Assembly (NCBI RefSeq): GCF_014191305.1
Contig: NZ_JACHWJ010000003.1
Coordinates: forward strand, 248,001 to 312,000
Source of the DNA: Pseudoclavibacter helvolus
GTDB lineage: Bacteria > Actinomycetota > Actinomycetes > Actinomycetales > Microbacteriaceae
Reading direction: 5' to 3'
DNA length: 64,000 bases
Below the pieces are notes generated by a model. The model searched no databases. It saw only the letters and a program-made list of their open reading frames with translations, and was not told where the DNA came from. Within the stretch, counting starts at the first letter, position 1. Every line of letters begins with the position of its first letter. The position numbers and the translations under genes were made by a program. Positions 1 through 64,000 of this stretch are shown piece after piece.

Positions 1-1140
1 CTCGACATGTACAACAACGTCGCGAGCCTCGGACACGCCCATCCGCGGGTCGTCGAGGCGATGGCCGCGCAGGCCGGCACCCTCAACACGCACACGAGGT
101 ACCTGCACGAGGCGATCCTCGACTACACCGAGGACCTGCTCTCGACGATGCCCGCCGAGATCGGGCAGGTCATGTACCAGTGCACGGGCTCCGAGGCGAA
201 CGACCTCGCCCTGCGCGTCGCCGCCGCCTACACGGGTGGCACCGGGGTCATCGTGACGAGCGAGGCGTACCACGGCACGTCGGGACTCACCTCGGCGGTG
301 TCTCCCGCGCTCGGGAGCGGGCAGACGCTCGGGCTCGAGGTGCGCACCGTGCCGGGGCCAGACACCTACCGCACGGCGCCCGAGCTGGTCGGCGAGAAGC
401 TCGCGGCCGACATCCGCGCCGCCATCGCCGACCTGGCGAAGTACGGCGTCAAGTTCTCGGCGTTCCTCGCGGACTCGGTGTTCTCGTCCGACGGGGTTGC
501 CGCCGACCCGGCTGGGTTCCTCAGGCCTGCCTTCGACGCCGTCCACGAGGCCGGTGGCGTGTGGATCGCCGACGAGGTGCAGCCCGGCTTCGGCCGCCTC
601 GGCCCCCGGATGTGGGGCTTCTCGCGGCACGACATCGTGCCGGACATCGTGACCATGGGCAAGCCCATGGGCAACGGCATCCCCGTCTCCGGCATGGCCG
701 CGCGACCCGAGGTGCTTGAACCCTTCGCCACGGGCATCCCGTACTTCAACACCTTCGGCGGCAACCCCGTCGCGATCTCGGCAGCTCAGGCGGTGCTCGA
801 CGTGCTGCGCGACGAGGGGCTGCCCGAGCGTGCGGCAGTCGTCGGCGACCAGCTGCGGGCCGCGATCCGCTCGGTGGGGGATGCTCGTATCGGCGACGTG
901 CGCGGGGCCGGGCAGTTCACGGGCGTCGAGATCGTCTCGGACCCGGAGCTCAAGACGGCGGACGGCCAGACGGCACTCGCTCTGGTCAACGCGCTGCGCG
1001 AGCACCGAGTGCTCACGTCGACAGCGGGGCCGCACAACAACGTGCTCAAAGTGCGACCGCCGCTGTCGTTCCAGGAGCATGACATCGACCGCTTCACGGA
1101 TGCGCTCGCCGCGGCGCTCGCGGACGTGCCGGTGCGCTGA
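1..1140 (+). CDS. Class III PLP-dependent aminotransferase, 5' end missing
   Basis: This is the C-terminal 379 codons of a fold-type I class III aminotransferase; the reading frame is open to base 1, so the true start lies upstream of the window. Visible family signatures are TGSEAND (cofactor phosphate binding), the block IADEVQPGFGR, and TMGKPMGNG, whose lysine (codon 661-663) should carry the pyridoxal phosphate. YFNTFGGNP follows it. The layout matches 4-aminobutyrate or alanine-glyoxylate aminotransferase-like enzymes that move an omega-amino group to a keto acid. The exact substrate cannot be read from the sequence. It ends 46 bp before a palindromic repeat. Confidence 0.9.
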   Translation, partial: LDMYNNVASLGHAHPRVVEAMAAQAGTLNTHTRYLHEAILDYTEDLLSTMPAEIGQVMYQCTGSEANDLALRVAAAYTGGTGVIVTSEAYHGTSGLTSAVSPALGSGQTLGLEVRTVPGPDTYRTAPELVGEKLAADIRAAIADLAKYGVKFSAFLADSVFSSDGVAADPAGFLRPAFDAVHEAGGVWIADEVQPGFGRLGPRMWGFSRHDIVPDIVTMGKPMGNGIPVSGMAARPEVLEPFATGIPYFNTFGGNPVAISAAQAVLDVLRDEGLPERAAVVGDQLRAAIRSVGDARIGDVRGAGQFTGVEIVSDPELKTADGQTALALVNALREHRVLTSTAGPHNNVLKVRPPLSFQEHDIDRFTDALAAALADVPVR

Positions 1141-1185
1141 GGCGAGCGGCGAGGCGGGGACCTGGTCGTTGCGCGGCGGGTCGAG

Positions 1186-1263
1186 TGACCAACTTCGGTG
1201 ACAATTCGAACTTCGCGCCCCGATTCGGAGCGATTTCGGCCGAACAAGCACTCAAGTTGGCCA
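1186..1263. repeat. 78-bp palindromic repeat, family 1, copy A
   Basis: An imperfect inverted repeat begins TGACCAACTTCGGTGA and ends CTCAAGTTGGCCA. It has the same 78-bp length and terminal words as the elements at 58494-58571 and 59789-59866, and closely resembles 8862-8937. The centre is not conserved between copies. It lies between two genes on the same strand and is not followed by a T run. Confidence 0.7.
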
Positions 1264-1343
1264 GGCGTCCCGGTGTCCGGAGGCGAGGCGGGGCCTGCGT
1301 TGCCCGCCCGCGGTAGAGTCCACGGCATGTGGGAGAGCAAGGA

Positions 1344-2006
1344 GTGAGCGGCGGTCTGGTCGCTGCGCTGCTCGGGCTCGCGATCGTCGACTCGCTGAAC
1401 CTCTCGACGATCGCCGTCGTGATCCTCATCCTGCTCACGGTGCAACGGCCGGTGGCAACCGGATGGGTCTACGCGGCCGGCGCCGTCGTCGCGTTCTTCG
1501 GGCTGACGATGCTCGTCTACTTCGGGGCGAGCTTCGCCGGCACGCTCGTGGAGGATCTCGCGACTTGGATGCGCCGCATCATCTTCGTCGGCTTCGGGGT
1601 CGTGTTCGTCGTGTTCGGCGTGCGGCGCTTCCGCACACGCGAGCGCCGCGGCTATCCGCTGCTGCGCTGGGTGAACCCGATCACCGCCTTCCCGCTGGGC
1701 ATGGTCGCGACGCTCGCCGATCTCCCGAACGCCTTCCCCATGTTCTTCGCCGTCGAACGGCTCATCGACGCCAACGTCCCCGCGCCGGCCGCACTCACCG
1801 CGCTCGCGGGCTACACGGTGGTCTACGCCATTCCGACGGTGCTCGCGCTGGTGCTCGGCATCGTCTTCAAGGACCGGCCGCGCGACCGCTTCCGGGAGGT
1901 CTACGACCGACTCACCGGCGGCGAGGTGAGGGCGAGCCGGCCGATGGCGGGGCTGCACTTCGCGATCGCGGCGGCCTGCTTCGTGGTGGCCGCCTTCTTC
2001 GTCTGA
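1344..2006 (+). CDS. GAP/Sap family (LysE-like) integral membrane protein
   Basis: A protein of about 220 residues with roughly six hydrophobic segments and little soluble sequence. The opening SGGLVAALLGLAIVDSLN and the internal NPITAFPLGM resemble the GAP (sulfolipid-1-addressing, LysE-like) family, whose characterised relatives are linked to moving small molecules or glycolipids across the membrane. The substrate here is unknown. The GTG at 1344 is preceded by GGGAGA at a normal distance; an in-frame GTG at 1329 would add five residues. It is followed 41 bp later by another membrane protein gene, so the two may be co-transcribed. Confidence 0.75.
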   Translation: MSGGLVAALLGLAIVDSLNLSTIAVVILILLTVQRPVATGWVYAAGAVVAFFGLTMLVYFGASFAGTLVEDLATWMRRIIFVGFGVVFVVFGVRRFRTRERRGYPLLRWVNPITAFPLGMVATLADLPNAFPMFFAVERLIDANVPAPAALTALAGYTVVYAIPTVLALVLGIVFKDRPRDRFREVYDRLTGGEVRASRPMAGLHFAIAAACFVVAAFFV

Positions 2007-2047
2007 GCGTCGTGGGTGGCTCGGCGGTCGTGAGTAGTCTCGCTCAC

Positions 2048-2608
2048 ATGAGCATCGAGAAAGCGCCGCGGTCGACCGCGGCCATCGTGGTCGGCTGCGT
2101 CGGGTTCCTGCTCGTGACCGGGTACGCGGTCCTCGGGACGCTGCAGGTTCTCGTGCTCGACCCGCTCGCGGCGGTCCCCGACATGAGCCTCGAGGAGATC
2201 TACATACACGCAGCTCGCTCCAACGAGACCATTCACGTCTGGGTCGTCGTCACGCTCCTGGGCCCGGGGTTGTTGCTGGGGCTCGGGAGTCTTGTGCTCT
2301 CCTTCAGGCGGGGCGCGACGTGGGTCCAGAGCGCTGCCGTGGCTTCCGGCCTCCTCTTCCTCGGTGGGCTTCCCTTCTTCTGGGCGTGGTTCGGTGTCGG
2401 TATGAATATCGCGGATGCGTTCGGCACCAGCGGTGGTGACCACACTGGCCTGGGCGCGGTCATGTGGGCGACGAGTGGATGCGGGGCGCTGGTCTTGCTC
2501 CTGCTCGCGGTCTGGGTGGGCGTCAGGAGCGGTGTCAGGGCTTGGTGGGGCCGCCGCGCGGTGCTCGCCCAGCCGGAACTCGCTGACCCTCCACATAGCG
2601 AGGCGTAG
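2048..2608 (+). CDS. Hypothetical membrane protein with four predicted helices
   Basis: A 186-residue protein not recognised from any named family. It has hydrophobic segments near residues 11-38, 63-83, 90-115 and 140-160. An acidic stretch with an EEIYIHAARSNETIH-type sequence separates the first and second segments, and the tail is charged and proline-rich. The layout is typical of small actinobacterial inner-membrane proteins. It starts at ATG 2048, downstream of the GAP-family gene in the same direction. No enzymatic motif is visible. Confidence 0.7.
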   Translation: MSIEKAPRSTAAIVVGCVGFLLVTGYAVLGTLQVLVLDPLAAVPDMSLEEIYIHAARSNETIHVWVVVTLLGPGLLLGLGSLVLSFRRGATWVQSAAVASGLLFLGGLPFFWAWFGVGMNIADAFGTSGGDHTGLGAVMWATSGCGALVLLLLAVWVGVRSGVRAWWGRRAVLAQPELADPPHSEA

Positions 2609-2697
2609 CATCGGAAGGAACCCCCCTCCCGGGTTCGCGGCGCCTCGCGTCGCACACTGAAGCCGGGCCGTCGCTCCGCCCGGAGAGAGGCAGCGCC

Positions 2698-3723
2698 ATG
2701 AAAGCACTGCAGTACCGCGCGATCGGCTCGCGCCCCGAACTCGTCGAGATCGATACCCCAACGCCCGCCGCGGGCGAGATCCTGCTCAAGGTGACGGCCG
2801 CCGGCGCCTGCCACTCGGACGAGTTCATCATGGGCGCCTCCGAGGAGGAGTACTCCTTCAAGCCGCTGCCGCTCACGCTCGGCCACGAGGTCGCGGGTGT
2901 CGTCGAGGCGATCGGCAGCGGCGTCCGAGACGTCGAGGTCGGCGAGGCTGTCATCGTCTACGGGCCCTGGGGCTGCGGACGCTGCTACCACTGCGCCGGC
3001 GGGGCTGAGCAGAACTGCGAGAAGGGGATGCGCGCGCCCGGCATCTACAGTGACGGCGGCATGGCCGAGTACATGATCTTCGACGACGCACGCCACCTCG
3101 TGCCGATCGGCGACCTCGACCCCGTCAAGAACGTGTCGCTCACCGACGCCGGACTCACCCCGTACCGGGCGGTGAAGTCGGCGCTGCCGAAGCTCGTTCC
3201 CGGCACGACCGCGGTTGTCATCGGCTCCGGAGGTCTCGGCCACGTCGCGATCCAGCTGCTTAAGGCGCTCTCGTCGGCGACGGTTGTCGTGCTCGACGTC
3301 GGCGAGGCGCAGCTCGAGCTCGCCCGCACAGTCGGCGCGGACCACACCTTCTTGTCGAACCCGGATGCGATCCCCGCCGTCAAGGACCTCACACGAGGCC
3401 TGGGCGCGACGGTGGTCTTCGACTTCGTCGGCATCCAGCCGACCGCCGACCTGTCGGCGAAGATGGTCGCTGCCGCCGGGTCCGTCGTGGTCGTCGGAGT
3501 CGCGAGCGGGGCTGTGCCCATCGGTCAGACGACGGTGCCGCTCGACGTCACCGGCCGCGCCATCAACTGGGGCTCCAGGACGGAGCTCATGGAGGTCGTG
3601 GAGCTCGCGAAGCGCGGTGCCATCAACATCCACGTCGAGCAGTTCTCGCTCGACGAGGCTCCCGCCGCCTACGAGAAGCTGCACGCCGGCGAGATCCGCG
3701 GCCGCGCGGTCATCGTCCCGTAG
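2698..3723 (+). CDS. Zinc-dependent NAD(P) alcohol dehydrogenase
   Basis: A medium-chain dehydrogenase of 341 residues. The N-terminal GroES-like half carries the catalytic zinc site (AGACHSDEF, then GHEVAGVVEAIG) and a structural zinc loop with CGRCYHC and a later Cys in QNCEKG. The Rossmann half contains GSGGLGHVAIQL for the NAD(P) pyrophosphate. Such enzymes interconvert primary or secondary alcohols and carbonyls; the substrate is not determinable. The start at ATG 2698 has the purine-rich GAGAGAGG 8 bp upstream. It is probably monocistronic, because a 58-bp palindrome and a convergent gene follow. Confidence 0.92.
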   Translation: MKALQYRAIGSRPELVEIDTPTPAAGEILLKVTAAGACHSDEFIMGASEEEYSFKPLPLTLGHEVAGVVEAIGSGVRDVEVGEAVIVYGPWGCGRCYHCAGGAEQNCEKGMRAPGIYSDGGMAEYMIFDDARHLVPIGDLDPVKNVSLTDAGLTPYRAVKSALPKLVPGTTAVVIGSGGLGHVAIQLLKALSSATVVVLDVGEAQLELARTVGADHTFLSNPDAIPAVKDLTRGLGATVVFDFVGIQPTADLSAKMVAAAGSVVVVGVASGAVPIGQTTVPLDVTGRAINWGSRTELMEVVELAKRGAINIHVEQFSLDEAPAAYEKLHAGEIRGRAVIVP

Positions 3724-3760
3724 CAAGCATTTACCCTCTCGCCCGTCCGGCTCCCGCGTG

Positions 3761-3818
3761 CATCCACGCGAGCAATGCATGCTCATCTCGAAACGAACAT
3801 GCACCGCTCGTGTGGATG
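3761..3818. repeat. 58-bp palindromic repeat, family 2, copy A
   Basis: The left arm CATCCACGCGAGC (3761-3773) pairs with GCTCGTGTGGATG (3806-3818), with one mismatch. A second element of exactly 58 bp at 25196-25253 aligns without gaps at about 42 of 58 positions. Here it lies between convergent genes, so it could also end transcription, although no T run follows. Confidence 0.7.
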
Positions 3819-3865
3819 CGCCTTACGCCAGGCAGGTGGGGCGACCGGGCGCGAGCTGGCGCGGC

Positions 3866-4510
3866 TCAGTACGCGACGCCGAAGCGCGCGCGGCGGTGGG
3901 CTGGTGACTCGATCTCGGCGACGATCGCTGCCGCGAAGTCGGCGCCGGAGATGTTCGAGTCGCCGTTGGCATCGGTGAGGAGCACGTCGCCGCCGATGCG
4001 GTACTCGCCGAGCGCCTCGCCTGGTGCCCACGCGCCGAAGGCGGCGGCGGGGCTCACGTAGAACCAGTCGAGTCCGGGGTCGGATGCGCGCAGGTCGTCG
4101 AGCACGCCCGCCATCTCGGCGGCCTCGGGCTTCACTGCATCCGGGAAGCCGTCGGTGTCGGCGAGTCGAGGACCGCCTTCGGCGACGAGCAGCGAACCGG
4201 CGCCACCGACGACCCCGAAGCGCACGCCCTGCTTCGCGGCGAGCGCCGCGGCCGTGGCGAGGACGCCGCGGGTGCGCCTCTCGAGTTCGCCGCGCGGCGA
4301 CAGGGCGGAGACGACAACCTCGGCGCCGTCGAAGGCGCGGTCGAGGGCGCCGTCTTCCAGCACGCTGCCGGTCACGTAGCTGACGCCGTCGAGCTGCGCG
4401 TCCGGCGCGGAGCGGCTGACGGAGGTGACCTCGTGGCCCGCGGTTGCGGCGGCCTTGACGAGGTTGCTTCCGGCGTATCCGGTTCCGCCGAGGATGGTGA
4501 TCTTGGCCAT
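3866..4510 (-). CDS. NAD(P)-dependent oxidoreductase, NAD(P)H-binding (atypical SDR)
   Basis: A 214-residue Rossmann protein opening MAKITILGGTGYAGSNLVKA, with the GGTGYAG dinucleotide-binding turn of atypical short-chain dehydrogenases (NmrA/YwnB-like). No classical YxxxK catalytic pair is obvious, as is common for this class. It is transcribed away from the HxlR regulator at 4690, and the shared 179-bp spacer carries inverted repeats that look like operators. It is therefore probably repressed by that regulator and induced by reactive electrophiles or redox stress, as known for HxlR/oxidoreductase pairs (inference). Confidence 0.85.
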   Translation of the reverse strand: MAKITILGGTGYAGSNLVKAAATAGHEVTSVSRSAPDAQLDGVSYVTGSVLEDGALDRAFDGAEVVVSALSPRGELERRTRGVLATAAALAAKQGVRFGVVGGAGSLLVAEGGPRLADTDGFPDAVKPEAAEMAGVLDDLRASDPGLDWFYVSPAAAFGAWAPGEALGEYRIGGDVLLTDANGDSNISGADFAAAIVAEIESPAHRRARFGVAY

Positions 4511-4586
4511 GGTGGTCCTTTCGTCGCGGCGGCCGGTCTCGGGCGCCGACAGTCACCGTAGGAGACCGACTGCGGGGAGGGGAAGA

Positions 4587-4673
4587 AGGCACTTTGCAGG
4601 GCGTCAGTTACCGCAAAGTGCCTGTGGTGCATCCCTTGAGTCTCCTTCGGTAACTGAGTACCGTGCAGTTACC
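4587..4673. promoter_or_regulatory. Probable HxlR operator region (two inverted repeats)
   Basis: A perfect 11-bp inverted repeat, AGGCACTTTGC (4587-4597) and GCAAAGTGCCT (4613-4623), is followed by GGTAACTG (4649-4656) and CAGTTACC (4666-4673). A third CAGTTACC lies inside the first loop at 4605-4612. The sites fill the spacer between the divergent oxidoreductase and HxlR genes, the expected place for autoregulatory HxlR binding. Confidence 0.55.
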
Positions 4674-4689
4674 CGAAGAAAGGTGGGGC

Positions 4690-5058
4690 ATGTCCGAGCC
4701 GCTGTGGGACCCGTACCTTCGCGACTGCCCGTCGCGGAGGCTGCTCGACCGCATCGGCGATCGCTGGACGGTGCTGGTCGTCGGCACGCTGCACGAGGGC
4801 CCGAAGCGCTTCTCTGAGATTCAGGCGGCGGTCGACGGCGTCTCGCAGAAGATGCTCACGCAGACGCTCCGCGGGCTGGAGCGCGACGGCCTCGTCACGC
4901 GCACCGTGTTCCCGCAGGTGCCGCCGCGCGTCGCCTACGAGCTGACGGCATCCGGTCGCACCCTGCTCGGCCCGTTGCGCGTCCTCACCGAGTGGGCGAC
5001 CGAGCACATGTCCGGTGTCGCGGAGGCGCAGCGGGAGTACGACACCGCGAGCGGATAA
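4690..5058 (+). CDS. HxlR family transcriptional regulator
   Basis: A 122-residue winged-helix regulator. The family hallmarks are visible in order: CPSRRLLDRIGDRWTVLVV near the N-terminus (the redox-relevant Cys is the first residue quoted), RFSEIQAAVDGVSQKMLTQ as the recognition helix, and LRGLERDGLVTR leading into the wing. ATG 4690 is preferred over an upstream in-frame ATG at 4663 because AAAGGTGG lies just before it and the extra residues are not family-like. It is divergent from an NAD(P)-binding oxidoreductase and upstream of an NmrA-like oxidoreductase; both are likely targets. Confidence 0.92.
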   Translation: MSEPLWDPYLRDCPSRRLLDRIGDRWTVLVVGTLHEGPKRFSEIQAAVDGVSQKMLTQTLRGLERDGLVTRTVFPQVPPRVAYELTASGRTLLGPLRVLTEWATEHMSGVAEAQREYDTASG

Positions 5059-5196
5059 ACCCGCCGGCCTGAGCCCGGATGTGCGAACACAGGAAAACAG
5101 GAAGCTCGCAAGCCGAGCACGGAGCCAGAACAAAAGCACCGACGGCAGAACAGCAGAACAGCAACGCAGCAGCACCGACAGTTCGAGCAGTTCATC

Positions 5197-6066
5197 ATGA
5201 CCGCAGCACCCACCGACCGCATCGCGGTGACCGGCAGCACGGGAGCGGTCGGCGGCCTCGTCGCGCGCCGGCTCGCTGATGCCGGGGCCGCCCAGCTCCT
5301 CCTCGCGCGCACTCCGGCGAAGGCGCCGAGGCTGCCGGGGTGCGTGGTCGCGCCCTTCAGCTACGCGGATCGCGACGCATCCACGGAAGCCCTCCAGGGC
5401 ATCCGCACGCTGTTCATGGTGTCGGCGGCGGAGAGCGAGTCGCGACTGGACGAGCACAAGGCGTTCATCGACGCGGCCGCAGACGCCGGGGTCGAGCACG
5501 TCGTGTACACGTCCTTCTTCGGAGCTTCGCCCGACTCGACGTTCACGTTGGCCCGGGACCACTTCGCGACGGAGGAGCACCTCAAGGCCTCCGGGATGAC
5601 GTGGACCTTCCTGCGCGACAACTTCTACATGGACGTCATGCCGATGTTCGTGGGCGACGACGGCGTGCTCCGCGGGCCCGCCGGCGACGGTCGGGTGTCG
5701 ATCGTGAGCCGCGCCGACGTGGCGGCGGTCGCGTCGAGCGTGCTGCTCGCACCGGATGCGCACCAAGGGGCGACGTACGACCTGACTGGCCCGGAGGCGC
5801 TCACGGCGACCGAGATCGCAGCGGCGATCACCCACGTTTGGGGCGCGGACATCACGTTCCACGACGAGACGCTCGACGAGGCGTACGAGTCGAGGAAGAA
5901 ATGGGGAGCACCCGCCTGGCAGAACGACGCCTGGGTCAGCACGTACACGGCCATCGCGAGCGGTGAGCTGTCGCGCGTTTCCGACGATGTGGAGCGGATC
6001 ACCGGCCGGGCGGCGCTGTCGTTCGCGGAGTACCTGGCAGGCGGGGAGCTCGGCGTCAGCGACTAG
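5197..6066 (+). CDS. NmrA/QorB-like NAD(P)H-binding oxidoreductase
   Basis: A 289-residue atypical short-chain dehydrogenase. The N-terminal Rossmann turn is VTGSTGAVGGLVARRL, followed by VVAPFSYADRDA and TLFMVSAAESESRLDEH as in QorB/YtfG-type NAD(P)H:quinone reductases. The mid-protein TFLRDNFYMDVMP block is typical of the same group. Only 138 bp separate it from the HxlR gene upstream; that stretch is AC-rich with CAGAACAGCAGAACAGCA-like short repeats and no gene. Co-regulation with HxlR is likely but inferred. Confidence 0.85.
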   Translation: MTAAPTDRIAVTGSTGAVGGLVARRLADAGAAQLLLARTPAKAPRLPGCVVAPFSYADRDASTEALQGIRTLFMVSAAESESRLDEHKAFIDAAADAGVEHVVYTSFFGASPDSTFTLARDHFATEEHLKASGMTWTFLRDNFYMDVMPMFVGDDGVLRGPAGDGRVSIVSRADVAAVASSVLLAPDAHQGATYDLTGPEALTATEIAAAITHVWGADITFHDETLDEAYESRKKWGAPAWQNDAWVSTYTAIASGELSRVSDDVERITGRAALSFAEYLAGGELGVSD

Positions 6067-6075
6067 CGGCGCGCG

Positions 6076-6513
6076 TCAGCTCTTCGTGAGGTCCTGGGCG
6101 AGCATCACGATGATGCCGCTCGGGCCGCGCAAGTAGGTGAGCTTGTAGACGTCCTGGTAGTTCGCGACGCCGCGGAGCGGGTGGCAGCCGTGCTTGGCGG
6201 CGATGGCCAGCGATTCGTCGATGTCGTCGACAGAGAACGCGACGCGGTGCATGCCGATCTCGTTGGGCAGCGTCGGCTCGGTCTCGATGGCGTCGGGGTG
6301 GATGTACTCGAAGAGCTCGAGCTGTCCGTGGCCGTCCGGCGTCTGCAGCACCGCGATCTTGGCGTGGTTGCCGTCGAGGCCGACCGCGGTCGAGGCCCAG
6401 TCACCGCTGACCTCGTCGCGGCCGAGCACCGTGAGACCGAGGTCGGTGAAGAAGGCGATGGTGGCTTCGATGTCGCGGACGGCGATACCGACGTTCTCAA
6501 GTTTGATGGGCAT
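6076..6513 (-). CDS. VOC (glyoxalase/bleomycin resistance) family protein
   Basis: A single-domain vicinal-oxygen-chelate protein of 145 residues with two beta-alpha-beta-beta-beta modules. The first begins LENVGIAVRDIEATIAFFTD, the second MHRVAFSVDDIDESLAIA. It resembles the methylmalonyl-CoA epimerase/lactoylglutathione lyase branch, in which one His and one Glu per module bind a metal; the reaction is not assignable. ATG 6513 (MPIKLEN) was chosen; ATG 6522 would add three residues. It is convergent with the NmrA-like gene, with a 9-bp gap. Confidence 0.85.
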   Translation of the reverse strand: MPIKLENVGIAVRDIEATIAFFTDLGLTVLGRDEVSGDWASTAVGLDGNHAKIAVLQTPDGHGQLELFEYIHPDAIETEPTLPNEIGMHRVAFSVDDIDESLAIAAKHGCHPLRGVANYQDVYKLTYLRGPSGIIVMLAQDLTKS

Positions 6514-6556
6514 GTTCCGCATGCTACCCAGCCTGGTCGAGAGCGCCTCGCGCGGC

Positions 6557-7333
6557 TCAGGCCCCGGTGCGGCGCACCCACCCGACGCGGCCGCCGATGG
6601 GCCAGGTCGTGAGTCGCTCAGTAGCGGGGTCGCCCCAGAGCTCGGCGAGGTCGCGCCCGACGTCTTCGAGGAGGCGCGCCTGCCCGGCCTCCCGCGCGGC
6701 CCGCACGGCTGACCAGGTCGAGAAGTAGCCGAGCAGCGCATCCAGCGTCAGCCGCTTCTGGATGCTCGGGGCCTGGAACTCGATCTCCTCGAACGGGAAC
6801 GGCAGGTCGCGGTACTCGCGTTCGACCAGGCGCCGAGACGGCGGCCAGTAGGCGTCGAGGTCTTCGGCGTAGAACTGCTGGGCGCGTCGGTTGATGGATG
6901 GGTCGTCGATGCGCAGGATGCCGTAGCAGAGCAGCGCGATGATGCCGCCGTCTGCGCTCACGCGGGTGACCTCGTCGTAGAACCTGGGGAGGTCGAACCA
7001 GTGCGCGGCCTGGGCGGCGCTCACGAGCCCGACTGAGCCGTCGCCCAGGGTCGGCGGCAGCGACTCGGCCGGCGCCTGCTGGTATTCGACGCGCGGATGC
7101 GGGGCCGCGTTCGCGATCTGCTCGTGGCTCGGGTCGAGGCCGACGACGTGATCGAAGCTCTCCGCGAGCGTGGTCGTGAACTGGCCGTTCCCGCACCCCA
7201 CGTCGACGGCGAGGTCGGTGCTCAGCGCCAGTTGGGCGAGCTCGGCGGCGAGGGAGGTCGGGTAGGTGGGGCGGAACTGGGCGTAGGCCTGCCCGCCCTC
7301 GTCGAACCAGTTGCGCGCATCCGTGTGGGTCAT
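6557..7333 (-). CDS. Class I SAM-dependent methyltransferase
   Basis: A 258-residue small-molecule methyltransferase. SAM-binding motif I reads AVDVGCGNGQFTTTLA, motif II contains VVGLDPSHEQI, and the post-motif region has the AQAAHWFDLPRFYDEVTRV block of ubiquinone/menaquinone-like (Methyltransf_11) enzymes. N-terminal NWFDEGGQAYAQFRPTYP is typical of the TAM-like group. The acceptor cannot be predicted. It starts at ATG 7333. The upstream and downstream genes are on the same strand, but with gaps of about 43 bp each. Confidence 0.9.
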   Translation of the reverse strand: MTHTDARNWFDEGGQAYAQFRPTYPTSLAAELAQLALSTDLAVDVGCGNGQFTTTLAESFDHVVGLDPSHEQIANAAPHPRVEYQQAPAESLPPTLGDGSVGLVSAAQAAHWFDLPRFYDEVTRVSADGGIIALLCYGILRIDDPSINRRAQQFYAEDLDAYWPPSRRLVEREYRDLPFPFEEIEFQAPSIQKRLTLDALLGYFSTWSAVRAAREAGQARLLEDVGRDLAELWGDPATERLTTWPIGGRVGWVRRTGA

Positions 7334-7376
7334 GGTGCTGATGCTAGGGCTGTTCGTCGGGGAAGCGCCCGTGGCG

Positions 7377-8066
7377 TCAGCCAGCCAGGCGCTCGAACTC
7401 CTCCATGACGCGCGGGTGCCGCAGCACGCGAAAGTGCCCGCCCGTCTCCAGCCGCACGTTCTCGGCCCCCAGCAGGAAGCTGCCCTTCGGGATGTGCGGG
7501 TCGAAGCAGCCGAAGACCGAGACGATGCGCGAGTTCACCTCCTCCTCCCTCGAGAGGGCGAGGATCGTGCGGTCGCGCGGCGAGAAGATCCGCAGGCTCG
7601 GGGCGAACAGCAGTCGCGCGTACGACGATCCGCCGAACGGCGTCGCCACCGCCAGCATCGAGCAGATGCGCGGAACACCAGCCCCCTGCGTCATCGCGTA
7701 CTTGCCGACGAGCCCGCCTTTGCTATGGGCGACGATGATGACGTCGTCGAGGCGCTGGCGTTCGAGGTAGTCGACGAGATGCGTGGTCGCCTCTGGCACG
7801 GGCTTCGTATTGAAGCCGAGCGGGTCGAGGACATGCACCGGATGCCCCGTCGCGTGGATGGAGCGAATGAGCGGCAGCATGAAGCGCCACGGCTCGTAGA
7901 CGCCGGGGATGACGACGACGGGAGCACGGTGGCCGTCGAGGAAGCTTGCGGCGTCGGTGCGGTCGAGCGCGGCCCGGGCCTGCTGGGCGACGACGTAGGC
8001 GTAGTCAAGCGTCCACCAGCCGAGGCGCTTGGCCGAACGGCGGATCGAGCGGAGCATGCGTCTCAT
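7377..8066 (-). CDS. Alpha/beta-fold hydrolase (triacylglycerol lipase-like)
   Basis: A 229-residue alpha/beta hydrolase. The nucleophile elbow is VIIVAHSKGGLVGKYAM (GHSxGG-like, with Ala before His), preceded by PVVVIPGVYEPWRFM as the oxyanion loop; a late GGHFRVL supplies the likely catalytic His. The family includes lipases and lipase-like esterases; the substrate is unknown. Its ATG at 8066 overlaps the stop of the DUF429 gene in an ATGA junction, which indicates translational coupling. Confidence 0.87.
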   Translation of the reverse strand: MRRMLRSIRRSAKRLGWWTLDYAYVVAQQARAALDRTDAASFLDGHRAPVVVIPGVYEPWRFMLPLIRSIHATGHPVHVLDPLGFNTKPVPEATTHLVDYLERQRLDDVIIVAHSKGGLVGKYAMTQGAGVPRICSMLAVATPFGGSSYARLLFAPSLRIFSPRDRTILALSREEEVNSRIVSVFGCFDPHIPKGSFLLGAENVRLETGGHFRVLRHPRVMEEFERLAG

Positions 8067-8818
8067 GCGACGCCCACGAGCTCGCCGATGCCACAGGTCG
8101 GCAGCGCGACCCACCCCTCGGCCTCCGCCGCCTCGCGGAGCTCGGGCGGCACGGGCAGTGTCTTCCCGAGCGCGTGGGCCCTGGCGATGAGGGCAGCGAC
8201 GAGGGAGTCCAGCGCATCGTCGGACCTGCCCAGGAGCGCGCGCTGCTCGGCCGTCGTCTCGAGGAGGGGGAGCGCATCCATGACAACCTGCGCCGCCAGG
8301 ATGCGCGCCTCCGGCTTGGTCTTGTAGCCCGGCGTCAGCAGGCCCCACGCGCGCAGGGCCGCGGCCGGGTACACCTCGGCGAGGCGCCCGCCGCCCGAGC
8401 GGTCGACGCGCTCGCCCGCGGACGCGAACCCCTCGAGGAGTTCGGCACAGTGGATCGCCGTCATGCCGAGCCGGTCGGTCGAGACGCTGAGCGGCCAGCG
8501 CCCCGTCTGCTCGCGCACGACCCGGTCGGTGTGCCGGTAGGCGAGGCGGCGGCGCAGGTCGATGCCGGAGTGCGTGCGCTCGCCAGTCAACCGGCCGGCG
8601 TGGGCGGCGACGAACTCCACGAACTCGATGGGCCAGCCGAACGCGCAGTCGATGCCGACGCTGACCGCGTCTTCGGCCAGCTCGATGATCTCGGGATCTG
8701 AGGTGCCGAGCTGCAAGTTGCTGAGGCGTGCTCCGTCCGCACCCCACTCGATGCCGGCGAGCGCCGTGCGCGTGGGTTCTGCTGCCAGGTCGACGCCAAC
8801 GGTTTTCACCCGCGCCAC
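8063..8818 (-). CDS. DUF429 family protein (RNase H-like fold)
   Basis: A 251-residue DUF429 protein. VGVDLAAEPTRTALAGIEW and SVGIDCAFGWPIEFV contain the acidic residues expected of the RNase H-like fold proposed for this family, and DDALDSLVAALIARA near the C-terminus provides another Asp pair. Biological function is not established for the family. It is the first gene of a two-gene unit with the downstream hydrolase (ATGA overlap). Its start (ATG 8818) faces the DMT transporter gene across a 246-bp spacer holding a palindromic repeat. Confidence 0.85.
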   Translation of the reverse strand: MARVKTVGVDLAAEPTRTALAGIEWGADGARLSNLQLGTSDPEIIELAEDAVSVGIDCAFGWPIEFVEFVAAHAGRLTGERTHSGIDLRRRLAYRHTDRVVREQTGRWPLSVSTDRLGMTAIHCAELLEGFASAGERVDRSGGGRLAEVYPAAALRAWGLLTPGYKTKPEARILAAQVVMDALPLLETTAEQRALLGRSDDALDSLVAALIARAHALGKTLPVPPELREAAEAEGWVALPTCGIGELVGVA

Positions 8819-8861
8819 GCTACGCGAACGCGCCCGGCGGGGCGGTCAGGTCTGGCGCGGC

Positions 8862-8937
8862 TGACAACTTCGGTGACTGAAGCGAGCTTTCTGCCGCGGA
8901 AGCGGCTGTTCGAGCCGTGGAGTCACCGAAGTTGTCA
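8862..8937. repeat. 76-bp palindromic repeat, family 1, copy B
   Basis: The perfect 17-bp arms TGACAACTTCGGTGACT (8862-8878) and AGTCACCGAAGTTGTCA (8921-8937) flank a 42-bp core. It is the shorter variant of the family found at 1186, 58494 and 59789. It sits between the 5' ends of two divergent genes, so it is not a transcription terminator for either. Confidence 0.8.
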
Positions 8938-9064
8938 GGGTGACCCGCTGACCGGGAGTTCCAGGCCTTCCGACCGGTGCGGAACGGCCGCACCCGCGCC
9001 GCAGCTTGGCTAGGCTGGCGGCGTCGAGGCGCGCTCCGCTGCGCGAGGTCAGAGAGGGGCGCTC

Positions 9065-9994
9065 GTGAGTGTGGGGTCGGTGGGGGCGACGCAGGATGCG
9101 GCGGCTCGCCGGTCGCTGCTGATCGCGGTCTTCTCGCTGCTCGGTGCCACCCTGTTCTGGGCGAGCAACTACATCATCGGCGAGGCCGTGCTCACGACGA
9201 TGGACCCACTCAGCCTCGTGCTGTGGCGGTGGACGCTCGCCGCCGTGCCGCTGCTCGCGATCGCTCACTTCGTGGAGCGCCCGAAATGGCGAGAGATGCT
9301 GCGGGCATGGCCGTGGCTGCTGGCGCTCAGCTGCACGGGGCTGGTCGGGTACAACCTGAGCCTCTACGCAGCGCTGCAGTACAGCGACGCCTTCAGCGCT
9401 TCGCTCATCAACGCGTTCAACCCCGCCGTCATCGCGGTCGCTGCGGCGGTCTTCCTGGGGCAGCGCCTCACGCGCACCGCGGTTGGGGGCGTCGTGATCG
9501 CCCTGGTCGGGGTGTTCATCGTCGTGAGCGGCGGCGACATCGGCGCGCTCCTTGAGACGGGATTCGGGCTCGGGCAGCTGCTCATGTTCGGCGCCGTGGG
9601 CATCTGGACGGCCTACACGATCATCGGTCGCAGGTCACCGCCGCTGCCGCCGATCACGTCGACGTCGATCCAGGCGGTTGTCACTGTCCTCATCCTCGCG
9701 CCGGCGACCCTCGTGACGGGTGGCCCGCAGCTCCCGGTCTCAGCGGATGCGCTCACCTCACTGCTGCTCATCGCCCTGTTCCCGTCGGTGCTGTCCTACC
9801 TGCTCTGGAACCGGGCGCTCGCCGTGATTCCGGCGGCTCGAGCCGGCGTTTTCCTGAACCTGATCACGGTGTTCACGGTCGCGTTCACCCTGCTGGCGGG
9901 TCAGCCGTTCACGGTCGGACAGCTCGTGGGCGGCGGCATCGTGATCGTCGGCGTGGTCGTCGCGAACGCGCAGGCGTTCCGTCGGGCGTTCTAG
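9065..9994 (+). CDS. DMT superfamily (EamA) transporter
   Basis: A 309-residue membrane protein with about ten transmembrane helices in two EamA repeats: the first starts ATLFWASNYIIGEAVL, the second after GFGLGQLLMFGAVGIWTAYTI. SYLLWNRALAVIPAARAGVF is a common second-repeat block. Members export amino acids, nucleosides or other metabolites; the substrate is unassigned. The GTG start at 9065 has GAGAGGGGC just upstream. Confidence 0.9.
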   Translation: MSVGSVGATQDAAARRSLLIAVFSLLGATLFWASNYIIGEAVLTTMDPLSLVLWRWTLAAVPLLAIAHFVERPKWREMLRAWPWLLALSCTGLVGYNLSLYAALQYSDAFSASLINAFNPAVIAVAAAVFLGQRLTRTAVGGVVIALVGVFIVVSGGDIGALLETGFGLGQLLMFGAVGIWTAYTIIGRRSPPLPPITSTSIQAVVTVLILAPATLVTGGPQLPVSADALTSLLLIALFPSVLSYLLWNRALAVIPAARAGVFLNLITVFTVAFTLLAGQPFTVGQLVGGGIVIVGVVVANAQAFRRAF

Positions 9995-10026
9995 GCAGCG
10001 GTGCGCTGAGCCGTGCCGGGCCGCAG

Positions 10027-10545
10027 TCAGTTCTGGGAGATCGGCCAGGTCTCGACGTCGACGTTGGCAAACGGGAACGGGAAGATCAGCGTCCCCGTGC
10101 CCCGCCAATCTTCGACCGGGAGCAGCATGAACCACGCAACGGCGATAACCATCGATCCGAGCGTCACCAGCACGACCGCGAGGGTGGCACGCGCGAGAGT
10201 GCGGCGCGCATCCGCTTCGCTTCTCGCTGTGCGCAGAATGCGGGTGAGCGCCGACACGACGATGATGCCGAGGGTGAGCAGCACAAACGGGCTCGGCCCG
10301 AGCTGCAGGGAGTAGCAGAGCGGCTCGGTCTCGGTGGGCTGCCCGTCGAAGTCGATGAAGTCGCCGGAAGCTGCGCTGATTCCGCCGAAGCAGCCGCCAC
10401 GACCAGCGAGCATCAGCATGGAGTAGAGGCCTGCCGCGGCGGCCGCGGCAACCACGAGGTGACGGATGTCGCGGATGGTCCGCGCCCCGGGGAGCGGCGA
10501 CAGCTCGGCTGCTGCGTCGGTTTTCGATTGCCGGATGGTGCGCAT
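10027..10545 (-). CDS. Hypothetical membrane protein
   Basis: An unrecognised 172-residue protein with about three hydrophobic segments: near residues 31-51, a second in PFVLLTLGIIVVSAL, and a third in LAVVLVTLGSMVIAVAWFML. The loop after the first segment is acidic with two Cys. ATG 10545 was chosen because GAGGAGG lies directly upstream. It lies between two transport genes without shared strand logic, so context does not suggest a role. Confidence 0.7.
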   Translation of the reverse strand: MRTIRQSKTDAAAELSPLPGARTIRDIRHLVVAAAAAAGLYSMLMLAGRGGCFGGISAASGDFIDFDGQPTETEPLCYSLQLGPSPFVLLTLGIIVVSALTRILRTARSEADARRTLARATLAVVLVTLGSMVIAVAWFMLLPVEDWRGTGTLIFPFPFANVDVETWPISQN

Positions 10546-10634
10546 GAAGCCTCCTCGCTCGGTCCTTCCAGGCTGGCACACTTCGCTGACCCGGAGGAAT
10601 GTGAGCGTGTCGCGCGTGTCGCGCGTGTCCCGCG

Positions 10635-11864
10635 TCAGTCCGCAAGGTCTCCGACGCGGGCTTGGTTGGTAACCGCCGCCGCCCGCCGCCGCGACGCGTC
10701 ACGGGCGACCACCCAGCTCGCGACGGCGGCGCAGACGACGAGCGCCAGCACGGCGATGAGGGCCGACCTGAGCCCGAAGTCCTCGCCGAGGAAGCCGAGC
10801 GCGGGCGGCCCGACGAGGAACGCGATGTACCCGAGCGTGGCGGCGAACGCGACGCGTGCATCCGGCCGATCGCCCGATGCTCCGGCCGCCGACAGCGCGA
10901 CGGGGAAGCCGAGCGCGGTGCCGAGGCCCCACAGGATCGCGGCGCCGGCGGCGACAGCCTGGTTGTCGACGAAGATGATGAGCGCCAGCCCCGCCGCTCC
11001 GATGAGCGCGCTCGCGCACAGCACCGCGGGCCGGCCGAAGCGGTCGACGAACAAGCCGCCCACGAACCGGCCGATGGTCATCGAGAGGGCGAAGACCGCG
11101 AAGATGCCGGAGCCCCAGGCCGCGTCGAAGCCGTGGCCGTCGACCATGACCAGCGGAAGCCAGTCGTTGGCGCTGCCCTCGGCCATCGCGAGCGCGAGCA
11201 CGATGACGCCGATCAACATCAGCGTCTTGTCGCGCCAGAGCGGGCTGAGGGCTGGCGCGTCTTTTCTCACGTTGCTCGCCATAAGCGCCGACTTGCCGGT
11301 GGCGGGCGGGAGGAGGCGGATGGAGGAGACGAGACCAGCCGCGACGACCACCGCGGCGATGCTGAGATGCGCCAGGATCGGGAAGGACGTGGCCGTCGCC
11401 ACGATGCCGCCGACGGCGCCGATGGTCGTGCCGAGGCTGAAGAAGCCGTGCATCGCGGGCAGCGTCGACTTACCGAGCTGCCGCTCCACGTCGGCCCCTT
11501 CGATGTTCAGGGCCACCTCGGCGCCGCCCATGCCGAGGCCGAAGAACGCGAGACCGAGCGCGACGACGACGCCCGACGCCAGCGCGGCCCCCGCCCCGAT
11601 CGTGAGCGCGCTCACCGCGACGAGCGTCATTCCGACGGCGATGACCGGGCGGGCGCCGAACCTGCTGACGAGCCGTCCCGAACTGAGGATGCCGACCATC
11701 GAGCCGACCGACAGGCCGAACAAGATCAGCCCCATCTCCGCGGTGGAGGCGCCGAGCGCATCCCGAACGTCGGGGGTGCGTGTCACCCAGGAGGCGATCG
11801 TGATGCCGGGCAGGAAGAAGAGCACGAACAGCGCAAGGCGACGTCGCTGGGGGGAGGCGGTCAT
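10635..11864 (-). CDS. MFS transporter (YbjJ/FucP-like)
   Basis: A 409-residue major facilitator with about twelve transmembrane helices. The N-terminal LFFLPGITIASWVTRTPDVRD and GLILFGLSVGSMVGILSSG match the YbjJ-like branch, with the loop motif SGRLVSRFGARPVI. The second half repeats the pattern with GRFVGGLFVDRFGRPAV. Substrate unknown. A short array of GCGTGTCGC-like repeats lies just beyond its 3' end (10605-10636). It is followed on the same strand by nothing coupled. Confidence 0.9.
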   Translation of the reverse strand: MTASPQRRRLALFVLFFLPGITIASWVTRTPDVRDALGASTAEMGLILFGLSVGSMVGILSSGRLVSRFGARPVIAVGMTLVAVSALTIGAGAALASGVVVALGLAFFGLGMGGAEVALNIEGADVERQLGKSTLPAMHGFFSLGTTIGAVGGIVATATSFPILAHLSIAAVVVAAGLVSSIRLLPPATGKSALMASNVRKDAPALSPLWRDKTLMLIGVIVLALAMAEGSANDWLPLVMVDGHGFDAAWGSGIFAVFALSMTIGRFVGGLFVDRFGRPAVLCASALIGAAGLALIIFVDNQAVAAGAAILWGLGTALGFPVALSAAGASGDRPDARVAFAATLGYIAFLVGPPALGFLGEDFGLRSALIAVLALVVCAAVASWVVARDASRRRAAAVTNQARVGDLAD

Positions 11865-11909
11865 TGGGTCCGTTTCAGGATGGGAGAGAAGATCCAGCCT
11901 AGCGACGCC

Positions 11910-13037
11910 TCACGAGGTACCCTCGCCCGGGTAGACGACGCCGATCGCGGCCCGTGCCTGGTCGAGGATCTCCATGATCTCGACGGATGCCTGCCAGGGC
12001 ATCACCGGTGACTGCGTGGATCCGCTCGCCAGCAGGCGCGCGAACTCGGCGGCCTCGAACTGGAATCCGCCCGGCACCGTCGCGTCCCATTCGGTGACAG
12101 CGGCGCCGCTGACGCCGTCGGTCGATTCGCCCGAGGACTGCTCGGAACCGTCGCCGCCGAACTCGCTCACGCGGAGCATCCCGGGAACGAAGAACTCCTC
12201 GGGCAGCTCAGCGATGCCGCGTTCGAAGACGAACTCCGCCCTCGATGAGGCTCGCCCCTCGAAGCTGCAGCGGGCTGTGCCGACGGCGCTCGCGGTGCGC
12301 ATGATGACGGACGCGGAGCCGTCGACGGCATATCCGGGCAGCAGGTTGCCTGCCGCGGCGACCTCGATCGGTGGGCCTAGGAGGTCGTGCACCGCGGCAA
12401 CCGAGTAGACACCGATGTCGAGCAGCGCGCCCCCGCCCTGTTCGACGTTCACGATGCGCGGGACCGGAGCGTGCATGATCCCGGCGAAGTTCGCGTGCGC
12501 GGTGACCAGGCGGCCGAGCGATCCGTTCGCGGCGATTTGCCTCGCCACCACGAACTGGGGGAGGAAGCGGGTCCACATGCCGTCGACGACCAGCACCCCG
12601 TGCGCTGCTGCGGCGGCGAAGACCTCGCGGGCCTCGGCGGTGCTGAGGGTGAACGGCTTCTCGACGAGCACCGGCTTGCCTGCGCGGATGCACGCGAGCG
12701 CGAGGTCGTGGTGCGTCGAGTTGATGGTCGCGAGGTAGACGGCGTCGACGTCCGGGTCCGCGATGAGTTCGGCGTAGGAACCGTGGGCACGCCCGACGCC
12801 GAGGTCCCGGGCGAAGGCTTCGGCACGAGACAGGTCCCGCGCGCCGACCGCCGTGATCGTCGACCGGGTGTGCCGGGGCACCTCCTGCGCGAACCTGCGC
12901 GCGATGTGGCCGGCACCGAGGATCCCCCAGCGGAGCGGGGGTGCATCCGCCGGGTCGAGCAACTCGACGCCCTGCGCGAGGCGGGCGATCGGGGCGGGAA
13001 GCCCGGCGACGAACGCGGGGGATGCGGGGGTGGTCAT
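11910..13037 (-). CDS. Gfo/Idh/MocA family oxidoreductase
   Basis: A 375-residue NAD(P)-dependent sugar-type oxidoreductase. The Rossmann turn LRWGILGAGHIARRFA is followed by the family EKP motif (GKPVLVEKPFTLSTAEA) that holds the nicotinamide-facing Lys. The C-terminal domain contains GGALLDIGVYSVAAVHDLLG. A serine/glutamate-rich loop (around SEQSSGESTDG) is an insertion relative to typical members. The start at ATG 13037 is the first one with complete family alignment. The substrate is probably a sugar or inositol, but this is inference. Confidence 0.9.
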   Translation of the reverse strand: MTTPASPAFVAGLPAPIARLAQGVELLDPADAPPLRWGILGAGHIARRFAQEVPRHTRSTITAVGARDLSRAEAFARDLGVGRAHGSYAELIADPDVDAVYLATINSTHHDLALACIRAGKPVLVEKPFTLSTAEAREVFAAAAAHGVLVVDGMWTRFLPQFVVARQIAANGSLGRLVTAHANFAGIMHAPVPRIVNVEQGGGALLDIGVYSVAAVHDLLGPPIEVAAAGNLLPGYAVDGSASVIMRTASAVGTARCSFEGRASSRAEFVFERGIAELPEEFFVPGMLRVSEFGGDGSEQSSGESTDGVSGAAVTEWDATVPGGFQFEAAEFARLLASGSTQSPVMPWQASVEIMEILDQARAAIGVVYPGEGTS

Positions 13038-13138
13038 CGTCTGAGTCTGGCACTGGGGAGGGAGCGAGTCGAGGGCTTTCAGTCGCGCTGAGCTCGGGCG
13101 AGCACGCGCCGCCGGGTTGTTTCCGCAATCCCCGGTTG

Positions 13139-14170
13139 TTACAAGGAGAGATCGATCACGATCTTGCCGCGGGCCCTGCGCTCGTCGAGGCTCGCGACGG
13201 CTTCCGGGGCCTGCTCGAGCGGAACGACCTCGCTGATCGAGGCGTGCAGCTCGCCGCGCTCGACGGCCGGTACGAGCCGCTGCCACTGCTCGGGGAGCGA
13301 CACGAGGCACTCGGGCATGAGCCCCTCCCAGGCGGCGCCGACCACCGAGATGTTGCCGAGCAGGAGCCGGTTGGTCTTCATCGTCGGGATGCTCCCGCCC
13401 GTGAAGCCGAGCACGACGAGGCGGCCGCGCTTCGCGAGGCATCGGAGCGAGTCGGTGAACCGGTCGCCGCCAACCGGGTCCAGCACGACGTCGACGCCGC
13501 GGTGATCCGTGAGCTGGCGGACCTCGGAGAGAAAGTCGGCCGCGAACACCGTGTGGTCGGCACCGACTGAGCGTGCCAAGGCTGCCTTCTTCTCGGTCGA
13601 GACGACGGCGATGACGGTGGCGCCGATGAGCTTCGCCTGCTGGATGAGGGCGAGTCCGAGCCCGCCCGCCGCGCCCTGGACGAGCACACTCTCGCCGGCC
13701 TGTACCTGCCCGCGGTCGCGGAGCACGAAGTCGGCGCTCAGGAGGTTGATGGGCAGCGCGGCGGCGTCGACGAAGCCGATCGAGTCGGGCAAGGGGAGAA
13801 CACGGTCGGCGGGCGCGACGACGTACTCGGCGAACGCGCCGTGGCTCGCGACGCCGAAGACGCGGTCGCCGACCGCGAAGCCCGAATCGTCGCCGGCCTC
13901 GGCGACGACGCCCGCGAACTCGCTGCCCAGCACAAACGGGGTCGGGATGCGGTGCTGGTACTCGCTGCGCGACTGCAGCACATCCGGGAACGCGACGCCG
14001 GCCGCACGCACCTCGACGAGCACGTGCCCGGGTGGCCGGTGCGGGACGGGGACGTCGCGGAGCTCGAGGCTGCGCGGCCCTCCGTCCGTGGAGTTCACCA
14101 TCGCGCGCATCGAGGCGGCTCGGCCCCGGGTCGCGTGGTGCGTGGGCTGGTCCCGCTGGGCATCCGACAT
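13139..14170 (-). CDS. NADPH:quinone oxidoreductase family, zinc-independent MDR protein
   Basis: A medium-chain dehydrogenase/reductase of about 343 residues lacking the zinc cysteines, as in quinone reductases. Key blocks are GSEFAGVVAEAG, VLVQGAAGGLGLALIQQAK (NADPH binding) and GVDVVLDPVGG. It ends RGKIVIDL as expected. ATG 14170 is given as start; ATG 14110 (MRAMVNS) matches the usual family N-terminus equally well. It is separated from the RidA gene by about 130 bp. Confidence 0.85.
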   Translation of the reverse strand: MSDAQRDQPTHHATRGRAASMRAMVNSTDGGPRSLELRDVPVPHRPPGHVLVEVRAAGVAFPDVLQSRSEYQHRIPTPFVLGSEFAGVVAEAGDDSGFAVGDRVFGVASHGAFAEYVVAPADRVLPLPDSIGFVDAAALPINLLSADFVLRDRGQVQAGESVLVQGAAGGLGLALIQQAKLIGATVIAVVSTEKKAALARSVGADHTVFAADFLSEVRQLTDHRGVDVVLDPVGGDRFTDSLRCLAKRGRLVVLGFTGGSIPTMKTNRLLLGNISVVGAAWEGLMPECLVSLPEQWQRLVPAVERGELHASISEVVPLEQAPEAVASLDERRARGKIVIDLSL

Positions 14171-14304
14171 GCCTGCCAAGCTAGCCGGTGGGTGCTCGAG
14201 AAGACCGGTAGCCCGTGAGATTCCCTTGGTAGTCGTCAAGGCTCGTTCTCTTGCGACCAGTCGGGGTGATTCGAGGCGCGAGGCCGCTTGGCGTCCGCGG
14301 GTGT

Positions 14305-14715
14305 TCAGTCGAGGATCGCGGTCGCTTCGACTTCGACGAGCACGTCCGGCTCGAAGAGGTAGTCGACGCCGATGAGGGATGCCGGAGGCATCGGAAGCGG
14401 CAAGCCCACCTCCTCTGCGACGGCCTCAACGCCGGCCATGAACGCGCCCATCTTGTCTGGCGTCCATCCGGTCACGTAGAACGTGAGGCGGGCGACGTCG
14501 CTGAAGGTCGCGCCAGCGCTCGAAAGGCCCGTGTGAGTGTTTCGCAGAGCCTGTTCCACCTGGCCGGCGAGGTCGTCGGGGGCAACGTGAGTGCCGTCTG
14601 CGGTGCGGGCGATCTGCCCTGAGACGTAAACATGCCGCGTGCCGGTCGCGACGGCAACGTGGTGGTACGGGGTTCCCTGCATCAGGTTTGCAGGGGAAGA
14701 GAGCGTGACGGGCAT
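14305..14715 (-). CDS. RidA family protein (YjgF/YER057c/UK114)
   Basis: A 136-residue RidA-like protein. GTRHVYVSGQIARTADGT and the C-terminal DVLVEVEATAILD correspond to the family core; RidA enzymes hydrolyse reactive enamines and imines made by PLP enzymes, though many paralogues have other ligands. The conserved catalytic Arg normally found near the C-terminal third is not obvious here, so imine deaminase activity is uncertain. ATG 14715 has AGAAGGA upstream. It is divergent from an HxlR gene across a 76-bp spacer with a palindrome, so it is a likely HxlR target. Confidence 0.85.
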   Translation of the reverse strand: MPVTLSSPANLMQGTPYHHVAVATGTRHVYVSGQIARTADGTHVAPDDLAGQVEQALRNTHTGLSSAGATFSDVARLTFYVTGWTPDKMGAFMAGVEAVAEEVGLPLPMPPASLIGVDYLFEPDVLVEVEATAILD

Positions 14716-14738
14716 ATGGTGTCCTTCTGGTCGATTGT

Positions 14739-14755
14739 GGTATCTCAGGGATACC
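14739..14755. promoter_or_regulatory. Palindrome in RidA/HxlR divergent promoter
   Basis: GGTATC (14739-14744) and GATACC (14750-14755) form a perfect inverted repeat with a 5-bp centre. It lies 24 bp from the RidA start and 37 bp from the HxlR start, the expected position for an HxlR operator controlling both genes. Confidence 0.5.
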
Positions 14756-14791
14756 TGGTGTTCGGAAGGCACTTCAACGAGACTGGGTGTC

Positions 14792-15175
14792 ATGCCGGAT
14801 ACCACCAGTCATGCCGCGGGGCGGTTCGAGATCGCCGCACCGCATCGCGAGTTGCTTGATCAGGTCCTCGACAAATGGTCGCTCCAGGTCCTCAACGAAC
14901 TGTGCGAACGCCCGTCACGGTTCAGTGAGCTGCGGAGAGTGATCCCCGCCGTCACGCAGAAGTCCCTGACCTCGACGCTGCGCCGCCTCGAGCGCAACGG
15001 CATCGTCGAGCGGATCGTGCTCAGCACAAGGCCGGTGGCGGTCGAGTACCGCATCACCCCGCTCGGCAAGACGCTGCGGCCACCGATCGACGCGATCCTC
15101 GACTGGGCAGCGCAGCAGATGCCGCGCATCGAAGCCGCGCGGGATCGGTTCGACGACGAGGCGATCGGCTCCTAG
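14792..15175 (+). CDS. HxlR family transcriptional regulator
   Basis: A 127-residue winged-helix regulator: LDKWSLQVLNEL, RPSRFSELRRVIPAVTQKSL (recognition helix) and RRLERNGIVERIV are the standard HxlR blocks. Unlike the HxlR protein at 4690, no Cys precedes the first helix, but a Cys lies in NELCERPSRF, so redox sensing is possible but not shown. It starts at ATG 14792. It is convergent with the GH106 gene, with a strong shared terminator between them. Confidence 0.9.
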   Translation: MPDTTSHAAGRFEIAAPHRELLDQVLDKWSLQVLNELCERPSRFSELRRVIPAVTQKSLTSTLRRLERNGIVERIVLSTRPVAVEYRITPLGKTLRPPIDAILDWAAQQMPRIEAARDRFDDEAIGS

Positions 15176-15188
15176 CCGGTACCAACGA

Positions 15189-15237
15189 ACCGCGGCCCCG
15201 TGCATCCACTCGTGAAGTGGAGGCACGGGGCCGCGGT
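15189..15237. terminator. Bidirectional hairpin terminator
   Basis: A 22-bp stem (15189-15210 with 15216-15237, one mismatch) closes a 5-nt loop. It sits between the convergent HxlR and rhamnosidase genes. No long T run follows on either side, so efficiency is inferred from stem strength alone. Confidence 0.75.
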
Positions 15238-15253
15238 TGCGAGACCGTCGTGA

Positions 15254-18200
15254 CTACTCGCTCGTCACGCGTCCTCGGCGCTTCTTGATGAGGAACGCCG
15301 CTCCGGTGCCGGCGAGCACGACGCCGAGGAGTGACAGGAAGCCTGCGAGGCTGCCATCGACGCCCGTCGTGGCGAGGTCGCCGTCCTGGCCGCCAGCATC
15401 CGAGCCGCCGGAACCGTTGCCGGAACCGCCATCGCCGCCGTTGCCCGGCGTCGAGGTCGGCGCGGTCGTCCCCGTGCCGTCGGTTGAGGTGGGCTGCGGG
15501 GTCGGCTCGGCCGTGCCCGTGGGCTCTGGCTCTGCGATGCTCTCGACCGCGCTGTTCAGCGTGACCGGACCAACGAGCCCGGCCGGGATGAGGCCGGAGC
15601 CGCCGTGCACGCTGTTGTACGCCTGGTACTTCACGTTCGCGACCGGATCGCTGTTGTACAGCTCCTTGAGGCCTTCGCGTCGGTTGCTCTGCACAGGCTG
15701 CACGTCGATCTCGATGACGTTGGAGCCGTTCACGAGCGCCGGCGCGATGTCGACCTCGTAGGGCGCGGCGTACAGCTGCGTCTCGAACTCGTGCTCGGTG
15801 CCGGGGTTCACCCGCACCGTCGCGGCGTTGTTCACGATGCCGAGGTCGAGCACGGCGCAATCCTTGAGCAGGTCGGCCGCATCCGGGACCTCGACTGAAG
15901 TGCGGTAGGTGCCCGAATCGGTGACGTAGCGCAGCTCGTTGCCGAGGAATCCGTCGGCGCTCCAGTCGCCGAGCACGTCACCCGTGTAGTCGGAGGTGCT
16001 CGTCTCTCCTGGTGCGTTCGTGCCGATGTTGTCGGCCGTCACCTCGAGTGAGAACGCGCCGAGCTCGTGGGCGACACCCCGTTCGGTGGTGTCGATCGAC
16101 GACGGAGTTCCGTCGGAGACCGCTGCGTCGGCGATGCCGGTGCCGGCTGGCTCGCAGAGCAGGACAACCGCTCCGCTCGCGTCGAGCGTCGCCGAGACGA
16201 CGTTGCCGTCGACCTCCGCGTCGAAGATCTCGCCCGTCTCCGGGTCGAGCCACCAGCACGTCTCGAGGCCGTCGCCCACCGTCAGGTTGACGCCTGTGGC
16301 CGCCTCCACGGACGTGTTGCGTACGTACGCGAGCTCGCCCCCGGTCGGCAACGTGCGACGACCGAAGCGGATGTCCGCGTTCTCCTCATAAGAGATAGGC
16401 GCGTTGACCGAAGTCGCGAGTGCCGCGGGGACAGCCGCCGCTTCGATGGCGCCGACCATGGCGGCGGCAATACCGCTCACCTGTGCATCCAGTGCCGCGT
16501 ACTCGCCGCCCGCGTAGCCTGGCTGGGTTGCGGGGGCAGTGTCGACGAAGACAATCGGCGCGCCGGCGTCCTTGAGTTTCTGCAACGCCTGCATGGTCTC
16601 GAGGGGCACGGTGCCGCTTTCGACGAGCATGGCATCGAAGGATGCATTACCGCCGTTCGCGACGAGGTGCGAACCGTCCCAGCTGAGGCCGGTCTGGATC
16701 GTGTCGTCGTTGATCGCATCCCACGCCCAGCCGTTGGCCTGGGCCGTGGTGACGGATGCGAGTGGCGTGGAGCCGCCGCCGAAGCCACCGCCGCTCGCCA
16801 GCGCCCCGAAGAGTGGCATGTAGATCGCGACGTCACTGCTGTTGGTGCCCGACTGCATGACGTAGTTGGCACGCGACGCGTAGGAGTTCATCGATGCGTA
16901 GTAGTCGGCGATGCCCGCGGTGTCGGCCATCTCCACGCCGATCGTGGGCCAGGCGCGCCACCCCTCCTCGGCGAAGAGGTTGTCGTCCGAGGTGAAGGCA
17001 GGGTCGTCATTGCCGCTATAGGTGGCACTGAGCCCGTGATAGAAGAAGTTGTTCACGCCGCTCGTGGCCATGAGGTCGTAGCCCTGCTTCATGAACTCGG
17101 GCGTGATCTGGAACGGCACCGAACCAAGCGTGAAGACCTCGGAGGTCACGAGGTTCTTGCCGTAGAGGTGCGCTCCGGAGGCAACCCTCTTCAGCGAGTA
17201 CTCGTCGAGGCCCTCGGTTTCCGGGATGTCGACGTACTGCGACGACTTCAGGGTGTCGATCGGCGGGTTGTACGCCTGCTGGCGGTAGTCGATGCCGTAC
17301 TCGCCGAGCGTGGTCGAGAAGGCCTCGAGGCCCTGCAGGAACGAGTCGTTGAGGAGCACGCCGTAGTCGTGCACGATGCGCTGCGACTCCTCCTCGCTGA
17401 GGTTCGTGGCGAGGAGCGGAACTCCGCTGCCGCCGCCGAAGCGGCTGACCTCGGGCGTCTGCAGGCCGAGCGCCGCGTACTCCGGCTTGACCGTCGGCGT
17501 CCCGTCGATGAGGAACGAGTCCTGGTAGATCGAGTAGAGCGAGGGCAGGTACGGCGTGATGTCGTAGCCGAGGAGCTCCTGCGACTCGGCAGCGGCCTGG
17601 ATGAGGTCGTTGTAGTGACGGTCGGTGTAGAACTCGTAGCTGTCGTTGAACGCGGCGCGCACATCGCGCGACTCGACGATGTCGTTGAGCGCGGCCTCGC
17701 CGAGCCAGCCGTTGACGAGCTTCGTGATCGCGACCGGGTTGAGGTGGTCGACGACGGAGTTGCGCTTGTCGGTCGTGGTGTTCTCGATGATGGAGTTGAA
17801 CCCGTACGAGCCCGTCGTCGCGCTGTAGAGGGCAACGATCTCGTAGTCGCCCTCGGTGAGCGTCGACGTGTCGACTGCGAAGGAGGTCGCCCCGTCGCTC
17901 GGGTAGGAGAGCTGCGCGGCGTCGAGGTCGAGCACCGACTGCTGCTCGTAGGTCTTGACCGAGCTGAAGTCGGAGGTGAGCGTCTGATTGGCCGTCGTCA
18001 GGTCTGCGCCCTGGCCCGTGATCGGGGCGAGCATGACCGAGTTCAGGTGCACGTTCTCCGGGTCCCACTCGCCGAAGTCGAAGCCGAACTTCTCTGAGGC
18101 GAAGAACGGGCTGACCTCTGCCTGGGGGATGCCGAGCGAGAGCTTGCCGGTGCCGGTCGGAACCGACACGTCACCGGAGACGAGGGTGAGCGCCCCGGCT

Positions 18201-18754
18201 GCATCCACGCGAACGGTAGCCCGGCCCAGCGCCATGGTGTTCTGGCTGTCCTCGAGGTCGATGGAGTCGTCGCTCGCGAGGTAGCCGCTGCCGATGTTGA
18301 GGTCGACGGTGATGCCGAGCTCGTTGGCGCGCGCGATGACGGCGTCAAGCTTCGCGAAGTACTCGGGCGACTCGTAGCCGAGGATGGCTTCCGTGTCGTA
18401 GCCGGGAGCCGCGTCATAGATCGAGCCGCCGTTGCCGCCGCTGCCAGCGATGCCTTCCTCCGTCAGGAACCCCTTCGAGAAGGCGACGATCTCGACGGCG
18501 CCGAAGCCGTTCTCGTGCAGGTAGTCAACCTGGGCGAGGAGGTCCTCCTGGCTGGCCGCGTTGCCCGGCCACCACCAGCGAACGCCCGGCCGGAAGTCGA
18601 CGCCCGGTTCTGCGAACTGGGTCGGGTCGATGGCACTGGTCGTCGTGGAGAACTCGTCTCCGACGGCTGGACCGGCGACTGCGAGCGTGCAGGCGACGGA
18701 GAGGGCAGCACCGACCGCTAACGCGCGTCGCCCTCGTTTTCGTGGATCGTTCAT
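15254..18754 (-). CDS. Cell-wall-anchored GH106 alpha-L-rhamnosidase
   Basis: A 1166-residue secreted glycoside hydrolase. Residues 1-32 form a signal peptide (twin-basic start, hydrophobic core, Ala-rich cleavage region). The mature N-terminus has GVRWWWPGNAASQEDLLAQV, the hallmark opening of GH106 alpha-L-rhamnosidases. A Pro/Thr/Gly-rich spacer precedes LATTG at residue 1127, a hydrophobic helix and a KKRR tail, a sortase sorting signal. It should therefore act on the cell surface, releasing L-rhamnose from glycosides or polysaccharides. It shares a promoter region with the divergent TetR gene and has a rhamnose-type operator upstream. Catalytic Glu residues were not mapped. Confidence 0.88.
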   Translation of the reverse strand: MNDPRKRGRRALAVGAALSVACTLAVAGPAVGDEFSTTTSAIDPTQFAEPGVDFRPGVRWWWPGNAASQEDLLAQVDYLHENGFGAVEIVAFSKGFLTEEGIAGSGGNGGSIYDAAPGYDTEAILGYESPEYFAKLDAVIARANELGITVDLNIGSGYLASDDSIDLEDSQNTMALGRATVRVDAAGALTLVSGDVSVPTGTGKLSLGIPQAEVSPFFASEKFGFDFGEWDPENVHLNSVMLAPITGQGADLTTANQTLTSDFSSVKTYEQQSVLDLDAAQLSYPSDGATSFAVDTSTLTEGDYEIVALYSATTGSYGFNSIIENTTTDKRNSVVDHLNPVAITKLVNGWLGEAALNDIVESRDVRAAFNDSYEFYTDRHYNDLIQAAAESQELLGYDITPYLPSLYSIYQDSFLIDGTPTVKPEYAALGLQTPEVSRFGGGSGVPLLATNLSEEESQRIVHDYGVLLNDSFLQGLEAFSTTLGEYGIDYRQQAYNPPIDTLKSSQYVDIPETEGLDEYSLKRVASGAHLYGKNLVTSEVFTLGSVPFQITPEFMKQGYDLMATSGVNNFFYHGLSATYSGNDDPAFTSDDNLFAEEGWRAWPTIGVEMADTAGIADYYASMNSYASRANYVMQSGTNSSDVAIYMPLFGALASGGGFGGGSTPLASVTTAQANGWAWDAINDDTIQTGLSWDGSHLVANGGNASFDAMLVESGTVPLETMQALQKLKDAGAPIVFVDTAPATQPGYAGGEYAALDAQVSGIAAAMVGAIEAAAVPAALATSVNAPISYEENADIRFGRRTLPTGGELAYVRNTSVEAATGVNLTVGDGLETCWWLDPETGEIFDAEVDGNVVSATLDASGAVVLLCEPAGTGIADAAVSDGTPSSIDTTERGVAHELGAFSLEVTADNIGTNAPGETSTSDYTGDVLGDWSADGFLGNELRYVTDSGTYRTSVEVPDAADLLKDCAVLDLGIVNNAATVRVNPGTEHEFETQLYAAPYEVDIAPALVNGSNVIEIDVQPVQSNRREGLKELYNSDPVANVKYQAYNSVHGGSGLIPAGLVGPVTLNSAVESIAEPEPTGTAEPTPQPTSTDGTGTTAPTSTPGNGGDGGSGNGSGGSDAGGQDGDLATTGVDGSLAGFLSLLGVVLAGTGAAFLIKKRRGRVTSE

Positions 18755-18850
18755 CTTTGGACCTCTCTGGCTTCCTTGCCAATGACGGGGTGTGAACTGT
18801 CGCGCCGATTCGCGGGGGCGTCAGGCGCGTTTGGAACCGATCTTCAGGCG

Positions 18851-18879
18851 TTGAATCGATTCAGTGGGGAACCTAACAC
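18851..18879 (+). promoter_or_regulatory. Predicted tetR promoter
   Basis: TTGAAT (18851-18856), a 17-bp spacer and TAACAC (18874-18879) lead to the ATG at 18914. The -10 box is inside the CCTAACACGTGTTAGG palindrome. Confidence 0.45.
18852..18863. promoter_or_regulatory. LacI-type operator upstream of GH106 gene
   Basis: TGAATCGATTCA is a perfect 12-bp palindrome. It matches the operators at 19624-19635 and 39776-39787 except for the central A/T. It overlaps the predicted transcription start for the GH106 gene and the predicted -35 of the TetR gene. Confidence 0.7.
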
Positions 18880-18899
18880 GTGTTAGGGAAACCGGGCAA
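18870..18899 (-). promoter_or_regulatory. Predicted GH106 promoter
   Basis: On the minus strand TTGCCC (18899-18894), an 18-bp spacer and TAGGTT (18875-18870) precede the gene starting at 18754. The same TetR palindrome covers its -10 region. Confidence 0.4.
18872..18887. promoter_or_regulatory. Probable TetR operator
   Basis: CCTAACACGTGTTAGG is a perfect 16-bp palindrome between the divergent GH106 and TetR genes. It has the size and symmetry of TetR-family operators and overlaps both predicted -10 boxes. Confidence 0.7.
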
Positions 18900-18913
18900 G
18901 AGACAATGGCGGT

Positions 18914-19537
18914 ATGCCTCCCGAAACCGCCGCCTCTCCCGTTCCGCGGTTCTCGCAACGGGACGTCACGCCACATCCGCGACGCGACGAGATCCTGGAT
19001 GCGGCAACGCGGGTCTTCACGGTCAAGGGCTTCAATGCGGCGTCGATCCGCGAGATCGCCGTGGAGGCCGGCATGTCCCACACCGGAGTGCTGCACCACT
19101 TCCCAGACAAGGCCGCGCTCCTCGAGACGTTGCTCGAGCGCCGCGGTCAGCGCGCCGCCGCGGAGGTTGGTCTCGACTTCTCGACTGGACTCTCGTACCT
19201 GAGGGGGCTGCTTGCCCTCGCCGAGCATGACGTTGAGAAGCCGGACGGCCTCCTCATGTTCAGCATCGTGTCCGCCGAGGCGCTGGCGCCAACTCATCCA
19301 GCACACGCCTCGATCGCGCGCTGGTACGAGTTCTTGCGTTCAACAGCGTTCGACGCGCTCACGGATCTCGACCAGAGGGGGCTCTACGCCCGCACTGACG
19401 TTCCCATCGAGGTTGCGGCGGTGCAGATTGCCGGCCTCAGGGGTGGGCTCACGCAGCAATGGCTCCTGGCTCCCGAAATTGACGCCACCGCGGCCGTCCG
19501 ACTGCAGCTCCAGTCCTACGTCACCGAGGTGCTCTAG
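18914..19537 (+). CDS. TetR/AcrR family transcriptional regulator
   Basis: A 207-residue TetR-type repressor. The DNA-binding domain spans about residues 25-70: RRDEILDAATRVFTVKGF, then ASIREIAVEAGMSHTGVLHH, with the recognition helix and the HHFPDKAALL turn. The C-terminal ligand domain is unassigned. It is divergent from the GH106 gene with a perfect palindrome between, so it likely represses itself and probably the rhamnosidase. Its inducer is unknown; a plant glycoside or released aglycone would fit the context (inference). Confidence 0.9.
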   Translation: MPPETAASPVPRFSQRDVTPHPRRDEILDAATRVFTVKGFNAASIREIAVEAGMSHTGVLHHFPDKAALLETLLERRGQRAAAEVGLDFSTGLSYLRGLLALAEHDVEKPDGLLMFSIVSAEALAPTHPAHASIARWYEFLRSTAFDALTDLDQRGLYARTDVPIEVAAVQIAGLRGGLTQQWLLAPEIDATAAVRLQLQSYVTEVL

Positions 19538-19579
19538 GCGCAGGTTGTGGCCCGCCGATAACAACTCTGCATCCTTGGC

Positions 19580-19609
19580 TTGACGTTTTCTGCGAGCGTC
19601 GCGTAGTGT
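19580..19609 (+). promoter_or_regulatory. Predicted promoter of rhaTPQS operon
   Basis: TTGACG (19580-19585), an 18-bp spacer and TAGTGT (19604-19609) are followed by the operator at 19624 and the GTG start at 19730. Confidence 0.55.
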
Positions 19610-19623
19610 CACACCCAGCCGCT

Positions 19624-19635
19624 TGAAACGATTCA
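19624..19635. promoter_or_regulatory. LacI-type operator of rhaTPQS
   Basis: TGAAACGATTCA lies about 14 bp downstream of the -10 box. It is identical to the site at 39776-39787 in front of rhaI, so the LacI repressor encoded at 38551 is the likely binder. Confidence 0.75.
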
Positions 19636-19729
19636 CAAAGTACGTGAAGAACGAGTGGCCCGCAGCGCTCAACACCGAGCATCCCCATCAACATCCCTCG
19701 CAACACTCAACGAAGAGAACGGAGCCACC

Positions 19730-21238
19730 GTGACGAGTTCGCAAGTTGTACTCGAGCTGCGCGATGTGCAGAAGTCATTCGGATCCGTCGTCGCACTCCG
19801 ATCCGGCACGATCGCCGTCGAGTCCGGTTCCATCCACGCACTCGTGGGTGAGAACGGCGCCGGCAAGTCCACGCTCGTCAAGATCGTCGCTGGCCTCTAC
19901 CAGCGCGACGCCGGCACCTTCCAGCTCGGCGGCGAAGACGTCAACTTCACATCGACGGCCCAGTCGAAGGCCGCGGGCGTCGCGGTCATCTACCAGGAGC
20001 CGACGCTCTTCCCCGACCTCTCGGTCACCGAAAACATCTTCATGGGCCGCCAGCCCACGAACCGCTTCGGCCGCATCAACCGCGCGGCGATGCGCGAAGA
20101 GGCGAAGGCGCTCTTCGCCAGACTCGGCGTGAACATCGACCCGGACCGCCCGGCCGAGGGCCTCTCCATCGCCGACCAGCAGGTCATCGAGATCGCCAAG
20201 GCCGTCTCCCTCAACGCGCGAGTGCTCATCATGGACGAGCCGACCGCCGCCCTCTCCGGCGTCGAGGTCGACCGACTCTTCGCCATCGCGCGCAGCCTGC
20301 GCGACGAGGGCCGCGGCCTCATGTTCATCTCCCACCGCTTCGACGAGGTCTTCGCGCTCTGCGACAAGGTCACCGTCATGCGCGACGGCAGCTACATCGC
20401 CACGAACCTCATCAGCGAGACGACCGTGGATGCGCTTGTACAGCAGATGGTCGGCCGCGAGGTCACCGAGCTGTTCCCGAAGCAGGAGGCCGTCATCGGC
20501 GAGCCCGTGCTCGTCGTCGAGGACCTCGAGAGCCCCGGCATCTTCCACGACATCAACTTCACGGTCCGCTCCGGCGAGATCGTCGGCCTCGCCGGCCTCG
20601 TCGGCGCCGGCCGCAGCGAGGTCGCCCGCGCCGTCTTCGGCGTCGACAAATACAAGTCGGGACGCGTCACGGTTGAGGGCAAGGTCGTCAAGCCGGGCTC
20701 GCCCGTCGCCGCCATGCAGGCAGGCCTCGCGCTCATCCCCGAAGACCGCCGCAAGCAGGGGCTCGTCGTCGACTCGGGCGTCGGCGAGAACATCACGAGC
20801 GTCATCCTGAACCAGCTCACGAAGTTCGGCGTCATCAGCGGCCGCAAGCAGCACGACGACGCCCGCGAGTGGGCCACGAAGCTCGAAGTGAAGGCGCAAG
20901 CGCTCGACACGATCGCAGGCACCCTCTCGGGCGGCAACCAGCAGAAGGTCGTCATCGCCAAGTGGCTCGCGACGAACCCGAAGCTCCTCATCATCGATGA
21001 GCCGACGCGAGGCATCGACGTCGGCACCAAGTCAGAAGTGCACCGCCTGCTCTCCGAGCTCGCGGGCACCGGGATGGCAATCCTCATGATCTCCTCGGAG
21101 CTCCCAGAAGTCCTCGGCATGGCCGACCGCGTGCTTGTCATGCACGAAGGCCGCATCGCCCAGGAAATCGACCGCAGCCAGGCAACCAGCGAGAGCGTCA
21201 TGCGCGCCGCGACCGGCGCAGTGACGGTGGTGCTCTGA
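19730..21238 (+). CDS. rhaT: Rhamnose ABC transporter ATP-binding protein
   Basis: A 502-residue double-ATPase sugar-importer subunit. Domain 1 has Walker A GENGAGKST and the LIMDEPTAAL Walker B. In domain 2 the P-loop is degenerate (GLVGAGRSE, lacking the usual Lys), followed by LSGGNQQKVVIAKWL and LLIIDEPTRGID, as normal for RhaT/RbsA-type proteins. It energises import of L-rhamnose with RhaP/RhaQ. GTG 19730 has GGAG six bases upstream and gives the family-length protein. Its stop overlaps the next start (TGATG). Confidence 0.9.
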   Translation: MTSSQVVLELRDVQKSFGSVVALRSGTIAVESGSIHALVGENGAGKSTLVKIVAGLYQRDAGTFQLGGEDVNFTSTAQSKAAGVAVIYQEPTLFPDLSVTENIFMGRQPTNRFGRINRAAMREEAKALFARLGVNIDPDRPAEGLSIADQQVIEIAKAVSLNARVLIMDEPTAALSGVEVDRLFAIARSLRDEGRGLMFISHRFDEVFALCDKVTVMRDGSYIATNLISETTVDALVQQMVGREVTELFPKQEAVIGEPVLVVEDLESPGIFHDINFTVRSGEIVGLAGLVGAGRSEVARAVFGVDKYKSGRVTVEGKVVKPGSPVAAMQAGLALIPEDRRKQGLVVDSGVGENITSVILNQLTKFGVISGRKQHDDAREWATKLEVKAQALDTIAGTLSGGNQQKVVIAKWLATNPKLLIIDEPTRGIDVGTKSEVHRLLSELAGTGMAILMISSELPEVLGMADRVLVMHEGRIAQEIDRSQATSESVMRAATGAVTVVL

Positions 21239-22290
21239 TGACCACGACCACCACTCAGGGGCCACACCCCACCGCCGGCGCACCCATGCCGCCCAAGAAG
21301 GCCATCCGCTTCGGTAACTTCGGCAAGGCCCGCGAGCTCGGCATCCTCCTCGCCCTCGCGATCGTCCTCGTCGTCGCGACCGTGGCCAACCCGAACTTCC
21401 TGTTCAGCCCAGACGGCTGGCGCGACCTCTTCCTGACGCCGTCCATCCTGCTGCTCGTCGCCGTCGGCCAGGCCATCGTGCTCATCACCCGCAACGTCGA
21501 CCTGTCGGTCGGCTCCGTGATCGGCCTCACCGCCTTCCTCACGGGCCGCCTCTTCATCGACTTCCCCGGCATCCCGATCCCCGTGGTCGTCATCGCGGCA
21601 GTGCTGTTCGGCGCCATCCTCGGCTTCGTCAACGGCGCGCTCGTCGCCTACGTACGAGTGCCCGCGATGGTCATCACGCTTGGCACGCTCTACGCCTACC
21701 GCGGCATCAACGTCATGTGGGCTGGATCGAGCCGCATCAATGCAAGCGACATGCCCCGCGACTTCCTCGCGCTCGGCACCGGCCAGATCCTCACCATCCC
21801 GATCCTCACGATCATCGCCGTCGTCGTGCTCGCCATCGCCGCCTGGGTCATGAAGAACACCCGCCCGGGCCGCGAGTTCTACGCCATCGGCTCCGACCCG
21901 GACGCCGCGAAGCTCTACGGTCTGCCCGACGTGCGCCGCGTCCTCACCGCGTTTGTACTCTCCGGCGCACTCGCTGGCCTCGCCGGCGTCTTCTACGCGG
22001 CCCGCTACGGCACCGTCAGCTCCCAGGCCGGCGCCGGTTGGGAACTGGATGCGGTGGGAGCTGCAGTCATCGGCGGCGTCGCCATCACCGGTGGCGTCGG
22101 AACCCTGTGGGGCGCGGCCATCGGCGCGATGCTCCTCATGACCATCAACCGAGTGCTCCCGCTCGTCGGCATCCCCGACTTCTGGCAGCGCGCCGTCGTC
22201 GGCGTGCTCATCCTCGCCGCGATCGTCCTCGACCGCGTGCTCGCCATCCGCCAATCCCGCAAGCTCGTCGAAGCGAGGGAGGAATCATGA
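21238..22290 (+). CDS. rhaP: Rhamnose ABC transporter permease (RhaP-type)
   Basis: A 350-residue RbsC-family permease with 8-10 hydrophobic segments. It begins after a cytosolic Pro/Lys-rich leader. NVDLSVGSVIGLTAFLTG and the late ELDAVGAAVIGGVAITGG are conserved permease blocks. It starts one base into the rhaT stop codon and ends in an ATGA overlap with the next permease, so translation is coupled. Assigned to rhamnose by operon context. Confidence 0.88.
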   Translation: MTTTTTQGPHPTAGAPMPPKKAIRFGNFGKARELGILLALAIVLVVATVANPNFLFSPDGWRDLFLTPSILLLVAVGQAIVLITRNVDLSVGSVIGLTAFLTGRLFIDFPGIPIPVVVIAAVLFGAILGFVNGALVAYVRVPAMVITLGTLYAYRGINVMWAGSSRINASDMPRDFLALGTGQILTIPILTIIAVVVLAIAAWVMKNTRPGREFYAIGSDPDAAKLYGLPDVRRVLTAFVLSGALAGLAGVFYAARYGTVSSQAGAGWELDAVGAAVIGGVAITGGVGTLWGAAIGAMLLMTINRVLPLVGIPDFWQRAVVGVLILAAIVLDRVLAIRQSRKLVEAREES

Positions 22291-23357
22291 CCGCTCTCAC
22301 GACCCCAACGTCGTCTGCCACCCAGCGCACGATCGAGAACTACTCGCAGCCAGCCTGGCGCCGCATCCTCTTCACCCGAGAGATGGCGATCGTCGCCCTC
22401 CTCGTCGTGGTCTGCGTCGTCTCGATGGCCACGGTGAAGGGCTTCTCGCAGCCCATCACCATCACCTACCTGCTCATGGACGTCGCCGCGGTGCTCATCA
22501 TCGCCCTGCCGATGACGCTCATCATGATCACGGGCGAGATCGACCTGTCGGTCGGATCCATGGTCGGCCTCTCGAGCGTCACAACCGGCGCGCTTGTCCA
22601 AGCGGGCGTCGGATTCGAACTCGCAGCCCTCGTGGCGCTCGTCGTCGGCCTCCTCGGCGGAGCCTTCAACGGCTTCCTCGTCACGAAGGTCGGCCTGCCA
22701 TCGCTCGCCGTCACCATCGGTACGCTTGCACTCTTCCGCGGCATCGCCGTCGGAGTGCTCGGCACGGTCGCCGTCACCTCGTTCCCCGAGTTCTGGACGG
22801 ACCTCGCGAAGGCCAAGATCGTGGGAACGCCCATCCCGGCCATCATGATCCCGTTCCTCATCCTGCTCGCGATCTTCATCGTCGTGCTCCACTACACGCC
22901 CTTCGGCCGCGGCGTCTACGCCATCGGCCTCTCCAAGGAAGCCGCCCACTTCTCGGGCGTCCCCGTCGGCCGCACGAAGTTCATCCTCTTCGTCGCATCC
23001 GGCTTCCTCGCGGCCCTCGCCGGCATCTACTTCACGCTCCGCTACGGCTCGGCACGAGGCGACAACGCGACCGGCCTCGAACTGCAGGTCATCGCGGCGG
23101 TTGTGCTCGGCGGCGTCTCCGTCTTCGGCGGACGCGGCAAGCTCTACGGAGTTGTCGCCGCCGTCCTCCTCATCGGCGTCCTCGCCAGCGCCCTGCGCCT
23201 CGCGAACGTCACCTCCGACGTCATCAACATCATCACCGGAGTGCTCCTCATCGCCTCCGTCGTCGGAGCGAGCCTCCTGCCCAGGATCCGCCGCAAGCGG
23301 CCCCGAGTAGAGAAACCGCTGGTCGGCACGACCAGCGGGAAAGTCACCAAGTCCTAA
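22287..23357 (+). CDS. rhaQ: Rhamnose ABC transporter permease (RhaQ-type)
   Basis: A 356-residue second RbsC-family permease. ITGEIDLSVGSMVGLSSV and GLELQVIAAVVLGGVSVFGG are the matching conserved blocks of this family. It has a short soluble N-terminus before the first helix at about residue 37. Two different permeases side by side are the known RhaPQ arrangement. ATG 22287 with GAGGGAGGAATC upstream. Confidence 0.88.
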   Translation: MTALTTPTSSATQRTIENYSQPAWRRILFTREMAIVALLVVVCVVSMATVKGFSQPITITYLLMDVAAVLIIALPMTLIMITGEIDLSVGSMVGLSSVTTGALVQAGVGFELAALVALVVGLLGGAFNGFLVTKVGLPSLAVTIGTLALFRGIAVGVLGTVAVTSFPEFWTDLAKAKIVGTPIPAIMIPFLILLAIFIVVLHYTPFGRGVYAIGLSKEAAHFSGVPVGRTKFILFVASGFLAALAGIYFTLRYGSARGDNATGLELQVIAAVVLGGVSVFGGRGKLYGVVAAVLLIGVLASALRLANVTSDVINIITGVLLIASVVGASLLPRIRRKRPRVEKPLVGTTSGKVTKS

Positions 23358-23436
23358 GCCCCACATCCACCCACACACGCAACACCCCAACCGTCGCCCG
23401 GAACACCGAGCGGCTCAGTACCCGAAGGGAAACCCC

Positions 23437-24468
23437 ATGAAGCTCGCAACGAAGCGGCTGAGCGCAGCTGGCGCCCTCGCAGTGAGTGCAGCACTTGTGC
23501 TCACTGGATGCACCACCGGCGGCGACGACACCGCAGCAGGCGGCGGAGACACCGGCAACCTCACCGTCACCTTCCTCCCCAAGAACCTTGGAAATCCGTA
23601 CTTCGAGGCGTCCAGCGTCGGCGGCGAGGCAGCTGCAACCGAGTTCGGCGGCACGTTCGCCGAGGTCGGCCCGTCGGAGGCAACTCCCGACGCGCAGGTC
23701 AGCTACATCAACACCCTCACGCAGCAGGGCGTCGGCGGCATCGTCATCGCAGCTAACGACCCCGAGGCCATCTGCGACGCCCTCAACGAGGCACGCGACG
23801 CTGGCACGAAGGTCGTCACGTTCGACTCCGACACCAACCCCGAGTGCCGCGACCTGTTCATCAACCAGGCTGACGCCGATGGCATCGCCAAGGCGCAGAT
23901 CGACCTCATCGCCGAGCAGATCGGTGGATCGGGCGAGATCGCCATCCTCTCCGCAACGGCCAACGCCACGAACCAGAACGCCTGGATCGAGAAGATGGAA
24001 GCGTACGTCGGCACCGAGTACCCCGAGATCACCATCGTCGAGACCGTCTACGGCGACGACGACGACCAGACCTCGTTCGACAAGACCGCAGCGCTCCTCC
24101 AGACCCACCCCAACCTCAAGGGCATCGTCTCGCCCACGACGGTCGGCATCGCGGCTGCAGCACGCTACATCCAGACCTCTGACTTCAAGGGCAAGGTCGC
24201 GGTGACCGGTCTCGGCACGCCGAACCAGATGCGCGAGTTCGTCGAAGACGGCACCGTCACCTCGTTCGCCCTCTGGAACCCGGAAGACCTCGGCTACCTT
24301 GCGGCATTCGCCGCTCAGGCCCTCATCGCCGGCGACATCACCGGTGCTGAAGGCGACACGTTCACCGCTGGCGAGCTCGGCGAGTACACGGTGGGCCCCG
24401 ACGGCACCGTCCTCCTCGGAGACCCCTTCGTCTTCGACAAGGACAACATCGGCGACTTCAGCTTCTAG
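23437..24468 (+). CDS. rhaS: Rhamnose ABC transporter substrate-binding lipoprotein
   Basis: A 343-residue periplasmic-binding-type lipoprotein. The signal ends in the lipobox LTGC at about residue 25, followed by a flexible Gly/Asp linker. The type I binding fold (LTVTFLPKNLGNPYFEA...) resembles RhaS/RbsB proteins. It delivers L-rhamnose to RhaTPQ at the outer face of the membrane. It lies 79 bp after rhaQ in the same operon; RBS GAAGGGAAACC precedes ATG 23437. A strong terminator follows. Confidence 0.88.
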   Translation: MKLATKRLSAAGALAVSAALVLTGCTTGGDDTAAGGGDTGNLTVTFLPKNLGNPYFEASSVGGEAAATEFGGTFAEVGPSEATPDAQVSYINTLTQQGVGGIVIAANDPEAICDALNEARDAGTKVVTFDSDTNPECRDLFINQADADGIAKAQIDLIAEQIGGSGEIAILSATANATNQNAWIEKMEAYVGTEYPEITIVETVYGDDDDQTSFDKTAALLQTHPNLKGIVSPTTVGIAAAARYIQTSDFKGKVAVTGLGTPNQMREFVEDGTVTSFALWNPEDLGYLAAFAAQALIAGDITGAEGDTFTAGELGEYTVGPDGTVLLGDPFVFDKDNIGDFSF

Positions 24469-24548
24469 GAGCCGAAGTGGTGAGGAGCTCCTCGGACCTC
24501 CTCAGCGCTGAAGGCGGGCGCTAGTCGCCTCGCCGAACCGAACTGCAG

Positions 24549-24581
24549 ACGCCGCGCCGGGACCATCTCCCGGCGCGGCGT
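24549..24581 (+). terminator. Rho-independent terminator after rhaS
   Basis: A perfect 14-bp GC-rich stem (24549-24562 with 24568-24581) with a 5-nt loop is followed by TTTGCG. It should end most rhaTPQS transcripts before rhaM. Confidence 0.8.
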
Positions 24582-24632
24582 TTGCGCATCCCGCGCCGCG
24601 CGCAGTCGCCGTCGCTCGCCTCCTCACTCGCA

Positions 24633-24730
24633 GTTCAATTTTCGGGCGAAGTGCGCGCAGGGCTGGAGGCGATGCCCGGAACTCCGGGGGAGCGGACGGG
24701 CGACCGCCGCACTTCGCCCGATAATTGACC
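24633..24730. repeat. 98-bp near-perfect palindrome
   Basis: The 23-bp arms (24633-24655 and 24708-24730) match at about 20 positions, including the shared core TCGGGCGAAGTGCG. They are separated by a 52-bp Gly-codon-like GC-rich core. It lies in the 343-bp gap between rhaS and rhaM, which otherwise holds only the terminator and no gene. No second copy is seen in the window. Confidence 0.65.
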
Positions 24731-24811
24731 AGAAGCCGGGGCAACTCGGACGGGCACGCCCAACGACCTCAGCGTTTGTGGCCCGTCGCCCTGCAGAACG
24801 TAGGAGATCAC

Positions 24812-25144
24812 ATGCCCAGAATCGGATTCCAGCTCAAGGTCGCGCCGCAGCACATCGACGAGTACGTGCGCCGCCACGCCGAGGTGTGGCCAGAGATGCT
24901 CGCAGAGATCGCGGCAGCCGGCCGCCGCAACTACTCACTGTTCCTCGCGCCGGACGGCACGCTCTTCGGCAGCTACGACGTCGACGACGAGGCTGCCGCC
25001 AACGCGTATCTCGCGGCTTCGCCCGTCGCGGCCCGTTGGGAAGCCGACATGTCCCAGTTCTTCGACGGCCTCGAAGGCCGAGCAGACCAGGCCGCGTCGC
25101 CCCTCGTCGAGGTCTTCAACCTGGAAGAGCAGCTCGGCGCGTAG
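24812..25144 (+). CDS. rhaM: L-rhamnose mutarotase
   Basis: A 110-residue dimeric alpha/beta-barrel of the RhaM family, which interconverts alpha- and beta-L-rhamnose. IGFQLKVAPQHIDEYVRRHA, VWPEMLAEIAAAG and NYSLFLAPDGTLFGSYD are conserved, and the C-terminal SPLVEVFNLE is characteristic. ATG 24812 follows TAGGAGATCAC. Separation from rhaS by a terminator and a palindrome suggests weaker or independent expression compared with the transporter. Confidence 0.92.
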   Translation: MPRIGFQLKVAPQHIDEYVRRHAEVWPEMLAEIAAAGRRNYSLFLAPDGTLFGSYDVDDEAAANAYLAASPVAARWEADMSQFFDGLEGRADQAASPLVEVFNLEEQLGA

Positions 25145-25195
25145 GTAACTCCGGCGACGTTCCGCCGGTTCCTGCCCCCGACCTGCTTGACCGCG

Positions 25196-25253
25196 CATCC
25201 ACACGAGCGATGCTTCATCGTTTCGACACGAACGGGCAGTTGCCGCGTGGATG
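25196..25253. repeat. 58-bp palindromic repeat, family 2, copy B
   Basis: The left arm CATCCACACGAGC (25196-25208) opposes GCCGCGTGGATG (25242-25253). It is the same length as the element at 3761-3818, with conserved arms and a TTCGA.ACGAAC centre. A threefold GGCCAGAA repeat follows at about 25267-25291. Both lie between convergent genes. Confidence 0.65.
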
Positions 25254-25354
25254 CCAGGGGAGGGTGGGCCAGAAGGCCAGAAGGCCAGAAGGTGAGGGGC
25301 ACGAGGGGCGCGCTGAGGTTCCCTGCGGTTCGCTGCGCAGGCGCCGACGGATGC

Positions 25355-25906
25355 TCAACCCGGGCGGGTGTCGATGTCGCGGCCGTGCCACAGGTCGCCG
25401 CACTCCACCGTGCGCGCACCGTGTGCCGCCAAATACGGGCCGGCGCCTTGATCGCCGTCCAAGCTCGAGGCGAGCGACGCCCAGTGCTCGCGCCGGATAA
25501 GCACCGGATGCCCGGGCTTGCCCCCATAGGTCGCCCGCGCGAGTGAACCGCCAGCCCCGAGAACCCGTTCGCAAGCAGCCGCCGGCAAGTCGGGCGTGTC
25601 GACCAGAACCAGCAGGACAGTGTCCGCGTCGGTCGCCTCGGCGGCTCGCAGCGCGGCGCGGACCGAGGCGGCGAGGCCCTCCGCCCAGTCCGGCACGGGG
25701 ACGACCGTCGCGGTCGGCGGCACGAGCGCCGCCGATTCGCCGCGCCCCGCGCCGAGGGTGACCAGCACGTCCGAGCATCCGGATGCGAGCAGCGTCTCGA
25801 CGGCACGGGCAACCCAGGGCGTGCCGTCCGGAAGGCTCGCCAGTGACTTCGGCCCGCCGAACCTGGACCCGGCCCCCGCTGCGAGCACAACCCCGCACAC
25901 GCTCAT
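25355..25906 (-). CDS. MobA-like NTP transferase (molybdenum cofactor cytidylyltransferase type)
   Basis: A 183-residue nucleotidyltransferase. VVLAAGAGSRFGGPKSLASL is the nucleotide-binding signature; LLVLVDTPDLPAAA contains the metal-binding Asp; GKPGHPVLIRREHW is the second conserved block of MocA/MobA-like proteins. MocA-type enzymes join CMP to molybdopterin for xanthine dehydrogenase-class enzymes, which fits the XDH and XdhC genes next to it. ATG 25906 is the first start after the repetitive spacer. The substrate nucleotide is inferred from context. Confidence 0.85.
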   Translation of the reverse strand: MSVCGVVLAAGAGSRFGGPKSLASLPDGTPWVARAVETLLASGCSDVLVTLGAGRGESAALVPPTATVVPVPDWAEGLAASVRAALRAAEATDADTVLLVLVDTPDLPAAACERVLGAGGSLARATYGGKPGHPVLIRREHWASLASSLDGDQGAGPYLAAHGARTVECGDLWHGRDIDTRPG

Positions 25907-25909
25907 CCG

Positions 25910-26204
25910 CAGACCTGGCCCGTCAGCACCTCGGCCTGCCTCTGCGCATGTGTTTGCCCCACGTCTCTCCGCGCCTCTGCGACAGACCTGGGCCTCCGGC
26001 ACGCGCATCTGCCGTTCGAGCTGCGGAACCCACAGGTCGCCGCGGGGCTGCTGCCGGCGGCCGCAGCAGACGTGGGCCCTGGGCGCCCGCATCCGCTGCC
26101 CGGGCTGCGGAACCCACAGGTCTCCGCGTCGTCTCTCTCAGCCGCAGCAGACCTGGGCCTTTGGCATGCGCATCCGCCGCCCGAGCTGCGCAAGCCGCAT
26201 GTCT
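25910..26204. repeat. Tandem array of AGACCTGGG palindromes (family 3)
   Basis: Four units begin CAGACCTGG or CAGACGTGGG at 25910, 25983, 26067 and 26148, spaced 73-84 bp. The two best preserved carry the opposing word CCCACAGGTC at 26029-26038 and 26113-26122. GCGCATC(C/T)GC and CTGCGGAACC recur inside units. The array fills most of the 399-bp gap between the nucleotidyltransferase and xdhC genes. Two related copies lie at 36906-37035. Confidence 0.65.
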
Positions 26205-26305
26205 TTGCGGAGTGACTCCGAGGGCGAGCGCCCGGGGTTCGCCGCACGCGTGGGCTCACTCGCATCAGCACGCGCTCCCTCACAGCAATCCGCATCCGCG
26301 TCACC

Positions 26306-27418
26306 TCACGTGGCGACGCGCACGCCAAGCGGCCGATGCACCGGCCCAGACAGCTCGGACAGGCGGCGGCCGGATGCGCCGTGCCGGTCGGCGACGATCT
26401 CGGCGAGGATCGAGAGGGCCGTTTCCTCCGGGGTCCGCCCGCCGAGGTCGAGGCCGATGGGGGAACGCAGCCGCTTCAGCTGCTCGGGTGGCACGGGCCG
26501 CTCCGCAAGCGCCGACGCTTCTGCATGCACCGACGGCTCCGCCGGCGCCGAAGCTTCCGCGGACCTCCACGCTTCCGCAGGCACTGGTTGCCCAGGTGCT
26601 GACGATCCAACGCGCCCCGTGAGCCGCTCCAGACGCTCCTCGTGCGTACGCCGGCTTCCCATCACGCCGACGTACCCGGCGTCGGAGGCGAGGGCGACGC
26701 GCAGCGCCGGGACGTCGAACTTCGGGTCGTGCGTGAGCACGCACACCGCGGTGCGCGCATCCAACTCGGCGGTCGCCAGGTAGCGGTGCGGCCAGGCGAC
26801 AACAACCTCCGCGCCCGGGAACCGCGACGTCGTCGCGAACACCTCGCGCGGGTCGACAACCGTGACGCTCATGCCCGCGGCGACGCCGATGCGTGAGAGG
26901 GCGACGGCGAACTCGACCGCGCCCACGATGATGAGCCGAGGCGGCGAACCGAGGCTGATGGTGACGGTCCCCGCCGAGGCCGGCGCCGTCTGGTCGATGA
27001 CGCCTCGCCCGAGATCGGCCCCGGTCACCGTCAGCGTGTAGGTCACTGGCATGGCGCGCGCCTCCCGCTCCGCAAGCAGCAGCACATCCCGCGCCGCCGC
27101 GCTGCCCGGAAGCACTGGCCGCACGAGCACCTCGACGACTCCGCCGCAGCTCAGTCCGACGGAGAACGCCTCCGCTGAGCTGTACCCGAACGTCTCGACG
27201 CTCGCGGTGTCGCTTTCGATCGCCACGAGGCACTGCTCGTAGGCGGCGCCCTCGACGCATCCTCCGGACACGTTGCCAAACACCTCGCCGTCGGCCGACA
27301 CGATCAGGCTCGCACCCACCTCCCGGGGCGCGCTGCCGCGGACGGCGACCAGCGTCGCCATCGCGAACGGGCGACCGCTCCGCGCCCACTCGGCGGCTCT
27401 CGGCAGGATTCCACGCAT
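26306..27418 (-). CDS. xdhC: XdhC/CoxI family molybdoenzyme maturation factor
   Basis: A 370-residue XdhC-like protein that inserts or sulfurates molybdenum cofactor in xanthine dehydrogenase. The N-terminal domain has TLVAVRGSAPREVGASL and NVSGGCVEGAAYEQC; the Rossmann-like C-terminal half has LIIVGAVEFAVALS and YVGVMGSRRTHEERLERL, then LRSPIGLDLGGRTPEETAL. Between these last two lies an Ala/Pro/Glu-rich insertion of about 45 residues (about 270-314) not expected in the family. It is divergent from the xdh genes. Confidence 0.9.
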   Translation of the reverse strand: MRGILPRAAEWARSGRPFAMATLVAVRGSAPREVGASLIVSADGEVFGNVSGGCVEGAAYEQCLVAIESDTASVETFGYSSAEAFSVGLSCGGVVEVLVRPVLPGSAAARDVLLLAEREARAMPVTYTLTVTGADLGRGVIDQTAPASAGTVTISLGSPPRLIIVGAVEFAVALSRIGVAAGMSVTVVDPREVFATTSRFPGAEVVVAWPHRYLATAELDARTAVCVLTHDPKFDVPALRVALASDAGYVGVMGSRRTHEERLERLTGRVGSSAPGQPVPAEAWRSAEASAPAEPSVHAEASALAERPVPPEQLKRLRSPIGLDLGGRTPEETALSILAEIVADRHGASGRRLSELSGPVHRPLGVRVAT

Positions 27419-27587
27419 GCCGAAACGCTAGGCGCGCCCTGTTGCGTGCCTGTTGCGGGCAGGTGAAGGTGACCGCGACTCACGACCCACAATCGAAACA
27501 CCGACGAAACGGCCGTCTGATTCACTCCCGAGCATCAATCTCGCGCACCGGTGGATGCTCGTGCGTGCGTCACGACCGGGAGGTGCC

Positions 27588-28415
27588 ATGGACATCACGA
27601 CGGTGCGCTCGTACCGCGTCGCACGGAGCCGCGAGGAGCTGCTCCTCGCCCCGGGCGAGGCGATCATGGCCGGCGGCACGTGGCTCATGAGCGAGCCCCA
27701 GCCGACGACAACCGGCTTCGTCGACCTGACGGGAATGCTGTGGCCAGACTTCGAGGTTGACGCTGACGGACTGCGCATCTCGGCGACCTGCACGATCGCG
27801 ACGCTGGTCGCGTGGGCCGAGCGCGTGCGCAAGGGCGAGACGCTGCCGGCGCAGGAGGACTGGCCGGCGGTCTCGCTTGTTCGCGCTGCAGCGGATGCGC
27901 TTCTCGCCTCGTTCAAGATCTGGAACACGGCAACAGTCGGGGGCAACATCTGCCGCGCCTTCGCGGCGGCTGGCATGGTCTCGCTGTGCGTCGCGCTCGA
28001 CGGGACGGCAGAGATCTGGCGCGGCACCGAGGACGTGCTGATGCCCGTCGCGGAGCTCGTGACGGGAGACGGCACGACCGCCCTGCAGCCCGGCGACGTG
28101 CTCCACAGCATCCACCTGCCCGCGACAGCGCTGCGCTCGCGCGCCCTGCTCCTCAAGATCGCGCTCGCCGAGTACGGCCGCTCCGGCGCCGTCGTGACGG
28201 GGCGAATCGACCGGAACGGCCGCAGCGTCTTCACGATCACGGCCGCCACGAGTCGGCCGACTGTGCTCGCGTTCGCGCAGCTGCCGACCGCCGAGGAGCT
28301 CGCCGCGCGCATCGGGCAGACCGACGGCTACTACACCGACCCGCTCGGCTCGGCCGACTGGCGTCGCGCCGTGAGCTTGGTGCTCGCCGAGCGCATCCGG
28401 GGGCGGCTCTCGTGA
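27588..28415 (+). CDS. Xanthine dehydrogenase-type FAD-binding subunit
   Basis: A 275-residue FAD-binding subunit of the CO dehydrogenase/XDH type. AIMAGGTWLMSEP corresponds to the FAD pyrophosphate loop and NTATVGGNICRAFAAAGM to the second flavin-binding block. It takes electrons from the 2Fe-2S clusters of the partner protein and passes them to NAD or another acceptor. ATG 27588 has GGGAGG upstream; its TGA overlaps the next GTG start (GTGA). The 169-bp spacer to xdhC contains a two-unit 11-bp direct repeat (27438-27459). Confidence 0.88.
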   Translation: MDITTVRSYRVARSREELLLAPGEAIMAGGTWLMSEPQPTTTGFVDLTGMLWPDFEVDADGLRISATCTIATLVAWAERVRKGETLPAQEDWPAVSLVRAAADALLASFKIWNTATVGGNICRAFAAAGMVSLCVALDGTAEIWRGTEDVLMPVAELVTGDGTTALQPGDVLHSIHLPATALRSRALLLKIALAEYGRSGAVVTGRIDRNGRSVFTITAATSRPTVLAFAQLPTAEELAARIGQTDGYYTDPLGSADWRRAVSLVLAERIRGRLS

Positions 28416-31168
28416 AGTTCGAAGTAGACGGCACCGAACGCACTTCCGAGCCCCGACCCGGTCAGTGCCTGCGCACGCTGCTGAGGGAGACCGGCTCCAC
28501 GACTGTGAAGAAGGGATGTGACGCCGGCGACTGCGGCGCATGTTCGGTGCTCCTCGACGGCACTCCCGTGCACTCGTGCCTCATCCCGGCTGTACGCGTC
28601 GACGGGCGCACGGTCACGACCGCCGCCGGCCTCGCGCCGGGTGACGAACTGCATCCGGTCCAGGAGGCACTGGCGGAGGGGTTCGGCTTCCAGTGCGGCT
28701 TCTGCACGCCGGGCATGAGCGTCACCGCGTCGACCCTGGGAGAGGCCGACCTCGACGACTTCGACAAGCGGATGCGGGGAAACCTGTGCCGGTGCACGGG
28801 CTACCGCCCCATAAGGGAGGCGATCTGCGGGTCCGTACGCGCTGGCTCGTGCGCGCAGAGCTGCGCAAAACAGGCCCCTGAGCCACCCGCCCAGACCGTC
28901 GGCCACTCGGTGGTCCCCGAGGCCGCGCGCCGCATCGTCCAGGGCCTCGAGCCGTTCACGTTCGACCTGCCGCCGGGGCATCCCGCGAGCGACGCGCTCG
29001 TCCTGCGGGTCGTGACGAGCCCGCACGCGCACGCGCGCATCCTGAGCATCACCACGTCGGAGGCACTTGCCGTGCCGGGCGTCGTGCGCATCTTCACGCA
29101 CGAGGATGTGCCGCAGCGCCGCTACTCTTCGGCCCGCCATGAGCACCGCACCGACGACCCGGACGATACGCTCCTGCTGGACAGCGTCGTGCGGCACATC
29201 GGGCAGCGCGTCGCGGCCGTCGTCGCCGAGACCGCAGAGGCGGCCGATGCGGCGCGGTCCCTGGTCCGCGTCGAGTACGAGCCGATGCCGGCCGTCTTCG
29301 ACCCGGAAGAAGCCCGCAAGCCGGGGGCGCCACTCCTGCACCCGGACCGCACGCCGGAGGAGCGAGTCGACGAGGCCGCCCGCAACGTCATCACAAGCGT
29401 CCACGCTGGCCCTGACGTGACCGAGGCGCTCGCCTCGAGCGCCGTCACCGTCTCCGGCACGTGGCAGACCGCGCGGGTCACGCACGCTCAGCTCGAAACG
29501 CACGGCTCGATCGGCTGGCTCGACGACGACGGCCGCCTCGTGATCCGTTCCTCCACGCAGGTGCCGTTCCTCGCACGCGACGAGATCGCGCACCTCTTCG
29601 ACCTGGACCGTGACCGGGTGCGAGTGCTGGCCGCGCGCCTCGGCGGCGGCTTCGGCGGGAAGCAGGAGATCTTCACGGAGGACCTCGTTGCGCTCGCGGT
29701 GCTCGCCACCGGCAGGTCCGTCGCCTACGAGTTCTCGCGCACCGACGAGTTCCAGCGAGCCGCCGTCCGGCACCCGATGCGCGTCAAGGTCGCGCTCGGC
29801 GCCGATGCGGACGGGCTGCTGACCGCCATGGAGCTCGACCTGCTCAGCAACACGGGCGCGTACGGCAACCATTCGCGCGGCGTCCTCTTCCACTCGCTCG
29901 CCGAGTCGACGACCATCTACCGCGTCCCGCTGCGGCGAATGGATGCGGAGGTCGTGTACACGAACACGGTCCCGTCCGGCGCCTTCCGCGGCTACGGGCT
30001 CGGGCAGGTCATCCTCGGCGTCGAGTCGGCGATGGACATGCTCGCGGAGAAGCTCGGCATGGACCCGTTCGAGCTGCGGCGACGCAACGCCATCCGCGAG
30101 GGCGACGACCCGGGGCACGACGACCTCGTGTGGGGGAGCTACGGCTTCGACCAGTGCCTCGACCTCGCGCAGGACGCGCTGCGCCGCGGCAACGGGGTGG
30201 ATGCGCCGCCCGGCTGGCTCGTCGGCGAGGGCGTCGCGGCGGCCATGATCGCGACGATGGCCCCCTTCGGGCACATCGCGCACACAACCGCGACGGTTCG
30301 TGCCGACGGTACGTACCTGCTGCGGACGGGCACGGCCGAGTTCGGCAACGGCACGACAACCGTGCTCAAGCAGATCGCGGCCACCGACCTCGGCACGAGC
30401 TTCGAACGACTCCAGCTGTGGAACTCGGACACGGATGCGGTCGAGCACGACACTGGCGCCTTCGCGTCAGCTGGCATCACGGTCGCGGGGAAGGCGCTGC
30501 ATGCGGCCTGCCTGTCCCTGGCTGAGCGGATGCGCGAGCGCGCGGCGGCCCTCACCGGGACCGCCCCGGAAGAGGCGAGGCTCACGGCGGACGGCGTGGA
30601 GACCTCCAACGGCCTCGTCGTGTTCGCGCGCCTCGCGGCGGACGAGAACGGCGGTGAGATCACGGCGGACGGCAGCGAACTCGGCGAGCACCGCTCGCTC
30701 GCGTTCAATGTGCACGCCGTGCGCCTTGCCGTGGACCCGGAGACGGGAACGGTGCGCGTCCTGCAGTCTGTGCACGCCGCCGACGCCGGCTACGTCATGA
30801 ACCCGGCCCAGTGCCGCGGGCAGATCGAGGGCGGTGTTGCACAGGGCCTCGGCAGCGCCCTGTACGAGGAAGTCCTGGTGGATGACACCGGCCGCGTCGC
30901 CAACCCCGTGTTCCGCCTGTACCGCGTGCCGCAGTTCGCCGACGTGCCGGACACCGAGGTGTACTTCGCCGACACGAGCGACGACCTCGGGCCCTTCGGC
31001 GCGAAGTCGATGAGCGAGTCGCCGTACAACCCGGTTGCTCCCGCCATCGGCAACGCCATCGCCCGCGCGCTCGGGAGCCGTCCGTTCGAGCAGCCCTTCA
31101 GTCGCGACCGGGTCTGGCGGATAGCGAATCACGCCCGTAACACCTACGAACCCGTCCCCGAAATATGA
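28412..31168 (+). CDS. Xanthine dehydrogenase-type fused 2Fe-2S/molybdopterin subunit
   Basis: A 918-residue molybdenum hydroxylase. The N-terminal ferredoxin domain has Cys36, Cys41, Cys44 and Cys56; the second cluster domain has Cys95, Cys98, Cys126 and Cys128 (QCGFCTPGM, NLCRCTGYRPI). A linker then joins directly to the molybdopterin domain, which has AARLGGGFGGKQ and FRGYGLGQ. Glu869 in SMSESP is the likely catalytic base. FAD is supplied by the separate upstream protein, so the order FeS-Mo is fused and FAD split. It probably hydroxylates a purine or related heterocycle; the substrate is inferred from neighbouring genes. Confidence 0.9.
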   Translation: MKFEVDGTERTSEPRPGQCLRTLLRETGSTTVKKGCDAGDCGACSVLLDGTPVHSCLIPAVRVDGRTVTTAAGLAPGDELHPVQEALAEGFGFQCGFCTPGMSVTASTLGEADLDDFDKRMRGNLCRCTGYRPIREAICGSVRAGSCAQSCAKQAPEPPAQTVGHSVVPEAARRIVQGLEPFTFDLPPGHPASDALVLRVVTSPHAHARILSITTSEALAVPGVVRIFTHEDVPQRRYSSARHEHRTDDPDDTLLLDSVVRHIGQRVAAVVAETAEAADAARSLVRVEYEPMPAVFDPEEARKPGAPLLHPDRTPEERVDEAARNVITSVHAGPDVTEALASSAVTVSGTWQTARVTHAQLETHGSIGWLDDDGRLVIRSSTQVPFLARDEIAHLFDLDRDRVRVLAARLGGGFGGKQEIFTEDLVALAVLATGRSVAYEFSRTDEFQRAAVRHPMRVKVALGADADGLLTAMELDLLSNTGAYGNHSRGVLFHSLAESTTIYRVPLRRMDAEVVYTNTVPSGAFRGYGLGQVILGVESAMDMLAEKLGMDPFELRRRNAIREGDDPGHDDLVWGSYGFDQCLDLAQDALRRGNGVDAPPGWLVGEGVAAAMIATMAPFGHIAHTTATVRADGTYLLRTGTAEFGNGTTTVLKQIAATDLGTSFERLQLWNSDTDAVEHDTGAFASAGITVAGKALHAACLSLAERMRERAAALTGTAPEEARLTADGVETSNGLVVFARLAADENGGEITADGSELGEHRSLAFNVHAVRLAVDPETGTVRVLQSVHAADAGYVMNPAQCRGQIEGGVAQGLGSALYEEVLVDDTGRVANPVFRLYRVPQFADVPDTEVYFADTSDDLGPFGAKSMSESPYNPVAPAIGNAIARALGSRPFEQPFSRDRVWRIANHARNTYEPVPEI

Positions 31169-31212
31169 ACTGCCTAGTGTCGCGACTAGCCCACTGCATT
31201 CAAGGAGATCCG

Positions 31213-32304
31213 ATGCACACACTCACCAGAACTCGCCGCCGCGCAACTGCGGCACTCGCTCTCGCCGCAACGGCCGCGCTTGCCCTCACCGCGTGCTCAC
31301 CAAGCGCATCCGAGACGTCCCCGGGGAGTGCATCCGCCGACTACGGCGAGATCAGCGTGCAGTACTCGTGGATCAAGAACGAGGAGTTCGCGGGCGAGTA
31401 CTACGCCTACGACAACGGCTACTACGACGAGGCCGGGTTCTCGGAGGTGCAGGGCGTCGCTGGCCCCGATACGGGCGTCGCGAAGCTCCTCTCCGGCTCG
31501 GTGCAGTTCGCGCTCAGCGACGCCGCCTCCGTCGGGGCAGCGGTCGCGGAACAGGATGCGCCGCTCAAGATCGTCGCGACGACCTTCCAGAAGAACCCGT
31601 TCACGATCCTCTCGCTGACGGACAAGGGCAACATCGCGACGCCTGAGGACCTGGTCGGCAAGAAGATCGGCGTGCAGGACTCGAACGCCTCCGTGTTCAA
31701 CGCCCTGCTCGCCGCGAACGGCATCAGCGAGGACCAGGTCACTGTCGTGCCCGTGGACTTCGACCCGACGCCCCTCATGAACGGTGAGGTCGACGGCTTC
31801 ATGGCGTACCTGACCAACGAGGCCATCACGGTCGAGATGGAGGGCTACGAGGTCACGAACCTGGCCTACGCCGACAACGGCTTGCCGTATGTCGCCGAGG
31901 CGATCACGGTGACGCAGCAGTACCTCGAGGAGAACCCCGACCTCGTGAAGGCGTTCCTCATCGCCGAGATCAAGGGCTGGACCGACACGTTCACGCAGCC
32001 GGTGGACGACACCGTCACCAAGGTGACCGAGCACTACAACGCGTCGGCCGCAGCAGGCGACCTGACGTTCGGCGAGCTCGACCCAGCGAAGGTCAAGGCG
32101 GGCCTCGAGGCCCAGGCCGAGCTCATCTCGACCCCAGAGACCGAGGAGAACGGCCTGTTCACGATCTCGGACGAGCTCAAGGCGCAGTCCATCGCCTCCC
32201 TCGCCGCCGCAGGTTGGGAGCTCGAGGTCGACGACCTCTTCGATACGACGATCATCGATGAGATCTACACCGAGAACCCCGAGCTGAAGAACTACCAGCC
32301 CTAA
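31213..32304 (+). CDS. ABC transporter substrate-binding lipoprotein (NMT1/THI5-like)
   Basis: A 363-residue type II solute-binding lipoprotein; signal peptide with lipobox LTAC near residue 28. [21 protein letters not shown] and [19 protein letters not shown] are characteristic of the NMT1/THI5-like group that binds aromatic heterocycles, pyrimidine precursors, nitrate or sulfonates. Position between XDH and a deaminase favours a purine-like ligand (inference). ATG 31213 follows AAGGAGATCCG; 44 bp after the XDH stop. Confidence 0.87.
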
Positions 32305-32308
32305 TCCC

Positions 32309-33133
32309 ATGACCCTCACCGATACAACGACGGATTCCGGTGCCGAGACCGGCACCGGAATCCAGATCACCGGGGTGTCCAAGTCCTTCGACCTGCGCGG
32401 CGGGAAATCGCTGCTCGCGTTGCAGGACACGGACCTGCACACCGACAAGGGCTCGTTCCTCGCGCTGCTCGGGCCTTCCGGATGCGGGAAGTCGACGATC
32501 CTGCGCATCCTCGCGGCGCTCGACCACCCGACGTCCGGCAGCGCGCTTGTCGACGGGCAGACGCCGGACCAGCTTCGCGCGAACAGCGAGCTGGGGATCG
32601 CGTTCCAGGACCACGCGCTGCTGCCCTGGCGGAGCATCCGCAAGAACATCGAGCTGCCGTTCGAGGTCGCGGGGCGCCCGGTCGACAAGGCGTACGTGGA
32701 TGAGCTCATCACGCTCGTGGGCCTCAGCGACTTCGCGAACGCCAAGCCCGCCCAGCTGTCTGGCGGCATGCGCCAGCGCGCCTCGATCGCGAGGGCCCTC
32801 GTGCTCAAGCCCTCTGTGCTGCTGCTGGATGAGCCCTTCGGGGCGCTCGACGACATGACGCGGCAGAACCTCAACCTGGAGCTGCTGCGCATCTGGACCG
32901 AGAAGCCCGCCACGACGCTGCTGGTCACGCACGGCATCAGCGAGGCGATCTTCCTCGCCGACCGGGTCGCCGTCATGTCGGCGCGGCCAGGTCGCGTGCA
33001 GGAGATCATCGAGGTCGACCTGCCGAGGCCGCGCACCCCCGAGATGATGCGCACCCCGGAGTTCCACGCGCTTGTCGACCGGGCGTCCGAGCTGCTGTTC
33101 GGCGTGCACGGACACGCAGAAGCCGAGGCCTGA
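32309..33133 (+). CDS. ABC transporter ATP-binding protein (SsuB/TauB-like)
   Basis: A 274-residue ATPase. GPSGCGKST is the Walker A motif; the Q-loop is [27 protein letters not shown] is the signature and [13 protein letters not shown] the Walker B. SsuB/TauB/ThiZ-type ATPases drive importers whose binding proteins are of NMT1 type, consistent with the gene just upstream (4-bp gap). ATG 32309. Confidence 0.9.
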
Positions 33134-33135
33134 CG

Positions 33136-33945
33136 ATGGCCAGGGAGCGCATCCCCGGCTGGCTCGCCGCGCTCATCGGCGGGGCCGCCCTCATCCTCAT
33201 CTGGTGGCTCGTCTCGGTCGTGGCCTTCCAGCCATCGGAGGGGACGAGCTTCACCCCGGTGCCCTCGCCGATCGCCGTGTTCGACTGGCTCTTCGTGCAA
33301 GGAAACATCGCGGGCACGTGGGGCGTGTTCTCGCCGACCATCACGGCTGCGGCCATCGGCTACGTGTGGGGCAACGGCATCGCGCTGCTGCTTGCGACCG
33401 TCGTGTTGGTCTTCCCGCGACTGGAGACGGTCATCACGCAGGTCGCGGTCGTCACGTACTGCCTCCCGATCGTCGCCGTCGGCGGCATCTCGATCGTCGT
33501 CCTGGGTGGCGCGAAGAACCCGGGCGACCCATCGCAGACGGCCATCTTCCTCGCGGCGCTCGTGTGCGTCTTCACGACGGTCGTCGGCGCGATCCTCGGC
33601 TTCAAATCGGCCGACCGGGCGTCGCTCGACGTCGTCCGCGTCTTCGGAGGCGGCTCGTGGATGCAGATGCGCAAGGTTCGCCTCGTCGCAGCTCTCCCCG
33701 CCATCCTCAACGCGCTCCAGATCGCCGTGCCATCGGCGTTCCTCGGCGCGGTGCTCGGCGAGTACCTCGGGTCCATCACCGCGGGAGTCGGGCCCACCCT
33801 CATCCGCCTGCAGGGTCAGCTCGACTCGGCCGGCGTCTGGTCGGTGTTCCTGCTGTGCGCGGTGTTCGCGCTCGCGGCGTACGGGCTCTTCGGGCTTGTC
33901 ATCCGCTTCATCACGCCGTGGGTCTCCGGAAAGGCAGTGCGATGA
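33136..33945 (+). CDS. ABC transporter permease (SsuC-like)
   Basis: A 269-residue permease with about six membrane helices. The EAA-like loop ahead of the penultimate helix reads ASLDVVRVFGGGSWMQMRKVRLVAALPAIL, split here across residues 155-185, and contacts the ATPase. It begins two bases after the ATPase stop and ends in an ATGA overlap with a second permease. Confidence 0.88.
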   Translation: MARERIPGWLAALIGGAALILIWWLVSVVAFQPSEGTSFTPVPSPIAVFDWLFVQGNIAGTWGVFSPTITAAAIGYVWGNGIALLLATVVLVFPRLETVITQVAVVTYCLPIVAVGGISIVVLGGAKNPGDPSQTAIFLAALVCVFTTVVGAILGFKSADRASLDVVRVFGGGSWMQMRKVRLVAALPAILNALQIAVPSAFLGAVLGEYLGSITAGVGPTLIRLQGQLDSAGVWSVFLLCAVFALAAYGLFGLVIRFITPWVSGKAVR

Positions 33946-34820
33946 CCGCGACAGTGCAGAGCGAGCAGACGAAGGCCACGATCGACGACGCCGCCAAGGT
34001 GCGGATCGTGCGCGATCGTCGCATTGCTCTGCGGAAGACGGTGCTGCGCTCGCTGGGCTCCGCAGGCATCACGCTCGTCGTGCTGCTCCTGCTCTGGCAG
34101 GCGGTTGTCAGCCTTACCGGCATCTCCTCGTTCATCGCGAAGGGCCCGCTGGATGTGTGGGAGTTCCTCTTCATGTCGGAGGATGCGGCGGACAACCGAG
34201 CGCAGATGTTCCCCCTCGTGGGGCAGACGCTCGCCGACTCGGCGCTCGGGTTCGTCGTGGGCATGGCGGTCGCGGTTGTCCTGGCGGTGGCCTTCAGCCT
34301 CTTTCGCGCCATCGAGGCCGGGGTCATGCCGCTTGTGCTACTGCTGCGCACGATCCCGCTCGTGTCCATCGCGCCCGTCATCATCCTCATGACGGGCCGC
34401 GGCACGACTGCATCCGTCGCGGTGATCGGGACGATCGTGGTGGTCTTCCCGGCGCTCGCGAGCGTGCTGTTCGGCCTCAGCCGGGCGAGTCAGCAGAGCC
34501 TCGACGTCGTGCACGTGTTCGGCGGCGGCCGGCTCACGAGTCTGCTGAAGGTCAACATGCCAGGCGCCCTGCCGTCGATCTTCGCGGCCGCCCGCGTTTC
34601 GGTGCCGGGGGCCGTGACTGGTGCGCTGCTCGCCGAGTGGCTCTCGACGGGAACCGGCATCGGCGGGGCGATCCTCAAGTTCAACGCGCAGGCGCAATTC
34701 TCCGAGCTGTGGACCTCGATCGCGCTCATCACCATCATCACGCTCGTGTCGTACAACCTCGTGCAGATCATTGAGAACGTTGTCCTCGACCGCATGGGTA
34801 TGGGCGTCTCACAGCGCTGA
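33942..34820 (+). CDS. ABC transporter permease (SsuC-like)
   Basis: A 292-residue second permease with a charged cytosolic N-terminus (about 35 residues) before the first helix. The coupling loop QQSLDVVHVFGGGRLTSLLK is parallel to that of the preceding protein, so the transporter is probably a permease heterodimer. SsuC systems usually have one permease; two distinct ones are less common. It starts in an ATGA overlap at 33942. A hairpin terminator follows its stop. Confidence 0.88.
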   Translation: MTATVQSEQTKATIDDAAKVRIVRDRRIALRKTVLRSLGSAGITLVVLLLLWQAVVSLTGISSFIAKGPLDVWEFLFMSEDAADNRAQMFPLVGQTLADSALGFVVGMAVAVVLAVAFSLFRAIEAGVMPLVLLLRTIPLVSIAPVIILMTGRGTTASVAVIGTIVVVFPALASVLFGLSRASQQSLDVVHVFGGGRLTSLLKVNMPGALPSIFAAARVSVPGAVTGALLAEWLSTGTGIGGAILKFNAQAQFSELWTSIALITIITLVSYNLVQIIENVVLDRMGMGVSQR

Positions 34821-34837
34821 GCTGTCCATCAGAGTGG

Positions 34838-34867
34838 TCGGGGCCGGGAGCTTGCTCCCGGCCCCGA
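34838..34867. terminator. Hairpin terminator between convergent genes
   Basis: The perfect 14-bp stem TCGGGGCCGGGAGC (34838-34851) with GCTCCCGGCCCCGA (34854-34867), and a 2-nt central gap that would open into a small loop. It lies between the permease gene and the convergent amidohydrolase gene and can serve both. Confidence 0.75.
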
Positions 34868-34873
34868 CACCGT

Positions 34874-36241
34874 TCAGTGCGGGTGGCCGCGCAGCGGGAT
34901 GACCGCGGCTGGCAGCTCGTGCAGCTTCGCCGACGCCTCCGCCGCGAGGGGGTTGGTGGATGCGCCGCCCCGGTTCACGAGTTCACCGCCGACGTAGACG
35001 GCCTCCAGGTTCCTGGGGTTCATCGCGAGCACGTAGGAGCGCACCGGGTGCCAGAGCGGCCCGACGTCGGGGGAGCGCGGGTCGACGACAACGAAGTCGG
35101 CGAACTTGCCGACCTCAAGCGAGCCGACCTGGTCGGCGACGCCCATGATCTCGGCTCCGCCGAGGGTGTGCAGGCGCAGCATCAGCTCGGGCATCATCGA
35201 CAGCGGGTCCTTCGTGCGGGCCCGCTGCATGTAGATGCCCATGCGCATGTTCTGCCACGGGTCGCTCACATCGGTGCACGCCTGGTCGTCGAGGCCGACA
35301 CCGACCTTCATGCCGAGCTCAAGCATCTCCGGCACAAGCGCGACGCCCGAGGCGAGGCGGCCGTTCGAGGCCGGCTGCCACGACATGCTCGCGCCACGCT
35401 CTGCGGCCTCGGCGATGATCTCGGGCGTCGTCTGGATGAAGTGGCCGAACATGAGGCCGAGCTCGAGGGCGCCCGCATCCCGGTAAAGCGCGAACTTCGA
35501 CTGCTGGTGCTCGACCGCCTCAGGGGACTCGAGGAAGTGCGCCTGGTTCGTGATGCCGAAGCGGCGCATGGCCTCGGCCTCGAGCTCCGCCGAATCGTCG
35601 CGAGGCGACCACTGCACCTGGCCCATGATGGACGAGCCGAGCGCAAACGCCGGGTCCATGGCCCTCGTGTGCGCGACCTCGGCCTGGAGCCTGGCGAAAA
35701 TCTCTTCGTCGGTGCCGACCGTCGCGTCCATGCCGGACGCATCCACGAAGCGGATGCCGGAGTCGAGCGTTCCGTCCGCCTGACGGTAGTGGTACTCGAG
35801 CGGGCGGATCCCCGCCGTGCCCGTGCGCTTCCCGTCGACCATAGACTCCCACGCCTGCAGCGGGTCGGTGAAGTTGTAGGCGGTCGTGACCCCGTTCGAG
35901 AGGAAGTCGAGCGCGCCGTGCAGGGTCGACCAGTACAGCTGCTCAGGCGTCATGTGCGCGGTTGTGCCGAGCATCGAGTCGCACCAGCCGTAGAGGGTGT
36001 CGGCGACGCCAAGCCCTCTCAGTCCGCTCGTGAACAGGTGGGAGTGGCTCGAGACGAACCCGGGGGCGACAAACTTCCCGGCCACGTCGAGGGTCTCATC
36101 GGCGGTCACGGACGGGGTGCCGCTCCCGATCGCGGCGATGCGGCCGTCTTCGACGAGCATCCACCCGTCTTCGATGTACCCGGCATCCGTGGAGCCCGTC
36201 GGGATCGTGATGAGGCGCGCGTGAGTGACAAGAAGGGACAT
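34874..36241 (-). CDS. Amidohydrolase family protein (8-oxoguanine/guanine deaminase-like)
   Basis: A 455-residue TIM-barrel metal-dependent hydrolase (COG0402 type). The first metal site is HSH at residues 66-68 (GFVSSHSHLF); later GHFIQTTPEII and GLDDQACTDVSD give the remaining His and Asp ligands. The family deaminates guanine, 8-oxoguanine, cytosine or related rings; the XDH and apt neighbours favour a purine base. It ends facing the transporter operon and starts at ATG 36241. The exact substrate cannot be decided from sequence. Confidence 0.85.
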   Translation of the reverse strand: MSLLVTHARLITIPTGSTDAGYIEDGWMLVEDGRIAAIGSGTPSVTADETLDVAGKFVAPGFVSSHSHLFTSGLRGLGVADTLYGWCDSMLGTTAHMTPEQLYWSTLHGALDFLSNGVTTAYNFTDPLQAWESMVDGKRTGTAGIRPLEYHYRQADGTLDSGIRFVDASGMDATVGTDEEIFARLQAEVAHTRAMDPAFALGSSIMGQVQWSPRDDSAELEAEAMRRFGITNQAHFLESPEAVEHQQSKFALYRDAGALELGLMFGHFIQTTPEIIAEAAERGASMSWQPASNGRLASGVALVPEMLELGMKVGVGLDDQACTDVSDPWQNMRMGIYMQRARTKDPLSMMPELMLRLHTLGGAEIMGVADQVGSLEVGKFADFVVVDPRSPDVGPLWHPVRSYVLAMNPRNLEAVYVGGELVNRGGASTNPLAAEASAKLHELPAAVIPLRGHPH

Positions 36242-36311
36242 GCTCGCTACGCTAACCAGCCCATGTTTCGGGCCTGTCACGGCTCTGCGGCGTCGCGTGG
36301 CGAGCTGCGGT

Positions 36312-36827
36312 TCAGACCTCGAAGAGGGTATGCACGGGACCCGCGACCTGCTGGCCGTCGAGGTCGACGAGCTCCATCAGGACGGCCGTGCCGACAAGCG
36401 CGTAGCCGAGTCGCTCGAGGAGCTGCTGACCTGCGCGGAGGGTTCCGCCTGTCGCCAGGATGTCGTCGACGAGCAGGACGCGGGTGCCCGCCGGCAGGTC
36501 CTGCGCCGCTTCCAGACTGTCCGTCCCGTACTCGAGGTCGTACGTGATCGATGCCGCGGGGCGGGGCAGCTTTCCGGCCTTGCGGATCGGGATGAGGCCG
36601 ACCCCCGCCGCGTTCGCGATGGCGCCCGCGAGCAGGAAGCCACGAGCCTCGACACCGGCGACGACGTCGAACTGACCGGCGAACGGCGTGATCACCGCAT
36701 CGACCACGGTGCGGAGGGCGGGGCCGTCAGCGAAGAGCGGCGTGATGTCGCGGAACTGGATGCCCGCTTCTGGGAAGTCCGGAATGGTCGCGATGAGCGA
36801 CTCGGCGCGCGCGAGCTCTGGGGTCAC
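36312..36827 (-). CDS. apt: Adenine phosphoribosyltransferase
   Basis: A 171-residue type I phosphoribosyltransferase that makes AMP from adenine and PRPP. The PRPP loop is VLLVDDILATGGTLRAGQ; FRDITPLFADGPALR and GVEARGFLLAGAIA are typical Apt segments. Length matches the family. The start is GTG 36827 with a weak upstream purine tract. It is the last purine gene before the IS110 element; 71 bp separate it from the deaminase gene on the same strand. Confidence 0.93.
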   Translation of the reverse strand: MTPELARAESLIATIPDFPEAGIQFRDITPLFADGPALRTVVDAVITPFAGQFDVVAGVEARGFLLAGAIANAAGVGLIPIRKAGKLPRPAASITYDLEYGTDSLEAAQDLPAGTRVLLVDDILATGGTLRAGQQLLERLGYALVGTAVLMELVDLDGQQVAGPVHTLFEV

Positions 36828-36905
36828 CGCTTCAGGATACGTGCGCCCCGCCCGCTTGCACGCTCTGTGTCAGCACGCTCCCTCCCCGCCGCCACCTCAT
36901 TCGCT

Positions 36906-37035
36906 AGACCTGGGGGTTGCGCATCCGCTTTGCCGGATGCGCGTGCGCAAGTGCGAGGTCTGCGCTCGGGTTGCCGTCAGACCTGGGGGTTGTGCATGCC
37001 GGGCGGCGCGGGGAGGTGCGCGAGCCCCAGGTCTG
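36906..37035. repeat. Two AGACCTGGG palindromes (family 3), abutting the IS element
   Basis: The first unit has AGACCTGGGG at 36906 and an internal GCGCATCCG (36919-36927)/CGGATGCGC (36934-36942) pair. The second has perfect 11-bp arms CAGACCTGGGG (36978-36988) and CCCCAGGTCTG (37025-37035). They are related in sequence to the array at 25910-26204. The second ends one or two bases before the probable IS110 end. Confidence 0.7.
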
Positions 37036-37059
37036 CAGGAGGGTGTCCCTATGGTTTTG

Positions 37060-38268
37060 TCAAGGGTTTTGGGGTGTCGGGGTTTGGTAGATGGTGCCGT
37101 CTCGGAGCATTGCGTAGAGGACGTCGCAGCGTCGTCTGGCGAGTGCGATGAGGGCTTGGTTGTGGCGTTTGCCTTGCGCGCGTTTCCGGTCGTAGTAGGT
37201 GCGCGAGACGGGGTCTTTCAGTGCCGCGAACGCGGAGAGGAACAGAGTCCGTTTCAGGATCTTGTTCCCGCGTCGGGAGGCGTGCTCGCCCCGGATGGAA
37301 GAGCCGGAGCGTCGCGTGACGGGCGCGAGTCCGGCGTAGGACGCGAGGTGACCTGCGGTCGCGAACTGTTTCCCGGCGACTTCGGTGAGGAGTCTCGCTG
37401 CGGTCCTGACGCCGACTCCTGGCATGCTCGTCAAGACCGGGTGAAGAGGGTGCGCATCGACGAGCCGTTCAACCTCGACCGCGATCTCGGCCCGTTGGGT
37501 GCGGAGGTCTTCGAGTTGTTTCGCGAGGCGCGGCAGGACGAGGCTGGCAGCGTTCGTGCCGACGACCACGACCGTCTGCTCGGAGAGCGCCTGCATGATC
37601 TCGGCCGCGAGGCGTTTGCCCATGCGGGGAGCGAGCTTTACGAGTCGGTTGGCTAGCCGTGTCGGGCCGAGCTTCGCGAGATCCGCGGGCGCGGGGTGAC
37701 GCTGGAGGAGATCAACGACGGCCTTGTGATCGAGGTGCGGGCCAAGGACTCGTTCGAGCGCGGGGTGAATCTGCGTGAGCAGGCCGCGGATGCGGTTGCT
37801 CGTCGCGGTCACTTGTCCCGCGAGGTCGTCATCGAAGCCGCAGAGCATCGAGAGTTCCGCGACCTGCTCGTCCGCGAGCTGGATCGATCGGAGGGCGTGC
37901 GGGAGGGTCCGGGCGGCTTCCGCGATGATGGCCGCGTCTCTCGCGTCGGTTTTCGCTTCGCCCGCGTGGAGGTCCGCGATGCGGCGCATCGCGAGCCCCG
38001 GCAGGTAGCCGACGAGGACTCCCGCGGCTTGCGCGACCGCAATCGGCAGCGCGCCGATCGTGGCAGGCTGATCGACGACGAACAGTAGCGTCCCGTGGTC
38101 CTTCAACCCATCGATGAGCGCGCGGAGTTTGCTCTCGTCGTTGGGCAGCGCTTTGTCGAAGAGTTTCTTCCCCGTGCGGTCGATCGCGACCGCGTGATGC
38201 TCGCCTTTGCCGACATCGACACCGATGAACACGTCGACGCTGTCGTGTCCGGTGATGCTTGTTTCCAT
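37060..38268 (-). CDS. IS110 family transposase (DEDD recombinase)
   Basis: A 402-residue transposase. The N-terminal RuvC-like DEDD domain starts VDVFIGVDVGKGEHHAVAID (first Asp) and includes AKTDARDAAIIAEAART (later Asp residues). The C-terminal transposase_20 domain has LTSMPGVGVRTAARLL and YAGLAPVTRRSGSSIRG with the serine used by IS110 recombinases. The open frame appears intact. ATG 38268 with GGGGAAGGG upstream was chosen over a longer frame because this is where family similarity begins. Confidence 0.92.
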   Translation of the reverse strand: METSITGHDSVDVFIGVDVGKGEHHAVAIDRTGKKLFDKALPNDESKLRALIDGLKDHGTLLFVVDQPATIGALPIAVAQAAGVLVGYLPGLAMRRIADLHAGEAKTDARDAAIIAEAARTLPHALRSIQLADEQVAELSMLCGFDDDLAGQVTATSNRIRGLLTQIHPALERVLGPHLDHKAVVDLLQRHPAPADLAKLGPTRLANRLVKLAPRMGKRLAAEIMQALSEQTVVVVGTNAASLVLPRLAKQLEDLRTQRAEIAVEVERLVDAHPLHPVLTSMPGVGVRTAARLLTEVAGKQFATAGHLASYAGLAPVTRRSGSSIRGEHASRRGNKILKRTLFLSAFAALKDPVSRTYYDRKRAQGKRHNQALIALARRRCDVLYAMLRDGTIYQTPTPQNP

Positions 38269-38488
38269 CAGCCCTTCCCCTCTCAAATTTCGGTTCCAGC
38301 GTTGGCCGAACCAAGAAGCGGCGAGTCTCGACATCCACGTTACGAACGACACTCGGAACACGTCCGGGCCCTGTCCCTATCAGCGATCACAAGCCGCCAA
38401 ACCGGGACTCGGTGACAACACCCCCCAGATCATGAACAGCGACAGGGGGCACAGAGTCATGCCGAGCCCGGGATGGCCAACACCCTCC
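38269..38488 (-). ncRNA. Candidate IS110 bridge RNA region
   Basis: Non-coding part of the element upstream of the transposase start. In the IS110 group this segment encodes the bridge RNA that pairs with donor and target DNA. Hairpin-forming stretches are visible (for example GTGCCCCC and the opposing GGGGGGTG), but I have not folded it or located guide loops, so this rests on family knowledge and position. Confidence 0.35.
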
Positions 38489-38550
38489 AAGGATCACTCC
38501 CCGAACTGGGTATGAAGAAGGTAACGGGGGCGGGGCGCGACGCCAGGGCG

Positions 38551-39561
38551 CTAGGCGCGGGGCGCCGTGGAGGCGCGGGCCACGAGCTCCGGGGTGAAGC
38601 GGATGTGCTCCGGTGTCGCCTTGGGGTCGCGGGCTGAGGCGACCAGCAGATCCATGGCTTTCGAGCCAATGAGGTGCGCGGGCTGGTGGATGGAGCTGAG
38701 CGACGTCGAGGCGAAAGCGGCGAAGTCGATGTCGTCGTAGCCGATGAGCGCGATGTTCTCCGGCACGGTGGCGTGGCTTGTGCCCTGCAGGCTCTGCAGC
38801 AGGCCGAGCGCAAGCATGTCGTTGGCGGCGAAGACCGCGTCCGGCAGCTCGGCGGCTTCGCGGTCGGCGAGGGTGAGCCCCGCGCGCCTGCCCTCCGACA
38901 TGGAGAGCGCATCCGTCGCGAGTACCTCGAGCGTCGCGCCGGAGACCTCGCGCACGGCGTCGCGGGCGCCCTCGAAGCGGTCGGTGACCTGCTGGATCTC
39001 CATCGGCCCGCCCACGAACGCGATGCGCCGGTGGCCGGTCTCGAGGAGGTGCTCGACGGCGATGCGGCCGCCCGTGCGGTCGTCGACGGCGACGGACGGG
39101 TAGCGCTCGTCCGAGCTCTCGCGGTCGACGAGCACGACGGGGGTGCCGCGCTTGTGGAGGCGCTCGAGCTGGGGCATGTTCGCGGCCATCGGGGTGACGA
39201 GCACGCCGAAGACGCGCTGCTCCTCGAAGAGGCCGAGGTGGGTGCGCTCGCGCTCCTCCTGCTCGTCGCTGTTGGCGACGAGCACCGAGAACCCGAGCTC
39301 GGCGGCGCGCTCCTCTGCGCCGCGCGCAACTTCCGTGAAGAAGGGGTTGCGGAGGTCGAGCACGATGAGGCCGACCGTGCGGCTCTCACCGGCGCGCAGC
39401 TGCCTGGCGGCGTCGTTGCGCACGAAGCCGAGCTCCTCGATGGCGGCCTGCACCTTGTCGACGGTCGCCTTCGAGACCTTCTCGGGATGGTTGAGCACGT
39501 TCGAGACGGTGCCGACGGAGACGCCGGCGAGTGTCGCGACGTCGCGCACGCTGACTGCCAT
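38551..39561 (-). CDS. LacI family transcriptional regulator, probable rhamnose repressor
   Basis: A 336-residue LacI-type repressor. The headpiece is SVRDVATLAGVSVGTVSNVL (residues 4-23), with NHPEKVSKATVDKV following; the hinge is RNDAARQLRAGESRTVGLI. The periplasmic-binding-like domain has VDRESSDERYPSVAVDD. It lies divergent from rhaI and presumably binds the TGAAWCGATTCA sites at 39776, 19624 and 18852. Inducer probably rhamnose or a pathway intermediate (inference). ATG 39561 with AGGAGGCCC directly before. Confidence 0.9.
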   Translation of the reverse strand: MAVSVRDVATLAGVSVGTVSNVLNHPEKVSKATVDKVQAAIEELGFVRNDAARQLRAGESRTVGLIVLDLRNPFFTEVARGAEERAAELGFSVLVANSDEQEERERTHLGLFEEQRVFGVLVTPMAANMPQLERLHKRGTPVVLVDRESSDERYPSVAVDDRTGGRIAVEHLLETGHRRIAFVGGPMEIQQVTDRFEGARDAVREVSGATLEVLATDALSMSEGRRAGLTLADREAAELPDAVFAANDMLALGLLQSLQGTSHATVPENIALIGYDDIDFAAFASTSLSSIHQPAHLIGSKAMDLLVASARDPKATPEHIRFTPELVARASTAPRA

Positions 39562-39738
39562 GGGCCTCCTTTGGTTGTCTGAAGGATAGGCCACCGGCTC
39601 GCGCGAGGTGCCGCAAAGGGTCGTTTTGAGCAACGAATGGCGACCATTTGGGGCGACTCGCGAGGTGAGGCTCCTCGGGTGGCGTGTGGTGGATGCGAGG
39701 GCGGATGCGCGCGAGCGACACGGACGATTGAAACGTTC

Positions 39739-39767
39739 TTGACTTCACGCGCGCCGGCTCGTAACCT
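39739..39767 (+). promoter_or_regulatory. Predicted promoter of rhamnose catabolic operon
   Basis: TTGACT (39739-39744), a 17-bp spacer and TAACCT (39762-39767). A second operator half-site, TGAAACGTTCTT (39729-39740), overlaps the -35 box. The 311-bp divergent spacer has no other gene. Confidence 0.6.
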
Positions 39768-39775
39768 GAACCTAC

Positions 39776-39787
39776 TGAAACGATTCA
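39776..39787. promoter_or_regulatory. LacI-type operator of rhaI operon
   Basis: TGAAACGATTCA is 8 bp downstream of the -10 box, overlapping the expected transcription start. It is identical to the rhaTPQS operator. Confidence 0.75.
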
Positions 39788-39872
39788 ATTCTGTGATCGT
39801 GTTTCCGAAGCCGTGGACGACGTCGTTCGGCCCGGGAGCGCATCCGCAACCGACCAACGAAGGCGACGAACC

Positions 39873-41039
39873 GTGAGCATCCTCTCCGCAGACCAGCTTG
39901 CAGCGCTCGAGGGACAGGGCATCGAGCTCCCGTCCTGGGCGTTTGGCAACTCAGGCACCCGATTCAAGGTCTTCCAGACGGCTGGCACGCCGCGCGACCC
40001 GTTCGAGAAGATCGCGGATGCGGCCCAGGTGAACAAGTACACCGCGCTTGCCCCCAGCGTGGCCCTGCACATCCCGTGGGACGTCGTCGACGACTTCGCC
40101 GCCCTCCGCAAGCACGCGGAAGACCTCGGCGTCGAGCTCGGCACGATCAACTCCAACACGTTCCAGGACGACGACTACAAGTTCGGCGCCCTCACGCACG
40201 AAGATGCCGCCGTGCGCCGCAAGGCCGTCGACCACCACCTGCGCTGCATCGACGTCATGGACGAGACCGGCTCGCGCGACCTGAAGATCTGGCTCGCCGA
40301 AGGCTCCAACTACCCGGGCCAGGCCGACCTGCGCGGCCGCCAGGACCGCCTCCACGACTCGCTGCAGGAGATCTACGCGCGCATCGGCGACGACCAGCGC
40401 CTCGTGCTCGAGTACAAGTTCTTCGAGCCGGCGTTCTACCACACGGACGTTCCGGACTGGGGCACGAGCTACGTGCAGGTCGCCGCCCTCGGCGACAAGG
40501 CCATGGTCTGCCTCGACACGGGCCACCACGCGCCAGGCACCAACATCGAGTTCATCGTCATGCAGCTCCTGCGCCTCGGTCGCCTCGGCTCGTTCGACTT
40601 CAACTCGCGCTTCTACGCCGACGATGACCTCATCGTGGGCTCGGCAGACCCGTTCCAGCTCTTCCGCATCCTCGCCGAGGTCATCCGCGGCGGCGGCCTC
40701 AACAACCCCGACGTGGCTTTCATGCTCGACCAGTGCCACAACGTCGAGTCGAAGATCCAGGGCCAGATGCGCTCCGTCCTCAACGTGCAGGAGATGACGG
40801 CGCGTGCGCTGCTCATCGACAAGGAAGCCCTCACCGCGGCGCAGAAGTCTGGCGACGTGCTTGTCGCCCACGAGATCTACATGGACGCGTTCTCGACCGA
40901 CGTGCGCCCGGCCCTTGCCGAGTGGCGCGAGTCGCGCGGCCTGCCCGCGAACCCGCTCGCCGCGTTCCGTGCATCCGGATACGAGCAGCAGGTCGCCGAG
41001 GAGCGCGTCGGCGGCGTCCAGGCCAGCTGGGGCGCGTAA
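39873..41039 (+). CDS. rhaI: L-rhamnose isomerase (RhaI type)
   Basis: A 388-residue TIM-barrel isomerase converting L-rhamnose to L-rhamnulose. It is of the catabolic RhaI group found in actinobacteria and Pseudomonas rather than the E. coli RhaA group. FMLDQCHNVESKIQGQMRS and LEYKFFEPAFYHTDV carry metal- and substrate-binding residues of the family. GTG 39873 has GAAGGCGACGAA upstream. First gene of a five-gene operon ending with lldD. Confidence 0.9.
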   Translation: MSILSADQLAALEGQGIELPSWAFGNSGTRFKVFQTAGTPRDPFEKIADAAQVNKYTALAPSVALHIPWDVVDDFAALRKHAEDLGVELGTINSNTFQDDDYKFGALTHEDAAVRRKAVDHHLRCIDVMDETGSRDLKIWLAEGSNYPGQADLRGRQDRLHDSLQEIYARIGDDQRLVLEYKFFEPAFYHTDVPDWGTSYVQVAALGDKAMVCLDTGHHAPGTNIEFIVMQLLRLGRLGSFDFNSRFYADDDLIVGSADPFQLFRILAEVIRGGGLNNPDVAFMLDQCHNVESKIQGQMRSVLNVQEMTARALLIDKEALTAAQKSGDVLVAHEIYMDAFSTDVRPALAEWRESRGLPANPLAAFRASGYEQQVAEERVGGVQASWGA

Positions 41040-41089
41040 GCGCCACCCCACCCCGCGACCACGACCTCACGAGCTTCGAAGGAACTGAC

Positions 41090-43126
41090 ATGACGAACCC
41101 AGCAGCGGCCGACCTCATCTCGCGCAGCAACCGCCTCGGCGAAGACCCGAAGAACACGAACTACGCGGGTGGAAACACCTCCGCGAAGGGCACCGAGACC
41201 GACCCCGTGACGGGTGAGCCCGTCGAGCTGCTCTGGGTGAAGGGCTCCGGGGGAGACCTCGGGACGCTCACGGAGCAGGGCCTCGCCGTGCTCCGCCTCG
41301 ACCGCTTCCGGGCGCTCACGAACGTCTACCCCGGCGTCGAGCGCGAGGACGAGATGGTCGCCGCCTTCGACTTCTGCCTCCACGGCAAGGGCGGCGCGGC
41401 CCCGTCGATCGACACGGCCATGCACGGCCTCGTGGATGCGGCGCACGTCGACCACCTGCACCCCGACTCCGGCATCGCGATCGCGACGGCGGCCGACGGC
41501 GAAGAGCTGACGGCGAAGATCTTCGGTGACAAGGTCGTCTGGGTGCCCTGGCGCCGCCCCGGCTTCCAGCTCGGCCTCGACATCGCGAACATCAAGGACG
41601 AGAACCCGCAGGCGATCGGCTGCATCCTCGGCGGCCACGGTATCACCGCCTGGGGCGACACGTCCGAGGAGTCGGAGCGCAACTCGCTCTGGATCATCGA
41701 CACTGCAGCGGCATACATCGATGCACACGGCAAGGCCGACCCGTTTGGCGGCGTCATGAGCGGCTTCGAGGCGCTCCCCGCCGACGAGCGACGCGCACGT
41801 GCGGCGGCCCTTGCGCCGTCCATCCGCGCCGTTGCGTCGCACGACGCCCCCATGATCGGCCACTTCACCGACGACGAGCGCGTGCTCGACTTCCTCGCGA
41901 GCGAGAAGCTCGCGGAGCTCGCCGCTCTCGGCACGAGCTGCCCTGACCACTTCCTGCGCACCAAGGTCAAGCCGCTGGTCCTCGACCTGCCGACCACGGC
42001 ATCCGTCGAGGAGCAGCTCGCTCGCCTCGAGGAGCTGCACACGGCCTACCGCGCCGACTACAAGGCCTACTACGACAAGTTCGCGACGGCCGAGTCGCCC
42101 GCCATCCGCGGCGCGGACCCGCTCATCGTGCTCGTGCCTGGCGTCGGCATGTTCTCGTATGGCAAGAACAAGCAGACCGCCCGCGTCGCCGGTGAGTTCT
42201 ACTTGAACGCGATCAACGTGATGCGCGGCGCCGAGGCGCTCTCGAGCTACTCCCCGATCTCGGATGAGGAGAAGTTCCGCATCGAGTACTGGGCGCTCGA
42301 GGAGGCGAAGTTGCAGCGGATGCCGAAGCCGAAGACGCACCAGGGGCGCATCGCGTTTGTCACTGGCGCTGCATCCGGTATCGGCAAGGCAATCGCGACC
42401 CGCCTCGCGGCTGAGGGCGCGTGCGTCGTCGTTGCCGACCTCGACCTCGAGAAGGCGCAGGCCGCCGCCGCCGAGCTCGGGAACACCGACGTCGCGATCG
42501 GCGTCGCCGCGAACGTCGCGGACGCCGCCGGCGTGCAGGCCGCCATCGACGCGACGCTGCTCGCGTTCGGCGGCATCGACCTCGTCGTCAACAACGCTGG
42601 CCTCTCGCTCTCGAAGCCGCTGCTCGAGACGACCGAGAAGGACTGGGACCTGCAGCACGACGTCATGGCGAAGGGCTCCTTCCTCGTGTCGAAGGCCGCC
42701 GCCAAGGCGCTCATCGAGCAGAAGCTCGGCGGTGACGTTATCTACATCTCCTCGAAGAACTCCGTCTTCGCCGGCCCGAACAACATCGCCTACTCGGCGA
42801 CGAAGGCCGACCAGGCACACCAGGTCCGCCTCCTCGCGGTCGAGCTCGGCGAGCACGGCATCCGCGTCAACGGCATCAACCCGGACGGAGTCGTGCGCGG
42901 CTCCGGCATCTTCGCGGCAGGCTGGGGCGCGAACCGCGCCGCGACCTACGGCGTGAAGGAAGAGGACCTCGGCCAGTACTACGCGAACCGCACCATCCTC
43001 AAGCGCGAGGTTGTGCCCGAGAACGTCGCCGACGCGGTGTACGTGCTCACGGGTCCAGAGCTCACGCGCACGACCGGCCTGCACATCCCCGTCGACTCGG
43101 GCGTCGCGGCAGCCTTCCTCCGCTGA
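41090..43126 (+). CDS. rhaEW: Bifunctional rhamnulose-1-phosphate aldolase/short-chain dehydrogenase
   Basis: A 678-residue two-domain enzyme. The N-terminal class II aldolase/adducin domain (about 1-400) has GGNTSAKGTETDP and HVDHLHPDSGIA with its zinc His residues; the C-terminal SDR domain (about 420-678) has VTGAASGIGKAIATRL, NNAGLS and YSATKADQ. In known systems this fusion cleaves L-rhamnulose-1-phosphate to dihydroxyacetone phosphate and L-lactaldehyde and oxidises the aldehyde to L-lactate. GAAGGAACTGAC precedes ATG 41090; its stop overlaps the next start. Confidence 0.92.
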   Translation: MTNPAAADLISRSNRLGEDPKNTNYAGGNTSAKGTETDPVTGEPVELLWVKGSGGDLGTLTEQGLAVLRLDRFRALTNVYPGVEREDEMVAAFDFCLHGKGGAAPSIDTAMHGLVDAAHVDHLHPDSGIAIATAADGEELTAKIFGDKVVWVPWRRPGFQLGLDIANIKDENPQAIGCILGGHGITAWGDTSEESERNSLWIIDTAAAYIDAHGKADPFGGVMSGFEALPADERRARAAALAPSIRAVASHDAPMIGHFTDDERVLDFLASEKLAELAALGTSCPDHFLRTKVKPLVLDLPTTASVEEQLARLEELHTAYRADYKAYYDKFATAESPAIRGADPLIVLVPGVGMFSYGKNKQTARVAGEFYLNAINVMRGAEALSSYSPISDEEKFRIEYWALEEAKLQRMPKPKTHQGRIAFVTGAASGIGKAIATRLAAEGACVVVADLDLEKAQAAAAELGNTDVAIGVAANVADAAGVQAAIDATLLAFGGIDLVVNNAGLSLSKPLLETTEKDWDLQHDVMAKGSFLVSKAAAKALIEQKLGGDVIYISSKNSVFAGPNNIAYSATKADQAHQVRLLAVELGEHGIRVNGINPDGVVRGSGIFAAGWGANRAATYGVKEEDLGQYYANRTILKREVVPENVADAVYVLTGPELTRTTGLHIPVDSGVAAAFLR

Positions 43127-44607
43127 TGACGGACGCTGCAACGCAGGGTTCGGCCGCCGGCGGCCGCGGTGGGGCGGATGCGCCTCGCACGGTCGCGGCG
43201 GTCGACCTCGGCGCCACGAGCGGTCGCGTCATCACGGGCACGATCACGGATGGCGTGCTCACGATGCGCCACGAGGCGCGCTTCCCGAACAACCCAGTGC
43301 GCACGCGCGACGGGCTGCACTGGAACCTGCTCGGCCTGTACCAGCACGTCCTCGACGGGCTGGCGGCGGCTGAGCGGGATGCGCCGGGCCAGATCGCGAG
43401 CATCGGCATCGACTCCTGGGCTGTCGACTACGCGCTCCTGCGTGACGGCCGTGTGCTGGGCGTCCCGTACGCGTACCGGGACGAGCGGACCGCGCGCGGC
43501 GTCGAGGCGGTGCACGCCATCGCCTCGCCGGAGGAGCTGTACCGCCGCAACGGGCTCCAGCACCTGCCGTTCAACACGGTCTTCCAGCTCGCGACCGACG
43601 GAGAGCTGCTTGGCCTCGCCGAGCAGATGCTGCTCCTGCCCGACCTGCTCGCCTACTGGCTCACGGGCGCGCAGGTCGCCGAGCGCACCAACGCATCCAC
43701 GACCGGTCTGCTGCGTGCCGACACTCGGGGATGGGATACGGAGCTCGCCGAGCGCGTGGGCGTGCCCGCGCGCATCCTGCCGCACCTCGTCGACCCTGGC
43801 TCCGTGCTCGGCTCGCTCGAGGGCGAAGCGGCGCGGGTTGTCGGGCGCGACATCGACGTGGTCGCCGTCGGCTCGCACGACACCGCCTCGGCGATCGTCG
43901 CGATCCCCAACGTGGGCCGCGACTTCGCCTACATCTCGTGCGGCACGTGGGGTCTTGTGGGCCTCGAGCTCGACGAGGCGGTTGTCACCGACGCCGCGCG
44001 CGAGGCGAACTTCACGAACGAGGGCGGCGTCGACGGCCGCGTGCGCTTCCTGCACAACGTCATGGGCCTGTGGCTGCTGTCGGAATCGCAGCGCCACTGG
44101 GAGCCAGCGGCGACGGACGCGCAGCGTTCGTCCACCTTGCAGCAGCTGCTCGCAGACGCTGCCCAGGTGGCCGGTGACGTGCCGATCTTCGACGTCAACG
44201 ACTCCGTGTTCATGGCGCCGGGCGACATTCCTGGACGCATCGCGGCCTGGCTCACCGAGCGTGGCCTCGATGCGCCGACGACGCCAGCGGGCATCGTCCG
44301 CTCCATCGTGGAGAGCCTCGCGCAAGCCTTCGCCGACGCCGTCACGACGGCATCGACGCTCGCCGAGCATCCCGTGAGCGTCATCCACATCGTCGGCGGC
44401 GGCTCGCAGAACGCCCTCCTCTGCCAGGCGACGGCCGACCGCTCGGGCATGCCCGTGCTGGCCGGGCCCGTCGAGGCAACCGCAATGGGTAACCTGCTTG
44501 TGCAGGCGCGCGCTCACGGTTGGATCCCCGACAATCTCTCTAAGATCCGTTCCATCGTCGCCAGATCGACACAGATCATCCGCTACGACCCGAAGATGAC
44601 CCGATAG
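43126..44607 (+). CDS. rhaB: Rhamnulokinase
   Basis: A 493-residue FGGY-family sugar kinase phosphorylating L-rhamnulose at C1. [17 protein letters not shown] forms the ATP phosphate loop; [18 protein letters not shown] has the catalytic Asp region; [18 protein letters not shown] is the C-terminal FGGY ATP-site block. It starts at ATG 43126 in a TGATG overlap with the bifunctional gene, so it is translationally coupled. Confidence 0.92.
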
Positions 44608-44626
44608 AAGCAAAGGCAGCTGCCCC

Positions 44627-45886
44627 ATGGTGAAACGTCAAGCCCCCAAGCCCCTCGAGCTGCTCGAGCTCATGCAGTTCAAGAAGCCCGACCTCAACGG
44701 CCGTCGCCGCCGCCTCAACTCGGCGCTCACGATCGAGGACCTGCGGCGCATCGCGAAGCGACGTACCCCGAAGGCGGCCTTCGACTACACCGACGGCGCC
44801 GCCGAGGGCGAGCTGTCGCTGCGCCGCGCGCGCACCGCGTTCAGAGACGTCGAGTTCAACCCGTCCGTGCTGCGCGACGTCGCGAACGTCGACACGTCGA
44901 GCACCGTGCTCGGCGGGCCGATGGCGATGCCGTTTGCGATCGCCCCGACCGGGTTCACGCGCCTCATGCAGACCGAGGGTGAGACTGCAGGCGCCGGTGC
45001 TGCCGCGGCCGCGGGCATCCCCTTCACCCTGTCGACGCTCGGCACGACGACCATTGAAGAGGTCGCGAAGGTCAACCCGAACGGCCGCAACTGGTTCCAG
45101 CTGTACGTCATGAAGGACCGCTCGATCTCCTACGGCCTCGTCGAGCGCGCCGCGAAGGCAGGCTTCGACACGCTGCACTTCACGGTCGACACCCCCGTCG
45201 CCGGCGCCCGCCTGCGCGACAAGCGCAACGGCTTCTCGATCCCGCCGCAGCTCACGGTCGGCACGATCATCAACGCCATCCCGCGCCCCTGGTGGTGGAT
45301 CGACTTCCTTACGACCCCGAAGCTCGAGTTCGCGTCGCTCGCGACGACGGGCGGCACGGTCGGCGAGCTGCTCGACTCCGCCATGGACCCGACGATCAAC
45401 TTCGAGGACCTCAAGGTCATCCGCGAGATGTGGCCGGGCAAGATCGTCATCAAGGGCGTGCAGAACCTCGAGGACTCCAAGACGTTTGCCGACCTCGGCG
45501 TCGACGGCATCGTCCTCTCGAACCACGGCGGGCGGCAGCTGGATCGGGCTCCGATCCCCTTCCACCTGCTCCCCGCCGTCGCACGCGAGGTCGGCAAGGA
45601 CCTCGAGATCGGCGTCGACACCGGCATCATGAACGGTGCAGACATCGTCGCGTCGGTCGCGCTCGGCGCGAACTTCACGATGATCGGCCGCGCCTACCTG
45701 TACGGCCTCATGGCCGGCGGGCGTGAGGGCGTCGACCGCACCATCGCGATCCTCTCCGACGAGATCATCCGCACCATGAAGCTCCTCGGCGCGCACTCCC
45801 TCGAAGAGCTGAACCCGTCGCACGTCACGCAGTTGAAGCGCTACGTGTCGACGTCGTTCATCGAAGCGGCCCCCGACCGCGCGTAG
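44627..45886 (+). CDS. lldD: FMN-dependent L-lactate dehydrogenase (alpha-hydroxy acid oxidase family)
   Basis: A 419-residue FMN enzyme. [20 protein letters not shown] is the flavin-binding opening; FQLYVMKDR and the active-site His/Arg in [12 protein letters not shown] (about residue 303-314) are conserved. It oxidises L-lactate, the product of L-lactaldehyde oxidation, to pyruvate, completing rhamnose use in this operon; electrons probably go to quinone. It has a longer N-terminus than typical lldD, with basic RRRRLNSA. Starts 19 bp after rhaB. Confidence 0.9.
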
Positions 45887-45996
45887 TTCCGGCAGGCTCG
45901 TCCTGCTGCTATTGCGCGCCCACGAGGGCTGAGGCTGGTGAGGCCTCGCGCTGACCGGCGGATGCGCCCGTCGGTCGCGCAACGTTCACGCAGGAA

Positions 45997-46048
45997 AGTT
46001 GTGGCACTGTGCTGCTCCCGCTCCGGGGAACAGCACAGTGCCACAACT
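45997..46048. repeat. 52-bp perfect palindrome
   Basis: AGTTGTGGCACTGTGCTG (45997-46014) and CAGCACAGTGCCACAACT (46031-46048) are perfect 18-bp arms around a 16-bp core. It lies in the 372-bp gap after lldD (45887-46258), which contains no gene. It could end lldD transcription but has no T run. A different palindrome follows at 46108. Confidence 0.7.
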
Positions 46049-46107
46049 GCTTTGCGCTGTGCTGGCCGCCGGGCTGACCGCTGCGCTGGCTCGGTCCCAG
46101 CCGGTCA

Positions 46108-46214
46108 GTGATGGGTTTTCCCGACTGGTGATGGGTAAATTCCCACCACCAGTCGGCGAAACCCATCACGCTGGTCCGGCGGAACCCATCACCGGTTGGT
46201 GAGACCCATCAGTG
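46108..46214. repeat. GTGATGGGTTT/AAACCCATCAC palindrome with extra half-sites
   Basis: The 23-bp arms (46108-46130 and 46147-46169) differ at two positions and flank a 16-bp core. Two more ACCCATCA(C/G) words follow at 46184-46193 and 46204-46212, so the stretch looks like an incomplete further copy. No gene overlaps it. Confidence 0.6.
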
Positions 46215-46258
46215 TCGTAACTGTGTCGCGCGGCGCCAGGTGGAGGTTGCTTCGACAC

Positions 46259-47122
46259 CTATGCCTGCGCGTCGAGCAGCGCGCTCACGACGGTGACGAC
46301 GCCCTGCTCCTGGTTGGAGGGCGCGAGGTACTTGGCGATGTCCTTGACCTCGGGATGCGCGCCAGCCATGGCGTAGGAGCGCTCGGCTTCGGCGAACATC
46401 TCGACGTCGTTGAAGAAGTCGCCGAAGACCGCCGTCTGGGCGGCGGTCACGCCGAGGCGCTCCTGCAGCTGTCGCACCGCGAGGCCCTTGTTGGCCTCGG
46501 GCGGCATGATGTCCATCCAGTGGTGGCCGGAGACAACGACCCGGTGCGACTCGCGCAGCTCGTCGACCTCGGCGGCCGCACCCGTCTCGACCTCAGCGAA
46601 GTCGTAGACCGCGATCTTCACGTACTCGTCGTCGGTGTCCAGCACGTCGTCGACGATCGTGAGCGCCTCGTAGTAGTTGCGCGCCTCCGCGATGAAGACA
46701 TCGTCGCCGCGCTCGATGTACGCCGACTTCTTGCCGCACAGCACGACCCCGAGGTCGTGGCCGGCCTCGATGAGGCCGCGCAGCAGCGCGATGGCCCGCT
46801 CGATGAACGCGGCGTCGAGCGTCAGCGAGCTGACCTCCTTGCCGTCGCGCACCACGAACGTGCCGTTCTCGGCGATGAACGACATGCCGTCGGAGTCGCG
46901 CTCGAAGAGCTTCGCGAGCGTCGCGTACTGGCGCCCGCTCGCCGGGGTGAACTCGACGCCAGCCGCGCGCATCCGCTGCAGCAGCCCCCAGAACTCGTCG
47001 GGAACCGTGTGGTCGTCGAGCAGCAGCGTGCCGTCCATGTCGGCGACCACGAGCCGCACGTCATTCCCCTCGAGGGAGGCCTCGTAGTGGCGGTCGGCGG
47101 TCTCGAGAACGGTGTCTGCCAT
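46259..47122 (-). CDS. Cof-type HAD-IIB family phosphatase
   Basis: A 287-residue haloacid dehalogenase-like phosphatase. Motif I is VVADMDGTLLLDD with the nucleophile Asp; motif IV is FGDFFNDVEMFAEA, where the usual GDGxND is changed to GDFFND; a type IIB cap domain occupies the middle. Cof-like enzymes dephosphorylate sugar phosphates or pyridoxal phosphate; substrate unknown. Starts at ATG 47122, 9 bp after the DUF2945 gene end. Confidence 0.88.
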   Translation of the reverse strand: MADTVLETADRHYEASLEGNDVRLVVADMDGTLLLDDHTVPDEFWGLLQRMRAAGVEFTPASGRQYATLAKLFERDSDGMSFIAENGTFVVRDGKEVSSLTLDAAFIERAIALLRGLIEAGHDLGVVLCGKKSAYIERGDDVFIAEARNYYEALTIVDDVLDTDDEYVKIAVYDFAEVETGAAAEVDELRESHRVVVSGHHWMDIMPPEANKGLAVRQLQERLGVTAAQTAVFGDFFNDVEMFAEAERSYAMAGAHPEVKDIAKYLAPSNQEQGVVTVVSALLDAQA

Positions 47123-47131
47123 GCAGCCAGC

Positions 47132-47344
47132 CTACGAGAGCTTCCGAAGCGCCGAGCCCTTGTGCGCAGCCCTCGCCCCAGACTTCTCAGACTCGATGAG
47201 GTACGACGGCTCGTCGGCGGACGCCGTGAACTTCTGCCCGTCGAACTGGAAGTCCTTCGTCTTCTTCTCGACGATCTTGCCCTGCGTGCGGCCCTGCGAT
47301 GTGTTCCAGCTCACGCGGTCGCCCATGCTGAGGTCTGTGCTCAC
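47132..47344 (-). CDS. DUF2945/HVA1-like small protein
   Basis: A 70-residue protein similar to DUF2945 (hypervirulence-associated TUDOR-like) domains: GDRVSWNTSQGRTQGKIVEK and GQKFTASADEPSYLIESEKSG. Members are small beta-barrel proteins with no established bacterial role. GTG 47344 overlaps the stop of the upstream small membrane protein (GTGA), so the pair is coupled. Confidence 0.8.
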   Translation of the reverse strand: MSTDLSMGDRVSWNTSQGRTQGKIVEKKTKDFQFDGQKFTASADEPSYLIESEKSGARAAHKGSALRKLS

Positions 47345-47538
47345 GGCGTGTCCTCGCTCTCTTCAGCTGCGGCGGTCTTCGCGATGCCCGACGGGCGGCG
47401 GTAGGCGATGATCGTGAAGACCAGGCCGAGGGCGAACCAGACGATCCAGATGCTGCCGTCGTTCCCGAGGTCGATGAGGGCGACGACGTAGAAGGCGACG
47501 GCGACCCACATGTAGGTGTTCAGCATCAGCTTCTTCAT
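47341..47538 (-). CDS. Small two-helix membrane protein
   Basis: An unrecognised 65-residue protein. MLNTYMWVAVAFYVVALIDL and IWIVWFALGLVFTIIAY form two hydrophobic segments; the tail is acidic. ATG 47538 (MKKLML) gives a normal positive N-terminus. It overlaps the DUF2945 gene by four bases. Too small for confident family assignment. Confidence 0.65.
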   Translation of the reverse strand: MKKLMLNTYMWVAVAFYVVALIDLGNDGSIWIVWFALGLVFTIIAYRRPSGIAKTAAAEESEDTP

Positions 47539-47621
47539 GAGCAGAGCATGCCCGCTGGTCCTGAACACGACGTGGAGGCGCGACGCAGATGCCGGACCTC
47601 CACGCGCTACTGCTCCGCCGC

Positions 47622-49067
47622 CTACTCTTCTTCGTCGAGCGGATGCGCGATGGTCGGGATCGGGGCCGTCAGCGGCCGCCCGTCCCGCTGCAGCTTCCGC
47701 TTCTGCAACTGCCACAGAACGGTGAGAATGAGGAACCACACCGGCGCGGCGAGGAACGGCAGTCGGGTGTCGTCGCCATAGAGCAGTGTGCCGGCGATGA
47801 AGACGAAGAACGCCAGCACGAGCCACGGGGCGACGCGGGCCAGCGGCAGCTTGAACTTCGACGCGCGGTGCTTCTCGGGGTAGCGCCGCAGGTACACGAT
47901 GTAGCTCACGACGATGGAGCCCCACGTGAAGAGGATGAGGGTCGCGCACATCGACGAGACGAACGTGAACGCCGCGATGACCTCGTCGCCCGCGAAGAGC
48001 AGCGGGATGGCGGAGAACAGGAAGACGCACGTGAAGAAGACGGCCTTCGTCGGCACGCCCCTTGAGCTCGTCATCGCAAACGCCTTGGGGGCGTGCCCGT
48101 CCTTCGAGAGCCCGAAGAGCATCCGTGTGCCCGAGTACAGGCCCGAGTTGGCGCTCGAGGCGGCCGAGCTGAGCACCACCAGCTGGATCGCGAACGCGGC
48201 GAGGCCGAAGCCGGCGATCGCGAGCGTCGACACGAAGGGGCTCTTGCCCGGCTCGATCTTGTCCCACGGAGTGACGCTCATGATGACGATGAGGGCCCCG
48301 AGGTAGAAGATGAGGATGCGCGCGACGATCGAGTTGATGGCCTTCGGCAGGGTCTTCCGCGGGTTCTCGGTCTCGGCCGCGGCGGTGCCGACAAGCTCGA
48401 CCCCGATGAACGAGAAGATACCCATTTGGAAGCCGAGCACAAACCCACTGGCACCCATGGGGAACATCCCGCCGTGCTCCCAGAGGTTCGAGAGCGTGGC
48501 GGTGTCGCCGTCCGGGCTCTGGAAGCGCGTGAGGATGAGCACGATGCCGACGGCGATGAGGCCGAGGATCGCGACGATCTTGATGATCGCGAACCAGAAC
48601 TCGGTCTCGCCGAACCACTTCACGGGCTGCAGGTTCAACACCGTCAGCACGACAACGGCGACGAGGGCGGGCAGCCAGCTCGGGATGTCTGCGTTGAACC
48701 ACTGCACGTAGGCCGTGATGGCGACAATGTCGGCGACGCACGCGATGACCCACGAGAACCAGTAGTTCCAGGAGACGAAGAACCCGGCCCAGGGGCCGAG
48801 CATGTGCTTCGCGATGTCGCCGAAGGTCTTGTAGTGCAGGTTCGAGAGGAGGAGCTCGCCGAGGGCTCGCATGATGAAGAAGACGAAGAACCCGATCACC
48901 ATGTAGACGAAGATGATCGACGGGCCCGAGACGCTGATGAGCTTGCCGGAGCCGAGGAAAAGTCCCGTTCCGATGGCGCCGCCGATGGCGATGAGCTGCA
49001 GGTGGCGGTTCTTGAGGCCCCGCTGCATCTCGCCTTGCGGCGGCTTCGTGGTGGTTGTCGTGGACAT
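47622..49067 (-). CDS. APC-superfamily amino acid permease
   Basis: A 481-residue permease with about twelve helices. The N-terminal GLKNRHLQLIAIGGAIGTGL and GPSIIFVYMVIGFFVFFIMR are the AAT-family signature. FSFIGVELVGTAAAETENP is helix 6. In the same direction and 65 bp after the Orn/Lys/Arg decarboxylase gene, it probably imports a basic amino acid or exchanges it for the amine product (inference). ATG 49067. Confidence 0.9.
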   Translation of the reverse strand: MSTTTTTKPPQGEMQRGLKNRHLQLIAIGGAIGTGLFLGSGKLISVSGPSIIFVYMVIGFFVFFIMRALGELLLSNLHYKTFGDIAKHMLGPWAGFFVSWNYWFSWVIACVADIVAITAYVQWFNADIPSWLPALVAVVVLTVLNLQPVKWFGETEFWFAIIKIVAILGLIAVGIVLILTRFQSPDGDTATLSNLWEHGGMFPMGASGFVLGFQMGIFSFIGVELVGTAAAETENPRKTLPKAINSIVARILIFYLGALIVIMSVTPWDKIEPGKSPFVSTLAIAGFGLAAFAIQLVVLSSAASSANSGLYSGTRMLFGLSKDGHAPKAFAMTSSRGVPTKAVFFTCVFLFSAIPLLFAGDEVIAAFTFVSSMCATLILFTWGSIVVSYIVYLRRYPEKHRASKFKLPLARVAPWLVLAFFVFIAGTLLYGDDTRLPFLAAPVWFLILTVLWQLQKRKLQRDGRPLTAPIPTIAHPLDEEE

Positions 49068-49132
49068 GACACTCCCTTGTGTTGATGTCTTGGCGATGAG
49101 GTCTGAATGGATGTTGCTGGCCGGGTCGAGGG

Positions 49133-50680
49133 TCAGGCGACGACGCGGAACGTGCTGAGTTCCGGGTCGTTGGCGCCGCGGACGTAGCCGGACGGGGCCG
49201 AGCTCATGTGCCTGAGGAAGTCGACGGCCTCCTGGCTGAGTACCTCGCCCGGCAGCACGTTGGGTACGCCTGGCGGGTACGCGGCGAGGGAGTCGGCCGA
49301 GATTCGGCCCACCGCCTCCGTGTACGGCACCGTCTCGACGGGACTAAAGAATGCTTTCGAGAGACCCATGGCCCGCTCGCAGCTCGCGGGCAGCGAGACC
49401 GGGCGAACCGGCTCGACTTCGGCTTCCGGCAGCGCCTGCAGTGCGCCCCAGAGGCGGTCGACGTCGACGTGCGCGGTCGCGCCCACGAGCGCGAGGAGCG
49501 CGGACGGGGTCGCGAGCTCGCAGTAGACCCGGTGGTCGCGCAGCAGCTGGTAGTGCGCATCCGTGCCAGTGATCCCCGCGCCGCGCGTGTCGATGGCGAT
49601 CTTGAACGGGTCGTTCGCGATGGCGTCGGGGCTCGCGAGAATGTCCGGCGTCGCGTCGCGATAGCGGCGGTCGTCGTGCACGAGTCCGCGGATGCGCTTG
49701 GCAGATGAGAGGGCCGCCTCGATCGCGTCCGGCCGGGTCACGAGGTGGCGCCGCGCCTCGTCGAGAGACGCGAGCAGCAGCGCGCTGCAGCTCGTCGACT
49801 GGTAGGAGCGGACGACCCGGTCGACCAACGACTCGAGTCGCTGCGCGTGCGGCCCGTGCCCGAGCTGGAGCATCGCCGACTGCGTGAGTGAGCCCGCGCC
49901 CTTGTGGGTACTCGAGATGACGAGGTCGGCGCCGAGGCGTACCGCGTTCGTGGGCAGCTCCGGGTGCATCCCGAAGTGCGAGCCCCAAGCCTCGTCGACG
50001 ATGAGCGGCACGCCGTGCCCGTGGGCGACCGCGGCGATGGCGGCTACGTCGGCGACCGCGCCGAAGTAGCTCGGCGTGACGATGTACACGGCGGCGGACC
50101 GTGGATGCTCGGCGAGGGTCGCGGCGACCTGCGCCGCGGTCACGCCGTGCGCGGCCCCGAGCCCGGAGTCGACGGCCCCGTGCACGAAGTTGGGCGTCAG
50201 GCTGGTGTGGGTGATGCCGTCGATGACGCTCGAGTGCACGCTGCGCTGCACCGCGAACTCGGTGCCGAGACCGCGGACAACCGTGGTCGCGACGTGGTTG
50301 CCGCCGGATGCGCCGTTGGTGGTGAACCAGACGCGGCTCGCGCCCCACGCGTCGGCCGCGAGGCCCTGCGCCCGCATGAGCGGGGTGACGCGGCCTGGTG
50401 TCGTGAGGCGCCACGTCTCCTGGTCGACGCCGCTGAAGAGCATGGGGAAGTCGAAGGTGAGCGCGTCGGCGCCGACGAGGCTCGCGACACCTGGCGCGTT
50501 CTCGGCCTTCGCGTGGTGAGCCGGCACGTGCATCCGCTGCCAGTCGTGGGTGGCGAGGGAGCGGAGCGCGTCGGCGTATGGGGTCTCGAACTGCTCGCTC
50601 GGGATGTGCCGCTCGGTCGGTGCGGCGGTGCTGGTGTCCTGAGCGGCGCTGCTCGGGGAGGGTGCGTGGAGGATGGACAT
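49133..50680 (-). CDS. Orn/Lys/Arg decarboxylase family PLP enzyme
   Basis: A 515-residue fold-type I enzyme. HDWQRMHVPAHHAKAENAPG and VWFTTNGASGGNHV match the major domain of small Gram-positive-type basic amino acid decarboxylases; IVDEAWGSHFGMHP binds the pyridine ring and SSTHKGAGSLTQSAM holds the catalytic Lys. It would form cadaverine, putrescine or agmatine. It is divergent from a LysR regulator and followed by an amino acid permease. Its substrate is not fixed by the sequence seen. Confidence 0.87.
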   Translation of the reverse strand: MSILHAPSPSSAAQDTSTAAPTERHIPSEQFETPYADALRSLATHDWQRMHVPAHHAKAENAPGVASLVGADALTFDFPMLFSGVDQETWRLTTPGRVTPLMRAQGLAADAWGASRVWFTTNGASGGNHVATTVVRGLGTEFAVQRSVHSSVIDGITHTSLTPNFVHGAVDSGLGAAHGVTAAQVAATLAEHPRSAAVYIVTPSYFGAVADVAAIAAVAHGHGVPLIVDEAWGSHFGMHPELPTNAVRLGADLVISSTHKGAGSLTQSAMLQLGHGPHAQRLESLVDRVVRSYQSTSCSALLLASLDEARRHLVTRPDAIEAALSSAKRIRGLVHDDRRYRDATPDILASPDAIANDPFKIAIDTRGAGITGTDAHYQLLRDHRVYCELATPSALLALVGATAHVDVDRLWGALQALPEAEVEPVRPVSLPASCERAMGLSKAFFSPVETVPYTEAVGRISADSLAAYPPGVPNVLPGEVLSQEAVDFLRHMSSAPSGYVRGANDPELSTFRVVA

Positions 50681-50716
50681 GGGTTCAGGCTAGGAACGAA
50701 CTGGCGACGGCGATAT

Positions 50717-50730
50717 AGCAGGATCCTGCT
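50717..50730. promoter_or_regulatory. Palindrome in decarboxylase/LysR divergent promoter
   Basis: AGCAGGATCCTGCT is a perfect 14-bp palindrome in the 75-bp spacer, 26 bp before the LysR start. Position suits a LysR autoregulation and activation site. Confidence 0.5.
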
Positions 50731-50755
50731 CCCAGTGACACACGGTCTATGTGTG

Positions 50756-51661
50756 ATGAACCGGCAGCAGTTCCGTGTGCTCCTCGCCGTCCGGGAGCAC
50801 GGGAGCCTGACGGGCGCCGCGAAGGCGCTGCAGTACGGGGTGCCGACGGTGACGCACCACCTGCGCAACCTCGAGTCACACCTCGGCGCCCGCCTCGTCG
50901 ACCGCGGGCGGCGTGGGACATCCCTGACCCCGCTCGGGGAGTCATTCGCCGCCGATATCGCACAGGTGGTTGCGCGCATCGACCGGGCGGAGCAGGTCGT
51001 CGCCGACCAGCGTGACGCCGGAGTTGTCACCCTTCGCGTCGGCACGTTCGCGTCGATGGGCTCGCGCCTCCTGCCCGCCGCGATCGCTGCCCTCCAGAAA
51101 CGGACGTCGGTGCGCGTCGAGGTCGTCGAGGGGGAGCCGACGGAGGTCGTGCGGATGCTGAGGAGCGGAGAGGTGCACGCGGGACTCATCTACGACGTGT
51201 CCGTCGAGCCTGCGTTCGACGCGCCCGACCTCGTACTTCAGCGGCTGCTCACTGAGCCGTACGGCGTCATGGTGGCTCGCGACAGCGAGTGGGCCGCCCG
51301 CGAGAGCATAGACTTCGCCGAGCTGCGCGAGGTGCCGTGGGTCTTCAGTCGTAGCAACGACGAGGCGTCCGATCGGGTGCTGCGCCGCGTCGGGCAGTCA
51401 CTCGGCTACACCGTGCGCGAACTCATGCGCACCGACGACCTCTACATGATCCACGGGCTTGTCGCTGAGGGGCTCGGCTTCGCCCTCTCGACGAACGCGG
51501 CCATCGACCCCGACTTCGACGTCGTCCTGCGGCCCGCCGTGCAGGACCTGGGGGAGCGGCACGTCTCCTACGTCACGCGCAGGTGCGCGGCGCCACCGGC
51601 CGCGGGCTGGCTCGCGGAGATCCTGCTCAGCGGCCGAGCGCCTGCAGCGGCTCGTCCGTGA
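50756..51661 (+). CDS. LysR family transcriptional regulator
   Basis: A 301-residue LysR protein. HTH: NRQQFRVLLAVREHGSLT, GAAKALQYGVPTVTHHLRN, LESHLGARLVDRGRRGTSLT. The effector domain has FASMGSRLLPAAIAAL. ATG 50756 is used; in-frame GTG 50753 would add one residue. It is divergent from the decarboxylase-permease pair and likely senses the amino acid or amine. The last 35 bp overlap the 3' end of the convergent acetyltransferase gene. Confidence 0.9.
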   Translation: MNRQQFRVLLAVREHGSLTGAAKALQYGVPTVTHHLRNLESHLGARLVDRGRRGTSLTPLGESFAADIAQVVARIDRAEQVVADQRDAGVVTLRVGTFASMGSRLLPAAIAALQKRTSVRVEVVEGEPTEVVRMLRSGEVHAGLIYDVSVEPAFDAPDLVLQRLLTEPYGVMVARDSEWAARESIDFAELREVPWVFSRSNDEASDRVLRRVGQSLGYTVRELMRTDDLYMIHGLVAEGLGFALSTNAAIDPDFDVVLRPAVQDLGERHVSYVTRRCAAPPAAGWLAEILLSGRAPAAARP

Positions 51662-52151
51662 GCCGGAACGTGTCCCATTCGTCCATCGGATACGCGCCGA
51701 GGCTCTTGTAGAACCCGATCGAGGGTTCGTTCCACTTGAGCACCGACCACTCGAGGCGGCGGTAGCCCTTCGCGACGCACTCCTCCGCGAGCGACGTGAG
51801 CAGCGCCGTGCCGAGGCCCCCGCCGCGCGCATCCTCCCGCACATACAAGTCCTCGAGCCAGATGCCGTGCTCGCCCTCCCACGTCGAGTAGCTCAGGAAC
51901 CAGAGCGCCATGCCATCGAGTCGCGGGGCAGCGGCATCGGTTCCGCCCGCGTCGCCGCTGGTGGAGCTGTTCGGCGCCTCCGCGACGGTCGCGAACACGG
52001 CCGGGTGCTCGCCGAAGAAGCTGCGGTGCAGTTGCTCTTCGGTCGTCTTCACGGCGTCCGGTTCGCGCTCGTACACGGCGAGGCCGTGGATCAGATCGAG
52101 GATCTGCGGAACGTCGGCGGGAGATGCGGGGCGGATGATCGGCTCAGTCAC
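51627..52151 (-). CDS. GNAT family N-acetyltransferase
   Basis: A 174-residue acetyltransferase. The acetyl-CoA loop is YVREDARGGGLGTALLTSLA (R/Q-x-x-G-x-G/A), with WNEPSIGFYKSLGA typical of polyamine/thialysine N-acetyltransferase-like (SSAT) proteins; the WLEDLYV block precedes it. Given the decarboxylase and LysR neighbours, a diamine substrate is an attractive inference. An Ala/Gly/Asp-rich loop (about 62-78) is inserted in the middle. GTG start at 52151. Confidence 0.87.
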   Translation of the reverse strand: MTEPIIRPASPADVPQILDLIHGLAVYEREPDAVKTTEEQLHRSFFGEHPAVFATVAEAPNSSTSGDAGGTDAAAPRLDGMALWFLSYSTWEGEHGIWLEDLYVREDARGGGLGTALLTSLAEECVAKGYRRLEWSVLKWNEPSIGFYKSLGAYPMDEWDTFRLTDEPLQALGR

Positions 52152-52179
52152 GGCACGAAGGTAGCACCGCGACCGGGCT

Positions 52180-53205
52180 TCAGACCCAGCGGACCCAGTT
52201 CGCGCCAGCGCCCGTCTCGACCTGCTGCAGCTCCGTCAGGTGGTCGCCGCGGACCTCGTAGAGCGACACCTGGGTCGCGCCCTCGCCTGCGGCCACCAGG
52301 AATCGGCCGTCGGGGCTGAGGCCGAAGCCACGCGGGTGCTGCTGCGTGACGGTGAACGACGCGGCGTCCTCGAGGGAACCGTCGCTGTTCACCGTGAGCG
52401 GCGCGAGCGTGCTTGTCGTGCGCTCCGACGTCCACAGGAACTGCTCGTCCGCGCCCCAGTGCACATCCGCTCCCCAGATCGAGCGCGGCTCGAGGGGGTT
52501 TCCGCCGAGGACGCCCCGCTGGAGGCCCTGCAACGCATCCGCGTAGCTGGCCGAGTCGACAAACGACAGCGTGCCGTTGCTCGCATCGCGCTCGAAGCGC
52601 AGCACCTCGCCGCTGAATTCGGTGATCACGTAGGCGAAGGTCTCCGCGCCGTTCAGCACGATGTGGCGCGGGCCGCTGCCGGCCGGAGCGACCGCGCCTA
52701 CGGGGTCGAGCGCCTCGAGTTCGAGGTCGTCGGTGATGGCGTACTGCCCGACGACGTCGTCGCCGAGCGAGACGAAGTACGCGAAGCGGCCGTCGCTGCT
52801 CGGGGCGACCGAGTGCAGGTGACGGTGCTCGACGATCGTCGTCGCCTCGCCGACCTCGCCGTCGTTGATCGGCGCGATGAGGCCGTAGCTCGCGGAGTAG
52901 GCAGCGCCGAGCAGTGCGCCGCCGTCACGCGTCAGGGCGACATAGTTCAGGCCGCCGCGAGGAGTATCGCGGCGCGAGATGGACCTCAGCTCGCCCGACG
53001 CGCGGTCGAGGCGCAGCGTGACGATCGCGGCAGGGCGGCCCTTGACCGCGGCGTAGACGAGGTCGCGGCTGGCGTCGACGACGAAGTTCGAGCATCCCTG
53101 CAGGTCTGTTGCAACGGACAGGCGCTCGAGGGTCGCGCCGTCGAAGCGGAAGACGGAGATGGAGCCTTCGCCGGCGTTCGCGACGAGTACAAGCTGGGTG
53201 GTCAT
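52180..53205 (-). CDS. Lactonase-family beta-propeller protein
   Basis: A 341-residue seven-bladed propeller of the 6-phosphogluconolactonase (Pgl/YbhE-like) family. Repeated blocks such as SSDGRFAYFVSLGDD, GSGPRHIVLNGAETFAYV and QQHPRGFGLSPDGRFLVAAG mark successive blades. The catalytic role in this family is often uncertain. Its ATG (53205) overlaps the stop of the upstream Gfo/Idh/MocA gene (ATGA), so it probably opens the lactone made by that sugar dehydrogenase (inference). Confidence 0.87.
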   Translation of the reverse strand: MTTQLVLVANAGEGSISVFRFDGATLERLSVATDLQGCSNFVVDASRDLVYAAVKGRPAAIVTLRLDRASGELRSISRRDTPRGGLNYVALTRDGGALLGAAYSASYGLIAPINDGEVGEATTIVEHRHLHSVAPSSDGRFAYFVSLGDDVVGQYAITDDLELEALDPVGAVAPAGSGPRHIVLNGAETFAYVITEFSGEVLRFERDASNGTLSFVDSASYADALQGLQRGVLGGNPLEPRSIWGADVHWGADEQFLWTSERTTSTLAPLTVNSDGSLEDAASFTVTQQHPRGFGLSPDGRFLVAAGEGATQVSLYEVRGDHLTELQQVETGAGANWVRWV

Positions 53206-54185
53206 TCGGTTTCCTCCTGCGTTGCGGTTGAGGTTGCGGCCCTGGCGGTCGTGACGACGGAGAGCACGTCGGCGCTGTGATCGAGGCGGCGGTCGCGCTC
53301 CGCCGTGTCGTGCTCGCGGATGATGCGCTCGAACTCCAGGAACTCCTCCACCATGCGGTGCGGGTACTTCGTGAGATCGACGTGCTCTGCGTCGCCGCCG
53401 TTGGCTGCGTGGGTCACCGAGGCCATGACGTTCGGTGAGCCGTCGACGACGATCCAGCCGTCCTCGCCCTGGATCTTGCTGCGGATGGGCCCTGCGGAAT
53501 CCTTCGCGCAGACACACACTGCGGTGGTGTCGCCGTAGTCGAGGACAAGCACTCCGGAGGTGTCCACGCCGCGCTGCACGTTCGCCGTGTAGGTGACCTT
53601 CAGTGGTCGGCCGAGCAGGCCGACGACGAAGTGGATGGCGTAGATGCCGAGGTCCATAAGCGCGCCGCCACCCTGGGCAGGGTCGAAGGCGGGCAGCACG
53701 GTGCCCTCGCGGAAGGCGTTGTACCGCGAGGAGTACTGGGAGTAGTCGGACTGGATGAGCTTGACCTTGCCGACGCGATCGAGGTTCTCCTTGATCCAGC
53801 GGTAGTTCGCAAGGTACTGCGTCGTGATGGCTTCGATGAGGATCAGGTCACGCGCCGTGGCGAGCGCGCGCAGCTCCTCGAGCTCAGACTCCTCGAGCAC
53901 AAACGGCTTCTCGCAGATGACGTGTTTGCCCGCCTCGAGCGCCTGGCGTGAGACCTCGAAGTGCAGAGAGTTGGGCAGCGCGACCCAGACCGTGTCGATG
54001 GATGCGTCCGCGAGGCACTCGTCGAGGTCGGTGTAGACGCGCTCGATCCCGAACTGTTCCTGGAGCGTCTCCAGGTGCTCGCGCCTGCGTCCCTGGATGG
54101 CGGCGAGCTCGAGCCCCGGCACCTCGGTGGCGTGCGGCAGGAATTCGGCAACGATCTGCCCCGCGCCGATCACGGCGAGCCTCAT
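53202..54185 (-). CDS. Gfo/Idh/MocA family oxidoreductase
   Basis: A 327-residue NAD(P)-dependent oxidoreductase. MRLAVIGAGQIVAEFLPHA is the Rossmann opening; GKHVICEKPFVLEESELEEL has the EKP motif; GGALMDLGIYAIHFVVGLLG is the conserved C-domain block. It is coupled by ATGA overlap to a lactonase-type gene, so a sugar dehydrogenase/lactonase pair is suggested. It starts at ATG 54185. Confidence 0.9.
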   Translation of the reverse strand: MRLAVIGAGQIVAEFLPHATEVPGLELAAIQGRRREHLETLQEQFGIERVYTDLDECLADASIDTVWVALPNSLHFEVSRQALEAGKHVICEKPFVLEESELEELRALATARDLILIEAITTQYLANYRWIKENLDRVGKVKLIQSDYSQYSSRYNAFREGTVLPAFDPAQGGGALMDLGIYAIHFVVGLLGRPLKVTYTANVQRGVDTSGVLVLDYGDTTAVCVCAKDSAGPIRSKIQGEDGWIVVDGSPNVMASVTHAANGGDAEHVDLTKYPHRMVEEFLEFERIIREHDTAERDRRLDHSADVLSVVTTARAATSTATQEETE

Positions 54186-54494
54186 CGGGCCGTCCTCATG
54201 ATCGGGGCGGCGATTGCGAGCTTGGGGGAGGTCGAGAAATGCACGCTTTCGATCCTATTCGGGGTCCGCCCACGCAAAGTCTCAGCCTGCACGGCCGCCT
54301 GCGCTAGCACCGCAGCCTGCAAGCGCGCGCGATTTTGCCAAGGCAACGCCCAGGTCCGGGCCGCGTCGTGCATGAGAGGGCGGAGGGCAGTTCTCCCCGT
54401 CACGCGCCGAGACGCCAACGCACCCGATGGCCCCAAATCGCGGGGCTACGCTCGCCCACACCCCGGACCAGCCGGGCCTGTCGAAGGAGTCCCC
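54186..54494. other. 309-bp intergenic region without a gene
   Basis: Divergent spacer between the oxidoreductase gene and a small secreted protein gene. It should hold both promoters, but no convincing -35/-10 pair was found. A short inverted TTGCC/GGCAA pair lies near 54337. Confidence 0.4.
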
Positions 54495-54719
54495 ATGCGT
54501 CGAATCGCCTCAAGCATCACCGCAGCGCTCTTCGCCGTCGGTATCGCCGTCTCAGCGCCTGCGATCGCCAATGCAGGCACCGAGCAGATGTACTGGACCG
54601 GCGGCTCGCTCGCCGACTGCCAGGCCGTGCAGCGCACCTACATCAGCTCGTGGACCAAGATAACCGAGTCATGCCACCGCAACGGCAATGGCTACTCGTT
54701 CACCTGGACGTCGATCTGA
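54495..54719 (+). CDS. Small secreted hypothetical protein
   Basis: A 74-residue protein not recognised from any family. Residues 1-27 form a clear signal peptide (MRRIASS, hydrophobic core, cleavage after ANA). The mature part is about 47 residues, aromatic-rich (Trp, Tyr), with two Cys (in LADCQAVQ and TESCHRNG) that could form a disulfide. Ribosome site AAGGAGTCCCC before ATG 54495 supports expression. It ends 4 bp from the convergent RNase gene. Function unknown. Confidence 0.8.
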   Translation: MRRIASSITAALFAVGIAVSAPAIANAGTEQMYWTGGSLADCQAVQRTYISSWTKITESCHRNGNGYSFTWTSI

Positions 54720-54723
54720 CAGA

Positions 54724-56232
54724 TCATGCAACGCTGAGGGTGACCGCCCGCTTCTCGGGGTCCGCGGCTTCGACGCGCACTCGCACCGCGGATCCCAGCT
54801 CGAGGGCCGAGGCGTCACCGACGAGCCTGGCCCGCACGGCCGGGTCTCGCAGCAGCACCGTAGCCTTCGCCTGCCCGCCGTCGGCGCCGCCGGTTGGTGA
54901 CGACTCGACGACGATCCCGTCCAGCTCCTCGCCGAGCAGCGGCTCGAGCAGCACGGCCTCGAGCAGGTCGACCGTCTCCCGCTCGTACGCGTTCGCGCGC
55001 CGAGACCCGTCGGCCATCTCGCCGGGGAGCGCGTCCAGCGCATCCACCACCCAGGCCGGAGCGGGCTCACCGGCGCAGAAGGCGAGCGCGATCTCGGTGC
55101 CGTACCGGTCGACGAGGCGTCGCAGGGGAGCGGTGACGTGCGCGTACTCGGCCGCAATGGCGCTGTGGGATGCGTCGCTTGGCACTTCGGGGTTGGCTGG
55201 TGTTCCGAAGGCGACGTAGCCGGCACCGCGGAACAGGCGGGTCGCCTCGGTCGCGAACGCCGCGTGCTCGGGCTGCGACGAGTCGATGGTTCTGACGAAC
55301 TCCGCGTACGACTTGCCGGGCGACCACTCGAAGCCGAGCGTGATCGCGACGCGGCGTAGCCGGTCGACGTCCTCGTCGCGAGCCGGATCGAGCGTGCGCC
55401 AGATCCCCACGCCGGCGCGGCGCTGCAACCGGGCCGCCGCAATGCCGGTGAGCAGCGACAGCTGCGCGTTGAACTCCTCGCACGCGAGCGCCTTGCGCAG
55501 CACGAGCGTGTAGCGTGCGCCGTCATTGCTGCGTTCGATCTCCTGATCAGGCACCTCGAGGGTCGCACCGCCACGAGCGAACTGGGCATCGATGCGCAGC
55601 TGGCCCACCTCGGCCAGGAGCTGCAGGAGCTCGCCCGCGGTCCCTTCGTCGAGCTGCCGCTGCACGGCGGGGTAGTCGAGCTGCGCGCGCGAGCGAACGA
55701 TCGATCGACGTACGTCGATGTCGCCGACAAGCTCACCCGAGCCGTCGAGGCGCATCCGCCACACGATGGCAGGCCGGTCGACGTCTGGGAGCAGGCTCGC
55801 GGCACCCTCACTGAGTACGGCCGGATGCAGTCCGTAGCGACCGTCGGGCCCGTACACGGTGAGCGCGCGACGGTGCGTCTCGGCGTCCAGCGCGCCGCCA
55901 GGCTCGACGAATGCCGCCACGTCGGCGATCGCATAGAAAACCTCGTAGGCGGCGACGTCATCGATGCCTGATCCGACCGCATCGTCGACCCGACGCAGGA
56001 AGAAGGCCTGGTCGAGGTCGCGGGAGCCGACCGGGTCGAGCGTCACGAAAGGCAGCTCGCGCAGGTCTTGTCGGCCGGGCCCTGCCTCAAACGACCGCGA
56101 CGCCGCGGCCTCCGCCTCGGCAAGCGCATCTGCGGGGTAGTCGACAGGGATCTCGAGCTCGGTGCGGAGCCGCTCCAGGTAGGGGCCGAGCACCGCGGCG
56201 GCTGCGCCTGCCTGCACTGCGCGCGTGCTCAT
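54724..56232 (-). CDS. RNB-domain ribonuclease (RNase II/R-like)
   Basis: A 502-residue exoribonuclease. The RNB domain opens PFVTLDPVGSRDLDQAFFL, in which the paired Asp residues bind Mg; DASHSAIAAEYAHVTAPLRRLVDRY is the later conserved motif. It is shorter than RNase R or II because N-terminal cold-shock domains are mostly absent and the C-terminal OB region is abbreviated. It degrades single-stranded RNA 3' to 5'. Actinobacterial versions of this size are common. Confidence 0.9.
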   Translation of the reverse strand: MSTRAVQAGAAAAVLGPYLERLRTELEIPVDYPADALAEAEAAASRSFEAGPGRQDLRELPFVTLDPVGSRDLDQAFFLRRVDDAVGSGIDDVAAYEVFYAIADVAAFVEPGGALDAETHRRALTVYGPDGRYGLHPAVLSEGAASLLPDVDRPAIVWRMRLDGSGELVGDIDVRRSIVRSRAQLDYPAVQRQLDEGTAGELLQLLAEVGQLRIDAQFARGGATLEVPDQEIERSNDGARYTLVLRKALACEEFNAQLSLLTGIAAARLQRRAGVGIWRTLDPARDEDVDRLRRVAITLGFEWSPGKSYAEFVRTIDSSQPEHAAFATEATRLFRGAGYVAFGTPANPEVPSDASHSAIAAEYAHVTAPLRRLVDRYGTEIALAFCAGEPAPAWVVDALDALPGEMADGSRRANAYERETVDLLEAVLLEPLLGEELDGIVVESSPTGGADGGQAKATVLLRDPAVRARLVGDASALELGSAVRVRVEAADPEKRAVTLSVA

Positions 56233-56394
56233 TGGGTGCTCAACTCCTGAGCGGGGACTCGGCTGCTCGACTGCATAGCGTCAACGTAGCTGGTGCCACT
56301 GACATCCGAGCCGAGCGTGCCTCTCGCGGTGCGTTCAGCTCTCGAATTCGCCCGATGACCGGGCTACCCTCGGTGCAAGCACGAGGAGCGCCGC

Positions 56395-57369
56395 ATGGAT
56401 ACACAACTCGAGACGTGGCTGCTGGACTCCGACCCTGCGCTGCGATGGCAGGTTGAGCGGGACCTGCTTGGTGCGCCCGAGGAGCAGTGGAAGGCTACGC
56501 GCTCACGCATGGCGACCGAGGGGTTCGGGGCCAAGCTCCTCTCGCATCAGGACCCAGACGGGACCTGGGCCGGCGGCGCGTTCTTCCCCGAGGGCTGGGG
56601 ATGGGAGAACAACGATCCTCAGCCGTGGACCACCACAACCTGGGTGCTCAAGGACCTCCGCGAGTGGGGGATGGACGCGCGGATGCTCGAAGGCACGGCC
56701 GAGAAGCTCGAGAAGGTCACGTGGGAGTACGACGACCTGCCCTACTGGCACGGCGAAGTCGACTGCTGCATCAACTCCTGGACCCTGTCGAACGGGCTCT
56801 GGCTCGGTGCGGGCGTCGATGGCATCGTGACCTGGTTCCTCGACCACCAGCAGGGCGACGGCGGCTGGAACTGCGAGTGGGTGGAGGGCTCCGCGAAGTC
56901 CTCATTCCACTCGACCCTTAACTCGCTCATCGGCCTGCTCGACTACCAGCTCGCCACCGGCGACGCGGGGCGCGTGCGCGCATCCCGCCGACGCGGCGAG
57001 GAGTACCTGCTCGAGCGCTCGCTGTTCCGCAGGCTGTCGACGGGGGAGCCGTTCTACGAGCAGGCCACGAGCCTCGTCTACCCGCGCCGCGCCTGGTACT
57101 CCGTGCTCGGAGCGGCTGACTACTTCCGCGCAGCCGCGCTCGCGGACGGCACGAGGCCGGACACGAGGATGGCGGAGGCGGTCGAGATCATCCGTTCCCA
57201 GCGCCAGCCGGACGGCACCTGGCTGCAGGGGCATCGGCTACTCGGCGATGTCTGGGCGCACGTCGACGCCCCGAAGGGTGAGCCGTCGAAGTGGGTCACG
57301 TTGCAGGCGCTTCGCATCCTCGACTGGTGGGACAGTCCCGACCGGCGGGATGCGGCGGCGACGCTCTGA
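56395..57369 (+). CDS. Squalene cyclase/prenyltransferase-like alpha-toroid protein
   Basis: A 324-residue alpha/alpha-toroid protein. Three QW-like repeats are visible: HQDPDGTW (51-58), HQQGDGGW (151-158) and QRQPDGTW (269-276). It is only half the length of squalene-hopene cyclase and lacks a DxDD catalytic motif, so true cyclase activity is unlikely. It probably represents a single-domain toroid of unknown role. GAGGAGCGCCGC precedes ATG 56395. Confidence 0.75.
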   Translation: MDTQLETWLLDSDPALRWQVERDLLGAPEEQWKATRSRMATEGFGAKLLSHQDPDGTWAGGAFFPEGWGWENNDPQPWTTTTWVLKDLREWGMDARMLEGTAEKLEKVTWEYDDLPYWHGEVDCCINSWTLSNGLWLGAGVDGIVTWFLDHQQGDGGWNCEWVEGSAKSSFHSTLNSLIGLLDYQLATGDAGRVRASRRRGEEYLLERSLFRRLSTGEPFYEQATSLVYPRRAWYSVLGAADYFRAAALADGTRPDTRMAEAVEIIRSQRQPDGTWLQGHRLLGDVWAHVDAPKGEPSKWVTLQALRILDWWDSPDRRDAAATL

Positions 57370-57425
57370 GCGGACACGGATGCGATCCATGCGTTCTCCA
57401 TAGATCGGTAGGTCACGATGTGCGC

Positions 57426-58478
57426 ATGGTTGACTTCAACAAGATCCTCGGCGCGGCCTCCAAGGCCCTCGGTAACTCGGGCAACTCGGGCGCAAACCGG
57501 GGCGGCAAGAGCGGCTCCGGGGACTGGAAGGACATGGTTCGCAAGGTCGCTGACCAGGTGACGGGCGACGGTCAGCAGCCGCGAGGACAGCAGAGCTACC
57601 CGAGCCAGCAGAGAAACCCAAGCCAACAGAGCCAGCAGGCGTACCCGCGCCGCGACAGCTCCTCTTCCCAGCACGATCGGTACGCGCAGCAGCCACCGAG
57701 CGCCCCGAACTATGGATCGCGCCCCGGTGCGGGCGCGGCCTCTGGGACCGCAGCCGACAAGGCCGCGATCGCGAAGTACGACTATCTCCTCAAGACAGCG
57801 GCGCCCGACCAGCTCGAGCAGGCGCACCGAGAGGCGTTCCAGCGGCTCACACCGGCCCAGCGCGACCAGGTGCGGGAGCGCCTGAGCGCCGAGTCCGGGC
57901 CGTACGATCGCCCGCAGTCGAGTTCGCCGGACGACCTGGCGCGCGCCGCAACGCGCGGCGAGGTGCAGCGACCCGGTTTCATGGCGAAGGTGCTCGGCGC
58001 GGGCAAGCGCATCGCCGGATCGCGGGGCGGCGGGAACTTCACGCCCGGGTCGAGCCGTGGCGGTTCTTCTCGCTTCGGCCGCGGCATGGGGGTCGCGGGT
58101 GCGGCGGCGGCGGGAGCGGGTGCTGGCGCGCTCGGCGGCATCGCCCTTGGGGTGGTCGGCGGAGCCGTCGCGAGCTCCGTCGCACTTCCACTGATCGGTG
58201 ACGCGATGGCCTCCGGTATCGACTTCGACGGCATGGCCGCATCCGGAATTGAAGGCTTCGAGGGGCTCACGGCCGACCTCGGCGAGTTCGGCGGAATCGG
58301 CGGAATCGGCGACGCGGTGTCCGGTCTCGGCGACCAGGTCGGCGGGTTCGGCGAGCAGCTGAGCGGTGCCGGCGAGCAGCTGACGGGCGCTGGTGACCAG
58401 TTCCTCGGCGGCATCGAAGAGCAGGCGGGCAACTTCGGCTTCGACATTCCGGGCCTCGGCGACCTCTTCGGCAAGTAG
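57426..58478 (+). CDS. Low-complexity Gly/Gln-rich hypothetical protein
   Basis: A 350-residue protein with no enzyme motif. The N-terminus (MVDFNKILGAASKAL) is followed by a Gln/Ser/Pro-rich tract, a charged helical segment (AKYDYLLKTAAPDQLEQAHR, then LTPAQRDQVRERLSA), a glycine-rich hydrophobic stretch (about 220-260) that may associate with the membrane, and a C-terminal array of short FGGIGG/GDQVGGFGEQL-like repeats. It resembles actinobacterial proteins sometimes labelled cation-transporting ATPase without evidence. Function unknown. Confidence 0.7.
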   Translation: MVDFNKILGAASKALGNSGNSGANRGGKSGSGDWKDMVRKVADQVTGDGQQPRGQQSYPSQQRNPSQQSQQAYPRRDSSSSQHDRYAQQPPSAPNYGSRPGAGAASGTAADKAAIAKYDYLLKTAAPDQLEQAHREAFQRLTPAQRDQVRERLSAESGPYDRPQSSSPDDLARAATRGEVQRPGFMAKVLGAGKRIAGSRGGGNFTPGSSRGGSSRFGRGMGVAGAAAAGAGAGALGGIALGVVGGAVASSVALPLIGDAMASGIDFDGMAASGIEGFEGLTADLGEFGGIGGIGDAVSGLGDQVGGFGEQLSGAGEQLTGAGDQFLGGIEEQAGNFGFDIPGLGDLFGK

Positions 58479-58493
58479 CGGCGCCGCTTGCTC

Positions 58494-58571
58494 TGACCAA
58501 CTTCCGTGATGGATCTGGCTTCGAAGCCTGCTGTCGCGGTAGGTGGCCTCGTTCATCACGGAAGTTGGCCA
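58494..58571. repeat. 78-bp palindromic repeat, family 1, copy C
   Basis: TGACCAACTTCCGTGATG (58494-58511) opposes CATCACGGAAGTTGGCCA (58554-58571), with one mismatch in 18 bp. The core is 42 bp, the same length as in copy B. It lies between two genes on the same strand. Confidence 0.8.
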
Positions 58572-58609
58572 GGACGGGCTTGGAAGTTGGTTCCCGTTAG
58601 GCTCGGCTG

Positions 58610-59746
58610 ATGGCGAATCGCAGCTACCTCTACGTTGTCGACGAGGCCCCGGGGCAGGGAGCTCCACTCACCAGGGTCACCGGTCTCTCCGAGTGGAATT
58701 GGGACGTGCCGCTTGTGCACGAGCTGCTCGTCTCGGGTTCCGGGCGCCTTGTTCCCTCGACGATCTGGGACGCGCCCGCCACGGCGATCCTCGGCGACTT
58801 CGACCAGGGCGTCGCCAACCTCGAGCGCCTCTTCGCGCAGCTCCCACAGGATGAGGAAACGCAGCGGCAGGTTGCCGAAGCGCGAAGCGCGCTCGCCGAT
58901 CCCGACAAGCGGGGCAGGTACCTGCTGCTGGAGGTCGCCGAGATCCACGTGCTCGGCGTCACCGACGACGACAACCCGTTCCCTGAGATGCGCACGGAAG
59001 CCGAGGGCATGGTCTGCGATTCTGAGCGCGACGTCGAGCTGCTCATCCGCTATGCGCTTGAGCAGCCCGCGGACAAGCTCGACGAACTCACGGGCTCCGG
59101 CTCCTGGGCGAACAATCTGTACTTCGCGCCGACTGGAGATCCGCAGCAGGCGCCCCAGATTGAGCAGCCGCAGCCGCAGGCTGAGCCCGCCGTCGACATC
59201 GCGGTGCCGTCGCAGGCCTGGGATCAGACGACGCCACCTCAGGCGGCGCCTCAGCTCGCGCTGCCTGCGAACCAGCAGGCACCGCAGTTCCCGCCGCCGA
59301 CTGGTCAGCCGCAGCAGGTCCTCCTCACGAGGCCGCTCTCGAACGGGGCCACCCAGTGGGCGCTCGGGCTGCTGGCGCTCATCCCGTTCCCGTTCATAGG
59401 TGCGCTTGCCGCGGGCATCGTCATGATCATCACGGGTCGGTCGCGTGGTCCGGCGACCGACGCTGGCGAGCGGAACCGGACGGCTGCCTCGAACTGGGGC
59501 CTGACCTACCTGATCGCGACGGTTCTCCTGGTGACGCTGCACTTCTCGTTGCTGGTCAACCTGGCGAGTTTCAACGAATCGTTCGCGACGTCGTTCTACC
59601 CGATCGGCATCCCCATCACGATCTGGGTGGCAGTGTCGGCGGTGCACATCGTGTTTTCGATTGTCGGTTGCGTCAAAGCAACCCGGGGTCGGGTGTTCAA
59701 GCCCGTCGCGCTGCCGTTCTTCCGGCCGCGCGTGCACGTTCGCTGA
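58610..59746 (+). CDS. Hypothetical protein, soluble N-terminus plus DUF4870-like membrane domain
   Basis: A 378-residue protein. It opens MANRSYLYVVDE, like a group of uncharacterised bacterial proteins. A soluble acidic half (1-175) is followed by a Pro/Gln/Ala-rich linker (about 180-240) and a hydrophobic C-terminal domain (about 250-360) with three to four helices, including PFIGALAAGIVMIITGRS and VFSIVGCVKATRG as in DUF4870 proteins. Function unknown; the linked domains suggest a soluble sensor tethered to the membrane (inference). Confidence 0.7.
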   Translation: MANRSYLYVVDEAPGQGAPLTRVTGLSEWNWDVPLVHELLVSGSGRLVPSTIWDAPATAILGDFDQGVANLERLFAQLPQDEETQRQVAEARSALADPDKRGRYLLLEVAEIHVLGVTDDDNPFPEMRTEAEGMVCDSERDVELLIRYALEQPADKLDELTGSGSWANNLYFAPTGDPQQAPQIEQPQPQAEPAVDIAVPSQAWDQTTPPQAAPQLALPANQQAPQFPPPTGQPQQVLLTRPLSNGATQWALGLLALIPFPFIGALAAGIVMIITGRSRGPATDAGERNRTAASNWGLTYLIATVLLVTLHFSLLVNLASFNESFATSFYPIGIPITIWVAVSAVHIVFSIVGCVKATRGRVFKPVALPFFRPRVHVR

Positions 59747-59788
59747 CACCCGCCGCTGCCCGTGAGCTCGGCGTCTGCGAGCGGACCC

Positions 59789-59866
59789 TGACCAACTTGC
59801 GTGATTGGTGGCCGCATCCGGTGTCTAACGGCGAACGACAGGGCATCTCGTCCCGGAAGTTGGCCG
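59789..59866. repeat. 78-bp palindromic repeat, family 1, copy D
   Basis: It begins TGACCAACTTGCGTGAT and ends CCCGGAAGTTGGCCG, the most diverged copy. The arms match over CCAACTT and a few flanking bases. It lies between convergent genes. Confidence 0.6.
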
Positions 59867-59897
59867 GTGGGCAAAGGCCGGAGACCCGCCCGCGGCG

Positions 59898-60701
59898 CTA
59901 CTCGTCGCCGCGGGTGAGGCGCTGCGAGAAGTAGACGGGGATGAACGACAGCAGGATGAGGACCGTCGCGGCGACGTTCACGAGGCTCGCCTCGTTGGGT
60001 CGGCCCATCTGGTTCATGATCCACAGCGGCAGGGTGTCGACGCCCGGCGGGGCGGTGAAGATCGTGACGACAACCTCGTCGAAGCTGAGCGCGAAGGCGA
60101 GGAGCGCGCCAGCGATGAACGCCGAGCGGAACTGCGGGAACGTGACGAGGCGGAAGGTCTCCCAGATGCCGGCGCCGAGGTCCATCGACGCCTCCTCGAG
60201 GCTCTGGTTCATGCGCCGCAGCCTCGCGAGCACGTTGTTGAAGACCATGACGATGCAGAACGTGCCGTGGGCGATGATCATCCCGAAGTAGCCGAGCTGG
60301 ATGCCGATGGGGTCGAGGATGCTCGAGTACGTGTTGCTGAGAGCGACACCGGTGACGACGCCGGGGAGCGCGATGGGCAGCACGACAAGCAGGTTGACGG
60401 CGTCGCGCCCGAAGAACGAGTACCGCTGGAGCGCGAAGGCGACGAGGGTCCCGAGGATGCAGGCGATGATCGTCGCGCCGGTCGCGGTGATGATCGAGTT
60501 CAGAATCGCCGTGTGCAGCGACGTCTCGCCTGCCGCCTTGATCCACCAGTCGAGCGAGAACCCGGGGATCGGCCAGGCGGAGATGCGGGCGGAGCTGAAC
60601 GAGTTCGCGACCACGAGCAGCAGCGGCACGTAGATGAACCCGAGGACGGCGATGACAAACGCCCCGAGGGTGAAGCGTGCGGTCTTGGAAAGCCTGAGCA
60701 T
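59898..60701 (-). CDS. potC: Polyamine-type ABC transporter permease (PotC)
   Basis: A 267-residue permease with about six helices. The coupling loop reads NQSLEEASMDLGAGIWETFRLV (EAA motif), split by the family GAG. It pairs with the PotB-type protein whose gene ends 17 bp upstream. TAGGAGTCAGC precedes ATG 60701. Confidence 0.88.
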   Translation of the reverse strand: MLRLSKTARFTLGAFVIAVLGFIYVPLLLVVANSFSSARISAWPIPGFSLDWWIKAAGETSLHTAILNSIITATGATIIACILGTLVAFALQRYSFFGRDAVNLLVVLPIALPGVVTGVALSNTYSSILDPIGIQLGYFGMIIAHGTFCIVMVFNNVLARLRRMNQSLEEASMDLGAGIWETFRLVTFPQFRSAFIAGALLAFALSFDEVVVTIFTAPPGVDTLPLWIMNQMGRPNEASLVNVAATVLILLSFIPVYFSQRLTRGDE

Positions 60702-60718
60702 GCTGACTCCTAGAGGCG

Positions 60719-61573
60719 CTAGAGCCGCTCGAGCGCGCCGGTGCGGCGCACGGAGAGCAGGTAGATGAGGACAAACGCGATGGGGATGACGGAGAAGGCG
60801 GCGGCGAGCGGCGGGTTGAGGTTGATGTTCGAGGCGATGATGCTGCCGATCATCTGCGTTGAGCCGCCCACGAACTCGGCGGTGATGTAGTCGCCCAGGC
60901 TGAGCGAGAACGTGAAGATGGAGCCGGCGATGAGCGCAGGCACGATGAGCGGCAGGACCACGGAGCGCACGGTGAGCCAGTTGCCAGCGCCGAGGTCGGA
61001 GGCCGCGTCGAAGAGATTGTCTGGAATCTGCCTGACGGCCGTGTAGACCGGCATGGCCATGTACGGGAACCACAGGTAGCAGAGCGTGAGGATCACGGTC
61101 GGGATGCTGAAGCCCGGCCCCGAGATGCCGAACGGGTTCATGAGCCAGTTGAAGAGGCCGTCTTCCGTGAAGGTGATGCGCATCGCGAGCACCTTGACGA
61201 GGTAGCCGGCCCAGAGCGGCATGGTGATGGCGATGACCAGGAGCTCGCGGTTGCGTGGGCTGGCGATCTTCGCCATGAAGATGCCGAGCGGGATGGCGAT
61301 AGCCGCGCAGATGAGGGTCACGGCGATCGCGATGCCTAGAGTGCGGAAACTCGTCGAGAGGTAAGCGGGCGTCGTGATGATCGCCTCGAAGTTCGCGAGC
61401 GTGAAGCTGGGCTTGACCTTCGACGTGAACGGGTCGGTGACCCAGAAAGCCGTCACGAGCAGGAAGGCCAGCGAGAAGATGTAGATGCCGACGAGCCACA
61501 GCATGGGAGCTGCGAGGAGCCCGCCGAGCCGCGCGCTGCGGTGCCGGTGGAGCCACGAGTCGAGTGTCGTCAC
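60719..61573 (-). CDS. potB: Polyamine-type ABC transporter permease (PotB)
   Basis: A 284-residue permease with about six helices. Its coupling loop is DNLFDAASDLGAGNWLTVRS, and the C-terminus has SVIPIAFVLIYLL. It follows the binding-protein gene in the potADBC order. GTG start at 61573. Confidence 0.88.
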   Translation of the reverse strand: MTTLDSWLHRHRSARLGGLLAAPMLWLVGIYIFSLAFLLVTAFWVTDPFTSKVKPSFTLANFEAIITTPAYLSTSFRTLGIAIAVTLICAAIAIPLGIFMAKIASPRNRELLVIAITMPLWAGYLVKVLAMRITFTEDGLFNWLMNPFGISGPGFSIPTVILTLCYLWFPYMAMPVYTAVRQIPDNLFDAASDLGAGNWLTVRSVVLPLIVPALIAGSIFTFSLSLGDYITAEFVGGSTQMIGSIIASNINLNPPLAAAFSVIPIAFVLIYLLSVRRTGALERL

Positions 61574-61671
61574 GAGGGGTGCCTTTCAGTGGTCGACGGC
61601 TTGGGTGGGCGATGCCTGAGGGGTGGTCGGCGGCGGCTGTCTCGCCGCCGCCGACCGGGGTGGAATGGGGC

Positions 61672-62853
61672 TTAGCCCTTCACGGACTGCCAGGCGTTGG
61701 TCCACTCCTGGAAGTTCGTGCACTGCACGTCGGTGCGGCCGTCAACGCACTGCTCGATGGGGGTGGTCCAGAACCACACCTTCGAGAAGTACTCCTCGTC
61801 GAGGGCGTGGAACTCCTCGCAGTGGGCGGTCGCCTCGGCGTTGAGCTCGCAGAAGGCGCCGTTGGCCGGGGCCATGCCGAAGTTCATCGCGATCTGGCCG
61901 TTGACCTCGGCTGCGCTTGTGTAGTCCATCCACAGGTAGGCGCAGTTCGGGTTGGCGGATTCAGCGGAAACCATCCAGGCGTCGGACCAGCCGGTTGAGC
62001 CTTCCTCCGGCAGCACACCCTTGAGGCGGTCGTCTTCGGAGAGCTTGCGGAGGACCTCCCACGAGGTGCCGACAACCGACGTGCCGCCCGTGAACGAGGT
62101 GATCTGCGCAACCGGGTCGCTCCAGTACTCGCTGACGATGCCGTTCTGAGTCTTGAGCAGCTCGACTGCCGCGTTCAGCTGCGTCTCGTCGAGCGCGTAC
62201 GGGTTGGTGATGCCGAGGTCGGGTTGGGTAGCCATGAGGTACACGGCGGCGTCGGCGATGTAGATGGGGGCGTCGTACGCGATGATCTGGCCGGCGTACG
62301 GGCTGTCTGCCTCCCAGGCGACGTCCCAGCTGGTGGGCGCCTCTGTGACGACTTCGCTGTTGTACTGCAGGATGTTCGCGCCGCGGCCGATCGGGACGCC
62401 GTAGCTCTTCCCGTTGATCGTGTCGTACACCTGGCCCTTCATGCCCTCGACGATGTCGTCGCCGAAGTTGGGGATGAGGTCGACGTTGATGGGCGCGACG
62501 TCGCCGCCCGCGATGAGTCGCAGGCTCGCGTCGCCGGAGGCCGAGACGAGGTCGTACTCGCCCGTGCGCATGAGCGTGACCATCTCGTCACTGGTGCCGG
62601 CGACGCGGCGGTTGACGACACATCCGGTCTCTGCCGTGAACTGGTCGCTCCAGGCAGGCTCGACGAATCCGCTCCAGGCGACGATGTTGACCTGCCCCTC
62701 GCCCTCGCCGAGCTCCTCGAGCATGGGCACGTCGGGGACGTCGATGCTGAGGCCGCCTTCGCCGCCCCCGCCTCCCGCGTCGGAGCTGCAGCCCGTCAGG
62801 ACCAGGGCGGATGCGGCGGCCATGGCAGCGAATGCCACATGCGATTTCTTCAT
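61672..62853 (-). CDS. potD: Polyamine-type extracellular substrate-binding lipoprotein (PotD)
   Basis: A 393-residue binding lipoprotein: lipobox LTGC at about residue 22, then a glycine-rich tether. VNIVAWSGFVEPAWSDQF and NGKSYGVPIGRGANILQYN are PotD/PotF-like blocks. Binding of spermidine or putrescine is the family expectation but not demonstrated; other members bind different cations or amines. Cysteines near the C-terminus may form disulfides. ATG 62853. Confidence 0.87.
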   Translation of the reverse strand: MKKSHVAFAAMAAASALVLTGCSSDAGGGGGEGGLSIDVPDVPMLEELGEGEGQVNIVAWSGFVEPAWSDQFTAETGCVVNRRVAGTSDEMVTLMRTGEYDLVSASGDASLRLIAGGDVAPINVDLIPNFGDDIVEGMKGQVYDTINGKSYGVPIGRGANILQYNSEVVTEAPTSWDVAWEADSPYAGQIIAYDAPIYIADAAVYLMATQPDLGITNPYALDETQLNAAVELLKTQNGIVSEYWSDPVAQITSFTGGTSVVGTSWEVLRKLSEDDRLKGVLPEEGSTGWSDAWMVSAESANPNCAYLWMDYTSAAEVNGQIAMNFGMAPANGAFCELNAEATAHCEEFHALDEEYFSKVWFWTTPIEQCVDGRTDVQCTNFQEWTNAWQSVKG

Positions 62854-62922
62854 GGTGCTGTCCTTCGGTTTCAGGGTCAGGTGGTGGAAGGTGGAACTGG
62901 TGGAGCGGATTGGGAAGACGGG

Positions 62923-63993
62923 TCAGGAGATGACGGCGACGTGCTCTTCGTGCCAGGTCACCCGTACCGTGGAGCCGCGCGCGAAACCGCGGCCCGTGGT
63001 GCTCGTCTCGGTGTTGTGCATTTCAGAGATGAGGCGCACATCCGTGTCCGTGCGGATGATGAACCGGGTGCTCGGGCCCGTGTAGACGACTTCTTCGATG
63101 ACTCCGACGGCCCCGTGCAGGCCGGGCGAGACGGCTTCGTCTATGGCGTGCAGCGTGATGCGTTCCGGGCGGATGCTGACGAGCCCGTCGATTCCGGTGG
63201 CCGACCTGGCCGCATCCGCTTCGAGGAGGTTGGAGACGCCGAGGAAGCCGGCGACGAACGGGGTCGCGGGGGAGTCGTACACCTCGATGGGGGTGCCGAT
63301 CTGCTCGATGCGGCCCTTGTTGAAGACGGCGATGCGGTCGCTGAGGGTCAGCGCCTCCTCTTGGTCGTGCGTGACGAAGATGAAGGTGATGCCGATCTCG
63401 CGTTGGATCTGCTTGAGCTCGATCTGCATCTGCTCGCGCAGCTGCTTGTCGAGGGCGCCGAGGGGCTCGTCGAGGAGGAGCACCCGGGGCTTCAGGATGA
63501 GGGCACGAGCCAGGGCGATGCGCTGCCGCTGCCCGCCGGAGAGCTGGCTGGGCTTGCGGTCGGCGAGGTGCGCGAGCTGCACCTGCTCGAGGGCCTGCTG
63601 TACCCGCTCGGCGCGCTCTGCTTTGCTCGCGCGGCGCACTCGGAGGCCGTAGGCCACGTTCTGGGCGACGGTCATGTGCGGGAAGAGGGCGTAGTCCTGG
63701 AAGACCGTGTTGACCTCGCGGCTGAACGGCGGCACGTTGGTGACGTCGGTGCCGCCGAGACTGATGGTGCCCGCTGTCGGCTGTTCGAATCCGGCGATCA
63801 TGCGCAGCACGGTGGTCTTGCCGGAGCCGGATGGGCCGAGCATCGAGAAGAACTCGCCGGAGCGGACCTGCAGGTCGAGCGATTCGACTGCGGTGAAGTC
63901 GCCGAACCTCTTGCTGACGCCCGTCAGGGTGACGCCTGCGGCTGCCTGGGCTGGCTGGTTGGTCACGCCTTCGCGTGTGTCGGTGGTCGACAA
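62923..63993 (-). CDS. potA: Polyamine-type ABC transporter ATP-binding protein (PotA)
   Basis: A 356-residue ATPase. GPSGSGKTTVLRMIAGFE is Walker A, LSGGQRQRIALARAL the signature, VLLLDEPLGALDKQLREQ Walker B, and the C-terminal TOBE domain ends after about residue 350. The start is taken as TTG 63993, the outermost visible one; the ribosome site falls at the window edge, so a slightly different start is possible. First gene of the potADBC operon. Confidence 0.85.
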   Translation of the reverse strand: MSTTDTREGVTNQPAQAAAGVTLTGVSKRFGDFTAVESLDLQVRSGEFFSMLGPSGSGKTTVLRMIAGFEQPTAGTISLGGTDVTNVPPFSREVNTVFQDYALFPHMTVAQNVAYGLRVRRASKAERAERVQQALEQVQLAHLADRKPSQLSGGQRQRIALARALILKPRVLLLDEPLGALDKQLREQMQIELKQIQREIGITFIFVTHDQEEALTLSDRIAVFNKGRIEQIGTPIEVYDSPATPFVAGFLGVSNLLEADAARSATGIDGLVSIRPERITLHAIDEAVSPGLHGAVGVIEEVVYTGPSTRFIIRTDTDVRLISEMHNTETSTTGRGFARGSTVRVTWHEEHVAVIS

Positions 63994-64000
63994 GTGGGCC

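What the first reader, a model, noticed from the sequence alone, without database searches (positions are those of the whole stretch)
1186..59866. Family 1: four 76-78 bp intergenic palindromes with conserved arms and variable cores
Seen: elements at 1186-1263, 8862-8937, 58494-58571 and 59789-59866 share TGACCAACTT...AAGTTGGCCA arms and near-identical length, but their centres do not align. Contexts differ (same-strand, divergent and convergent genes), so terminator function does not explain them. Known: REP/BIME-type and MITE elements behave this way. Inference: a dispersed palindromic element, possibly mobilised by a transposase not in this window.
Basis: partly seen in the sequence, partly recalled or inferred. 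Interest (0 to 1): 0.7.

Follow-up and report, generated by a model that had tools for sequence, protein, structure and literature searches.

The report
Fixed-length two-ended palindromic genomic repeats
The four window elements belong to a family of dozens of short mirror-image DNA repeats in one small group of bacteria; their two ends and near-exact 78-base length are kept while the middle changes freely, which suggests that some still unknown protein reads the two ends as a pair.

Summary
The four palindromes are real and at the stated places. They belong to a family of at least 48 places in this Pseudoclavibacter-group genome. Four of nine genus-mates also carry it; no other genus did among 299 Microbacteriaceae genomes. 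Each element is two inverted ~20-bp half-sites (25.6 bits each), 78 or 79 bp end to end, with largely unrelated cores. With a wide length range allowed, 55 of 56 perfect-arm elements agree within 1 bp; of 21 found through neighbouring genes, 20 are 78 bp. Many sites are shared between species, one in-frame inside nadB in five species. Arms diverge nearly three times more slowly than cores. Within subfamily A the arms do not covary significantly, and half-sites have no palindrome of their own, arguing against hairpin recognition. No IS200/RAYT-type transposase was found in 10 genomes. No target duplications and no near-identical dispersed copies were seen. Best reading: an old REPIN/MITE-like repeat whose paired ends are still read as double-stranded DNA by an unidentified protein. 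New variant of a known kind.

The parts
1186..1263 (.). 78-bp element; left half of C type, right half of B type; between an aminotransferase class-III gene (7-1140 +) and a same-strand gene
   Evidence: the orthologous intergenic site in Pseudoclavibacter AY1H1 (L131) holds a 78-bp element with B-type arms
8862..8937 (.). 76-bp element of subtype C (CAACTTCGGTGAC arms, one C missing in both arms); between divergent DUF429 (-) and EamA (+) genes
   Evidence: the orthologue in G006 largely keeps the arms, those in G001/G004 have both arms changed, none detected in G007
58494..58571 (.). 78-bp element, type A; between two same-strand genes (57426-58478 and the DUF7822 gene 58610-59746)
   Evidence: present in G004, half-remnant in G001, near-empty site with a single TGGCCA in G006, none detected in G007
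59789..59866 (.). 78-bp element, type A; convergent, between the DUF7822 gene (+) and an ABC permease gene (-)
   Evidence: the orthologous interval in G006 holds an element with B-like arms; none detected in G004, nor in the 239 bp that could be searched in G001
58494..58513 (+). example of a ~20-bp outer half-site (TGNCCAACTT + inner NNGKGAY)
   Evidence: half-site matrix from 88 halves, 25.6 bits; sharp outer edge 4 bp outside CAACTT

Best explanation
A clade-restricted, old family of non-autonomous, REPIN/MITE-like repeats. Each unit is a pair of inverted ~20-bp half-sites held at an end-to-end distance of 78 (sometimes 79) bp, with a core free to mutate. Shown: the anatomy, near-fixed length, copy number, clade restriction in the genomes searched, site sharing between species, slower change of arms than cores, no RAYT-family match. 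Inferred: the two ends are recognised as double-stranded DNA by one protein that must engage both at once (a transposase-like or domesticated end-binding protein), which is why length and ends are kept but the core is not. Arrays of neighbouring elements probably shrink by recombination or slippage between like ends, giving mixed elements and type switches at one site. The family shows no sign of spreading now.
For: Copy number: 24 perfect places in G000; model R2 gives 105 strand matches in G000 and 105, 100, 90 and 88 in G007, G006, G004 and G001, 0 in five other genus members (only 150 candidates per genome were scored). Length: (58-88 bp allowed) the other four carrier genomes gave 30 of 32 at 72 bp between CCAACTT ends, one at 73, one at 64; G000 21 of 24 at 72 and 3 at 73; four further matches in two distant genomes (G019, G056; 60, 63, 72 and 78 bp) were set aside as chance-like. 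Of 22 half-sites of G000 without a perfect partner, 18 have an imperfect partner at 78/79 bp, 3 are chance-like, 1 is a truncated element. Arms versus cores in 10 flank-found orthologue pairs: 33/320 versus 131/455 differences, one net length change. Within type A, left-right identity is not significantly above shuffles, and half-sites have no internal stem. Site sharing: 20 of 26 perfect-arm loci of other species lie at a G000 element site. nadB: in-frame element in 5 of 5 element-bearing species, none in the G003 orthologue. A+B arrays with partial loss at L103 and L108.
Against: No cognate protein was identified. No target-site duplication and only one near-empty site, so mobility is inferred. 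A few dispersed, non-orthologous core pairs score 31-37 where 3,000 shuffles reached at most 29: traces of common descent or composition, so cores are not wholly unrelated. Flank-based retention is modest: an element was detected in 16 of 36 site-by-genome comparisons. Arms do decay in some orthologues (L106/G007, L092/G007), so constraint is partial, and the matrix threshold favours good arms. Pooled over subfamilies, left and right arms covary; type B shows an excess at positions 18-24 (8 of 1000 shuffles), type A over all genomes a weak one (77-78 of 1000). Subtype C orthologues changed both arms together, which would also fit a hairpin.
Confidence: 0.5

Rival explanations
1. Host chromosomal sites: a nucleoid-structuring or regulatory protein binds the dyad and bridges the two half-sites; copies arose by duplication and are kept for a host function.
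For: Arms are more conserved than cores in orthologous sites and length is kept; hardly any solitary half-sites in G000; elements are scarce on the contigs that carry dif: 12 of 124 against 35.8 expected; no shared gene function beside them in the loci compared.
Against: Presence at a given site is not stable between species (16 of 36); four copies overlap predicted genes, three of them in proteins with Pfam matches, and tandem arrays look like repeat behaviour rather than placed sites. The dif-contig deficit is significant on its own only in G000 (p=2.9e-6; the other four p=0.07-0.52), and the lists for those four are partial.
Confidence: 0.25
2. RNA hairpins at gene 3' ends (bidirectional terminators or mRNA-stabilising structures), selected as RNA.
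For: 20 of 40 intergenic elements lie between convergent genes against 23% of intergenic bases in the window, p=1.6e-4, array neighbours counted separately; a strong predicted fold for two of four; pooled arm covariation; palindromes act on both strands.
Against: No significant arm covariation within type A; no T-run outside; an exact length is not needed for terminators; some copies lie inside genes. The convergent bias also fits avoidance of promoters.
Confidence: 0.12
3. A true REPIN family moved by a RAYT that has been missed or lost.
For: Architecture as in Bertels and Rainey 2011 (passages read): inverted conserved ends, less conserved spacer, spacer length important, doublet as the unit.
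Against: PF01797 gives 0 of 10 genomes while the control rings in E. coli and four other named genomes; half-sites have no palindrome of their own; compensatory changes, common in REPINs by that paper, are not significant in type A.
Confidence: 0.08
4. Plain decayed MITE debris with no present constraint.
For: Some copies are decayed or halved; no activity seen.
Against: Arms change nearly three times more slowly than cores in ten orthologue pairs and length is kept even where arms decay.
Confidence: 0.05

Closest known systems
REPINs (REP doublets forming hairpins) with RAYT transposases
   Same: Two inverted conserved ends, poorly conserved spacer of set length, mostly extragenic, several subfamilies, doublet rather than single half as the unit (passages of PMC3116915)
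   Different: No RAYT/Y1 match in 10 genomes; half-sites have no palindrome of their own; no significant compensatory pairing within type A; hardly any singlets in G000; no near-identical dispersed copies among 86 elements
CGTC-tagged REP dimers
   Same: Dimers with spacers that can differ in sequence at similar length; said by the authors to lack, apparently, a dedicated transposase (passages of PMC3733652)
   Different: Half-sites lack a constant CGTC tag (sequences) and a stem-loop of their own; the passages I saw name no actinobacterium, and the word Actinobacteria does not occur in that text
MITEs
   Same: Short, inverted ends, no gene, dispersed; 50-500 bp (passages of PMC10969869)
   Different: No target-site duplications, no autonomous partner seen, cores mostly unrelated between dispersed copies
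Rickettsia palindromic elements (in-frame RPEs)
   Same: Some copies sit inside open frames of unrelated protein genes: nadB, a glycosyltransferase, an ABC transporter
   Different: 78 bp rather than the ~150 bp quoted for RPEs; mostly intergenic here (40 of 44)

Membership tests
REPIN/RAYT | two inverted conserved ends as the repeated unit | tested here: met
   doublets at 78/79 bp, hardly any singlets in G000
REPIN/RAYT | each end contains a REP, itself a palindromic stem-loop | tested here: not met
   172 half-sites of 24 nt: longest internal stem mean 3.13 (A), 2.81 (B), 3.33 (C) against 3.32, 3.28, 3.17 when shuffled
REPIN/RAYT | cognate IS200-like Y1 transposase (RAYT) in the genome | tested here: not met
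   PF01797: 0 of 10 genomes, control rings in 5 of 14 named genomes; G000 is 97.2% complete
REPIN/RAYT | hairpin kept by compensatory changes | tested here: inconclusive
   not significant within type A (47 elements), weak in B, present when subfamilies are pooled
MITE | target-site duplication | tested here: not met
   86 elements, direct repeats of 2-5 bp at the flanks not above shuffles; one near-empty site with TGGCCA leaves a 6-bp duplication conceivable
MITE | related autonomous transposon with the same ends | tested here: inconclusive
   in G000, all but four of the half-sites that match CCAACTTNNGKGM have a partner at 78/79 bp; single half-sites of the other genomes were not read out
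Intrinsic terminator | GC stem followed by T-run | tested here: not met
   flank composition over 172 ends shows no A/T run
Known structured RNA family | match to an Rfam model | tested here: not met
   window against Rfam 15: 0 matches at the gathering threshold

The most novel reading that the evidence does not exclude
The 78-bp spacing is a molecular ruler: an uncharacterised protein of this Pseudoclavibacter clade binds both half-sites of an element together, and the terminus-poor spread of these dyads gives them a chromosomal role; the family is a former mobile repeat turned into a host-maintained DNA-site system without any RAYT.
Probability: 0.25. Interest if true: 0.75.

Novelty: new variant of a known kind. 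Interest (0 to 1): 0.5.

Why it matters
REPIN-like doublets are tied to RAYT transposases and hairpin recognition. Here is a family with the same outline (two ends, fixed length, free core) in Actinomycetota, with no RAYT match and, in its main subfamily, no significant sign that pairing of the arms matters. That makes a clean question testable: what reads two double-stranded half-sites at 78 bp, and does the host or the repeat benefit? Four text searches of the held library found no description: Pseudoclavibacter, palindrom, repeat, intergenic: 0 papers; inverted repeats, intergenic, Microbacteriaceae, MITE: 0; palindromic, interspersed repeat, Actinobacteria, intergenic, inverted repeat: 1 general essay; repetitive extragenic palindromic, Actinobacteria, transposase, REP sequences: 3 papers on other organisms, listing only. 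The library lacks most subscription journals.

Tried and rejected
RAYT-REPIN membership: disfavoured. Integron attC-like sites: considered from memory (the end GTTGGNC resembles but does not fit the recalled GTTRRRY box); rejected, no integrase search was made. CRISPR-like inverted repeat with spacer: cores of many orthologues evolve by substitution; where cores are unrelated, neighbouring types alternate; rejected. Intra-element template switching as the reason for conserved arms: it should make the two arms of one element more alike than chance within a subfamily, which is not significant in type A. A shared gene function beside the elements: an all-against-all comparison of predicted proteins of the G000 loci and the window gave no recurrent family beyond common ones such as ABC transporters; one neighbour is a DUF559/MTES_1575 nuclease, with no second copy among those proteins. 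A sequence-independent scan for inverted repeats in 558 kb of fetched genus sequence showed no extra peak at 78 bp; the three unlabelled ones at exactly 78 bp are members of this family with altered arms. The pattern scan of viral contigs gave three hits: two weak, one (L154) identical to G000 C1:946998.

Limits: the other-species loci were found with fixed length and perfect arms, so length statements for those species rest. Gene calls come from a home-made codon-usage caller; the background is the window only (57 genes). The output was cut (20,361 characters in all), so part of the L089 alignment was not seen. In one search the L091 site gave no usable flank match; 36 of 48 possible comparisons (12 G000 elements, 4 genomes) were made, one with only 239 bp to search. 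One of six non-Pseudoclavibacter matches (L127, Prevotellaceae) scores 28.4, as high as the subtype-C window element; I take it for chance. One search used positions copied by hand from capped lists.
Full report
Check of the observation. The four elements are present at the stated coordinates, with lengths 78, 76, 78 and 78 bp. A position matrix of the half-site (20 bp, 25.6 bits from 88 halves) applied to both ends with lengths of 60-96 bp allowed finds exactly these four in the window and none in ten Markov-1 copies of it, 640 kb. The window lies in a 3.84-Mb, 12-contig genome, G000.

The family. CCAACTT and AAGTTGG, 54-76 bp end to end, give 24 places in G000, with no match for the reversed control. 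Searching single half-sites (CCAACTTNNGKGM) found further places. I read out the 22 half-sites of G000 in that list that had no perfect partner: 18 have an imperfect partner at 78 or 79 bp, three are chance-like matches, and one is an element cut short near a gene with an integrase core. My list of distinct places in G000 holds 48. A covariance model gives 105 strand matches in G000, 105 in G007, 100 in G006, 90 in G004, 88 in G001, and none in G002, G003, G005, G008 and G009 (an element can match on both strands, and at most 150 candidates per genome were scored). In 299 genomes of the family only members of this genus match: 4 of 299 genomes, 1 of 85 genera, with stricter filters and 15 candidates scored per genome. 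The fixed-length pattern in the collection of one genome per bacterial and archaeal species gave 32 stretches, 26 of them Pseudoclavibacter: P. terrae and strains AY1F1, AY1H1 and RFBB5. The six others score 28.4 or less, most far less; the best of them scores like the weakest window element (26.2). In one search, two distant genomes gave four matches of 60, 63, 72 and 78 bp, which I set aside as chance.

Anatomy. The outer edge is sharp: TGNCCAACTT, with no conservation beyond a C just outside (116 of 172 ends). Inside follow S, C, G, K, G, A, Y and a weak GAA, fading by about 20 bp. The central part shows neither conservation nor complementarity above shuffles. Half-sites have no stem of their own beyond shuffles. 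Three half-site classes occur: among 86 elements of the genus, 47 are A/A, 29 B/B, 4 C/C and 6 mixed. Pooled, left and right arms covary. Within A/A they do not match significantly more than shuffled pairs: 138 of 1000 shuffles reach the whole-arm value over all genomes and 472 of 1000 in G000, with the inner blocks at 77-78 of 1000 over all genomes. B/B shows an excess at positions 18-24 (8 of 1000). So the arms are paired mainly by class, not by base-pair compensation, in the main class.

Length. In one search, with 58-88 bp allowed between CCAACTT and AAGTTGG, the other four carrier genomes gave 30 of 32 at 72 bp, one at 73 and one at 64; G000 gave 21 of 24 at 72 and 3 at 73. Elements located only through their neighbouring genes gave 20 of 21 at 78 bp and one at 77, with 60-96 allowed, including elements with decayed arms. 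In ten flank-found orthologue pairs there were 131 core substitutions and one net length change, while the surrounding intergenic intervals usually differ in length by more.

Age and constraint. Twenty of 26 perfect-arm loci of other species lie at an orthologous G000 site that also holds an element; the other six had no G000 counterpart among my loci. Without an arm criterion, an element was detected in 16 of 36 site-by-genome comparisons, so loss is common too. Orthologous cores range from 95% identical to no better than unrelated cores (0.48 mean for unrelated). Arms differ at 33 of 320 positions and cores at 131 of 455 in the ten flank-found pairs (detection by the matrix leaves some bias towards good arms, and L106/G007, which fell below it, was added by hand). 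Among 3,655 pairs of elements, the strongly similar cores are those of orthologous sites and of neighbours in one array; a few dispersed pairs score 31-37, above the maximum of 29 in 3,000 shuffles but far below the 84 of identical cores. So there is no sign of recent dispersal, only faint traces of common descent.

Site behaviour. Neighbours less than 250 bp apart occur 17 times in the scanned loci, with 5-198 bp between them. At L103 and L108 some species hold an A-like and a B-like element where others hold one of them (types read from the sequences). This can explain type switches at one site (L076, L079, L100) and mixed elements by recombination between like ends; that is inference. At the site of window 58494, G006 has a single TGGCCA where G000 has the element, and G001 has a right-half remnant. 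No direct repeats flank the elements above shuffles. At the subtype-C site of window 8862, G001 and G004 carry a related palindrome with both arms changed. At the L092 site G001 and G004 carry another palindrome, CAGTCAGGGTGACG.

Context. Of 44 G000 elements, 20 are convergent, 16 tandem, 4 divergent and 4 overlap a predicted gene; convergent sites are over-represented against the window's intergenic bases (p=1.6e-4; members of one array are counted separately). Neighbouring genes show nothing in common in the sets examined. An element lies in-frame in the linker of nadB in all five carrier species (one of class A; the other four B by their sequences or translations), and the G003 orthologue has none; the other four genomes gave only distant homologues of about 38%. 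That the gene is nadB is my reading of the Pfam matches FAD_binding_2 and Succ_DH_flav_C. Elements are scarce on the contigs that carry dif: 12 of 124 against 35.8 expected, G000 4 of 48 (p=2.9e-6), the other four not significant singly, from partial lists. The dif pattern was recalled and gave one hit with 1-2 mismatches in each of six genomes.

What it is. The architecture is that of a REPIN: inverted conserved ends, a spacer where length matters, the doublet as unit (passages of PMC3116915). It is not a member by the tests made here: no Y1/RAYT match in 10 genomes, no palindrome in each end, no significant compensatory pairing in the main class. CGTC-type REP dimers also apparently lack a transposase (passages of PMC3733652), so lack of one is not unique. 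I take it as a RAYT-free, double-stranded relative in kind, old and no longer spreading, whose paired ends are read by an unknown protein (0.5). A host chromosomal site system is the main rival (0.25).

Papers: I saw passages of PMC3116915, PMC3733652 and PMC10969869 and search listings; no paper was read in full.

Noticed in passing
window 24635-24728; similar in L104 1972-2090: Another long palindrome with arms around GGGCGAAGTGC...GCACTTCGCCC, 94 and 119 bp, so of variable length.
   Followed up: no
window 45997-46048 and 46108-46169: Two adjacent palindromes: AGTTGTGGC.../...GCCACAACT, with look-alikes of 46-52 bp in other loci (AGTTGTGGCCCGGTGCT), and GTGATGGGTTT.../...AAACCCATCAC.
   Followed up: no
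window 4550-4656, 3758-3821, 15188-15238: Further inverted repeats; 3760-3851 also has a 71% complementary stretch at 25163-25254.
   Followed up: no
window 25983-26231: Three tandem copies of an ~84-bp unit, 69-74% alike.
   Followed up: no
L086 4269-4340, L190 3145-3216, L088 4884-4953, L129 1631-1700: A separate palindrome family, TTTCGGGATGGGTT...AACCCATCCCGA, 70-72 bp.
   Followed up: no
L176 1795-1871, L178 1794-1872: A palindrome with arms CAGTCAGGGTGACG at the site where G000, G006 and G007 carry a family-1 element; near-equal length.
   Followed up: partly
L164-L167 and L169 (nadB locus): A 26-codon in-frame element in the nadB linker of five species, type A in one and B-like in four.
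   Followed up: yes
L154 3024-3101: A 52.8-kb IMG/VR contig carries the same element as G000 C1:946998, whose next predicted gene in G000, about 530 bp away, is an ISL3-type transposase.
   Followed up: partly
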